Source: a virus. From it: 33,775 bases of DNA. Shown in pieces: positions 1-33,775 of this stretch (position 1 is its first letter; each line of letters starts with the position of its first letter). The stretch is from positions 1-33,775 of the IMG/VR virus record IMGVR_UViG_3300048904_000075; one strand, 5' to 3'. Both the position numbers and the translations under genes were made by a program. The notes beneath the pieces were generated by a model that saw only the letters and a program-made list of their open reading frames with translations, made no database searches and had not been told where the DNA came from.

Positions 1-2
1 GC

Positions 3-872
3 GCTCTTAGTTCTACCCCTGAGTTCGATGCACGTCGAATGGAGTGGGTCTCGGGTGTCATCAACGGCACTCGGCATTCGCCGTTCTCGCGCATCAAGTC
101 CATCGTTGCTGATATTACGGTGGATACGGCCCGAGCTCTGGGTTATGTGAAGGGCAATCTGAAGAAGGAAGAGTTCTTCGGACTGGTCTCGCGCGCGACA
201 ACCCCGAGCACGGTGTACAAGAAGCAGAAGCTGGATCGCGATGACATCATCGACATCACAGATTTCGATGTGGTGGCTTGGCTGAAGGCTGAGATGCGTG
301 TCATGCTCGATGAGGAGCTTGCGCGTGCAGTTCTCATTGGTGATGGTCGTGCCTTTGATGATGACGACCACATTAAGGATCCAGGTCTGACCGGTGCTAC
401 AGACAATGCCGGTATTCGCTCGATCCTGCATGACGACGATCTGTATGCTATTCATACTACGCTCGCCGCTACGGTGGATACCCCGCCCGAGATGGTGGAC
501 GCATTTATTGGAGCGATGGCTGCCTATAAAGGATCGGGTTCTCCGACTCTCTACACCACGCTTCCGCGACTCAACTCGCTTCTGGTCTATCGCGACAATG
601 ATGGTCATCGTCTGTGGAGGACTGCTGCCGAGCTCGCTTCGGAGATGGGTGTTTCGAACATCGTTACGGTTGAAGTTCTGGAGACCGAGGCCAAGCTTGT
701 CGGTATTGTCGTCAATCTGAAGGACTACACGATTGGCGCAGACAAGGGTGGCGACGTCGCCTTCTTCGACGACTTCGATATCGATTACAACCAGTACAAG
801 TACCTGCTGGAGACCCGTGTTTCTGGCGCGCTTACCAAGATCCGCTCGGCTCTGGTTATTGAGACCGCCTAA
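3..872 (+). CDS. Major capsid protein, HK97-like (5' end outside window)
   Basis: This is the C-terminal part of the shell-forming capsid protein. The reading frame is open to the window edge, so the true start lies upstream and about 289 residues are visible. Stretches such as EEFFGLVSRATTPSTVYKK and LARAVLIGDGR, followed by a long acidic insertion and an FDDFDIDYNQYKYLLETR tail, match the E-loop, A-domain and P-domain pattern of HK97-fold capsids of actinobacterial siphophages. Its place directly before head-closure and tail genes supports the call. The METs near position 39 are internal, because coding continues upstream of them. No protease or scaffold can be assessed from this fragment. 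Confidence 0.85.
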   Translation, partial: ALSSTPEFDARRMEWVSGVINGTRHSPFSRIKSIVADITVDTARALGYVKGNLKKEEFFGLVSRATTPSTVYKKQKLDRDDIIDITDFDVVAWLKAEMRVMLDEELARAVLIGDGRAFDDDDHIKDPGLTGATDNAGIRSILHDDDLYAIHTTLAATVDTPPEMVDAFIGAMAAYKGSGSPTLYTTLPRLNSLLVYRDNDGHRLWRTAAELASEMGVSNIVTVEVLETEAKLVGIVVNLKDYTIGADKGGDVAFFDDFDIDYNQYKYLLETRVSGALTKIRSALVIETA

Positions 873-887
873 ATAAGGTAGGCAGCC

Positions 888-1229
888 ATGACGAGGTTCT
901 TTGGTCGCATTGGTTATGGAAATTCGGTAGAAACTACACCTGGCGTCTTTGTTGATGAAATCGTAGAGTATTCATATTACGGTGATATTATTCGTAACGC
1001 TCGAAATCTTACTCCAGGAGAGAATCTCAATCCTGATCTCAGTGTTCAAAATTCCATTAGTATTGTGGCCGATGCATATGCCAATGAACATTTTTATGAC
1101 ATTCGGTATGTGGAATGGGCGGGGGTTTTGTGGACGGTTCAAAGCGTCGATGTGCAAAGCCCCCGTCTGTTACTGAGATTAGGGGAGGTGTATAATGGGC
1201 CAACGCCTGACACTACACCAAATCCTTGA
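888..1229 (+). CDS. Head-tail connector / head closure-like protein
   Basis: A 113-residue protein that probably forms part of the neck between capsid and tail. The family-like signature is the C-terminal pattern EWAGVLWTVQSVDVQSPRLLLRLG followed by VYNGP, which recurs in small proteins placed just after the capsid gene in actinophages. It starts at an ATG preceded by AAGGTAGG, 15 bases after the capsid stop. Its last 35 bases overlap the next gene in another frame, as expected for co-translated neck genes. The role comes from gene order and size; no catalytic motif is expected. Adaptor or stopper are both possible. Confidence 0.6.
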   Translation: MTRFFGRIGYGNSVETTPGVFVDEIVEYSYYGDIIRNARNLTPGENLNPDLSVQNSISIVADAYANEHFYDIRYVEWAGVLWTVQSVDVQSPRLLLRLGEVYNGPTPDTTPNP

Positions 1230-1494
1230 AACGATCGCTCCCAAAGTATATTTTCAGCCGCCAACTAATGTACGGTTGGAATACCCATGTATTGTTTATC
1301 ATCGAGATTTTGCAGATACCAAATTTGCAGACGACGAACCATATAATCATACCAAACGATACATGATCATAGTGATCGATCGAGATCCGGATAGTGAAAT
1401 TCCAGACAAAGTGGCTGCATTGCCGATGAGTTTGTTTAACAGGTTTTATACAGCCGACGATTTAAATCACGACGTTTATAACGTCTACTTTTAA
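1195..1494 (+). CDS. Tail terminator / neck protein
   Basis: A 99-residue protein in the position of the tail terminator, the ring that caps the tail tube and joins it to the neck. The sequence has the pattern usual for this family: an N-terminal helix (TLHQILETIAPKVYFQPP), then YPCIVYHRD, then a strand pattern YMIIVIDRDPDSEIPDKV ending in a short C-terminal strand. A strong AGGGGAGGTG lies before the ATG. It overlaps the preceding neck gene by 35 bases and is followed after 14 bases by the major tail protein, the usual order. The assignment rests on order, length and general pattern. Confidence 0.6.
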   Translation: MGQRLTLHQILETIAPKVYFQPPTNVRLEYPCIVYHRDFADTKFADDEPYNHTKRYMIIVIDRDPDSEIPDKVAALPMSLFNRFYTADDLNHDVYNVYF

Positions 1495-1508
1495 GTGAAA
1501 GGAAGGAT

Positions 1509-2165
1509 ATGGCCGCCTTGACATGGGATGATGTTGGCGACAAGCTATATGAAACTGGTGTAGACCATGGTGTTCTGTATCTCCCAGACTCGTCTGGTGT
1601 GTACAACACCGGTTTTGCCTGGAATGGTCTCACGACAGTGACTGAGTCGCCAACGGGCGCCGAGCCGTCCGCGCAGTATGCGGACAACATCAAGTACCTG
1701 AACCTCGTTTCCGCTGAGGAGTTCGGCGGCACTATCGAGGCATTCACGTACCCGGAGGAGTTCGCCCAGTGTGATGGTACAGAGCTTCCATCGCCTGGCG
1801 TGGCCCTTGGACAGCAGATCCGAAAGATGTTCGGTATGAGCTACCGGACAAAGGTTGGCAACGACGTCGACGGAATGGACTTCGGTTACAAGCTGCATCT
1901 GCTTTATGGTGCTCTGGCCGCTCCGTCAGAGAAGGCTTATGCCACTGTCAACGATTCACCTGAGGCAATCTCGTTTAGCTGGGACATTTCGACTACTCCA
2001 GTTCCGGTTACCGACTACAAGCCTACTTCTCTGATTGTGGTCGACTCCACTGTTGTGGATTCAGCTGATCTGGCAGCACTCGAGGATCTTCTCTATGGTG
2101 CTGGTGCTACCGAAGCTGCGCTTCCGACTCCGGATGCAGTTATCGCACTGTTCGCTGGTCCGTGA
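1509..2165 (+). CDS. Major tail protein (copy 1)
   Basis: A 218-residue tail-tube subunit. It begins MAALTWDDVGDKLYETGVDHGVLY and carries AWNGLTTVTESPTGAEP, EAFTYPEEF and FGMSYRTKVGND, the typical signatures of major tail proteins of actinobacterial siphophages. The SD AAGGAAGGA precedes the ATG. A clearly related but diverged protein is encoded at 2745-3545, on the other side of the tail assembly chaperone. The two share the N-terminal WDE/DxGxxxYxTGxDxGVLYL pattern, the TYPEEF motif and YRTKxGxD. This copy lacks the extra C-terminal domain of the second one and has more G/C-ending codons, like the capsid gene. Confidence 0.85.
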   Translation: MAALTWDDVGDKLYETGVDHGVLYLPDSSGVYNTGFAWNGLTTVTESPTGAEPSAQYADNIKYLNLVSAEEFGGTIEAFTYPEEFAQCDGTELPSPGVALGQQIRKMFGMSYRTKVGNDVDGMDFGYKLHLLYGALAAPSEKAYATVNDSPEAISFSWDISTTPVPVTDYKPTSLIVVDSTVVDSADLAALEDLLYGAGATEAALPTPDAVIALFAGP

Positions 2166-2188
2166 TTTTAAGATAGGGAGGCCAAGGA

Positions 2189-2731
2189 ATGCTCACTATT
2201 GTAGTCCTAGGTGTCGAGATGTTCGACGATGAGTCACAAGAGTTCACCACAAAGGACGATGTGACTTTAGAGTTAGAGCATTCTTTGGTCTCACTGTCAA
2301 AATGGGAGTCGAAACACGAAAAGCCTTTTCTGGGTAAGGCTGATAAAACAAACGATGAAGTACTTGACTATATCAAATGCATGGTGTTGACTCCTAACGT
2401 TCCAGATCAAGTCTTCTCTAAGTTTTCAGAGAAGAATTTTACTGAGATAAACGATTACATCGAAGCCAAGATGACGGCTACCTGGTTTAACGAAGTTCCA
2501 GGAGCTCCAAAAAGCCGAGACGTTATCACAGCCGAACTCGTTTACTATTGGATGGTGGTCTTTCAGATCCCATTTGAATGTGAGACCTGGCATCTTAATA
2601 GGTTGTTCACCTTGATCCGAATCTGTAATGTCAAGCAATCGAAGCCTAAGAAGATGAGTCGATCGGAGATTGCAGCTCGGAATCGAGAACTCAACGCTCA
2701 ACGTAGAGCGCAATTGGGTACTTCAGGTTAG
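2189..2731 (+). CDS. Tail assembly chaperone
   Basis: A 180-residue protein that should bind the tape measure protein during tail assembly. The C-terminal motif MSRSEIAARNRELNAQRRA is the hallmark of this family in actinobacterial phages, and the central WFNEVPGAPKSRDVITAELVYYWM is also typical. SD AGGGAGG lies 5' of the ATG. Unlike many phages I see no -1 or +1 frameshift product: the downstream frame is simply the second major tail protein. Its position between two major tail protein genes, and about 4 kb before the tape measure gene, is unusual, since the chaperone normally directly precedes the tape measure. Confidence 0.85.
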   Translation: MLTIVVLGVEMFDDESQEFTTKDDVTLELEHSLVSLSKWESKHEKPFLGKADKTNDEVLDYIKCMVLTPNVPDQVFSKFSEKNFTEINDYIEAKMTATWFNEVPGAPKSRDVITAELVYYWMVVFQIPFECETWHLNRLFTLIRICNVKQSKPKKMSRSEIAARNRELNAQRRAQLGTSG

Positions 2732-2744
2732 AAAGGGGGTGACA

Positions 2745-3545
2745 ATGACAGCTCTTGCTTGGGATGAAATTGGCGAACGAATCTATCAGACGGGTATTGA
2801 TCGAGGAGTTCTCTATCTTAACGATGGAACGGCGGTTCCTTGGAATGGTCTTACTTCAGTGGAAGAAGATTCTACTTCTGAAGTAAAACCGTACTATCTC
2901 GAAGGTGTGAAGTTTCTCGAGAACTTTGTTCCGGGTGATTTCGAAGGGAAAATCAAGGCACTTACGTATCCAGAAGAATTCGACGAGATCAATGGGCTCT
3001 CTAGCATCTCTCCTGGCCTTGATATTTACGATCAGCCAGCCAGCAGCTTTAATTTGGTATACAGAACAAAGATTGGTAGCGATTTATCACCGGATTTCGG
3101 CTATAAAATTCATATTCTCTATAATGTCATTGCCAATCCTGATGCTATTTCGTTCGATACTCTTGAAGATTCTGGAGCTCAGGCCACAGAATTTGCTTGG
3201 GCTCTAAGCGGAACCCCTACAAAACTTGTAGGTTTTAGACCAACGGTTCATATTTCCATTGATTCAACACAGACACCTCCTGATGTCATGCGAGTTTTGG
3301 AAGATCAGCTGTTTGGAACCGAGACAACTAATCCACGTCTTCCTTCGATGGCTGAAATTGCTGGATATTTCGGTTATCTTCAGGAACTTATCATCGTGGA
3401 TCACGGAGATGGTACTTGGACGGCTATCGATGCAGCTGACAATTACATTACGATGCTTGACGAGACTACTTTCCAAATTGATAACGCAGATACGACATAT
3501 TTGGATCCAGACACGTACACAATCTCATCTACGAGTCCTGGCTAG
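2745..3545 (+). CDS. Major tail protein paralogue with extra C-terminal domain (copy 2)
   Basis: A 266-residue relative of the major tail protein at 1509-2165. It shares LAWDEIGERIYQTGIDRGVLYL, PWNGLTSVEED, ALTYPEEFDE and LVYRTKIGSD. After the shared core (about residues 1-210) it has a 55-residue extension containing IIVDHGDGTWTAIDAADNYI and ending in LDPDTYTISST, of the kind seen as a surface Ig-like add-on in some tail tube proteins. I place the start at the ATG at 2745, seven or so bases after AAAGGGGG; a GTG at 2739 lies inside that SD and is less likely. It may be a decoration or minor tube subunit, or the main tube protein. Confidence 0.8.
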   Translation: MTALAWDEIGERIYQTGIDRGVLYLNDGTAVPWNGLTSVEEDSTSEVKPYYLEGVKFLENFVPGDFEGKIKALTYPEEFDEINGLSSISPGLDIYDQPASSFNLVYRTKIGSDLSPDFGYKIHILYNVIANPDAISFDTLEDSGAQATEFAWALSGTPTKLVGFRPTVHISIDSTQTPPDVMRVLEDQLFGTETTNPRLPSMAEIAGYFGYLQELIIVDHGDGTWTAIDAADNYITMLDETTFQIDNADTTYLDPDTYTISSTSPG

Positions 3546-3553
3546 GAGGTGAA

Positions 3554-5317
3554 ATGGCTACCGTTACTGGTCTTACCGCCGATCGTATGCTTGAAATCGA
3601 AGCGGCATCGGTTATTGACGGTGATGTTATCGATGGTGAGTTGATCCTTACAAAACATGATGGGTCGACTATTGATGCGGGTAGTGTAATCGGTCCGCCC
3701 GGTCCTCAAGGACCTCTTGGATCAGATCTTTCTGTTCTTGTTCAACAGGCTATTTTCGATATTGGTATGCCGAATCAAATTCGTGCAGGTCGAATGCTGA
3801 CGTTAACCGATTTCACGAATATTGGTCTATCGGCACCTGAAGCTTTGTGGAATTTCTCGAATGTTCTGACGGATGCGAGCGGTAACAATCATACGCTTGT
3901 TGATAGAGGATCTGTTACATTCATTCGTGGTATTGACGGTATGAATAGTAGCGCAGCTCAGTTCAACGGATCAAACGCTCTGTATATCAGTGATATAGGA
4001 TCAGGTGATGCATTCCGACTCAGAGTAGGAACATTTGCCGCCTGGGTTCGGACGTCAAAGCAGGGTGTATTTCAGAACATCATCTCAAAACGTGGTCCAG
4101 GAAGTCAGATCGGCTATGTGCTGAGGATCCGAGATACGAACGTGGCAAGTTTCGGAGTTAGCTCTTCTGGCACTGCTCTGAATGAGATCAATGGCCTCTC
4201 GAAAATTTGTGACGATCGTTGGCATTTTGTCGTCGGCGTTTTCGATGGCATTCTTCAAAGTCTTTATGTCGACGGCATTCTGGAAGCAAGTGCATTGCGT
4301 GGTTCAAGCGGTGCAGAATTTATATTTGGCTCGAATGAGCCGTTCAACATCGGTGGATTCAATGCCGATCTGAGCACAGCACCGGCAGAGCCACATTTCG
4401 GACGAATTGATGAGGTGTTTGTGACGTCCGAGATTCTCTCGGCGGAGAACATCTTCAATTTTTACTGCGCGAAAATCCCCCACACACTTGCCGCTACTCC
4501 TTCGGGAGTCTCTTTGAGTGTAATTCGTGGGGCTAAGGGTGCATCGTTGCTTCCTACCGATTTTCCCACTACGCCTCTTCGTCTATACAATTTCTCGGCT
4601 GGATCACTCGGAAATGACGGATCTAACTCGGGTGCTGGTCTGGCTGTTGTCGGTGTTCCCGTCTCTGTTGCTGGAGTTGATGGTACTAAGGGAAATGCGT
4701 ACAATCTCAATGGCGCCCAGAGACTTACCGCAACGGATACTGGTCTTCCTGGAGGAACGTCCACGGTTTCTTATGGCTGTTGGGTCAAGTGTTCGAACGG
4801 AACTGCTTCGGCACTCTATCTTATCACCTGGGGAACGACCAACGGCACCAACGATACCCGATTGTATATTTCAGCCGGAAACATTACCTTCGCACAAGGC
4901 GCAGGCACTCCTGTAACCGGTCCGTTTATCTCCGATGGACAATGGCACTTTGTTGTAGTCGTCGAGGAGAATTCTCCGGTTGAGGGATTGAAGCGCAAGT
5001 TCTATGTGGACGGACGTCTTGTTGCTTCTTCGACAGCCTTGAGTTCTATTTCTCTTGGCGGAGCTAACAAGTTCGTCATTGGTTCCTCTCTCGCAAGCGC
5101 AAGTAACTTCATCGGTGAGATCGATACAGTGTTCGTTACTGATGCTGCGTTGATGATGACAGATATCAATAAGCTCTACATCAAGAGTCTGTATGACCAT
5201 CTTCCTTCTCCCAAGAATGCAGGAGATCATGTTCAGGGAATGGCCGATGACATGCTTCTTGTCAATTTCGACACGTTGCGCATCGAAGACAAAGTCAGTC
5301 TGAAGGTAATGGCATGA
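3554..5317 (+). CDS. Minor tail protein with two LamG-like domains
   Basis: A 587-residue virion protein likely to bind the host surface. After an N-terminal part (residues 1-45) there is a short collagen-like stretch, GPPGPQGPLG, then two concanavalin A-like/LamG jelly-roll domains at about residues 100-290 and 345-545. Both repeat the LamG pattern: FAAWVRTS...DDRWHFVVGVFDGILQSLYVDG in the first and YGCWVKCSN...DGQWHFVVVVEEN...FYVDGRL in the second. LamG domains commonly bind sugars, so a role in cell-wall polysaccharide binding is reasonable. SD AGGAGG precedes the ATG. Being before rather than after the tape measure gene is unusual for an adhesin. The next gene overlaps it by four bases (ATGA). 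Confidence 0.7.
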   Translation: MATVTGLTADRMLEIEAASVIDGDVIDGELILTKHDGSTIDAGSVIGPPGPQGPLGSDLSVLVQQAIFDIGMPNQIRAGRMLTLTDFTNIGLSAPEALWNFSNVLTDASGNNHTLVDRGSVTFIRGIDGMNSSAAQFNGSNALYISDIGSGDAFRLRVGTFAAWVRTSKQGVFQNIISKRGPGSQIGYVLRIRDTNVASFGVSSSGTALNEINGLSKICDDRWHFVVGVFDGILQSLYVDGILEASALRGSSGAEFIFGSNEPFNIGGFNADLSTAPAEPHFGRIDEVFVTSEILSAENIFNFYCAKIPHTLAATPSGVSLSVIRGAKGASLLPTDFPTTPLRLYNFSAGSLGNDGSNSGAGLAVVGVPVSVAGVDGTKGNAYNLNGAQRLTATDTGLPGGTSTVSYGCWVKCSNGTASALYLITWGTTNGTNDTRLYISAGNITFAQGAGTPVTGPFISDGQWHFVVVVEENSPVEGLKRKFYVDGRLVASSTALSSISLGGANKFVIGSSLASASNFIGEIDTVFVTDAALMMTDINKLYIKSLYDHLPSPKNAGDHVQGMADDMLLVNFDTLRIEDKVSLKVMA

Positions 5318-5643
5318 GGACTCAGCAAAAAGATATTCAGCGTACAACGGTCTTGACAACGATGAATCCGGTTACCGATGTTACTGCTGGCAATGGTGTG
5401 TGGTCTGATGGAACGCCATGGCATATGGTTCGAACAGCTACTGGTGAGTATACGATGTACTTCGATTCGCGTATATTTGTAATCAGTGGTTCTGTAGGTC
5501 CACTTGCTTCCGGTCGGCAGTATTACAAGTTCGAAGCTCCTGCTGCTGGATCAGTAAGAGTACAGGTTCTCGATTCTACTGGTGCTGCAGTTAACACGGC
5601 AAACTTCGATGTAACTATCAATGTACTAGACACTCGTACTTAG
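5314..5643 (+). CDS. Small virion-associated protein of unknown function
   Basis: A 109-residue protein overlapping the LamG gene by four bases (ATGA), so probably translated with it. I do not recognise the family. The sequence alternates short strand-like stretches (TGEYTMYFDSRIFVISG, KFEAPAAGSVRVQVLDSTGAAV) with glycines, which suggests a small beta-sandwich, possibly a decoration or attachment domain. Lying inside the adhesin cassette between LamG and glycine-rich proteins, it is likely a tail or fibre component. No signal peptide, membrane segment or catalytic motif is seen. Confidence 0.5.
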   Translation: MRTQQKDIQRTTVLTTMNPVTDVTAGNGVWSDGTPWHMVRTATGEYTMYFDSRIFVISGSVGPLASGRQYYKFEAPAAGSVRVQVLDSTGAAVNTANFDVTINVLDTRT

Positions 5644-5651
5644 GATTTCCG

Positions 5652-6491
5652 ATGAGACTTGAACTCGCCGGAAGTATCGTACGGGCAAATCCAATAACTA
5701 AAGTCCTTGAGGATGGAGTTCCTTTCATTCCCCAGGATTGGATCGATCTAGGGTATAGCCACTTCGATGTCATCTGCATAGGTGGAGGTGGAGGACACGG
5801 TGGTGGTGTTGATACTGCAAACACCGGAACTCTGGTTAGAAATTACGGCGGAGAAGGTGGAGGCGGAGGATACCAGCGAGTCCAAGGAATGCTGTCTGCA
5901 CTACCGAGTTCCTGTCCAATCGTTATTGGTGCTTCTGGAGCTGCTGGAACCACCGTAGCCGTTGGTACTGCCACAAGTGACGGTACTGATGGTGGACCTT
6001 CGTCGTTCAATGGCACTACTTGTCGGGCATCAGGTGGTAAGGGCGGAAAGAGAGCTCAGACTAACGCAATAACTGGTACATCTCAGGCTCATGGTGGTGC
6101 TGGCGGAATAGGTAATACCATTGCAGCTGGAGGTGGAGGTCTAGGCGGAGTATGTGGAACCATCGGAAGCACGTTAAACACAGATGGCGAAGACGGCCCC
6201 ATCATCGACAATATTGGCCATGGCGGTGGAGGTGGCGCAGGAGGAATCGGAAAGTATGGCGTAGCTACTTCCTATCTCGATGGTAGTGCTGGAGGTAATG
6301 GCTCTTGGAATCCGGACGATGTCTTGGTGTCAGGAGATGGGGAGGATGTTCAGCCAGATCCAGGAACTGGAGTTTCGATCAAGCCTGGACGAGGGGGAGG
6401 TGCTACTGCTTCTCCTTTGAACGGTCTACCGTATAACTATGGCCAAGCGGGTACCCCCGGTACTGTTGTTATTCGTCTCACATCTAGGTAA
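5652..6491 (+). CDS. Glycine-rich minor tail protein / adhesin
   Basis: A 279-residue protein with a small N-terminal domain (residues 1-40) followed by glycine-rich runs: GGGGGHGGG, GGEGGGGGYQRV, GGGGLGGVCG and HGGGGGAGG. It ends AGTPGTVVIRLTSR, the typical closing strand of glycine-rich phage receptor-binding proteins. In known phage adhesins such runs form a packed polyglycine-II core at the fibre tip with variable loops that contact the receptor; by analogy this is a host-binding tip. It follows the LamG protein and the 109-residue protein, closing what looks like a three-gene adhesion cassette. Confidence 0.65.
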   Translation: MRLELAGSIVRANPITKVLEDGVPFIPQDWIDLGYSHFDVICIGGGGGHGGGVDTANTGTLVRNYGGEGGGGGYQRVQGMLSALPSSCPIVIGASGAAGTTVAVGTATSDGTDGGPSSFNGTTCRASGGKGGKRAQTNAITGTSQAHGGAGGIGNTIAAGGGGLGGVCGTIGSTLNTDGEDGPIIDNIGHGGGGGAGGIGKYGVATSYLDGSAGGNGSWNPDDVLVSGDGEDVQPDPGTGVSIKPGRGGGATASPLNGLPYNYGQAGTPGTVVIRLTSR

Positions 6492-6493
6492 TT

Positions 6494-6871
6494 ATGATTA
6501 CATTTACCGAATCGGGAGACTTCAAAAACACAGAACGATATTTAGAACATCTGCAAAGAGATGATTTGGCTTCTGTTCTAAATAAGTACGGATCTTTGGG
6601 TGTAAATGCCCTAGCTAACGCTACACCAGTAGATTCTGGTCTGACTTCGGAGTCGTGGTACTACACGATTGAGTCAAAACGAGGATACTACTCCATTCGT
6701 TGGCACAATAACAACATAAACGAAGGCGAATCCATCGCTATTCTGATTCAATACGGTCATGGTACCCGAACTGGTGGATACGTTCAGGGCAGAGATTACA
6801 TCATGCCTGCAATTCGACCCATATTTGATCAGATAGCAGCCGAAGCATGGAGGGAGGTGACCCAAGTTTAA
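6494..6871 (+). CDS. HK97 gp10-like neck / tail completion protein
   Basis: A 125-residue protein with the pattern of the HK97 gp10-like family: an early helix ending in LGVNALANATPVDSGLTSESWYY, then strands around YYSIRWHNNN, then IAILIQYGHGTRTGGYVQGRDYIMPAIRPIFD. The A-TPVDSG-T-SW and YGHGT-GG-V-GRDYI motifs are characteristic. These proteins normally sit in the neck, and their gene is usually between the head-closure and tail-terminator genes. Here it is five kilobases later, directly before the tape measure gene, whose ATG overlaps this stop by one base. I am confident of the family but not of the exact position in the particle. Confidence 0.65.
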   Translation: MITFTESGDFKNTERYLEHLQRDDLASVLNKYGSLGVNALANATPVDSGLTSESWYYTIESKRGYYSIRWHNNNINEGESIAILIQYGHGTRTGGYVQGRDYIMPAIRPIFDQIAAEAWREVTQV

Positions 6872-9800
6872 TGGCAACCATTGATGACAAAGTTGTCTCA
6901 ATGAGTTTCGAATCGAGTAAGTTCGAGCAGGGTGTTAGTCGAAGTATCGATGCACTTAATCGACTCAAAGCATCGCTCAAGCTCGATGGCGCTACCCAAG
7001 GAATGGCCGATATTGATAAGGCTGCCTCGGGTGTTCAGACGGGTCTCCTTTCCAAAATCGGGAGCGCTCTTGATTCTCTCATTCCAAAGTTCGATGCGCT
7101 AAGGCTTATTGCTATTGGCGTGATGTCACAGATCGCTACTCGAGCTGTACTTGCTGGTTCGGCGCTCGTCAAGTCATTAACTTTGGATCCGATCATTCAG
7201 GGATTTCATGAGTATACGACGAACCTAAACGCTGTTCAGACGATCATGGCCAATACCCAGGCCGCTGGCACTACGCTGAAGGACGTCAACAGAGCTCTGA
7301 ATGAACTGAACCATTATTCAGACAAGACGATCTATAACTTCAGCCAGATGGCCAAGAACATCGGTACCTTCACGGCTGCCGGTGTTGATCTAGATACAGC
7401 GACTGGCGCAATCAAGGGTATCGCTAACCTGGCGGCACTCTCAGGTTCGAATGCTGATCAGGCTTCGACTGCGATGTACCAGTTGTCGCAGGCTCTAGCC
7501 GCAGGACGAGTTACGTTGATGGACTGGAACTCAGTTGTCAACGCAGGTATGGGTGGTACCGTCTTCCAGCGTGCGCTTGCACAGACGGCTGTGAAGATGG
7601 GAACGCTGAATGAGGGAGCGGTTACACTTACCGGTAAGATGAAGAACGTTTCGATCGCTGGTCAGAGTTTCCGAAATTCTCTCTCAGCCACCACACCTGG
7701 TGGGAAGTCCTGGCTCACATCCAAGGTTCTGACGAATACACTTCAGCAGTTTACGGGTGATTTGTCAGATGCCCAGCTGAAAGCTCAGGGATTCAATGAT
7801 GCCCAGATCAAAGCGATTCAGCAGACGGCGAAGACTGCTCAGGAAGCTGCGACTCAGGTTAAGACTCTTGGCCAGCTCCTGGACACGACCAAGGAAGCGA
7901 TCGGATCCGGTTGGGCTCAAACCTGGCAGCTAGTCTTTGGTAATTTCAACCAGGCCAAGACGCTGTTCACGGACGTCTCCAATGCGGTCAACGGGTTTAT
8001 CCAGACAAGCTCAAACGCCAGGAACAAAGTACTAAAAGACTGGCAAGCTCTAGGCGGCCGAACGGCTCTGATCAATTCCATCAAGAACATCTTCCTAGCA
8101 CTAGGCGCCGTACTTGCACCAATCAAGGATGCCTTCCGCGACATCTTCCCGGCAACGACTGGAAAAGATCTTGCTGATCTAACAAAGAAGTTGGAGGCGT
8201 TTACCAAGACGCTCAAGCCAAGTCCTCAAACTGTTGAGGATTTGAGACGAACATTCAGAGGGCTGTTCGCAGTTCTGGACATCGGCAAACAGATTCTAGG
8301 TGGAATCTTCGATGTGTTTAAGCGAGTGCTCGGTGCTATCGCTGGTGGTACTGGAAGTTTCCTTGGTATTACTGGCAGCATCGGTGATTTTCTGGTCAAG
8401 GTAGACGAAGCTCTGAAGAAGGGTAAGGGCCTCGGCAACTTCTTCAACGGGCTTGGCGACATTCTTGTTGCGCCCGTCAAAATGATAGGAATGTTGAAAG
8501 ATGCCATTGCGAGTTTCTTTGACGAAATTTCCCCCGGGGGAGTTGGCGGAAAAGGAAGCGGACTTGCCGGTGTCTTTGGTGCAATTGGGACTGCGTTCGG
8601 CAACATGCTCGAGGCGTTCTCACATTCCGACCGACTTATCAACGGTGTGCTTGATGCGCTGTCTCAGTTGGGTCAAGCAATTGGACCAGCCATTCAGTCA
8701 GCATTTGAGAACATCAACTTCGAGGCGATCCTTGCCGTCATTCGGACAGGACTTCTTGGTGGCCTCGTCATCATGTTCAAGCAGTTCCTCGGTGGCGGAA
8801 CTCTCTTGCAGCAGCTCGGATTTGAGGGAGCGGGTGGTGGACTTCTTGCGAATCTTACCTCTCCGTTCAATGCTCTTACTGGATCGCTGAAAGCCATGAC
8901 CGCTGAGATCAAGTCGAAAGCGCTGATGAACATCGCTATTGCTGTTGCGCTCTTGGCTGCTTCAGTGGTTGCACTTTCGTTGGCTGATCCAAAGAAATTG
9001 AGTGGTGCTTTAGGTGCAATGACTGTTGCATTTGGTGAACTTCTTGGCGCCATGGCAATCATCGACAAGATCTCAACATCAACGGGCTTTATCAAGCTTC
9101 CTATCGTCTCTGCAGGTTTGATCTTGCTGGCTGGAGCTATTGTCATTCTTACGGCAGCTGTGGTTATCCTTGCTCAGCTTGACTGGGGCCAGTTGTTGAA
9201 GGGTCTTACTGGTGTTGGTGTCCTTCTTGGCATCATCTCCGTGGCAGTCATTCCACTGTCGGCAAACTCGGCTGGAATGGTAAGGGCGGGAGCTGGCATT
9301 GCTGCAATTGGTATAGGACTGCTTCTCTTGGCCCTAGCGGTCAAGACGTTCGCCACCATGAGCTGGGGTGAGATGTCCCAGGGTCTTATTGGTGTGGGTG
9401 TCGGTCTTACCGTCCTGATTGGGGCAATGAGATTGATGCCAACCGGTGGAATGGTAGCTACAGGTGCGGGTTTGATTCTCGTAGCTGCGTCACTCAAGAT
9501 CCTAGCCGGTGTAGTCAAGACGTTCGGCAACATGGACTGGTCCACAATGGGCAAGGGAATGCTCGGTATTGCCGGTGGACTCGTTGTCATTGGTCTTGCG
9601 TTGCGACTCATGCCAGGAAACATGATCGTGCTAGGCGCAGGACTTGCAATAGTTTCATTTGCACTAGGTCAGATTGCCAAAGTTATTGCTGGCTTCGGTG
9701 GAATGTCCATATCTGAGATCGCAAAGGGTTTGGGCACTCTTGCAGGAGCTTTGATCATTCTGGGTGTCGCCTTGTATGCGATGTCTGGGACACTAGCTGG

Positions 9801-11412
9801 TGCGGCCGCACTGACAGTTGCCGCAGCTGGTATATCTGTCCTGGCCGGAGCCCTCGAGACGATTGGAAACATGTCGTGGCAGCAGATCGTAACGAGCTTG
9901 ATCGCTCTAGCAGCAGCATTTGCCATTATCGGCATCGCTGGAGCACTCATTACTCCTGCGATTCCGGGCCTTCTGGGTCTTGGCGCCGCAATGTTGCTCA
10001 TCGGTGCAGGCCTAGCATTGGCCGGAGTAGGTATTTCTCTGATCGCGGCTGGACTTAGTGCTCTGATCGTAGCGCTTCCCACTGGAGTTGGGATTCTGCT
10101 TGCTGCAGTTACTCAGCTTCTAAAGGGCATCATCGAGGACGCCAAACTTCTGATCCTTGGCGTTATCGAGATTGCTGATGCACTTGCGAAGACCGCTCCG
10201 AAGTTCGTGGATGCAGTTATCAAGATCATCAGTAGTGTCATCGACGGCCTGATTAAGCTCAACCCGAAATTTATGGAACTTATTCAGGTTCTGATCGACG
10301 ACATAATAAAGCTCTTACAGGATAATCAAACTAACATCATCCAAGCAGGTATCGATTTCATTCTAGCTCTTCTTAACGGAATAAACCAGAATATTCAGAA
10401 GATTCTGGATGCCGGGATTAAGATCGTTACCAACTTCCTGGATGGTATAGCAAATAACGGCGCAAGGATTGTCACTGCCGGTTTGGGCATCGTGCTCAAG
10501 ATTCTTCAGGGCATTGCTAGCAACATTCAGAAGATTGTTAATGCCGGTGGTCGAATTATTACCAATCTCATTAAGGGCATTGGTAATAACTACTCGAAGA
10601 TTCTTTCAGCTGCAACCGGTGTCATTACTCAGTTCATCAGAGGTATGGCCAATAATGCGAACCGCATTGTTACTGCTGGTGTAAATGCAGTACTCAGCTT
10701 CATTCAAGGACTCGGAAAGAATGCCGTCAAGCTTGCCAATGGTGCAGGCAAGGTTATTCTCGATTTCCTGAAGGGTTTGCATAAGGCCATTGACAAGTAC
10801 ATGCCTCAAATTACTGAGGAATCCATCGGGATCGGCGAAGCAATCATTGCCGGAATTATCAAGGGTATCGGAAATAAGGCCGGAGATCTCAAAGACGCTG
10901 TAGTTAAAACCGTTGAAGATAATGTTCCCGGGCCGGTAAAGCATCTTCTGGGTCTGACTTCGCCATCAAAGGTCTTCATGGACATTGGTGAGAATGTCAT
11001 GCTCGGCTTTGCAAAGGGTATCCAAGATAATTCAGGCGTTGTAAAGAGCTCGATTGAGGATTCCGCAAGTACAGCCGTAAAGGCTATGCAGAATTCCTTG
11101 GGTTCTCTTGACATGATAATTGATACTAATCCGACAATTACCCCGATTCTCGACCTGACACAAGTTCGAAATCAGGCTGGAGAATTGACGAAGTTGGTTG
11201 CAGATCCAAAAATTACCGCGGGGGTATCTTCCGTCCAAGCTTCCAATATCGCACTAGCAACACCTGACGAAAAGACTCTAGCTGCGTTGGGTGGAACTGC
11301 GGTTCACTTCGAGCAGAACATCAACTCACCTAAGGCTCTGAGTGAGATTGAGATCTATAGGCATACGAGAAACCAGTTGTCCCAGTTTAAAACTGCTCTT
11401 GCTCTAAGATAG
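6871..11412 (+). CDS. Tape measure protein
   Basis: A protein of 1513 residues that sets tail length and is ejected with the DNA. The N-terminal half has the conserved tape-measure domain (LNAVQTIMANT, HYSDKTIYNFSQMAKNIGTFTAAGVDL, ALAAGRVTLMDWNSVVNAGMGG) at about residues 110-240. Residues 680-1085 are a very hydrophobic zone of repeats, each starting near a W (DWGQLLKGL, SWGEMSQGL, DWSTMGKGM, SWQQIVTSL). About residues 1154-1300 are 20-25 residue helical repeats of the NIQKILDAGIKIVTNFLDGI type. I chose ATG 6871, after AGGGAGGTGA, in preference to the ATG eight codons earlier that overlaps this SD. Confidence 0.93.
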   Translation: MATIDDKVVSMSFESSKFEQGVSRSIDALNRLKASLKLDGATQGMADIDKAASGVQTGLLSKIGSALDSLIPKFDALRLIAIGVMSQIATRAVLAGSALVKSLTLDPIIQGFHEYTTNLNAVQTIMANTQAAGTTLKDVNRALNELNHYSDKTIYNFSQMAKNIGTFTAAGVDLDTATGAIKGIANLAALSGSNADQASTAMYQLSQALAAGRVTLMDWNSVVNAGMGGTVFQRALAQTAVKMGTLNEGAVTLTGKMKNVSIAGQSFRNSLSATTPGGKSWLTSKVLTNTLQQFTGDLSDAQLKAQGFNDAQIKAIQQTAKTAQEAATQVKTLGQLLDTTKEAIGSGWAQTWQLVFGNFNQAKTLFTDVSNAVNGFIQTSSNARNKVLKDWQALGGRTALINSIKNIFLALGAVLAPIKDAFRDIFPATTGKDLADLTKKLEAFTKTLKPSPQTVEDLRRTFRGLFAVLDIGKQILGGIFDVFKRVLGAIAGGTGSFLGITGSIGDFLVKVDEALKKGKGLGNFFNGLGDILVAPVKMIGMLKDAIASFFDEISPGGVGGKGSGLAGVFGAIGTAFGNMLEAFSHSDRLINGVLDALSQLGQAIGPAIQSAFENINFEAILAVIRTGLLGGLVIMFKQFLGGGTLLQQLGFEGAGGGLLANLTSPFNALTGSLKAMTAEIKSKALMNIAIAVALLAASVVALSLADPKKLSGALGAMTVAFGELLGAMAIIDKISTSTGFIKLPIVSAGLILLAGAIVILTAAVVILAQLDWGQLLKGLTGVGVLLGIISVAVIPLSANSAGMVRAGAGIAAIGIGLLLLALAVKTFATMSWGEMSQGLIGVGVGLTVLIGAMRLMPTGGMVATGAGLILVAASLKILAGVVKTFGNMDWSTMGKGMLGIAGGLVVIGLALRLMPGNMIVLGAGLAIVSFALGQIAKVIAGFGGMSISEIAKGLGTLAGALIILGVALYAMSGTLAGAAALTVAAAGISVLAGALETIGNMSWQQIVTSLIALAAAFAIIGIAGALITPAIPGLLGLGAAMLLIGAGLALAGVGISLIAAGLSALIVALPTGVGILLAAVTQLLKGIIEDAKLLILGVIEIADALAKTAPKFVDAVIKIISSVIDGLIKLNPKFMELIQVLIDDIIKLLQDNQTNIIQAGIDFILALLNGINQNIQKILDAGIKIVTNFLDGIANNGARIVTAGLGIVLKILQGIASNIQKIVNAGGRIITNLIKGIGNNYSKILSAATGVITQFIRGMANNANRIVTAGVNAVLSFIQGLGKNAVKLANGAGKVILDFLKGLHKAIDKYMPQITEESIGIGEAIIAGIIKGIGNKAGDLKDAVVKTVEDNVPGPVKHLLGLTSPSKVFMDIGENVMLGFAKGIQDNSGVVKSSIEDSASTAVKAMQNSLGSLDMIIDTNPTITPILDLTQVRNQAGELTKLVADPKITAGVSSVQASNIALATPDEKTLAALGGTAVHFEQNINSPKALSEIEIYRHTRNQLSQFKTALALR
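10330..10790 (+). repeat. Helical repeat region near the tape measure C-terminus
   Basis: Within the tape measure gene the protein repeats a unit resembling N-x-Q/R-K/R-I-V-x-A-G-x-x-I-V-x-x-F-L-x-G-I about every 21-23 residues, with at least six copies (for example KILDAGIKIVTNFLDGI, RIVTAGLGIVLKILQGI, KIVNAGGRIITNLIKGI, RIVTAGVNAVLSFIQGL). The DNA copies have diverged and so are not near-identical tandem repeats. Such repeats are common in tape measure proteins, and adding or losing units changes tail length. Confidence 0.75.
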
Positions 11413-11421
11413 GAGGGAGCT

Positions 11422-12267
11422 GTGCTAAGTATAGTTAAGGCGTATAGCGCATGGCAGTCAGCTCCTACCCTACCTTTGGACGAAGCTGGGAGAGCTGAAT
11501 CAGATCTAATCCAAATCCGTAATATCGATGGGCTTGATCCGGTCACAGCCTCAATCGGCACACAGCCGTATGGCTCAATAGACGGAGAAGCCTATGTAGG
11601 AAGCAGTGTATTGAGTCGGAATCTCGTCCTTACACTGCATCCGAATCCCGACTGGAACCTTTGGTCTCCCGAGGCTCTCCGCAGACTCCTGTATTCATAT
11701 TTCATGCCAAAGCAGGCAGTTCGACTCGAGCTGTATAGCGATGACATGGAAGACCTTGAGATTACGGGCGTTGTGGAGAGCCTTACGGCCAACATGTTCT
11801 CCAATGATCCAGAGATCCAGGTCTCAATCATCTGCCCCGATCCATATTTCAGCGCAATAGATCCTCAAATTATCAGCGGAAACACTTCGGACGATATATT
11901 AGATATTGTCTATGACGGGAGTGTTCCAGCAGGAATTCAGGTCAAGGTTGAGCAGGTATCTGGCACCAATCCGAATGAGCTCACTATTCAGATCGGAAAT
12001 CCGGATCTAACGTTCTTCAAAGCGGTTTTGCCTAATCTTATAACGTCTACGAAGTATTTTCATATGAGCTCTCTTCCGCTAAATAAGTACTCAGAAACAG
12101 TGAATGAGAGCAATGGTGTAAGTACGAGTCTTCTATCGAATCTCGTTACCGAGGAAGGCTCCGAATGGCCGATGCTCTTGCCAGGAACAAACCAATTCCA
12201 GGTCACTTCCGATAACGGAGTACAAAGCTGGGAGCTCACGTACTATGAGAGATTCGGTGGAATCTGA
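11422..12267 (+). CDS. Distal tail protein (Dit-like, phage tail family)
   Basis: A 281-residue protein in the position of the distal tail protein, the ring between the tail tube and the tail tip. It starts with a GTG nine bases after the tape measure stop, preceded by AGGAGGG. The N-terminal part carries LPLDEAGRAESDLIQIRNIDGLDPV and SVLSRNLVLTLHPNP, typical for actinophage Dit-like proteins. ICPDPYFSA marks the end of the first domain and a beta-rich second domain follows (about residues 155-281). The stop overlaps the next start by one base, suggesting that ring and hub are made in step. Confidence 0.8.
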   Translation: MLSIVKAYSAWQSAPTLPLDEAGRAESDLIQIRNIDGLDPVTASIGTQPYGSIDGEAYVGSSVLSRNLVLTLHPNPDWNLWSPEALRRLLYSYFMPKQAVRLELYSDDMEDLEITGVVESLTANMFSNDPEIQVSIICPDPYFSAIDPQIISGNTSDDILDIVYDGSVPAGIQVKVEQVSGTNPNELTIQIGNPDLTFFKAVLPNLITSTKYFHMSSLPLNKYSETVNESNGVSTSLLSNLVTEEGSEWPMLLPGTNQFQVTSDNGVQSWELTYYERFGGI

Positions 12268-13487
12268 TGGAGCTCTATACTCTGGATAGGAACTATTCCC
12301 GGATCGATGTCATTGAAGAGTTCTATTCAGTCATCTGGACAGAGCGATTTTACGGCGATAGCGAGTGCGAGGTAGTTGTTCCCTTAAGAGCCGATCTCTT
12401 TAGCAAATTGGCAGAGGGAACTTTGCTTATAATAGACAAAAGTACCGAGCCTATGATCATCGAAACCAGAAGTATTGAAGACGGGAGAATCAAGGTTATC
12501 GGTATTTCTGTTTTGTCCTGGCTCAATAACCGATTTGTTCGGAATAGCGTGCAGCATCAAAAAACTCAGTGGAAAATCACAAATCTCCATGCTGGTGAAA
12601 TTCTGTGGACAATTGTCCGGCAGATGTGTACCGACAAGAGCACAATCATCGGTACCAATAAAATGGGCCTTGGTAACGCTGCGAGAGAAAAAGAGCTTAT
12701 AATTCCCGAATTAAAGCTTGAATCCCAGGACACAACTGGCAAAAAGATTAGTAAAGTTCTGGTTCCATTTGGCCCGGTGTACGATGCTTTGCGAACGATT
12801 GCAGAGCAATACAAAGTCGGAATGAGAATCTCGCTCAAAGATAGTGATAAGACACTTAGATTTCGGAGCTACAAAGGAACGAATCGCACAAGCAATAAAA
12901 ACACAAATCCTAAGAATCCAATTATTCGATTTTCTCCAACCATGGATTCTTTGGCTAGTGTCAACGAACTCCGATCCGTTGCCGGGTTCAAAACGCTGGT
13001 ATATTCATATGCCTCGAGTCTCGCAAAGATTGATACGGCTGATAATCCTGGTCTACCAAATGTATGGCTACAGCAAGACAATAAACCTGGTATATCCCGC
13101 CGAACCACTGAGGAAGGCAAGTATACCGGATTTGATTTGCGTGCGAAGATTCTCCTGGCAACTGATATTCAAATTAAGAACGATCTTGACGAAGATGACA
13201 AGAATGGTCCAGAAGATACTGTACCTAAGAAGCAGGCAGAACTTCTTGATGTTCTCAACAATCGGGCCGATAAAGAACTAAAGCAAAATGAGTATATTCG
13301 GACGGTCGATGGTGAAGTAGCGCCGACTAATATATTTCAATATGGCAAGGACTACGATCTCGGAGATATTATCGAGGTTCAGGGAAACACCCGCCTTGTC
13401 GAAGTTTCACGGGTTACTGAATACATTCGTACACAAAGTTCCGAAGGCGAAAAAGCCTATCCTACTGTGGTAGCGATTGATCCTTAG
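12267..13487 (+). CDS. Tail hub protein, ReqiPepy6 Gp37-like
   Basis: A 406-residue baseplate hub protein of the siphovirus ReqiPepy6 Gp37-like family (Tal/hub type). The opening MELYTLDRNYSRIDVIEEFYSVIWTERF is strand-rich. LSWLNNRF lies at about residue 85-92, and the later repeated pattern TSNKNTNPKNPIIRFSPT...VNELRSVAGFKTLVYSYAS also fits this family, which adopts the fold of phage tail hub proteins. It closes the tail end of the particle below the Dit ring. Start and preceding stop overlap by one base. There is no C-terminal lysin or fibre domain fused, so host binding is probably done by separate proteins (3554-6491 and 30127-33516). Confidence 0.8.
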   Translation: MELYTLDRNYSRIDVIEEFYSVIWTERFYGDSECEVVVPLRADLFSKLAEGTLLIIDKSTEPMIIETRSIEDGRIKVIGISVLSWLNNRFVRNSVQHQKTQWKITNLHAGEILWTIVRQMCTDKSTIIGTNKMGLGNAAREKELIIPELKLESQDTTGKKISKVLVPFGPVYDALRTIAEQYKVGMRISLKDSDKTLRFRSYKGTNRTSNKNTNPKNPIIRFSPTMDSLASVNELRSVAGFKTLVYSYASSLAKIDTADNPGLPNVWLQQDNKPGISRRTTEEGKYTGFDLRAKILLATDIQIKNDLDEDDKNGPEDTVPKKQAELLDVLNNRADKELKQNEYIRTVDGEVAPTNIFQYGKDYDLGDIIEVQGNTRLVEVSRVTEYIRTQSSEGEKAYPTVVAIDP

Positions 13488-13494
13488 GAGACGA

Positions 13495-13728
13495 ATGTCA
13501 GTTCTTTACTATGGGATAGCATTAGCAGGAGGATTAATTCTTGGATATATGATGCATGTGTGGCTAATATCTATGCAGTCATACAGCGGTACTCTTCGTA
13601 TCCGTAAGGGCGAAGATAAGACGGTATTTTCCCTTGAACTTGACGAGTCACCCGATATGCTTGCTTATAAGCCTCTGGTGATCTTCAAAGTGGACACGGA
13701 TCTGAGCGGAAACTCGGGTCGCGAGTGA
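13495..13728 (+). CDS. Small single-span membrane protein
   Basis: A 77-residue protein with one N-terminal membrane helix (YYGIALAGGLILGYMMHVWLISM, residues 5-27) followed by a hydrophilic strand-rich part (GTLRIRKGEDKTVFSLELDESP). I use ATG 13495, preceded by TTAGGAG; a TTG six codons earlier is unlikely. The function is unknown. The arrangement (membrane anchor and small soluble domain just after the tail hub gene) is frequent in actinophages, where such proteins are proposed accessory lysis or membrane proteins. I see no holin-specific feature. Confidence 0.6.
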   Translation: MSVLYYGIALAGGLILGYMMHVWLISMQSYSGTLRIRKGEDKTVFSLELDESPDMLAYKPLVIFKVDTDLSGNSGRE

Positions 13729-13768
13729 AACTTTGCCTTTAATGAGGGAATCTACCAGAGGAGCTGGA

Positions 13769-14053
13769 ATGTTTTGGGGGAAGAGCTATCTATATACGCC
13801 GCTCGAAAACGCCGCTAACAAAGCGCTTCTAGATTTGAATAACCATGCAATTGGTTCCGAGGAGTACCAGAAGTCACTCGACGCGCTAATCAAGCTGCAC
13901 AAGCTGAAGGAAGAAGAAAAGCCTTCATCTGTGAGCAAGGATACGCTCGTCGTCGTTGCCGCCAACCTTCTCGGCCTGCTCATGGTCATCAAGCATGAAC
14001 GCGTGAATGTTATCACGTCAAGAGCGTTCGGAATGTTGCTCAGACCGAAATGA
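13769..14053 (+). CDS. Conserved phage membrane protein with C-terminal helix
   Basis: A 94-residue protein. A soluble N-terminal helix-rich part (residues 1-48, NHAIGSEEYQKSLDALIKLHKLKEEEKP) is followed by SVSKDTLVVVAANLLGLLMVIKHERVNVITSRAFGML, in which residues 55-68 form a short membrane helix. The SKDTL...NLLG...I..HERVNVITS pattern is found in many actinobacterial phage proteins of unknown role. I choose ATG 13769 with SD AGAGGAG; the upstream in-frame ATG at 13742 has no good SD. A strong hairpin terminator follows at 14081, so this closes the virion operon. Confidence 0.6.
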   Translation: MFWGKSYLYTPLENAANKALLDLNNHAIGSEEYQKSLDALIKLHKLKEEEKPSSVSKDTLVVVAANLLGLLMVIKHERVNVITSRAFGMLLRPK

Positions 14054-14080
14054 AAGCCCAGGGAGAAATCTCGAAGGAGG

Positions 14081-14104
14081 GCCCCATTTGGGGCTTTCCT
14101 TTTT
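14081..14104 (+). terminator. Intrinsic terminator after the tail operon
   Basis: A GCCCC-ATTT-GGGGC hairpin (14081-14094) is followed by TTTCCTTTTT. It lies 28 bases after the stop at 14053 and separates the virion operon from the secreted-protein gene. Confidence 0.8.
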
Positions 14105-14236
14105 GAATTCCCAAAAAACCCCGGGGGGAGATTTCCTCAAAAGGTTCAGATATTGTCTCGTAAAGGAGCGCCCATACGAATATCCGAAGTTAACATATCG
14201 TACTGACCCATTTAACACAAAAGGAGAAACAACGAA

Positions 14237-14608
14237 ATGAAGCGTCTGATCGCTCTTGTTTCTGTACTCGCCTCGCTTGCGTTTGCGGGTACGGCCCAGG
14301 CCAGCACCACTGATTCGTGCATTGATTCTGGTCCTGGAACGAACAACTGCTTCGCCTCTACGAACGAGACTGACGTCAACTTTGCTCAGGTACAGATGGG
14401 TCGATACAGCTTCGGTACCTATACGCTTGTCTGCCGTGATCACTGGGGAAATCCCTTTGTGAAGCAGGGCAATATTCTCAAGGGCGGACGTCGTTCGTTC
14501 TTCACCGAGGGTCTGTTCGGTCTTTATCGTCCTGACTGCGTGCTGAGCGCTCACGCCAATTCGGTCAATAGTAGGACGGCAAGAGTTACAGTCACTCTGG
14601 TTGACTAA
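14237..14608 (+). CDS. Secreted protein with signal peptide, four cysteines
   Basis: A 123-residue protein with a classical signal peptide: MKR, a hydrophobic core (LIALVSVLASLAFA), then a probable cleavage after AQA at residue 22. The mature part has four cysteines (two possible disulfides) and a strand-rich, glycine/aromatic pattern (QVQMGRYSFGTYTLVCRDHWGN). No family is recognised. It is flanked by a terminator upstream and a U-tailed tRNA-like hairpin downstream, so it is an independent unit. The 132-base leader holds a GATATT/AATATC dyad (14149-14154, 14179-14184) and a good SD (AAAGGAG), but I see no clear promoter. Possible roles are superinfection exclusion or altering the host surface; neither is shown. 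Confidence 0.65.
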   Translation: MKRLIALVSVLASLAFAGTAQASTTDSCIDSGPGTNNCFASTNETDVNFAQVQMGRYSFGTYTLVCRDHWGNPFVKQGNILKGGRRSFFTEGLFGLYRPDCVLSAHANSVNSRTARVTVTLVD

Positions 14609-14616
14609 TTAGAGTG

Positions 14617-14680
14617 TGGCCGGTGCCAGGATTGGGTTACGGTTCCGACGTAAGGGCGGTTCGACTCCGTCCATCGGCCA
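14617..14680 (+). other. tRNA-like element lacking a normal D arm
   Basis: A 64-base element with a perfect B-box/T arm (GGTTCGACTCC; stem 14655-14659 with 14667-14671, loop TTCGACT) joined directly to an outer stem of up to 9 bp (14617-14625 with 14672-14680, one G-U). A middle arm can fold two ways: 14632-14636 with 14644-14648 (loop TTACGGT, anticodon ACG), or 14637-14641 with 14647-14651 base-paired around GTTCCGA (anticodon UCC). Only 6-11 bases remain where a D arm should be, so it is not a standard tRNA. It is followed at once by TTTTT and may also end transcription of the secreted-protein gene. No CCA end is encoded in the tRNA register. Confidence 0.5.
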
Positions 14681-14683
14681 TTT

Positions 14684-14709
14684 TTCGCAGTAAAAACACC
14701 TCTTATAAT
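14684..14709 (+). promoter_or_regulatory. Phage promoter P1 of a five-copy family
   Basis: TTCGCA followed by GTAAAAACA and the -10 TATAAT (14704-14709). It matches the family pattern CGCA-N2-R-AA-W-AC-W-N5-YATAAT-R, with 18 bases from CGCA to the -10. The upstream TTTTT is the tail of the tRNA-like hairpin. It drives the 30-residue membrane peptide at 14741. Confidence 0.75.
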
Positions 14710-14733
14710 GAAATGTATTATACCTATAAGAGG
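14699..14733 (+). promoter_or_regulatory. Inverted repeat joining the P1 -10 region to the SD
   Basis: CCTCTTATA (14699-14707) and TATAAGAGG (14725-14733) are perfect complements. The left arm overlaps the -10 and lies before the expected start of P1 RNA (near 14716). The right arm contains the SD of the 14741 gene. A transcript reading in from upstream could hide the SD; one starting at P1 could not. Confidence 0.6.
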
Positions 14734-14740
14734 AGTAAAA

Positions 14741-14833
14741 ATGTTTAAATTCATCGGCAAATTCATCATGTGGATCCTATTTGGATGGTTCTACTTGGCG
14801 TGGATGCTGGTTAAAGCAATTAGGCCCGCTTAG
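14741..14833 (+). CDS. 30-residue membrane peptide
   Basis: A tiny gene with AAGAGGAG at 14729-14735 and an ATG five bases later. The product is 30 residues: FKFIGKFIMWILFGWFYLAWM followed by a positive tail VKAIRPA, so it is almost entirely one membrane helix rich in W and F. It resembles the 47-residue product at 15597 (shared FKF-I/L-G, M-x-I-L, W and final Arg positions). It is a single-gene unit between promoter P1 and a terminator at 14856. The function is unknown; such peptides may act on membranes or envelope proteins of the host. Confidence 0.65.
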   Translation: MFKFIGKFIMWILFGWFYLAWMLVKAIRPA

Positions 14834-14855
14834 GAAGTACATACAGAAAGGAGCG

Positions 14856-14880
14856 TCCCTTAACAAGGGATTCTCTTTTT
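14856..14880 (+). terminator. Terminator after the 30-residue peptide
   Basis: TCCCTT-AAC-AAGGGA hairpin (14856-14870) followed by TTCTCTTTTT. The T tract abuts the CGCA of promoter P2, so terminator and next promoter share bases. Confidence 0.75.
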
Positions 14881-14904
14881 CGCATGAAAAACATGGTTCA
14901 TAAT
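14879..14904 (+). promoter_or_regulatory. Phage promoter P2 of a five-copy family
   Basis: TTCGCA, TGAAAAACA and a CATAAT -10 (14899-14904), with 18 bases from CGCA to the -10 as in the other copies. No gene follows directly: a U-tailed hairpin (14907-14950) and a long folded RNA region come first, then the gene at 15115. Confidence 0.75.
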
Positions 14905-14906
14905 AG

Positions 14907-14950
14907 AGAGGAAGACTAATGTAAGTCGATAATACCTCTACTTTTTTTTT
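14907..14950 (+). terminator. U-tailed hairpin directly downstream of P2 (terminator or attenuator)
   Basis: AGAGG (14907-14911) pairs with CCTCT (14935-14939), enclosing a small GACT/AGTC hairpin, and nine T follow (14942-14950). The left arm lies at or before the predicted start of P2 RNA (near 14911). The hairpin is therefore complete only in RNA coming from upstream, and P2 RNA may read through it. Confidence 0.55.
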
Positions 14951-14952
14951 CA

Positions 14953-15096
14953 GTGGGCTGGAGGGAATGGATGGCCTCGTTTCTTCAGGGATGACAAAAG
15001 GTACTAGGTACCGCTGACCCTAGGCCCCAAATCATCCGCCTTGGCGGGGGAGAGCGGATATATGTTCGCCGAGTCTGTCCATTCCCTCGAGCTCAC
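14953..15096 (+). ncRNA. Long structured RNA region before the 15115 gene
   Basis: Two 19-base arms (14953-14971 and 15078-15096) pair along their length with one mismatch and one G-U; the core GAGGGAATGGA/TCCATTCCCTC is perfect. Inside are GGTAC-TAG-GTACC (15000-15012), GGATGA/TCATCC (14989-14994 with 15032-15037), GGCCT/AGGCC (14973-14977 with 15022-15026) and ATCCGC/GCGGAT (15034-15039 with 15054-15059). GGCCT/AGGCC and GGATGA/TCATCC cross, so they form a pseudoknot or alternate. The right arm ends seven bases before the SD of the next gene. No known riboswitch or ribozyme class is recognised. It could be a regulatory leader or a stand-alone RNA. Confidence 0.6.
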
Positions 15097-15114
15097 CAAA
15101 CTAAAGGAGGAAAA

Positions 15115-15300
15115 ATGTCCACACCTGCTGGTCCCGAGAGGACCTTGGCCAAGCTGTGCATGGAGTATTTTGGTGAGTCCAGAAAGATTACGACCACTGA
15201 GTACAAGGAGCTCACCCGTCAGGATCGCGAGGAGCTCAGAGAGGAGTTCATCAAGATGGGGGTGAACGTGGCGCCGCTCCCTGTGCTGAAGACTGAGTGA
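15115..15300 (+). CDS. Small hypothetical protein, 61 residues
   Basis: The start is an ATG after a strong AAAGGAGG. The 61-residue product is charged and helical (YFGESRKITTTEYKELTRQ, then DREELREEFIKMG), with no membrane segment or catalytic motif. It is the first gene after the long structured RNA region and overlaps the next gene by four bases (GTGA), so the two form a pair. The family is not recognised. The E/R-rich central helix would fit a small adaptor or anti-host protein, but this is open. Confidence 0.6.
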   Translation: MSTPAGPERTLAKLCMEYFGESRKITTTEYKELTRQDREELREEFIKMGVNVAPLPVLKTE

Positions 15301-15479
15301 AGACCATCGTGTTCAAAAGACAGATGCTAGGTAAGTGGCGTCGGGACGATGGCGAGGCCAAGATCCATGTAAACGAGATAGCCATGAACCGAGAGATCCA
15401 AAAACTCCTCAATGACGGCTGGCATATGAGGACCGAAGGGGTGACGTTTACTCGCTCCGTTATCATGTCCAAAGGGTGA
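15297..15479 (+). CDS. Small hypothetical protein, 60 residues
   Basis: The GTG start overlaps the previous stop (GTGA). The product begins (M)KTIVFKRQMLGKWRRDDGEAKI and ends GWHMRTEGVTFTRSVIMSKG, suggesting strand-helix-strand with a central helix NEIAMNREIQKLLNDGW. This resembles small DUF-type proteins with a bbab fold, but I cannot name it. It ends two bases before promoter P3, whose hairpin then terminates this two-gene unit. Confidence 0.55.
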   Translation: MKTIVFKRQMLGKWRRDDGEAKIHVNEIAMNREIQKLLNDGWHMRTEGVTFTRSVIMSKG

Positions 15480-15480
15480 G

Positions 15481-15506
15481 TTCGCAGAGAAAACTTATCT
15501 CATAAT
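15481..15506 (+). promoter_or_regulatory. Phage promoter P3 of a five-copy family
   Basis: TTCGCA, GAGAAAACT and a CATAAT -10 (15501-15506), with 18 bases from CGCA to the -10. The last base of the -10 is also the first base of the left arm of the terminator-like RNA at 15506-15575. Confidence 0.75.
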
Positions 15507-15575
15507 AGAGGGAAGAATCGTCTCCTCCCGGAGACGAGGAAACCGTAGTAGCCGCTACGGACCCTCTATTTTTTT
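15506..15575 (+). ncRNA. Three-way-junction RNA with U-tail overlapping P3 (terminator or small RNA)
   Basis: Outer stem TAGAGGG/CCCTCTA (15506-15512 with 15562-15568) is followed at once by seven T. It encloses two perfect hairpins: CGTCTCC-TCCC-GGAGACG (15519-15536) and CCGTAG-TAGCCG-CTACGG (15543-15560). In RNA from the 15115-15479 genes this is a complete terminator. RNA starting at P3 (predicted near 15513) would lack the left arm, keep the two hairpins, and could continue into the 15597 gene. If P3 starts earlier than usual, the result would be a 65-70 base small RNA. Confidence 0.65.
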
Positions 15576-15596
15576 CATCTCGCCTAGGGGGTGGTA

Positions 15597-15740
15597 ATGA
15601 TCATCTATGTGACGAATAAGAAGTCCTACGGGTTCTTCAAGTTCCTAGGGGACTGCTTTATGGTCATCCTAACATGGGGGTTCTGGCTGATCTGGATATT
15701 CGTCCGGGAAATGCGAAATCGTAACTCGCGACCATTTTAG
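15597..15740 (+). CDS. 47-residue membrane peptide
   Basis: Starts at an ATG preceded by TAGGGGGTGG. The 47-residue product is IYVTNKKSYGFFKFLGD followed by a membrane helix (CFMVILTWGFWLIWIFV) and a basic tail REMRNRNSR. It resembles the 30-residue peptide at 14741 over FKFLG...M-x-I-L...W...L-x-W-I-F-V. It lies downstream of P3 and seven bases before the first DUF6353-like gene, so it may lead that operon. The function is unknown. Confidence 0.6.
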   Translation: MIIYVTNKKSYGFFKFLGDCFMVILTWGFWLIWIFVREMRNRNSRPF

Positions 15741-15747
15741 GGGTCTA

Positions 15748-16527
15748 ATGCTTACTGGAGTAATAAAACAAGTTCGTTACGCAAGGTTTCTGGTAAACGA
15801 AAACTCAACCACCGTACTGACGGGTTTGGGTGCTGCAGGAGTCGTCACGACTGCATATTTGACAGGACGTGCTTCCTTCAAGGCTGCCCGGCTCATCGAC
15901 GAACGGATTAGTCTTGAGTCTGAGGGCGACGAGCGGGAAATCAGCAATCTCGAGAAAGCAAAGTTGGTGTGGCATGGATACATTCCTGCGGTACTTGTGG
16001 GCGGGGCTAGCATTGCGTTTATACTGGCTAGCAATCGAATTGCAACGAAGAGAATCACAGCCCTTGCCCTCGCATCAGGGATCTCGGAGCGAGCGTTCAG
16101 CGAGTACAAAGAGCGCGTCGTAGAGAAGTTCGGTGAGAACAAGGCTCGGGATATTCGAGATGACGTGGCTATTCATCGAGTTGCCGAAGATGATGTGATG
16201 AACAAGGAAGTAGTCGTCACGGGTACAGGCGAGGTCCTGTGCTATGACATGCACACCGGACGATATTTCATGAGCTCGATGGAAGCAATCAAGAGAGCCG
16301 AGAATCACATCAACTATGAGCTGGTCCATTTCTGTTCGGCCAGCCTAAGCGAATTCTACCACGAGATCGGGTTGCCTCCGACATCATATTCTGACGCTGT
16401 GGGTTGGGATGTTAACAACCACATGGAAGTTCACGTCACAACGGTGATGTCTTCGGATAATCGACCGTGTCTCGCGATTGATTTCTCAAACCCGCCAGTA
16501 CCCGAGTATAACCGTCATCGATATTGA
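15748..16527 (+). CDS. DUF6353-like membrane protein (copy 1)
   Basis: A 259-residue protein. It has two membrane segments, at about residues 23-42 (VLTGLGAAGVVTTAYL) and 76-95 (IPAVLVGGASIAFILAS), with a charged helix between them. A conserved region follows, LALASGISERAFSEYKERVVEKFGENKARDIRD, then a soluble C-terminal domain with HTGRYFMSS and VGWDVNNHMEV. This arrangement matches phage proteins of the DUF6353 family, which has no known function. A related protein is encoded at 18467. The soluble end is likely cytoplasmic. The set of membrane proteins around it suggests a shared job at the host membrane. Confidence 0.65.
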   Translation: MLTGVIKQVRYARFLVNENSTTVLTGLGAAGVVTTAYLTGRASFKAARLIDERISLESEGDEREISNLEKAKLVWHGYIPAVLVGGASIAFILASNRIATKRITALALASGISERAFSEYKERVVEKFGENKARDIRDDVAIHRVAEDDVMNKEVVVTGTGEVLCYDMHTGRYFMSSMEAIKRAENHINYELVHFCSASLSEFYHEIGLPPTSYSDAVGWDVNNHMEVHVTTVMSSDNRPCLAIDFSNPPVPEYNRHRY

Positions 16528-16538
16528 AAGGATTGGTC

Positions 16539-16736
16539 GTGAGCATCGAAATGGAACTCGAAGAGGATGGGCAAGTTCGAGTGCGTATCGATAGAGGTGG
16601 AGAGCGTGCGATTTCAGATGTGATGGATCCGATGGATCTCATCCGGAAGGTTGCCGATACGGCAATGATGGATCTGGATGATATCGAAGAGAAGTGGGAC
16701 GGCGACGAAGAGGTTGTCGAGGAGCCCAGTGCTTAA
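16539..16736 (+). CDS. Small acidic protein, 65 residues
   Basis: I choose the GTG at 16539, six bases after GAAAGGA; upstream codons overlap the previous stop. The product is acidic, with a VRVRIDRGGERA strand, an ISDVMDPMDLIRKVADTAMMDLDDIEEKW helix region and an E-rich tail. No family is recognised. It lies in the DUF6353 block and overlaps the start of the next gene by eight bases, which indicates co-translation. Confidence 0.55.
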   Translation: MSIEMELEEDGQVRVRIDRGGERAISDVMDPMDLIRKVADTAMMDLDDIEEKWDGDEEVVEEPSA

Positions 16737-17250
16737 GAAAACGATCACGTACGAAGATTTCAACGGAGAGACGGTAAATGAAGATTTCTTCTTCCATCTC
16801 TCCAAAGCTGAGCTCGTGGAACTGGAAATGAGTCACCAAGGAGGCTTGGCTGAATCTCTGCAGAAGATCATCGCTGATGAAGATGGCAAGAGCATTATTG
16901 CCGAGTTCAAGAACATCATCTTGAGCGCCTATGGTAAGCGATCTGAAGATGGGAAGAGATTTGTCAAAAATGCAACAATTCGTGAAGAGTTTGAGTCATC
17001 CGAGGCCTATTCCGCTCTCTTTATGGAGCTCGTTACTGATGCGGACGCGGCCGTCGAGTTTATCAACGGGATTGTTCCAAGTAATCTCGGAGAGGAGGCA
17101 GCGAAGGTTACAGGAGCGGATCTCGAAGTGGTCAAGCCGCCAAAGCCTCAAGTGATGTCGAGGGCGGAAGTTCGGAAGCTGAGCACTGAAGACATGCAGA
17201 AGCTCGGCGCACGTGTAGCTGCTGGCGAAGTCGTAATCTCAGGTGAATAG
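16729..17250 (+). CDS. Conserved phage protein (FNG...ED..F.L..AE family)
   Basis: A 173-residue protein starting at the GTG at 16729. It opens KKTITYEDFNGETVNEDFFFHLSKAELVELEM, then has GGLAESLQKIIADEDGKSIIAEFKNIILSAYG, GKRFVKNATIREEFESSEAYSALFMELVTDADAAVEFINGIVP, and a Pro-rich linker before SRAEVRKLSTEDMQKLG. This ordered pattern occurs in siphophages of Gram-positive bacteria, where it has been annotated as hypothetical and sometimes as tail-assembly-chaperone-like. I cannot confirm the latter; the true chaperone here is at 2189. It is all-helical after the first strands and has no membrane segment. Confidence 0.55.
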   Translation: MLKKTITYEDFNGETVNEDFFFHLSKAELVELEMSHQGGLAESLQKIIADEDGKSIIAEFKNIILSAYGKRSEDGKRFVKNATIREEFESSEAYSALFMELVTDADAAVEFINGIVPSNLGEEAAKVTGADLEVVKPPKPQVMSRAEVRKLSTEDMQKLGARVAAGEVVISGE

Positions 17251-17261
17251 GAGAATATCTA

Positions 17262-17519
17262 ATGCAGACTAGTCAACTCAGTCTTCTCAAGCTCGCGACA
17301 AATGTTGTTGCCAGTGCCAGTGTGTGGAAGGTCGTCAACGACGTGATTCGTCACAACGTAAGTGTTCAGACCACTGCAGATGCAGTCAAGGTCTGGACGG
17401 GAAGCTTGATTATCGGCTCGATGATCGCTGACCAGGCTTCTCAGCATGTGAACAAGAACTTCGATAAGGCAGCCGACTGGCTCGAGAATCGTAAGGGCAC
17501 CGAAAACGTCGTAGAATAG
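17262..17519 (+). CDS. Small membrane-associated protein of the DUF6353 block
   Basis: The 85-residue product follows AGGAGA and an ATG. It has a weakly hydrophobic stretch at residues 44-58 (VWTGSLIIGSMIADQAS) and an amphipathic C-terminal helix (VNKNFDKAADWLENRK). It may sit at the membrane or bind the neighbouring membrane proteins. The family is not named. It ends the first part of the block, and promoter P4 begins sixteen bases after its stop. Confidence 0.5.
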   Translation: MQTSQLSLLKLATNVVASASVWKVVNDVIRHNVSVQTTADAVKVWTGSLIIGSMIADQASQHVNKNFDKAADWLENRKGTENVVE

Positions 17520-17535
17520 CCATTTTTCCTCCGAA

Positions 17536-17561
17536 TTCGCACAAAATACATAGGGTATAAT
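17536..17561 (+). promoter_or_regulatory. Phage promoter P4 of a five-copy family
   Basis: TTCGCA, CAAAATACA and TATAAT (17556-17561), with 18 bases from CGCA to the -10. A perfect dyad, ATAGGGT/ACCCTAT (17550-17556 and 17565-17571), brackets the -10. It drives the 46-residue protein at 17586. Confidence 0.75.
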
Positions 17562-17571
17562 AGAACCCTAT
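17550..17571. promoter_or_regulatory. Dyad around the P4 -10
   Basis: A 7-bp perfect inverted repeat with an 8-base spacer that contains most of the -10. Unlike P1 and P5, the right arm is next to, not within, the SD (AGGAGG, 17573-17578). It could be an operator for a repressor, or a hairpin in read-through RNA. Confidence 0.5.
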
Positions 17572-17585
17572 CAGGAGGAAATCTA

Positions 17586-17726
17586 ATGTCGAAGTTCATC
17601 TACATGGTTCTGGAGTGGATCATCACCGTGGTCATTCTTATGCTGGCTGAAAAGCTGGTGAAGAATGCATGGCGACTGCTCAAGAACCTGAAGAACATTC
17701 GCACTGTCGAGATTACCGCGAAGTAG
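17586..17726 (+). CDS. 46-residue membrane peptide
   Basis: Starts at an ATG after AGGAGG. The 46-residue product has one membrane helix (FIYMVLEWIITVVILMLAEKL, residues 4-24) and a basic amphipathic tail (VKNAWRLLKNLKNIR) ending VEITAK. It is a single-gene unit between P4 and a strong terminator. It is of the same general kind as the peptides at 14741 and 15597, though the sequence match is weaker. The function is unknown. Confidence 0.65.
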   Translation: MSKFIYMVLEWIITVVILMLAEKLVKNAWRLLKNLKNIRTVEITAK

Positions 17727-17735
17727 TTCTAAAGG

Positions 17736-17767
17736 GCTAAGGTCTCATTCAGAGACTTTAGCTTTTT
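17736..17767 (+). terminator. Terminator after the 46-residue peptide
   Basis: GCTAAGGTCTC (17736-17746), loop ATTCA, GAGACTTTAGC (17752-17762), then TTTTT. This is an 11-bp stem with one G-U pair and is very strong. Confidence 0.85.
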
Positions 17768-17787
17768 GCTTTCGAACTAAGGACAAA

Positions 17788-18420
17788 ATGGATACCCCAA
17801 AATTTCCTCCTAATAATGATAAGAGTAAGAAGGGAAGTTCAAGGAAGGTCGAGCGCGTTACTACGGGCGAAGTAAGTCGAAAGAAAAAGTCCCTTAGAAA
17901 ACAGTTCTCGGAAACCTTCGTTGAAGGCGATATGAAAACTACTGCTCGATTCGTTGTGATGGGTGTACTCCTTCCAGCTGCGCGTGACATGATCTACGAT
18001 GCTGCGTCCGAAGGTGTACATAAACTGATCTTCGGAGACAAGGGTCGTCGCCGAGGAGGTTCAACAACTCCATATTCTGGTCCTACTGGGCATATTGCCT
18101 ATAATAGATATTCGAGAAGTCCAGAAGATGATCGACCACCGTTCGCTACTCGAGGTATGAGTCAGCGAGGACGTGCCAAGCATGACTTTGATGAAATAGT
18201 GCTCGATCAACGAGCAGAAGCCGAAGAAGTCATCGACCGACTATACGACGTGGTGAGCCGATATGAACAAGCAACAGTCGCAGATCTTTACGACCTTGTG
18301 GGCCTTTCATCCACTCACACAGATCATAAGTGGGGTTGGACTGATCTTAGGGGGGCAGGGGTTTCAAGAATCCGTGATGGTTATCTACTGGATCTCCCAG
18401 ACCCCGAGCCCCTCGATTAA
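17788..18420 (+). CDS. Conserved phage protein with basic N-terminus and C-terminal 'YDLVG' domain
   Basis: A 210-residue protein. Residues 1-50 are very basic and likely disordered (KSKKGSSRKVERVTTGEVSRKKKS). Residues 50-85 form a weakly hydrophobic helix pair (ARFVVMGVLLPAARDMIYDAASEGVHKLIFG). An Arg/Ser-rich linker follows, then a conserved C-terminal domain: DEIVLDQRAEAEEVIDRLYDVVSRYEQATVADLYDLVG...DHKWGWTDLRGAGVSRIRDGYLLDLP. The same order is seen in many siphophages of Gram-positive bacteria; no function is known to me. The basic tail could bind nucleic acid or the inner membrane face. Confidence 0.6.
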   Translation: MDTPKFPPNNDKSKKGSSRKVERVTTGEVSRKKKSLRKQFSETFVEGDMKTTARFVVMGVLLPAARDMIYDAASEGVHKLIFGDKGRRRGGSTTPYSGPTGHIAYNRYSRSPEDDRPPFATRGMSQRGRAKHDFDEIVLDQRAEAEEVIDRLYDVVSRYEQATVADLYDLVGLSSTHTDHKWGWTDLRGAGVSRIRDGYLLDLPDPEPLD

Positions 18421-18466
18421 AGTGGATCCAGAGTCAAACCAATTAGAGCTGTCCGTATAAGGAGTT

Positions 18467-19351
18467 ATGATGAGTTTTGTTCCGGCAGCGATCAGTAAAA
18501 CGGTCGCCCGTAATAGTCTTGTTCTGCAGACGAAGTCCCCCGGACTTCTTTTCGGGGCAGGAATCGTTGGCGTGATCGGAAGTACTGTCCTTGCTTGCCG
18601 AGCAACTTTGAAGATGGAAGAAGTTCTGGGCGAAGCAAAATCAAAGCTCGATATGGCGAAGGGTCTCGAGCACGAAGATTACAGTGAGCGAGATCGTCAG
18701 AAGGACATTACGACCATTTATGTCCAGAGCGGTGTGAAGGTTCTTCGGGCATACGGCCCAGCAATCATCGTAGGTGGATTGTCGATTGCTGCGTTGACGA
18801 GCTCTCATAACATCCTGTCCAGGCGGAATGCCGCTTTGATGTCTGCGTATGCAGCACTCGAGAAGGGTTTCGCTGAGTACCGAGCTCGCGTAGTGGAGAA
18901 GTACGGGGAAGACGAAGACCGCCATCTTCGGTATGGCAGCAGGACTGAAGTTGTCAAAGAAGGAAAGGTTACCCACCAGATCACCAGAGTGGGAACGGAT
19001 ACGCCATCTATTTATGCTCGGTTCTTTGATCAGATGTCGCCATCTTGGAGCAAGGAACCAGAGTATAATTTGGTGTTCCTGACGTGTCAGCAGAATTACG
19101 CCAACGATCAGCTGAGATCTCGTGGGCATGTATTCCTGAACGAAGTGTACGATCTTCTCGGGATTCCACGATCCGAAGCGGGAGCTGTAGTTGGTTGGAT
19201 CCTTGGGGTCGGTGACGACTACATCGATTTCGGCGTTTGGGATGATCGAACGAACTCTCGAGTCAGAGATTTCGTCAACGGTTGGGAGGGTGCGATCCTT
19301 CTCGATTTCAATGTAGACGGTGTAATCTTCGACAAGATTGAGTTGGTGTAA
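18467..19351 (+). CDS. DUF6353-like membrane protein (copy 2)
   Basis: A 294-residue paralogue of the 15748 product. Shared features are a membrane segment at residues 27-45 (LLFGAGIVGVIGSTVLA), a second at 97-113 (GPAIIVGGLSIAALTSS), and a conserved run SAYAALEKGFAEYRARVVEKYGEDEDRHLR, against SERAFSEYKERVVEKFGENKAR in copy 1. The C-terminal domain has LLGIPRSEAGAVVGWILG and ends in ILLDFNVDGVIFDKI. Two start codons lie side by side (18467 and 18470); SD spacing slightly favours 18470. It sits two bases upstream of the next gene. Confidence 0.65.
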   Translation: MMSFVPAAISKTVARNSLVLQTKSPGLLFGAGIVGVIGSTVLACRATLKMEEVLGEAKSKLDMAKGLEHEDYSERDRQKDITTIYVQSGVKVLRAYGPAIIVGGLSIAALTSSHNILSRRNAALMSAYAALEKGFAEYRARVVEKYGEDEDRHLRYGSRTEVVKEGKVTHQITRVGTDTPSIYARFFDQMSPSWSKEPEYNLVFLTCQQNYANDQLRSRGHVFLNEVYDLLGIPRSEAGAVVGWILGVGDDYIDFGVWDDRTNSRVRDFVNGWEGAILLDFNVDGVIFDKIELV

Positions 19352-19353
19352 TT

Positions 19354-20169
19354 ATGGCAACCGCCGAAAAAGCTACTGAAGTCGTGATCGAAGAAGTAGC
19401 CAGCAACCTTGAGGAAGCTTCTCAAGCTGTCCGGATGCTGAACCCGAAAGCGCTGACCTTTCTGGCTGCAGGAATCATCATGGGGGGAAGTATCGGACTC
19501 ATGATCGGACGACGCTGGGGAAGGGAGAGTATTAAGGCAGAAGCATTCAAGCAGAGCGAGGAAGAGATCACCAAGATCCGGGAGTACTACGCCCGGCAGG
19601 AGAAGCCACCCCTAGAAGAAGTCATTATTGAGAAGGGATATGAAGGTGAAATTCAGACGTCGCCGCCGGAGAGGCCCCTTCCTCCACCGGTGCCTAATGT
19701 TTCCGAAGCCAAATCTGAACTTCAAAAAGTTGATCCGCAGACGGTAGTCGAGAAGATCACGAAGGTATATCGTACCGAAGAGGCTCAGAAAGATAAGCAC
19801 GACGGCTGGAGTTATCCGTACGAACTCTCCCAGAGAGATTTTGGTGCTCCTCATATTATTCATCAGGATGAGTATACCACGAACGAAACTGGGTATAATC
19901 AAACTACGTATATGTACTATGAGGGAGACGATGTTCTTGCGGATTCGGACGACACGGTATTGTTCAATAGAGAAAACCTAATCGGTCAGCGAGCTCTGGA
20001 GAAGTTTGGCCATGGTTCGGACGATCGCAACTATGTATTTGTTCGTAACCCTGAACTTGAACTCGAAATGGAGATCATCAGGGTACCCGGCAGATACGAA
20101 GTGGAAGTCCAGGGATTAGACGACAATGAAAATGACGATGGAACAGACACTCAAACCGAAGAAGGTTGA
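19354..20169 (+). CDS. Conserved phage single-span membrane protein
   Basis: A 271-residue protein. Residues 1-30 are a helix, 32-52 a membrane segment (ALTFLAAGIIMGGSIGLMIG) followed by basic residues, then a charged helix and a Pro-rich linker (PPERPLPPPVP). The C-terminal domain has a conserved stretch: YNQTTYMYYEGDDVLADSD, LIGQRALEKFGHGSDDRNYVFVRN and ELEMEIIRVPGRYEVEV. This pattern recurs with DUF6353 proteins in related phages, so they may form one complex. Function is unknown. It overlaps the next gene by 44 bases. Confidence 0.6.
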   Translation: MATAEKATEVVIEEVASNLEEASQAVRMLNPKALTFLAAGIIMGGSIGLMIGRRWGRESIKAEAFKQSEEEITKIREYYARQEKPPLEEVIIEKGYEGEIQTSPPERPLPPPVPNVSEAKSELQKVDPQTVVEKITKVYRTEEAQKDKHDGWSYPYELSQRDFGAPHIIHQDEYTTNETGYNQTTYMYYEGDDVLADSDDTVLFNRENLIGQRALEKFGHGSDDRNYVFVRNPELELEMEIIRVPGRYEVEVQGLDDNENDDGTDTQTEEG

Positions 20170-20689
20170 TCTCGACTACTACACATGGCTCGTATCCCAG
20201 ATCCGCGTTCCAAAGAAAAGGGATTATTACGGGCTGTTCGAGATCATGCACAACACCGAGTTCCATTGGACCATCTCAAATGATGATAGTCGTATAGCGG
20301 ACGGAGAACAGCTCCGACACGATTACTTCAGGTTCGTACTCCACAGTCACTACCAAAAAGGCGATCTCGAGCTGGAATTCGTGACGTTCCTCGAAGTACT
20401 CGTGGCTCTGAGCCGAAGGCTGGCTTGGGTCATGAGCGACCAGGGTAACGAGCCGTATTGGGCATGGCACCTTATCAAGAATCTGCGTTTGAGCAAAATG
20501 TCAGATCCCTTGTCGGAGTACAAGGTCGAACAGATCAATGAGATACTCTACAACGTCATCTGGCGTCAGTACGATCGATCTGGTAACGGAGGATTCTTCC
20601 CACTCCAGAAGACATTCAAGGACCAGACCAAAATAGATATTTGGTATCAGATGCAAGAGTACTCGATGGAGATCGATCCCATCAGTTAA
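20126..20689 (+). CDS. Conserved phage protein upstream of the replicase
   Basis: A 187-residue soluble protein. It contains YYTWLVSQIRVPKKRDYYGLFEIMHNTEFHWTISNDDSRIADGEQLRHDY, then FVTFLEVLVALSRRLAWVMSD and NGGFFPLQKTFKDQTKIDIWYQMQEYSMEI. It belongs to a widespread family in siphophages of Gram-positive bacteria that I recognise by pattern but cannot assign a function. It overlaps the previous gene by 44 bases; ATGs at 20126, 20132 and 20138 are all possible and none has a strong SD. Its place directly before the polymerase makes a replication or regulatory role plausible. Confidence 0.6.
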   Translation: MKMTMEQTLKPKKVDLDYYTWLVSQIRVPKKRDYYGLFEIMHNTEFHWTISNDDSRIADGEQLRHDYFRFVLHSHYQKGDLELEFVTFLEVLVALSRRLAWVMSDQGNEPYWAWHLIKNLRLSKMSDPLSEYKVEQINEILYNVIWRQYDRSGNGGFFPLQKTFKDQTKIDIWYQMQEYSMEIDPIS

Positions 20690-20701
20690 TAAGGAGGGCC
20701 T

Positions 20702-23700
20702 GTGGATTTCTATCAGATCCTCTGTAGAGAGACGAAAGATAAGAAGCTGGAGGTCTATCCAGATTTCATTGTCGGGCGTTCTACGGATTTGATGGTTCAG
20801 GGCCGTACGTTCTACGCTATATGGGACGAAGCGAGGGGCTTTTGGTCGCGGGATGAGTACGATGTCCAACGGCTAGTCGACGAAGACCTCGCGGCGGAAG
20901 CACAGCGATTGGGGAAAGAGACAGGTTTGCCAACCGTTGTAAAGTCCATGCGATCGTTCAACAGTCGTTCGTGGAGGAGTTTCAGACAGTTCCTCTTTAA
21001 CGTCAGCGATAACAACCGGCCACTCGACTCTAAGATCCTATTCTCAAATTCAGAGGTGAAGAAGACTGACTACGCCAGTAAGACTCTCCCCTATCCGTTA
21101 GAACGAGGGGATATTTCAGCGTGGGATGAACTTGTAGGTACGCTATATTCTGTAGAAGAACGGGCCAAGATCGAGTGGGCTGTCGGATCCATCGTTTCCG
21201 GAGACTCAAAGAAGATTCAGAAATTCTTTGTGTTCTACGGTCCCGCTGGGTCCGGCAAGTCCACCATCTTGAATATTTTGGAGAAGTTGTTTGACGGATA
21301 CACAACGACGTTCGACGGAAAAGCGTTAGGACGATCGGACAGCACGTTTTCTACAGAAGCATTCAAACACAACCCCTTGGTTGCCATTCAGCACGACGGC
21401 GACCTCTCCCGACTTGAAGACAATACGCGTTTGAACTCTATCGTATCTCATGAACAGATGCTGATGAACGAGAAGTTCAAGCCGAGCTACACATCGCGGT
21501 CAGAGGCCCTACTCTTTATGGGCTCGAACCAACCGGTCAAGATCTCTGATGCCAAGTCGGGGATCATTCGGCGGCTGATCGATATCCATCCGACGGGTGT
21601 GAGGATTCCAAACCGCCACTACACCACCCTGTTGGGACAGATTGAGTTCGAGTTGGGGGCGATTGCAGCTCATTGTCTCCAAGTATATTTGGAGATGGGT
21701 AAAAATTACTACAACGGGTATCGTCCACTTGAGATGATGCTGCAGACGGACGTGTTCTTTAACTTTATCGAAGCGTACTATGATATCTTTAAGGAGCACG
21801 ACTACACAACACTTGAGCAGGCTTACCAGCTGTACAAGCAGTTCTGTGCAGAGAGCGGGATCGAGAAGCCTCGTCCTAAGTACAAGATCAGAGAAGAGCT
21901 GCGCAATTACTTCGACGAGTTTAAGGATCGTGAGCGCATTAATGGAAAACACGTACGGAGTGTATATTCTGGGTTCAATGCTGAGAAGTTCAAAATTCCG
22001 AAGGAAACTGATCCAGAGCTACATGCTTACTCGTTGGTTATGGAGAAATCGACGTCGCTGTTGGACGATGCTTTCAGAAGCCAGCCAGCTCAATTAGCGA
22101 GTAAGGATGGAGTACCCTCGCAGAAGTGGTCCAATGTTAAAACTACCCTTTTAGATATTGATACGAGCCAATTGCACTTCGTACGAGTCCCTGAAAAGCA
22201 TATCGTTATAGACTTCGACCTCAAGGACTTGAACGGTGGCAAAGATACGAGTCTCGATAGAAACCTCGAGGCCGCAAGCCGTTGGCCTCCGACTTATGCT
22301 GAACTCAGCAAATCAGGTAGAGGGGTACACCTACATTATTTGTACGAGGGGAATACCCAAGAACTCGCGAATATCTATTCAGAGGGTATAGAGATCAAGA
22401 CGTTTGCTGGAGACGCGTCTTTGCGTCGGAAGCTAACGTCATGTAACGCAGTACAAATCGCAACCATTAGTAGTGGGCTCCCTCTCAAGCCGAAGAAAGA
22501 AACGATGCTCAAGGCAAAGACTATTACTAGCGAAAAAGGCCTTCGAGAGCTCATTGAACGAAATCTGAGGAAAGAGATCCACCCTGGTACAAAACCGTCT
22601 ATCGACTTCATCGCTTATATTCTTGAAGAAGCATATGAGGATGGTCTGAAATTTGATGTGACGGATCTGCAACCGCGGTTGATAGCGTTTGCGAACAATA
22701 GCTCACATCAGGCAAAGCTCTGTCTGAAGATCGTCAAGGACATGAAGTTCAAGTCTGAGGACGAAGTCGGTGCTGACCCTGATGCAGAAGTAGAGATTGA
22801 TGACACTCGCATGGCGATATTTGATATTGAGGTCTATCCGAATCTGTTTGTTATCTGCTGGAAGTTCCGTGGAGATAACAATATCGTCAGAATGATCAAT
22901 CCTACGAAGGACGAAGTTGAGTCGTTGTTAAGACTAAAGCTCGTGGGCTTTTATAACAGGCGATTTGACAATCATATTCTCTGGGCAGCTAGCTTAGGCT
23001 ATCCAATCAAGAAGCTGTATGAGCTTACCCGGAAGATTGTTGTCGACAATAATCGCAATGCGTACTTCGCGCAAGCCTACAATTTGTCTTACGCCGACGT
23101 ATGGGACTTCAGCTCGATCAAGCAGGGGTTGAAGAAGTTCGAGATCGATCTTGGTATCCACCACATGGAGTTGGACTTCCCACTGGATGAGCCAGTGAAT
23201 GAAGAGGACTGGCCACGGGTCGTCGAATATTGTGTCAACGATGTTTGCGCAACGGAAGCTGTGCTCGAAGATCGTTGGGAGGATTTCGTCGCACGCCAGA
23301 TTCTGGCCGAACTCAGTGGGTTGACGGTGAACGATACCACGCAGCGACATACCGCAAAGATCATATTTGGAAACGATAAGGCTCCACAGAAGTCTTTCGT
23401 TTACACAGATCTGAGCGAAGAGTTTCCCGGGTACACTTTCGATGCGGGTAAGAGCTCGTATCGTGGCGAAGACCCCGGGGAAGGGGGCTACGTCTATGCC
23501 GAGCCTGGCATCTATGAGAACGTAGCTTTACTAGATATTGCTTCCATGCATCCCACATCTATCAAAATCTTGAATCTCTTCGGTAAGTACACCGATAAAT
23601 TCAAAGATCTGTTAGATGCTCGTATGGCTATCAAACGGAAGCAATACCCTAAAGCTAGAAAAATGTTGGATGGTCGTTTGGCCCCTTATCTAGATAATGA

Positions 23701-24472
23701 AGATGGAGCAGACAAGCTTGCATATGCGTTGAAGATTGTCATTAACATAGTGTATGGGTTAACGTCGGCGAGTTTTCCTAACCCATTTCGTGACAGTCGT
23801 AATAAGGACAATATTGTTGCAAAGCGTGGCGCTCTCTATATGATAGATCTGAAGAATGATCTAAAGGATAACGGCTATTCTGTCGTGCATATTAAGACGG
23901 ATTCTGTGAAGCTTCCCGATGCGACTAATTCTAGAGCGATCAATTTTACCAAATTACATGGGAAGAAGTATGGCTATGATTTTGAGCACGAAATTACGTA
24001 TGATAAGTTCTGCCTCGTCAACGATGCGGTGTATATTGCTCGTAAGGACGATAAGTGGACCGCCGTAGGATCCCAGTTTCAGCACCCGTTTGTATTCAAA
24101 ACACTGTTCTCAGGTGAGAAGCTTGAGTTTGATGACTTCTGCGAAAGCAAGAACGTAACGCAGGGGACTATGTATCTCGATAGAGAGGAACGTGTTAAAG
24201 GTGAAAAATTGGATTCTCATTCTATGCGTCATCTCGGTCGTACTGGTCGTTTTGTACCTGTGCTGGAAGGCGGTGGAGTCCTTTTTAGAGTAAAGGAGGA
24301 TAATTTCTACGCAGTAGCCGGTACCAAAGGTCACAAATGGGTTGAAGCTGAGATCGCAAAATCCATGGATGATCTTCAGATTGACATGTCGTACTTTGAG
24401 AAGCTCAAAGCCGATGCAATCAAAACGATCGAGCAATTCGGTTCCTTCCAAGACTTCGTGAGGAGAAATTAA
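20702..24472 (+). CDS. SF3 helicase - primase-like - family B DNA polymerase fusion (replicase)
   Basis: A single 1256-residue protein with a GTG start and SD AAGGAGG. Residues about 130-330 are an SF3/D5-type helicase: Walker A GPAGSGKST at 180-188, QHDGDLSRLED as a Walker B-like region, and LLFMGSNQPVKIS as a sensor. Residues about 490-600 look like an archaeo-eukaryotic primase core: DFD at 504-506, SGRGVHLHY with H543 and H545, then EIKTFAG. Residues about 700-1256 are a family B polymerase. Its exonuclease has D708/E710, FYNRRFDN and YCVNDVCATE. Its polymerase motifs are A (DIASMHPTS, D945), B (KIVINIVYG, K1011/N1015) and C (HIKTDSV, D1067). Motif C has K where most enzymes have D. Confidence 0.85.
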   Translation: MDFYQILCRETKDKKLEVYPDFIVGRSTDLMVQGRTFYAIWDEARGFWSRDEYDVQRLVDEDLAAEAQRLGKETGLPTVVKSMRSFNSRSWRSFRQFLFNVSDNNRPLDSKILFSNSEVKKTDYASKTLPYPLERGDISAWDELVGTLYSVEERAKIEWAVGSIVSGDSKKIQKFFVFYGPAGSGKSTILNILEKLFDGYTTTFDGKALGRSDSTFSTEAFKHNPLVAIQHDGDLSRLEDNTRLNSIVSHEQMLMNEKFKPSYTSRSEALLFMGSNQPVKISDAKSGIIRRLIDIHPTGVRIPNRHYTTLLGQIEFELGAIAAHCLQVYLEMGKNYYNGYRPLEMMLQTDVFFNFIEAYYDIFKEHDYTTLEQAYQLYKQFCAESGIEKPRPKYKIREELRNYFDEFKDRERINGKHVRSVYSGFNAEKFKIPKETDPELHAYSLVMEKSTSLLDDAFRSQPAQLASKDGVPSQKWSNVKTTLLDIDTSQLHFVRVPEKHIVIDFDLKDLNGGKDTSLDRNLEAASRWPPTYAELSKSGRGVHLHYLYEGNTQELANIYSEGIEIKTFAGDASLRRKLTSCNAVQIATISSGLPLKPKKETMLKAKTITSEKGLRELIERNLRKEIHPGTKPSIDFIAYILEEAYEDGLKFDVTDLQPRLIAFANNSSHQAKLCLKIVKDMKFKSEDEVGADPDAEVEIDDTRMAIFDIEVYPNLFVICWKFRGDNNIVRMINPTKDEVESLLRLKLVGFYNRRFDNHILWAASLGYPIKKLYELTRKIVVDNNRNAYFAQAYNLSYADVWDFSSIKQGLKKFEIDLGIHHMELDFPLDEPVNEEDWPRVVEYCVNDVCATEAVLEDRWEDFVARQILAELSGLTVNDTTQRHTAKIIFGNDKAPQKSFVYTDLSEEFPGYTFDAGKSSYRGEDPGEGGYVYAEPGIYENVALLDIASMHPTSIKILNLFGKYTDKFKDLLDARMAIKRKQYPKARKMLDGRLAPYLDNEDGADKLAYALKIVINIVYGLTSASFPNPFRDSRNKDNIVAKRGALYMIDLKNDLKDNGYSVVHIKTDSVKLPDATNSRAINFTKLHGKKYGYDFEHEITYDKFCLVNDAVYIARKDDKWTAVGSQFQHPFVFKTLFSGEKLEFDDFCESKNVTQGTMYLDREERVKGEKLDSHSMRHLGRTGRFVPVLEGGGVLFRVKEDNFYAVAGTKGHKWVEAEIAKSMDDLQIDMSYFEKLKADAIKTIEQFGSFQDFVRRN

Positions 24473-24939
24473 TGGCAGCCAAAGATAACACTGTACTCAT
24501 GGAAGGCGTTCGGATCATCTTTCGTAACTTTTCCGGTAAGGAGGGACAGTTTAATCGTGAAGGTGATCGGAACTTTGCTGTCCTTCTTGATCCAGCCACG
24601 GCTACTGCTATGGCTGAAGACAACTGGAATGTGAAGTGGTTAAAACCTCGTGACGAGGAAGAAGAGCAAGACCCTCAGGCATATTTGCCTGTGTCTCTGA
24701 ATTTCAAAGGTCGTCCCCCTCGGATTGTCTTGATCACATCACGTGGTCGAACCAATCTAGATGAGGACTCGGTAGAGATGCTTGACTGGGCTGACATCCT
24801 GAACGTCGACCTCATCGTCAGGCCCTATGAGTGGAACGTGAATGGTAAGACGGGAATCAAGGCCTACCTTCAGAGTATTTACATCACCATCGAAGAAGAC
24901 ACATTGGAGCAGAAGTACTCTGAACTGAACCCAGCCTAA
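24472..24939 (+). CDS. Probable single-strand DNA-binding protein
   Basis: A 155-residue protein whose start overlaps the polymerase stop by one base, so it is made with the replicase. It has an OB-fold-like pattern: VLMEGVRIIFRNFSGKEGQFNREGDRNFAVLLD, then YLPVSLNFKGRPPRIVLITSRG, LDWADILNVDLIVRPYEWNVNGKTGIKAYLQSIYITIEED. Proteins of this kind next to phage polymerases are predicted ssDNA-binding proteins. It lacks the long acidic tail of bacterial SSB, although it ends with an E/D-rich piece (EEDTLEQKYSELNPA). The function is inferred from pattern and location. Confidence 0.6.
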   Translation: MAAKDNTVLMEGVRIIFRNFSGKEGQFNREGDRNFAVLLDPATATAMAEDNWNVKWLKPRDEEEEQDPQAYLPVSLNFKGRPPRIVLITSRGRTNLDEDSVEMLDWADILNVDLIVRPYEWNVNGKTGIKAYLQSIYITIEEDTLEQKYSELNPA

Positions 24940-24957
24940 ACGAAACGAATAGGACGT

Positions 24958-25275
24958 ATGGAAACTACGAGCATCACAACCAAGTATGTCCGTAAGCCAC
25001 TATTCGTAGACGCTGTCCAAGTTACTGAGCAAAATTTCGCTGATATCGCCCGATGGTGCTTTGGGGAGATCGGCAATATTGATGATTCTCCAGTCGACAA
25101 GTCTGCTGATGTGCAGCCTACCAAACAGTATATTCATGTAAGAGTCCACAACCCGAAGAACCCCCGCCAGACAAAGGCTTTTGTAGGGGACTGGATTCTT
25201 TACACCGAGCGTGGTTACAAGGTATACACGACTAAGGCATTTCAGGCCAATTTCGACCCAGTCGAAGAAAGCTAA
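24958..25275 (+). CDS. Conserved actinophage-like small protein
   Basis: A 105-residue protein starting ETTSITTKYVRKPLFVDAVQVTEQNFADIARWCFGEI and ending with YIHVRVHNPKNPRQTKAFVGDWILYTERGYKVYTTKAFQANFDP. This pattern is common among small proteins of actinobacterial phages. It looks like a compact alpha/beta fold; the GDW-hydrophobic-Y-x-x-RGY-K-VY region is the best conserved part. Function is unknown. It follows the ssDNA-binding gene by 18 bases and precedes a structured non-coding gap. Confidence 0.6.
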   Translation: METTSITTKYVRKPLFVDAVQVTEQNFADIARWCFGEIGNIDDSPVDKSADVQPTKQYIHVRVHNPKNPRQTKAFVGDWILYTERGYKVYTTKAFQANFDPVEES

Positions 25276-25405
25276 TCAGAAGCTAGCTCATGGAGCGGGG
25301 CGGTCTGCAGGCCGTGAGGCAAACATGAGAGGGCATGGTAGGTCGTAACTAAGCCGCTTGCACGCACTCGGCTACGCGATGCCCACCTTATTCCTAGAAA
25401 GGACA
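25276..25405 (+). ncRNA. Structured non-coding gap with two stem-loop domains
   Basis: The 132 bases between the 24958 and 25408 genes fold into two closed domains. Domain 1 is CTCATG/CATGAG (25287-25292 with 25324-25329), enclosing CGGTC-TGCA-GGCCG (25301-25314). Domain 2 is GGGCAT/ATGCCC (25331-25336 with 25379-25384), enclosing AGCCG/CGGCT (25352-25356 with 25369-25373). There is no T tract, so it is not a simple terminator, and it ends just before the SD AGAAAGGA of the next gene. It may be a leader that controls the small-protein/lysis genes, or a stable RNA. It is not assigned to a known class. Confidence 0.5.
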
Positions 25406-25407
25406 TT

Positions 25408-25644
25408 ATGGGACACACCGTAGATGCAAAGTGGCGAGATGCCGATGCTGTTGCTTTTGAGACAAGAGTACAAGCTGTAAATGACTGGCTCGAACACACA
25501 GAAGATCTTGTAGAGATGTTCAAAGATGATACAGTAATCGCATCGGAATTGAGAGGTGTGGCTGGAACTTTGCGATCGCGGCGAGATGATTTCGAAACAT
25601 CGGCCCAAAGACTGAGAGCAGATATGAATGGGAAAGTAGAATGA
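25408..25644 (+). CDS. Small helical protein, 78 residues
   Basis: A 78-residue soluble protein that is probably all helix with coiled-coil character: DADAVAFETRVQAVNDWLEHTEDLVEMF, then ELRGVAGTLRSRRDDFETSAQRLRADM. It follows the structured gap and overlaps the next gene by four bases (ATGA). No family is recognised. Sitting just before a candidate holin, it could belong to a lysis operon, but that is only location. Confidence 0.5.
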   Translation: MGHTVDAKWRDADAVAFETRVQAVNDWLEHTEDLVEMFKDDTVIASELRGVAGTLRSRRDDFETSAQRLRADMNGKVE

Positions 25645-25862
25645 TCCCTCTCTGGTTCGTTCTCCTATTTCTATGGTTTTTGGCTGTGGTCTTTACTGAT
25701 GTAAGCATATCCACCATGCTTTGGTTCTTTCTCTTATTCCTTTGGGTAGGCGTAGTGGTACACTATGTCATAATCTATCACGGATGGAAGAAAGAGATAG
25801 CTATCCGACGAGAAGAACGAAAAGAACACTTGGAGAATGGAAATGCCAGTTCGAAAAACTAA
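25641..25862 (+). CDS. Two-span membrane protein, candidate holin
   Basis: A 73-residue protein with two membrane helices: residues 3-22 (PLWFVLLFLWFLAVVFTDVS) and 25-47 (TMLWFFLLFLWVGVVVHYVI). They share the repeat LWF-x-LLFLW. A highly charged tail follows (HGWKKEIAIRREERKEH). Two helices, short length, charged C-terminus, and a place 320 bases before the endolysin are what is expected of a class II holin. No holin family motif is certain. Confidence 0.5.
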   Translation: MIPLWFVLLFLWFLAVVFTDVSISTMLWFFLLFLWVGVVVHYVIIYHGWKKEIAIRREERKEHLENGNASSKN

Positions 25863-25986
25863 GGGCGGTTACAAGTACGGCAATAAGGGAAAGTTGTACA
25901 AGGGTAAGGGGGCCAAGAAGAAAGCTCAGAAACAAGGTAAGGCCATCCAAGCGAGCAAGAGAGCGAGGGCATTAGGACATGACTGA
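25843..25986 (+). CDS. Small basic protein, 47 residues
   Basis: A tiny gene starting at ATG 25843 inside the end of the holin-like gene, preceded by GGAGAATGGA. The product, PVRKTKGGYKYGNKGKLYKGKG followed by AKKKAQKQGKAIQASKRARA, is strongly basic. The KGGYK-G-x-x-GK-Y pattern is common in short phage proteins near endolysins and may bind nucleic acid or other polyanions. It overlaps the acidic 25979 gene by eight bases. The ending GHD is close to that of related proteins. Confidence 0.6.
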   Translation: MPVRKTKGGYKYGNKGKLYKGKGAKKKAQKQGKAIQASKRARALGHD

Positions 25987-26185
25987 GCGACCCGAAGATC
26001 CCGTGACAAAGCCGAATCTTCATCCAGAGGAGCCTGAGAAGCCTGAAGTTCCTGATCAGGAGCCGGAGCCTCCGGAAGAGAGCGGTCCTGAGGTCGATCC
26101 GGCATTGGCTGATGACGACGAGCTGGAGAACGAGCCGGTTCACGTCGATGACCAGGCGCCAACCGATCCGCCGGGAGATGCATGA
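25979..26185 (+). CDS. Acidic proline-rich disordered protein, 68 residues
   Basis: A 68-residue product made mostly of P, E and D (PEEPEKPEVPDQEPEPPEES...DDDELENEP), with almost no hydrophobic residues. It is expected to be disordered. The gene overlaps the basic 47-residue protein before it by eight bases and the endolysin after it by four (ATGA region). No function is assigned. The pairing of a very basic and a very acidic product in neighbouring overlapping genes is notable. Confidence 0.5.
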   Translation: MTERPEDPVTKPNLHPEEPEKPEVPDQEPEPPEESGPEVDPALADDDELENEPVHVDDQAPTDPPGDA

Positions 26186-27228
26186 TGCCAGATTGGGCTT
26201 GCCCTCAACTGAAGCGGCGTCTTGAACAAGGCTGTGAGGGAGGCGATGTAACTGCCGTACAGAGGGCACTATATGTAGCATTACGTGAACGTGGATCTAA
26301 GGGGACGAACGCGAAGAATGGTGCTTATGGGCCAAAGACCATTAAGGACGTAAAAGCGTTCCAGAAGATGGTGGGCATCAACCCCTCAGGAGTGGTAGGC
26401 CTCAACACGCTGACCCGACTCTGGGATCATAGTGGGAAAAACCCCGGGGGAGCATTTGACGACTATGGCGTTCAGCTGTTCTTCCGAAGCAAGATTGGTA
26501 AGCCTACGAAGCTGGATGAGAATGAGATCCAGAAAGGCAAGAAAGGTCCTCACGTCCAAGCATTACAGAGAATGTTGTGGCGTGCTCTAGGCGCTGATAG
26601 CGAAAACACCCGTAGCGGTGAGTACGGTAAGGGCACCGTAGCGGACATGCGCAGGTTCTACAACCGGGCAAACTGGCAGGATCGTAATCCAGAAAAGTGC
26701 ACTAATCAGGACTGGGTGGCATTGTGGGCGTTTGGCGATGATCGGGCTAAGGAATTGGCTCGTAAAGTCATTGCAACGCCTGATGACGTCATTCGCCAGA
26801 AGATCCGATCGTGGGGTGAGTGGTACGTACAGAACCGTAGTCGTATCACATACGCTCAGATCCGGCCCTATCCTAAGACCGGCAAGCTACCGATGCGAAC
26901 CGACTGTAGTGGTTCCAGCACTCACGTGCTATTCATGGCAGGATGCAAAAACGATCCACACCGCCGCGGTTATGATGGTCAGGGCTATACCGGTACCATG
27001 TACACAAATGGAAAGCGAATCGGACTAAGCAATCTCAAAGATCTGCGACCCGGAGACTGTGTCTTTTACGGTAATCAGGGTGGAGGCATCCCCTCTCATG
27101 TGGTTATCGTGATTGGTCCCGGCGACCGCGCACTAAATTTTGGTAGTAATCCTCCGCATTTCGTGAACATTGGTACCTATTGGCGGTCAAACTTGCGTAC
27201 AGATGTAGGCGCTCGGCGCTATTTCTAG
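26182..27228 (+). CDS. Endolysin: two peptidoglycan-binding repeats and NlpC/P60-like catalytic domain
   Basis: A 348-residue cell-wall hydrolase. Residues about 8-82 form a peptidoglycan-binding domain (VTAVQRALYVALRERG...YGPKTIKDVKAFQKMVGINPSGVVGLNTLTRLW), and 115-170 a second one (GPHVQALQRMLWRALG...GTVADMRRFYNR). The C-terminal catalytic domain (about 205-348) has the NlpC/P60 pattern: RTDCSGS with Cys242, SHVVIVIG with His306, and ALNFGSNP as the third polar position. It would cut peptide links in peptidoglycan. There is no signal peptide, so release by a holin is expected. The ATGs at 26182 and 26185 are both possible. Confidence 0.85.
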   Translation: MMPDWACPQLKRRLEQGCEGGDVTAVQRALYVALRERGSKGTNAKNGAYGPKTIKDVKAFQKMVGINPSGVVGLNTLTRLWDHSGKNPGGAFDDYGVQLFFRSKIGKPTKLDENEIQKGKKGPHVQALQRMLWRALGADSENTRSGEYGKGTVADMRRFYNRANWQDRNPEKCTNQDWVALWAFGDDRAKELARKVIATPDDVIRQKIRSWGEWYVQNRSRITYAQIRPYPKTGKLPMRTDCSGSSTHVLFMAGCKNDPHRRGYDGQGYTGTMYTNGKRIGLSNLKDLRPGDCVFYGNQGGGIPSHVVIVIGPGDRALNFGSNPPHFVNIGTYWRSNLRTDVGARRYF

Positions 27229-27238
27229 AGCAAATACT

Positions 27239-27342
27239 CCCCTGGACGCCTGACCCCACTACCCCCCAAGTGTCTAGGGGATAGGGCGGGGAGTGGATCT
27301 GATGGAATGCGGAGCCCACGCCGTCAGAGAAACTCTCCGCCC
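27239..27342 (+). ncRNA. Structured region after the endolysin gene
   Basis: A first stem, CCCCTGGAC/GTCTAGGGG (27239-27247 with 27272-27280, one G-U), is followed by a 10-bp stem GGGCGGGGAG/CTCTCCGCCC (27284-27293 with 27333-27342, one G-U). The second stem encloses GATGG/CCGTC (27301-27305 with 27321-27325). No T tract follows, so it is not a normal intrinsic terminator, but it is stable and ends nine bases before promoter P5. It may protect the endolysin message or be an RNA element of unknown class. Confidence 0.5.
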
Positions 27343-27350
27343 GCCTATAT

Positions 27351-27376
27351 TCCGCAGTGAAAACATCCCTTATAAT
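27351..27376 (+). promoter_or_regulatory. Phage promoter P5 of a five-copy family
   Basis: TCCGCA, GTGAAAACA and TATAAT (27371-27376), with 18 bases from CGCA to the -10. One base of the leading TT is changed to C. It drives the 70-residue protein at 27398. Confidence 0.75.
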
Positions 27377-27393
27377 GAAACCTAGAAAGGGGT
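27365..27393 (+). promoter_or_regulatory. Inverted repeat joining the P5 -10 region to the SD
   Basis: ATCCCTT (27365-27371) can pair with AAGGGGT (27387-27393), with one G-U. The left arm touches the -10 and is before the predicted RNA start (near 27383). The right arm is the SD (AAAGGGG). It has the same design as at P1. Confidence 0.5.
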
Positions 27394-27397
27394 CATT

Positions 27398-27610
27398 GTG
27401 GAAGCAGATATTGAGGAAATCCTCGAGATCACCGCACGTCTGTCAAAAGAGATTGAGAGACGCCAGAAAACAATTAACTATCTACACGGTACGTCCCACG
27501 ACCGTGACGAGAGAGTTAAGTTTGGACTGGCGATCGCTCAGCACGAAGTTGACAACATGCAGGAGCTCGTTGATAAAGCCCTCGAGAGCTGTGTTGTAAC
27601 GTCCCAGTAA
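27398..27610 (+). CDS. Small helical protein, 70 residues
   Basis: A GTG start five bases after AAAGGGG. The 70-residue product is helical and charged (EADIEEILEITARLSKEIERRQKTINYLHG, then FGLAIAQHEVDNMQELVDKALES), probably a coiled-coil hairpin. It is a one-gene unit between promoter P5 and a strong terminator. No family is recognised; a regulator or inhibitor of a host protein is possible but not shown. Confidence 0.55.
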   Translation: MEADIEEILEITARLSKEIERRQKTINYLHGTSHDRDERVKFGLAIAQHEVDNMQELVDKALESCVVTSQ

Positions 27611-27618
27611 AGTTTAAG

Positions 27619-27650
27619 AATCAAAGTCAGTACATCGGCTTTGATTTTTT
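27619..27650 (+). terminator. Terminator after the 70-residue gene
   Basis: AATCAAAG/CTTTGATT (27619-27626 with 27639-27646) followed by TTTT: an 8-bp perfect stem with a 12-base loop. Confidence 0.8.
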
Positions 27651-27668
27651 AAAAATTCGAAAGTAGAT

Positions 27669-28871
27669 ATGGATCTCAGACCTCACCAGCAGAAAGCCCT
27701 AGAAGGAATGGGTGACGGGAAGATTCTCTGGGGCCCCGTAGGCTCTGGGAAATCTCGCGTAGCGGTAGCGTACTACGAAAAGAAGCACTGGGGCCGGGAC
27801 ATCTATGTAATCACCACGGCCAAGAAGCGTGACAGCGTGGACTGGGAAGAGGAATTCGCCCAGATCGTTATCGGTAAGGAGCTGAACGGTACTGCAGGTG
27901 GCGTCCTTACAGTGGACAGTTGGAACAACATCGAAAAGTATAAGGACATAAAGGATGAATTCTTCATATTCGATGAACAACGACTGGTCGGAAGCGGAAA
28001 GTGGGTTAAAGCCTTCCTTAGAATCGCCCGAAATAATCGTTGGGTTCTCCTCAGCGCCACTCCCGGCGATACCTGGATGGACTATATACCAGTATTCGTT
28101 GCCAACGGTTTCTACCCTAACCGGACGCAGTTCAAGCTTGAACACGTGGTCTATGCGCCGTACTCCAAGTTCCCGAAAGTTTCTCGATACCTTAATGAAG
28201 GCAAGCTTAACAAGTATCGTAATCGGATACTCGTGCATATGCCTTATACGAAGCACACGACCAGTCATCCGATAACAACGTTTGTTGGTCACAATGAGCT
28301 TCTACTGCAGAACATTATAAAGAATAGATGGAACATCTATAAGAATCAGCCCATTCGAGACATAGCCGAGCTCTTTCAGGTTATGCGTCAAATTGTCAAT
28401 AGCGATCCGTCGCGTCTCAGGGCAGTAAAGTCGCTTCTGGAAAACCACGACAAGATGGTTATCTTCTACAACTTCAATTATGAGTTGGAGATTCTTCGGA
28501 CGTTAGAAGATGAGATAACCGTGGCAGAATGGAATGGACACAAACACGAAGAAATACCAAAAACCAACAGGTGGGTATATCTTGTTCAATTTGTTGCAGG
28601 ATCGGAGGGGTGGAATTGCACAGAAACAAATACAATTCTATTCTATTCGCTCACCTACTCATACAAAAACTGGCACCAAGCGCACGGTAGAATCGACCGA
28701 ATGAATGTGCCATTTTTGGATCTTTACTATTACACCCTCCGAAGTAAGAGTGTAATTGACACTGCAATTTGGAGGTCTTTGAAGGCCAAAAAAAGCTTCA
28801 ATGTGAGCGGTTTTTCAAAAACGCTCAAAAGTGGCACAGATGAATTTGACGAATTTGCAGGGCTTTTATAG
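27669..28871 (+). CDS. SF2 DNA/RNA helicase
   Basis: A 400-residue superfamily 2 helicase of the compact phage type. It starts RPHQQKAL (Q-motif-like), then Walker A GPVGSGKS (22-29, K28), ITTAKKRDSVDWEEEF (motif Ia region), DEQR as motif II (102-105, in place of DEAH), SAT as motif III (129-131), and in the second RecA-like domain QFVAGSEGWNC (motif V) and QAHGRIDRMN (motif VI, R341/R344). It probably unwinds or remodels DNA during replication or recombination. The start is ATG 27669, with a weak SD. Motif II is unusual but the acidic pair is kept. Confidence 0.8.
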   Translation: MDLRPHQQKALEGMGDGKILWGPVGSGKSRVAVAYYEKKHWGRDIYVITTAKKRDSVDWEEEFAQIVIGKELNGTAGGVLTVDSWNNIEKYKDIKDEFFIFDEQRLVGSGKWVKAFLRIARNNRWVLLSATPGDTWMDYIPVFVANGFYPNRTQFKLEHVVYAPYSKFPKVSRYLNEGKLNKYRNRILVHMPYTKHTTSHPITTFVGHNELLLQNIIKNRWNIYKNQPIRDIAELFQVMRQIVNSDPSRLRAVKSLLENHDKMVIFYNFNYELEILRTLEDEITVAEWNGHKHEEIPKTNRWVYLVQFVAGSEGWNCTETNTILFYSLTYSYKNWHQAHGRIDRMNVPFLDLYYYTLRSKSVIDTAIWRSLKAKKSFNVSGFSKTLKSGTDEFDEFAGLL

Positions 28872-29090
28872 GTTTTAGGGGTGTGCCACTTTCGCTCCTA
28901 AACCTTTCATATATTTACGCACGCGGCTAATTATAAAAGAGTATATAGATATTAAGTAGAAAAAAACTATAAGAGTTTGGCGAGAAGAAGTGGCACACGG
29001 AACACGGGAGTAGAAGACCACGATATCTAATTCACTCCACAAGGCCTCGCAGCTTGCCCAAGGCCAGTTAAAAAAATGAGGGAAATATCT
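28872..29090. other. Non-coding gap with 11-bp inverted repeat around AT-rich DNA
   Basis: GTGTGCCACTT (28881-28891) and AAGTGGCACAC (28988-28998) are perfect complements, and TCGC/GCGA just inside extends the pairing. Between them is a very A/T-rich stretch (about 28920-28975). Beyond 29040 there is a GGCCT/AGGCC hairpin and AAAAAAA before the next gene. No promoter of the five-copy family is present. The mix of a long inverted repeat and easily melted DNA beside helicase genes makes it a candidate replication origin; an RNA hairpin with regulatory function is the alternative. Confidence 0.45.
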
Positions 29091-29585
29091 ATGTCCGAAC
29101 ACTGGAAAACAATAGAGGATTTTCCGAAATACAGCGTAAGCGATCAGGGAAGAATCCGTTTTGAGCGATCTGGGAGGATCTTACAGTGTAATCTAAACCA
29201 ATACGGCCTACTACAAGTGGGGCTGATGCATGAAGGAACCCAGAGGCACCGATCGGTCCCTCTACTGGTGGCTAGAGCTTTTCTTCCTAGTGTTCCTGGT
29301 CCTTTTGATACTCCGATTAATCTGGATGGAGATCGTCATAATAATCGCGTTGAAAACTTGGCTTGGCGTCCTAGGTGGTTCGCCGTAAAATACAACCAAC
29401 AATTTCGACATCCTTACGAGGAGCCGATTGATGATCCGATCATGGATGACAGGACCCACGAGATAAGCCCAAATTCTTTAGAGTGTGCGAAGAGATATGG
29501 TCTTCTCGAGCAGGATCTAGTTCAATCGATTATGGCCCGTACTTACGTTTGGCCAACCTATCAGAGGTTCATCGTCATCGAATAG
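29091..29585 (+). CDS. NUMOD4 / HNH-like protein with altered HNH motif
   Basis: A 164-residue protein. The N-terminal half (WKTIEDFPKYSVSDQGRIRFERSGRILQ) is a NUMOD4-like DNA-binding module, followed by an HNH-type core: HRSVPLLVARAFLP (H53) and PINLDGDRHNNRVENLAW. In true HNH enzymes of this type the second part reads NH-x-DGD, but here it is N77-L78-DGD, so a catalytic histidine is missing. A conserved tail (RPRWFAVKYNQQF...LLEQDLVQSIMARTYVWPTYQ) follows. I choose ATG 29091, with SD GAGGGA. It may be a DNA-binding protein rather than a nuclease. Confidence 0.65.
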   Translation: MSEHWKTIEDFPKYSVSDQGRIRFERSGRILQCNLNQYGLLQVGLMHEGTQRHRSVPLLVARAFLPSVPGPFDTPINLDGDRHNNRVENLAWRPRWFAVKYNQQFRHPYEEPIDDPIMDDRTHEISPNSLECAKRYGLLEQDLVQSIMARTYVWPTYQRFIVIE

Positions 29586-29592
29586 GAGAAGT

Positions 29593-29769
29593 ATGACTCG
29601 ACAGCGAGTATGCAATAAGGTTCGTTACCCAACGCCTGATGCTGCTCGAAGATCAGCACTACGACAAGATCAGATAATGGGTGATATTTATTTCTGTGTG
29701 AGATGTGACGCTTACCATTTGACACACATTCGTTGGAAGCATAAGAGAAGGAGAATGCGTCATGGCTGA
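29593..29769 (+). CDS. Small zinc-finger-like protein, 58 residues
   Basis: A tiny gene with SD AGGAG and an ATG. The product has C7, then C35-x2-C38-x3-H42-x2-H45 (YFCVRCDAYHLTH), which is a likely zinc-binding knuckle, and a very basic C-terminus (RWKHKRRRMRHG). Short proteins with the CxxCxxxHLTH pattern are common in phages of high-GC Gram-positive bacteria and probably bind nucleic acid. It overlaps the next gene by eight bases. Confidence 0.6.
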   Translation: MTRQRVCNKVRYPTPDAARRSALRQDQIMGDIYFCVRCDAYHLTHIRWKHKRRRMRHG

Positions 29770-30031
29770 ATCTGGAAAAGGTAGTGAAGAGCAGACTGCT
29801 ATCATACCGCCTAAAAATGTTGTGAAAAATTATCGAGATCCTATTCCTGGCCGTGGATCAATTGAGCTTCGTCGTACAGCTGGTGGCGTTTATTCGTGGG
29901 TGATTACTATCTGGACCGATGCGATTGTAACAGATAATCATCTGATTGGTATGGTCGATTCAGTGGAAAGAGTAGACCATGAGTTGCAAGAAAGATACCC
30001 GACTTCTCCAACGCCAGACACGACGAAATAG
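29762..30031 (+). CDS. Hypothetical protein, 89 residues
   Basis: An 89-residue product starting inside the end of the zinc-finger-like gene. The first 35 residues are polar and probably flexible. The middle has alternating strands (GSIELRRTAGGVYSWVITIWT) and a C-terminal helix (HLIGMVDSVERVDHELQERY). It resembles small beta-hairpin plus helix proteins of phages, but no function is known. A 95-base gap with an SD follows before the structural gene at 30127. Confidence 0.5.
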   Translation: MAESGKGSEEQTAIIPPKNVVKNYRDPIPGRGSIELRRTAGGVYSWVITIWTDAIVTDNHLIGMVDSVERVDHELQERYPTSPTPDTTK

Positions 30032-30126
30032 ATATTAGATAGCGTCGCGAACGTAGATCATGATAGAAGGAAGAGAAAATCATATCGTTTATTTTTGCGA
30101 AAAGCCCCGAAAACGAAAGGAGGGGA

Positions 30127-30513
30127 ATGGCCGGGCAGCTTAGCATTCAGCCACCAGTACTAGATCTGGCGCTATATGCGGGTGATGGTGTTTCGTTCAA
30201 GCTAATTTGCACTGATGATTCGGTTCCGCCTGAACCGGTAAATCTTGCAGGAGAGATCACAGCGCAGATTCGTCCTAGTCGCGATGAAGCAGCTACAGTG
30301 ACAGCGGAATTCGCAGCCGATCTGACTGGAGCAGACGCAGGCGAAGTCATCCTTTCGTTGACTGGAGCAGATACACAGGCTCTTATGGAAGATCCATCTG
30401 TGACAAAAGGAAAGTTCAACGGAGCTTGGGACGTTCAGTGGATTCCTACTGGTGGTCAACCCCGAACCCTGTGTCAGGGTAAAGTAGAGTGTATCGCTGA
30501 TGTCACCCGATGA
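30127..30513 (+). CDS. Virion protein upstream of the collagen-like fibre
   Basis: A 128-residue protein with a beta-sandwich pattern: [49 protein letters not shown], and [30 protein letters not shown]. Such proteins precede fibre genes in actinophages and probably serve as the base or adaptor of the fibre. The SD AAAGGAGG precedes the ATG. Its last 14 bases overlap the fibre gene, so the two are made together. Confidence 0.6.
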
Positions 30514-32941
30514 ACATTTCAACGTAACTGTTCAAAGTGGTGACATTAACGTTACCACAGAAGACGATACTTCTAAGGTGAATATCTCATTCGATCAAAC
30601 TCCATCGGTTAACGTGCTTGTCGCCGATCCAGAGATCGATGTTAAGGTTGAGTCACATACATATCGGTTCTCGTTTGACAAGGAACCTCCCGATTCAACC
30701 GTGATTCTTCAGGAATACCCCGATGTTGTGATCCTGGCATCAGATAACCTCGGGTCCCAAGGTCCTCAAGGGCCACAGGGCCCTGTAGGTCCAGAAGGTC
30801 CTCAGGGAGACCCAGGTCCAGAAGGTGGACCACCTGGTCCAGAAGGTCCTACCGGTCCGGTCGGCCCCGAGGGTCCAGTTGGCCCTGAAGGCCCCGAGGG
30901 TCCAGTTGGTCCAAAAGGTGATCTTGGAGATACTGGACCGAAAGGCGATACCGGAGATGCAGGTCCAACAGGTGCGACCGGTTCTACAGGGCCAAAAGGT
31001 GATACCGGAGATACAGGGGCAACAGGACCATCAGGTCCTATCGGTCCCGTAGGCCCAGAAGGTCCTCAGGGAGACGAGGGTGCAGAAGGCCCATCAGGTC
31101 CTACCGGAGCTACCGGAGCCACAGGCCTAACTGGTGCAGCTGGTCCCACTGGCCCTACAGGGCCTCCAGGAGCCACAGGAGCGAAAGGGGACACTGGTCC
31201 TGAGGGTCCAGTAGGTGCTGATGGTCCTCCGGGCTTAGATTCGGATGTACCGGGCCCAGAAGGCCCAGAAGGACCCGAAGGTCCTCAGGGAGAACCAGGC
31301 CCAGAAGGACCTGAAGGTCCGCAAGGAGATACAGGTCCTCCTGGTGGCATAACCAAAGTTTGGGGTTGTAGAATTGCAGGTAGTCCAACTACCGGTCAAA
31401 GTATACCTAACAACGTTTGGACACAGGTTGCGCTTGCTACTATTGATCGAGATCCAGATACTATGCATTCAGGGAATACGGTTGTAATTCCTGCAACGGG
31501 TTGGTATAACATTCATGCACATGTGGCGTTTCATGTTGAAGGTCTTGATTATGAATGGTTGTCTGAACTTGTCGCAGCTGCCGTTTACTATAACGGAAGT
31601 CCAAAGATAGCTGCTGGAGCGTGGACGTTTATTGTTGAAGGCGGTTCGGCGCAACTCAATGCAATTCTTTCCGAACTTGCATATTTCACAATAGGTGATG
31701 TCATTCAGTTGAAGGTCTACCAGAATTCTGGAATTTCAATTGATCTTTCAACCGGAGTTCTTCAGCCGCATCTTGCCGTTACAGGTATTAACGGTGCTGC
31801 CGGAGCAACAGGCGCCACTGGTCCAATCGGCCTTACAGGCGCTACAGGAGCACAGGGGGTTAAGGGTGACCAGGGAGACCAAGGTCCAGCTGGAGCTACA
31901 GGTGCAATTGGTCCAACAGGACTTACGGGACCCCAAGGACCTACTGGAGCTACTGGACCGATTGGACCGATCGGGGCTACAGGTCCAAAAGGTGATACTG
32001 GTGATCCCGGAGGTCCAGAAGGACCCATAGGACCAACTGGTCCAGCAGGGCCCACAGGTCCGAAAGGTGCCCCAGGTCAGTCTGTTTCTATCGTTGGAGA
32101 TGTTCCTACTTCGACTGATCTTTTGTTGTTGGCTCCTATAGCGGGTCAAGGATATATTACTTCAGACACGGGACATCTTTGGGTTTATAATGGACCCAAT
32201 CCGAATAACAGTCTTACAAAGTGGACTGACGCTGGTAACATCACAGGACCGCCAGGTCCAGAAGGTCCTCCAGGACCAACTGTTGACACGACAACTCTTA
32301 TTCATAAAGCTGGCGATTCGATGACTGGTTACCTCTCGGTACCAGATCCTGCTGCTGATGCGCATGTAGTTAATAAGAGTTTTACCGATGATACCTATGC
32401 GTCGATAACTCATACGCATACTTGGGGTCAGATCACAGGTAAGCCTTCTACGTTCCCACCATCGTCACATGACCATGATGGTCGTTATTACACTCAGAGT
32501 GAAACCGATACCAAAGTGGGAAATAAGTGTAACCATGACGATGAAGGCGTAAACATTAGTCCTTATACTCGTGGTCCAAGTAACAACACCTACAGCCGTT
32601 CTGTTTCAGGTGGTGGATTCTTTGCCGTCTGGATGGATAATAATAACAGATTCGGTCGAAATGTTTCTGCTCGTAAGTATAAGAAGAATATTCGATCACA
32701 CGAGATTGATCCCGATGCTGTTCTCGCACTTCGACCAGTTAAGTACGATCGCAAAGATGATAGCGAAACAGATGCATACGGTTTGATCGCAGATGAAGTA
32801 GAACAGTGTGTTCCTGAACTCGTCGTGTATTTTGAAGATGAAGTCGATGGAATACGATACGATCTTCTTTCTGTTGCTCTTCTTCATGTTGTGAAAGATC
32901 TCAACGCTCGGCTTCAAATTCTTGAGAGGAGGGCCAAGTAA
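30500..32941 (+). CDS. Collagen-like tail fibre with C-terminal S74 chaperone
   Basis: An 813-residue fibre. Residues 1-84 form a beta-rich attachment domain. Residues 85-283 are collagen-like Gly-X-Y repeats, 284-430 a C1q/TNF-like globular domain ([12 protein letters not shown]...[14 protein letters not shown]), and 432-526 more Gly-X-Y. A fibre region follows with [24 protein letters not shown] and [13 protein letters not shown]. The last 90 residues are an S74 intramolecular chaperone: S723-ARKY-K728-KNI matches the S-D-x-R-x-K-x-NI site, with the usual D replaced by A, and a C-terminal coiled coil [18 protein letters not shown]. The fibre should trimerise and shed its tail. Confidence 0.85.
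30752..31348 (+). repeat. Collagen-like Gly-X-Y repeats, first block
   Basis: About 65 uninterrupted or nearly uninterrupted G-x-y triplets ([12 protein letters not shown] types) with one short break near GLDSDVPG. At DNA level this gives many GGTCC/GGACC-like 9-base repeats. It forms a triple-helical stalk of the fibre. Confidence 0.9.
31793..32080 (+). repeat. Collagen-like Gly-X-Y repeats, second block
   Basis: A second stretch of about 32 triplets ([10 protein letters not shown] to GAPGQ), with one break at GGPEGP. A further short piece [11 protein letters not shown] lies near 32250-32280. The second stalk sits between the C1q-like domain and the fibre tip. Confidence 0.9.
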
Positions 32942-33516
32942 TGGGCTCAGGAGCAACTCCTGTTTATGCATTTCCCTATCCCGTTAAAGGTGATGGACGA
33001 AACAGCCCTCTGGATATACAGGCCCTTGCCGAAGCGGTTGAAGCCGAACTTTCCACACGACCATGGTGGTCATTTGTACGTTGGACTTCAGGTTCTCTTG
33101 GTACTGGCACTGATGCAACTCTTACTGGTTGGGATTCCCAGGAAGCAAATTTCAGTTATGGTACAACATCGCCACCAGGTGGTGTTGTAGTACCTAAAGC
33201 TGGTCTTTATGCCATTACGGTTGATCTTACGATGCTTGCTACTTGGGTTGCTGGTATGACAATTGTAAGCGTTGGTGTTAGAACTATCGGCCCAACAGTA
33301 CGCGAGTTTTACGTACAGCGACAGGAGCCTGGTAGTGGTGGCGGTGGTCAGCGTCGATCATTTAATGTAGCCGGAACGATACGTTGTGCTGCAGGCGATT
33401 CTATTGTAGGTTTTATGAATCAGGGAGGCGGTACCGGTACCGTTACCCATGCTCCGACTTCGACAAATAACGATCGCTCATCGACACGTTTTAATGGTAG
33501 ATGGGTTGCACCATGA
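32941..33516 (+). CDS. Minor tail protein with C1q-like fold
   Basis: A 191-residue protein starting one base before the fibre stop. N-terminal residues 1-40 (ATPVYAFPYPVKGDGRNSPLDIQALAEAVEAEL) form a conserved adaptor typical of actinophage appendage proteins. The rest is a jelly-roll pattern: VVVPKAGLYAITVDLTML, VSVGVRTIG and FNVAGTIRCAAGDSIVGFMNQGG. It probably sits with the collagen fibre at the tail and may bind a receptor. The next gene overlaps by four bases. Confidence 0.65.
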   Translation: MGSGATPVYAFPYPVKGDGRNSPLDIQALAEAVEAELSTRPWWSFVRWTSGSLGTGTDATLTGWDSQEANFSYGTTSPPGGVVVPKAGLYAITVDLTMLATWVAGMTIVSVGVRTIGPTVREFYVQRQEPGSGGGGQRRSFNVAGTIRCAAGDSIVGFMNQGGGTGTVTHAPTSTNNDRSSTRFNGRWVAP

Positions 33517-33775
33517 CCGAGAATCAATATCAGGCTAAACTGATCAAGAAACTTAAGATAATGTTTCCAGGTTGTGTTGTAATGAAAAATGATTCGTCAT
33601 ATCAGCAAGGCGTTCCAGATCTAATTCTTCTTTGGAAAAAGTATTGGGCTTCATTAGAAGTTAAAGCTGCTGGTGAATTTTATGCTCATCCCAATCAAGT
33701 CCATTTTATTAATAAGCTAGATGAAATGTCTTTTGCTGCATTTATATTTCCTGAAAATGAAGAGGAAGTCTTGAA
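33513..33775 (+). CDS. VRR-NUC / PD-(D/E)xK nuclease (3' end outside window)
   Basis: The first 87 residues are visible and the gene runs off the window. The sequence TENQYQAKLIKKLKIMFPG, GVPDLILL (D36) and ASLEVKAAGEF (E49, K51), followed by HPNQVHFINKLD, gives the PD-(D/E)xK nuclease core with the Q-x-x-F motif of the VRR-NUC/Holliday-resolvase-like family. It may resolve branched DNA in replication or packaging. It starts with ATGA overlapping the preceding virion gene, which places a DNA-processing gene in a tail-fibre operon. Confidence 0.75.
   Translation, partial: MTENQYQAKLIKKLKIMFPGCVVMKNDSSYQQGVPDLILLWKKYWASLEVKAAGEFYAHPNQVHFINKLDEMSFAAFIFPENEEEVL

Follow-up and report, generated by a model that had tools for sequence, protein, structure and literature searches.

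Protection against read-through is known from the transposon IS10, where RNA begun at outside promoters folds over the start site and RNA from the element's own promoter does not. In the late promoters of the phage T4 genes e, soc, 49 and I-TevI, the promoter sequence encodes a 5' arm which hides the Shine-Dalgarno (SD) sequence in long transcripts, and the RNA begun at the promoter is without this arm (PMC2988022, PMC3014915). YonO of phage SPbeta is a single-chain RNA polymerase with a DxDGD motif, for which a start was mapped near a non-coding RNA and the promoter was left undetermined (PMC5467207).

The window, i.e. the whole stretch of DNA analysed here, is a virus record of 33,775 bases that resembles a fragment of an actinophage; all features given below lie on its plus strand. 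It encodes a tape measure protein, a tail assembly chaperone and two DUF6353 proteins, whose relatives are found in phages of Arthrobacter, Gordonia, Streptomyces and Rhodococcus. Comparison of the window with known phages at the DNA level gave no useful similarity, and the Rfam search of the window and 11 loci gave no gathering-level match and at most a sub-threshold tRNA-Sec-like match. A preliminary description of this DNA held that the -10 region of four promoters doubles as the left arm of a hairpin that closes in read-through RNA only, hiding an SD (P1 and P5) or forming a terminator (P2 and P3). The arms of all four are present where they were placed, as read directly from the sequence, but they are two different kinds of thing rather than one; the interpretation is supported for P1, not for P5, and its key step at P2 and P3 is probably wrong. 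The explanation that we regard, as a whole, as reasonably probable is a promoter family read by a phage polymerase, in which P1 would be a device of the T4 gene e type, P2 and P3 would be self-closing leaders and the hairpin of P5 would be accidental. The analysis is sequence computation throughout, and the promoter data set was selected by motif.

A promoter family of fixed spacing

P1 to P5 belong to one promoter family of fixed spacing, CGC(A/G)-N3-WWWAC-N6-TATAAT-RRRA. Four of them share a common layout at identical spacing, composed of (T)TCGCA or TCCGCA, N3, AAAAC, N6 and (T/C)ATAAT, namely P1 (TTCGCA-GTA-AAAAC-ACCTCT-TATAAT, 14684-14709), P2 (TTCGCA-TGA-AAAAC-ATGGTT-CATAAT, 14879-14904), P3 (TTCGCA-GAG-AAAAC-TTATCT-CATAAT, 15481-15506) and P5 (TTCCGCA-GTG-AAAAC-ATCCCT-TATAAT, 27351-27376); P4 (17536-17561) fits the family with AATAC. 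Pattern scans of IMG/VR found two exact forms of the motif in 97 and 51 stretches, and the form without downstream constraint occurred exactly in at least 119 stretches as against 7 for the reversed pattern. The family is invisible to a generic sigma-70 scan, which flagged none of P1 to P5 at their named -10 and found 10 sites in total as compared with 17.2 in shuffled sequences. None of the five carries a -35 TTGACA at 16-18 nt from the -10, as sigma-70 or sigma-A promoters do. No description of the CGC(A/G)-N3-WWWAC-N6-TATAAT motif was found in the open literature, which is not proof of novelty.

The probable phage polymerase and the likely start of the RNA

The family phrog_4291 is encoded by 44 of the 49 tested motif-bearing records longer than 37 kb and by none of seven contigs with the reversed motif, though most of the latter are short. 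The label given to PHROG 4291 is that of an RNA-dependent RNA polymerase, and its members show weak RdRP (PF05183) matches together with HTH domains. In five PHROG 4291 proteins the motif typical of two-barrel polymerases is present without variation as DFDGD, where YonO has DNDGD; the search of PDB sequences with the polymerase gave no meaningful match. Named Gordonia, Streptomyces and Arthrobacter phages with a PHROG 4291-type protein carry the variant CGC(A/G)-N3-WTTAC-N6-TATAATGA with unchanged spacing, and Rhodococcus phage ReqiPoco6 has the motif in the form of the window. The polymerase gene was not found in the window record, which is itself a fragment. The co-occurrence of motif and gene suggests that PHROG 4291, a YonO-like single-chain RNA polymerase, most likely reads the motif; such a phage-encoded enzyme would then read P1 to P5 and start the RNA at about -2 to +1, counted from the last base of the -10.

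YonO and PHROG 4291 are both single-chain polymerases with DxDGD, YonO being a distant protein. One mapped YonO start lies at B. subtilis coordinate 2225998 (PMC5467207), and we placed it, via a genome that agrees base for base with SPbeta along 2 kb, on the third-last base of a GATAAT, a position consistent with the start range given above. No CGCA or WWWAC boxes are found upstream in this region, so that YonO itself is only a weak analogy. The SPbeta start was also set aside as proof of the start geometry because the conserved stretch around it is part of a long RNA helix reaching upstream of the start. The sequence TATAATGGG upstream of yonK in SPbeta was considered as a YonO promoter and rejected, the published start being about 580 nt away.

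Three observations within the family bear on the RNA start. Purines occupy +1/+2 in about 100% of the promoters and +3/+4 in more than 90%, figures that are partly biased because two scans demanded GA or AGA; there is no preference from +5 to +12, and 23% of the promoters have only pyrimidines at +6 to +8. Genes whose SD begins at +1 to +3 numbered 15 as against 3.6 +/- 1.8 expected (maximum 9 in 200 swaps), and for 14 of these 15 the preceding 300 bases contain no further motif promoter. RNA begun at +7 would lose such an SD, and the excess therefore argues for an RNA start no later than +1. The genes with an early SD come mostly from AT-rich phages that are not close relatives of the window, to which we infer the start geometry by transfer. 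Thirdly, the hairpin units described below have, directly behind the right arm and facing the final T of the -10, an A in 30 cases, C or G in 3 and T in the rest, as if that final T of the -10 were in the RNA. A separate observation is that promoter-independent hairpins are preceded by T in 70 cases versus 51. The RNA would thus appear to begin on the base that follows TATAAT or as many as some three bases earlier, and the range from -2 to +1 fits all three observations.

The bacterial sigma-A holoenzyme also favours TATAAT followed by GGGA-like purines, and its start would be near +7. It is conceivable, though rather unlikely, that the motif is read not by a phage polymerase but by the sigma-A RNA polymerase of the host, aided by a phage activator; the TATAAT with its purines suits sigma-A, and the CGCA box near -30 might be bound by an activator, as the MotA box is. 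The lack of a -35, the result of the sigma-70 scan with fewer sites than in shuffles, the near-constant co-occurrence of the polymerase gene with the motif and the start geometry all speak against it, and a phage polymerase remains our preferred reader of the motif.

Helices between the promoter and a U-tract

The arrangement of P2 and P3 occurs far above chance across the promoter family. Among 479 non-redundant promoters, 79 have a helix whose left arm begins with the base directly behind the -10 and whose right arm abuts a U-tract (6-bp helices, partner ending at a T-rich tail), as compared with 13.5 (maximum 20) when the downstream parts were swapped between promoters. This excess is restricted to starts near +1, and late-starting stems with an arm beyond +8 were not above the swap control. 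Helices of at least 8 bp from +1 were found in 45 promoters versus 5.2 in swaps, and 39 of these 45 are followed by a T-tail (1.9 in swaps, maximum 5).

At P3, the arms TAGAGGG (15506-15512, offsets 0 to +6 from the end of the -10) and CCCTCTA (15562-15568) form 7 pairs, or 9 with AA/TT, and are followed by T7. The leader as a whole (15504-15575) is composed of AATAGAGGG (15504-15512) paired with CCCTCTATT (15562-15570), two inner hairpins and the T-tract (15569-15575), and the gene of a small membrane protein (YGFFKFLGDCFMVILTWGFWLIWIFVREMR, 15597-15740) lies behind it. The predicted fold of the read-through RNA has a z of -5.0, and none of 200 shuffles was as good. Homologs of the P3 gene were found in dozens of fetched loci, and in most of those having a motif promoter a P3-type unit stands directly before the gene, in most cases enclosing two inner hairpins, and its arms differ, as in AGAAGGGA/TCCCTTCT (locus L108), AGAAGGGG/CCCCTTCT (L105) and AGAGAGGT/GCCTCTCT (L095). 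In 26 related units with different but complementary arms the mean pairing score was 14.5, as compared with 11.3 +/- 0.5 for swapped arms and 13.2 for the best of 500 swaps. The P3 hairpin is thus real, since its arms co-vary as a test of the preliminary description would have them do.

P2 has the shorter arms AGAGG (14907-14911) and CCTCT (14935-14939), which form 5 pairs and are followed by AC and T9; its leader (14905-14950) holds the arm at +3 to +7, a small inner hairpin and the T9 tail. The fold of the read-through RNA is weak on its own (z -0.8, 37 of 200 shuffles as good), and the counterparts in L002, L003 and L004 have helices of 8-10 bp of other sequence, so that co-variation holds at P2 as well, more thinly than at P3. 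Both loci bear the mark of intrinsic terminators, a helix followed directly by a U-tract (T9 at P2, T7 at P3), and with a real and co-varying helix read-through RNA should be ended, as had been proposed. As to insulation, the P2 unit already has an ordinary terminator (14855-14871) upstream.

The proposal that the promoter RNA of P2 and P3 lacks the arm is probably wrong, as the 79 helices begin exactly at +1 and the SD excess lies at +1 to +3. A start at or before +1, as proposed above, would place the arm of P2 and P3 within the promoter's own RNA. The two loci are therefore probably self-closing leaders with a terminator tail and not silencers of read-through RNA only. In the mechanism that we propose, the leader RNA's own 5' end would pair with the bases just before the U-tract, in promoter RNA and read-through RNA alike; the leader would mostly yield a short structured RNA, and only part of the transcription would enter the gene behind. 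The genes behind P2 and P3 have no other motif promoter, so that at least some of the promoter RNA has to extend beyond the U-tract.

The earlier model for P2 and P3, with a start near +7, the arm in read-through RNA only and a promoter RNA that escapes the terminator, we consider unlikely. The arms do run from +1 to roughly +8, where the bases separating a -10 of the sigma type from its start would lie, and 50 of 84 units have an SD-bearing gene no more than 80 nt downstream, which needs RNA beyond the U-tract. However, an RNA from +7 would lose the early SDs, purines are not preferred near +7 and the all-pyrimidine promoters at +6 to +8 fit such a start poorly, the arms reach +8 or beyond in half of the units and +15 to +26 in a few, and P3 RNA begun at +7 is still able to fold a stem beside the U-tract.

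A self-closing leader might also serve without termination: its blunt 5' stem would shield the mRNA against decay from the 5' end, and the U-tract would be no more than an unstructured spacer before the SD. The helix does begin at the very first inferred base and most units have a gene directly downstream, but the T-tail behind nearly all of the longer helices is the mark of intrinsic terminators and 15 of the 84 units precede the next promoter instead of a gene, which makes this reading quite improbable. It is a little harder still to regard the units as independent small-RNA genes, each with promoter, structured RNA and terminator and with no role for the gene behind; some units contain a tRNA (in ReqiPoco6) or stand at once before the next promoter, whereas in about 20 phages the P3 unit keeps its place ahead of one gene family and no further promoter intervenes. 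Fortuitous pairing between purine-rich discriminators and pyrimidine-rich tails does give some helices in the swapped pairs (the 13.5 at +1), a level that neither P2 by itself nor P5 exceeds, but such pairing is hardly credible as an explanation and already refuted for the family and for P3, where own-partner helices are several-fold above every swap and the P3 set co-varies.

We propose, tentatively and at somewhat less than even chances, that polymerases of the PHROG 4291 branch have the motif as their cognate promoter and start in or right after TATAAT, that the initiating bases double as an attenuator arm, and that the self-closing leader is a standing part of this system.

P1, P4, P5 and the relation to known systems

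The left arm of P1, CCTCTTATA (14699-14707), covers offsets -10 to -2 counted from the last base of the -10 and precedes any plausible RNA start as we have placed it, and the right arm, TATAAGAGG (14725-14733), is the SD of a gene for a 30-aa membrane protein (14741-14833). The arms form 9 perfect pairs. The read-through RNA is predicted to fold over the SD at -10.4 kcal/mol (z -2.9, 1 of 200 shuffles as good) and the RNA from -2 is predicted to leave it open at -3.4 kcal/mol, which supports, as a prediction, the claim that read-through RNA hides the SD and promoter RNA does not. The arms change together in two orthologs (L006 and L015), where ACTCCTTA/TAAGGAGT replace CCTCTTA/TAAGAGG of the window as a compensatory change, but the arm is absent in L003 and L004 and is thus kept in two of four orthologs. 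Probably, then, P1 hides its ribosome site solely in read-through RNA. The upstream arm would mask the SD there as in T4 gene e. Across the family, pairing of the SD with the -10 region over at least 9 bp was found in 10 promoters versus 3.0 (maximum 7), modestly above chance, and SD-hiding by the -10 region is thus a minority device.

At P5, the arms ATCCCTT (27365-27371) and AAGGGGT (27387-27393) form 7 pairs including one G-U. The preferred hairpin is another one (27374-27397; AAUGA..UCAUU, CCU..AGG) that forms with or without the upstream arm, the best fold pairing AAUGA (27374-27378) with UCAUU (27393-27397). SD pairing of this strength, at least 7 bp, occurs in 19 promoters versus 13.7 (maximum 20), i.e. 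not above chance, and no P5 orthologs were found among the fetched loci. The SD-hiding model is for these reasons unsupported at P5 and the claimed hairpin is probably accidental. The left arm lies no further downstream than the RNA start at P1 and P5, which is probably not so at P2 and P3. P4 has a dyad around its -10, ATAGGGT (17550-17556) and ACCCTAT (17565-17571), with the right arm merely adjacent to the SD, just as described; its ortholog in L003 and L231 has CTCCTTA/TAAGGAG instead, which hides the SD.

Should the motif prove right, it would open hundreds of candidate promoters to immediate testing, together with their start geometry and a common leader RNA, in cultivable phages such as Rhodococcus phage ReqiPoco6 and Arthrobacter phage Gordon, and promoter bases would have been reused many times over as a terminator arm or an SD-blocking arm. 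The motif would also supply a candidate for the promoter that the paper on the YonO-like polymerase left undetermined (PMC5467207).

The device of P1 is already known from T4 gene e and I-TevI. P1 resembles this type in that a promoter-encoded arm is predicted to hide the SD in long transcripts only, and differs from it in belonging to another promoter family, in preceding the gene of a 30-aa membrane protein and in the absence of the arm from two of its four orthologs. IS10, a transposon, would be like P1 in its read-through-only folding. P2 and P3 resemble intrinsic terminators and attenuator leaders, with a helix and then at once a U-tract before a gene; unlike these, their 5' arm would be the very beginning of the transcript and shares the conserved purines of the promoter, and the loops of leaders of this type hold two further hairpins.

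Sequences around P1 and P2

An ordinary terminator hairpin (window 14855-14871) lies immediately 5' of promoter P2, and its U-tract doubles as the beginning of the TTTTTCGCA box of P2; such overlap of a U-tract with the next promoter is present in several further promoter-leader units of relatives. The roughly 150-nt structured segment 3' of the P2 U-tract (window 14952-15100) had no match in Rfam, and its counterparts in two fetched loci, L003 (8545-8790) and L004 (8610-8850), have GGGATGACAAA and AAATCATCCG in common with it. Before promoter P1, a tRNA-like sequence with a small or absent D arm (window 14618-14679) was hit by the tRNA-Sec model below gathering (E 0.16), and ARAGORN called no tRNA there; the U-run directly 3' of it runs into TTTTTCGCA of P1. 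The genome also carries a pair of DUF6353 paralogs (window 15748-16527 and 18467-19351).

Leaders in ReqiPoco6 and other loci

In Rhodococcus phage ReqiPoco6 (L154), at 4693-4775, a tRNA gene begins 9 bases past the -10 of a motif promoter, and AGAAG in the tRNA 5' leader pairs with the complementary CTTCT preceding a U7 tract. Elsewhere in this phage (35883-35947), a promoter and terminator-like leader stand ahead of a gene whose product resembles VRR-Nuc at its N-terminus, an arrangement also found in L104, L121, L139 and L145. In the named phages, an exonuclease gene and the polymerase gene come after the VRR-Nuc gene, an order suggestive of autoregulation.

RNAs near the YonO start in SPbeta

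Two RNAs of SPbeta (L187), one skipping-rope-like (5720-5829; E 2.5e-4, below gathering) and one DUF3800-VIII RNA (4410-4475; above gathering), both lie between yonN and yonK, close to the mapped YonO start.

Follow-up and report, generated by a model that had tools for sequence, protein, structure and literature searches.

The GOLLD and ROOL RNAs are structured phage and prophage RNAs of unknown function that often lie by tRNAs (PMC12286853), and RNA C and RNA D of phage T4 are small stable RNAs, likewise of unknown function, in the phage tRNA cluster (PMC9697503); the T4 record (NC_000866) gives their lengths as 139 nt (rnaC) and 119 nt (rnaD). The HDV-like theta ribozymes of gut phages are also small structured RNAs associated with tRNAs (PMC10879173), and in type III toxin-antitoxin and AbiF systems a protein gene has a structured RNA next to it, which can be pseudoknotted and can be present in two copies (PMC12373285).

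Here, we analyzed a 33,775-base virus record (IMG/VR IMGVR_UViG_3300048904_000075; the window, meaning the whole of this stretch) that carries tail genes as well as one for a DNA primase-polymerase (phrog_4210), the relatives of which are found in Gordonia, Rhodococcus, Streptomyces, and Arthrobacter phages. Positions 14953 to 15096 (plus strand) hold an apparently undescribed folded RNA which, judging from sequence comparison, is strongly conserved in many unrelated bacterial viruses. We class it as a new family in the loose grouping of structured phage RNAs of unknown function, with no homology to known RNAs as far as tested. The initial annotation had not recognized its class, and neither did Rfam: a covariance-model search of the whole window against the 4227 families of Rfam 15 gave no match at the gathering threshold, none of the known riboswitch aptamer classes in Rfam matched, and permissive scans with the element and two relatives returned chance-level matches only. 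Nor did we find a description in Rfam 15 or in the open-access literature searched (subscription papers and supplements lay outside its reach).

With GOLLD and ROOL, the new RNA has in common that it is a structured RNA carried by many phages, a resemblance by circumstance and not by homology; they differ from it in size (several hundred nucleotides) and in fold, and although both are in Rfam, neither matches the window RNA. T4 RNA C and RNA D are also small phage RNAs and are of similar length. We rejected them as homologues, given a best full-model score of 8.1 bits (E 0.18, filters off) and the absence of the GACAAAA/ACAAAUC core; R1, the covariance model described below, found no match in the whole T4 genome. 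The theta ribozymes are built as an HDV-like double pseudoknot, an architecture apparently different from that of the new RNA, and the Rfam scans gave no match to the HDV family. The AbiF RNA is in Rfam (RF03085), and the window RNA does not match it; no AbiF- or ToxN-like protein was seen among the neighbors scanned, the 61-residue protein encoded next to the window RNA having no such match, and most members of the new family have no small-protein neighbor.

Members of the family

The first related contigs were reached through proteins encoded downstream of the RNA. Their upstream regions have a core in common, GGRAUGACAAAA...ACAAAUCAUCCG, within surrounding DNA that differs. IMG/VR was scanned for this core with variable gaps, matches being kept if their flanking six bases pair, and this yielded members in many unrelated contigs. 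R1 was built from 14 members; run on the fetched loci, it identified 42 matches, spread over about 40 viral contigs (E 8e-21 to 1.4e-3), the weakest of which (L138, 22.8 bits) is doubtful. In the window, R1 matches the conserved core at 14974 to 15075 (plus strand; 63.1 bits, E 8e-15). A near-identical twin record (L001) sat in the training set, however, so the fair test lies with members outside that set. Ten such sequences scored 50 to 68 bits: L032 (67.7), L109 (61.9), L029 (61.2), L013 (61.0), L097 (55.8), L078 (54.1), L110 (52.6), L063 (51.4), L178 (50.2), and L242 (52.1), the last of which had been found only through its protein. The window RNA has the P1-P5 junction and the GACAAAA/ACAAAUC core of the family, as well as its pseudoknot (CCGCUGA with UUGGCGG, P3 loop with P4 loop). 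Family members are ca. 105 to 145 bases long.

The search patterns included GACAAAA, CAAATC, CG, and AAANCG, so that part of the conservation of those letters is a product of selection; six-base pairing of P2 served as a filter. None of P1, P3, P4, P5, the spacing, or the pseudoknot figured in the patterns. A blastn search with the window locus and two members (L121 and L061) revealed no homologous RNA in 50,697 phage records, and R1 scans of the whole records of 15 isolated phages (relatives of the window among Gordonia, Rhodococcus, and Streptomyces phages, T4, two cyanophages, and relatives of other member phages) gave no match, an empty answer that constitutes weak evidence. When 84,980 bacterial and archaeal genomes were scanned for the patterns, nine matches came up, none of them with the remaining structure.

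Some carriers have more than one copy (three in G026 and two each in G003 and G004); a second match in G011 was discarded, as it resembles protein-coding sequence. One second copy in G003 (L265; G003:C1:27138-27278) is divergent, with ACAACG replacing ACAAATC, while its pseudoknot strands (CGCAAC/GUUGCG) still match, so that the family extends beyond what the search patterns capture.

Fold and pseudoknot

The initial annotation had proposed a large structured RNA at this position, and both folding energy and comparison bear this out. The minimum free energy of 14953 to 15096 is -68.2 kcal/mol, versus -49.9 ± 4.3 kcal/mol in dinucleotide shuffles (n = 200; z, -4.22), and none of the 200 shuffles folds as well; the closing helix was also found independently. 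A lack of compensatory changes among relatives had been named at the outset as grounds for rejecting the structure, and we found the opposite. Over 27 pairs in five helices, the R1-fitted alignment has 331 cells with compensatory changes, versus 109 after shuffling (0 of 500 shuffles did as well). In this alignment, 89.5% of cells pair (62.0% when shuffled), and pairing falls to 38 to 47% if partners are slid by one column. The compensatory changes include G-U pairs and occur across diverse contigs. The R1-fitted alignment leans toward the model; MAFFT alone gave the same signal for P2 and P4, and for P2, P4, and P5 in the training subset.

This comparison shows a junction made up of the closing stem P1, the long P2-P3 arm, whose A-rich internal loop reads GACAAAA/ACAAAUC, the short hairpin P4, and the hairpin P5; in the window, all of these parts lie on the plus strand. 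The 5′ arm of P1 (14953 to 14979) pairs with its 3′ arm (15070 to 15096) with a few mismatches, as indicated by the fold, by independent helix detection, and by covariation. A 19-base closing stem had been described here; its arms do pair, and the pairing extends inward to 14979/15070, but family-wide only the inner part is kept, with five inner pairs that covary. Outside the modelled core, mean pairing does not exceed that between unrelated members, and the 19-base stem is thus particular to the window RNA and a few others. We considered a processing stem of the RNase III type for the whole family and dropped it, the outer pairing not being general. One member (L264; G002:C1:3120-3201) has a long outer closing stem, apparently perfect, with 26 pairs by eye, along with an insertion in the P5 region.

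The best-conserved helix of the family is P2, in which GGAUGA (14989 to 14994) pairs with UCAUCC (15032 to 15037); 98.8% of its cells are paired, with up to six pair types per position. This helix had been recognized from the window sequence. Another that had been drawn as crossing it (GGCCU/AGGCC, 14973 to 14977 with 15022 to 15026) fails, being broken in a 93%-identical relative (L004/L002; AGCCU/AGACC), and 14973 to 14979 belongs to the closing stem instead. Beyond P2 lies the conserved A-rich internal loop, CAAAA at 14995 to 14999 and CCAAA at 15027 to 15031, whose columns (GACAAA/CAAATC) are near-invariant. The P3 hairpin follows (15000 to 15026; 15000-15001 with 15025-15026 and 15004-15008 with 15019-15023) and is seen in the minimum-free-energy fold, with covariation at all five modelled pairs. 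P4 is very short (15039 to 15050; 15039-15040 with 15049-15050), its loop being a pseudoknot strand, with 95.2% of cells paired and two-sided changes at 4 of 4 pairs. In P5 (15054 to 15069; 15054-15058 with 15065-15069), which has GCGG at its 5′ end, 90.2% of cells are paired and 6 of 7 pairs show two-sided changes.

The initial annotation was right to suspect a pseudoknot and wrong about its place: the true pairing joins CCGCUGA in the P3 loop (15011 to 15017) to UUGGCGG in the P4 loop (15041 to 15047). The best complementarity between the two loops of the same molecule averages 14.2, versus 11.1 ± 0.39 when P4 loops are exchanged among members, and in this alignment-free test 0 of 10,000 swaps reached the own-loop value. 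The pseudoknot is present in 28 of 37 members, in 27 different sequences, with its midpoint 13.5 ± 1.2 nt after GACAAA; the P3 loop is missing in the L005/L006 clade and in a few others. Comparison of the members shows that the P3 loop, kept at a fixed distance, pairs with the complementary P4 loop, which folds the arm back into a compact shape.

Genomic setting and the small protein

The carriers are of several kinds. L067 has a T4-type portal (phrog_213) and L049 a T4-type capsid protein (phrog_138); L110 has a cyanophage-like portal, and L123 has rIIB. The window, L112, and L115 belong to the phrog_4210 primase-polymerase lineage, while L063 has a PolA-type polymerase (phrog_17) and L078 a different one (phrog_405). 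What lies downstream of the RNA likewise varies by phage: a small protein, a T4-type virion protein region, an exonuclease-like protein, or a tRNA. A consistent class of downstream genes, as expected of a riboswitch, was not seen across the members. In a relative of the window (L080), the RNA lies ca. 2.2 kb further on, between homologues of the adjacent window genes 16678-17250 and 17262-17519, which indicates that the RNA moves or is gained and lost. Neighboring genes are on the same strand as the RNA in 48 of 61 cases (P 8e-6, with crude gene calls).

Four members (L029, L035, L063, and L097) lie 8 to 34 bases from a tRNA. As a family-wide rule, tRNA proximity is not significant, with five cases seen versus 3.0 expected from the tRNA content of the same loci (P 0.11). 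Separately, we noticed tRNA-like segments with clear T arms, not called by ARAGORN, directly 3′ of the RNA in L123 (3737-3880) and L112 (4767-4900). A further tRNA-like segment in the window (14618-14679) has a 7-pair acceptor stem, a 5-pair anticodon stem with UCC, a T arm, and almost no D arm; ARAGORN missed it as well, and the Rfam tRNA-Sec model gives it 22.4 bits (E 0.038), which is below threshold.

In the window, as had been noted earlier, the RNA directly precedes the Shine-Dalgarno sequence of a 61-residue protein gene (15115 to 15300, plus strand, ATG at 15115), with an 8-base gap to the AGGAGG read at 15105 to 15110 on the same strand. This protein belongs to a small family of 55 to 61 residues; remote relatives of it are encoded next to the RNA or close to it in L006, L115, and L112 (reciprocal profile E values of 1.7e-8 to 4e-3 among 24,047 translations). 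A profile search of IMG/VR proteins found it in 8 contigs, all of them RNA bearing, including L242 and L244, which were found through the protein alone. In all, 10 RNA-bearing records have it (a count that includes the window, L002, L005, and L006), versus 0 of 40 RNA-less control records. Most RNA-bearing contigs, many of which are fragments, do not, and in L008, L178, and L244 the gene and the RNA are far apart. Phages with the protein are of the phrog_4210 kind or close relatives of the window, a single lineage, so that the link between protein and RNA may reflect shared descent only; as independent evidence of partnership, the co-occurrence is weakened accordingly. No convincing relative was found by tblastn in the 50,697 phage records, nothing in Pfam or PHROG scored above threshold, and the low-confidence AlphaFold model (three helices; mean pLDDT, 71) has no significant fold match. 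In the window lineage, the protein may be a partner of the RNA.

Possible functions

We consider it about evenly balanced whether this is a trans-acting phage RNA carried as movable cargo rather than a switch for one gene. Differing neighbors, changing positions, presence in tRNA arrays, and extra copies all speak against a single-gene switch, and the unchanging geometry points to a shape recognized by something. The RNA would be transcribed in sense with phage operons and would then be cut out, or would persist, as a stable RNA; its action in trans would depend on its shape, the most probable mode being attachment to a factor of the host or the phage (ribosome, tRNA, or defense related); phages would gain, lose, and move it as cargo, and in the window lineage the small protein, whether beside the RNA or elsewhere in the genome, may be its partner. 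Put more broadly, and with moderate confidence, an undescribed RNA class of unrelated tailed phages may act in trans, by itself or together with a small phage protein, as a compact pseudoknotted particle that affects host translation, RNA turnover, or defense.

A structured RNA family with a covarying pseudoknot, spread over unrelated phages and absent from Rfam, is uncommon, and earlier phage RNAs (packaging RNA, GOLLD, ROOL, and theta ribozymes) each started a line of work of their own. The size suits routine probing and structure work, R1 is a model ready for annotators, and the RNA and small protein of one lineage offer a testable pairing. Were the RNA to act on host translation or defense, it would add a nonprotein tool to the phage repertoire.

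The window locus itself invites a different reading, in which the RNA is a cis-acting leader (a riboswitch-like sensor, mRNA stabilizer, or attenuator) controlling the gene directly downstream. It ends just before a ribosome-binding site and begins 48 bases after a promoter-like motif (TTCGCA-N14-CATAAT, 14879 to 14904, plus strand), and in many members an ATG with a ribosome-binding site follows no more than ca. 100 bases on. The initial annotation had gone further, reading promoter, conditional stop, folded domain, and gene as one unit. Beyond the window locus this is not supported, because members adjoin tRNAs or unrelated genes or sit elsewhere in related phages. The preceding terminator-like hairpin is a weak one (-7.9 kcal/mol; z, -0.75). 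In the relative with 93% identity, different DNA lies upstream of the RNA, and another hairpin and U-run come right before the RNA. Given the variable downstream features and positions, we think a cis-acting leader unlikely for the family, although it stays plausible at the window locus, where the RNA lies between a lineage promoter motif and a ribosome-binding site. A catalytic RNA, whether self-cleaving or of another sort, that processes transcripts of the phage or adjacent tRNAs seems improbable to us: its near-invariant bases do cluster at junctions and in internal loops, as those of ribozyme cores do, some phages have closely spaced copies or copies directly before tRNAs, and the theta ribozymes near phage tRNAs offer a precedent (PMC10879173), but no Rfam ribozyme matched, no conserved cleavage-site context was identified, and there is no strict link to tRNAs.

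Covariation of the two loops within a sequence is also what kissing between identical copies would require, and the RNA could in principle self-assemble through them, as do phi29 packaging RNA and the GOLLD and ROOL cages. An intramolecular fold-back, however, fits the constant distance of the P3 loop and the shortness of P4 at least equally well, and the carriers have ordinary portal and terminase proteins, so that we hold intermolecular assembly to be very improbable. Finally, stable hairpins are common in the intergenic regions of phages, and the fold might be a chance structure, a DNA-level repeat, or a transcription terminator; compensatory changes that include G-U pairs, a covarying pseudoknot, and R1 matches outside the training set already refute this explanation, which we give almost no weight.

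The promoter-like motif is itself recurrent, with four exact copies in the window and seven with at most one mismatch, versus 0.3 expected. Copies of the lineage form, TTCGCA-N14-YATAAT, lie at 14684-14709, 14879-14904, 15481-15506, and 17536-17561, and the motif also occurs in regions of Gordonia phage Pherobrine and Rhodococcus phage ReqiPoco6. Two of the window copies are immediately followed, at the predicted transcript start, by a hairpin-closed segment ending in a U-run (14905-14950, weak by energy, and 15507-15572, in which AGAGGG/CCCTCT closes two inner hairpins). Such units are possibly attenuators or short RNAs; similar ones, with different interiors, are found in L005, L006, L007, and L008.
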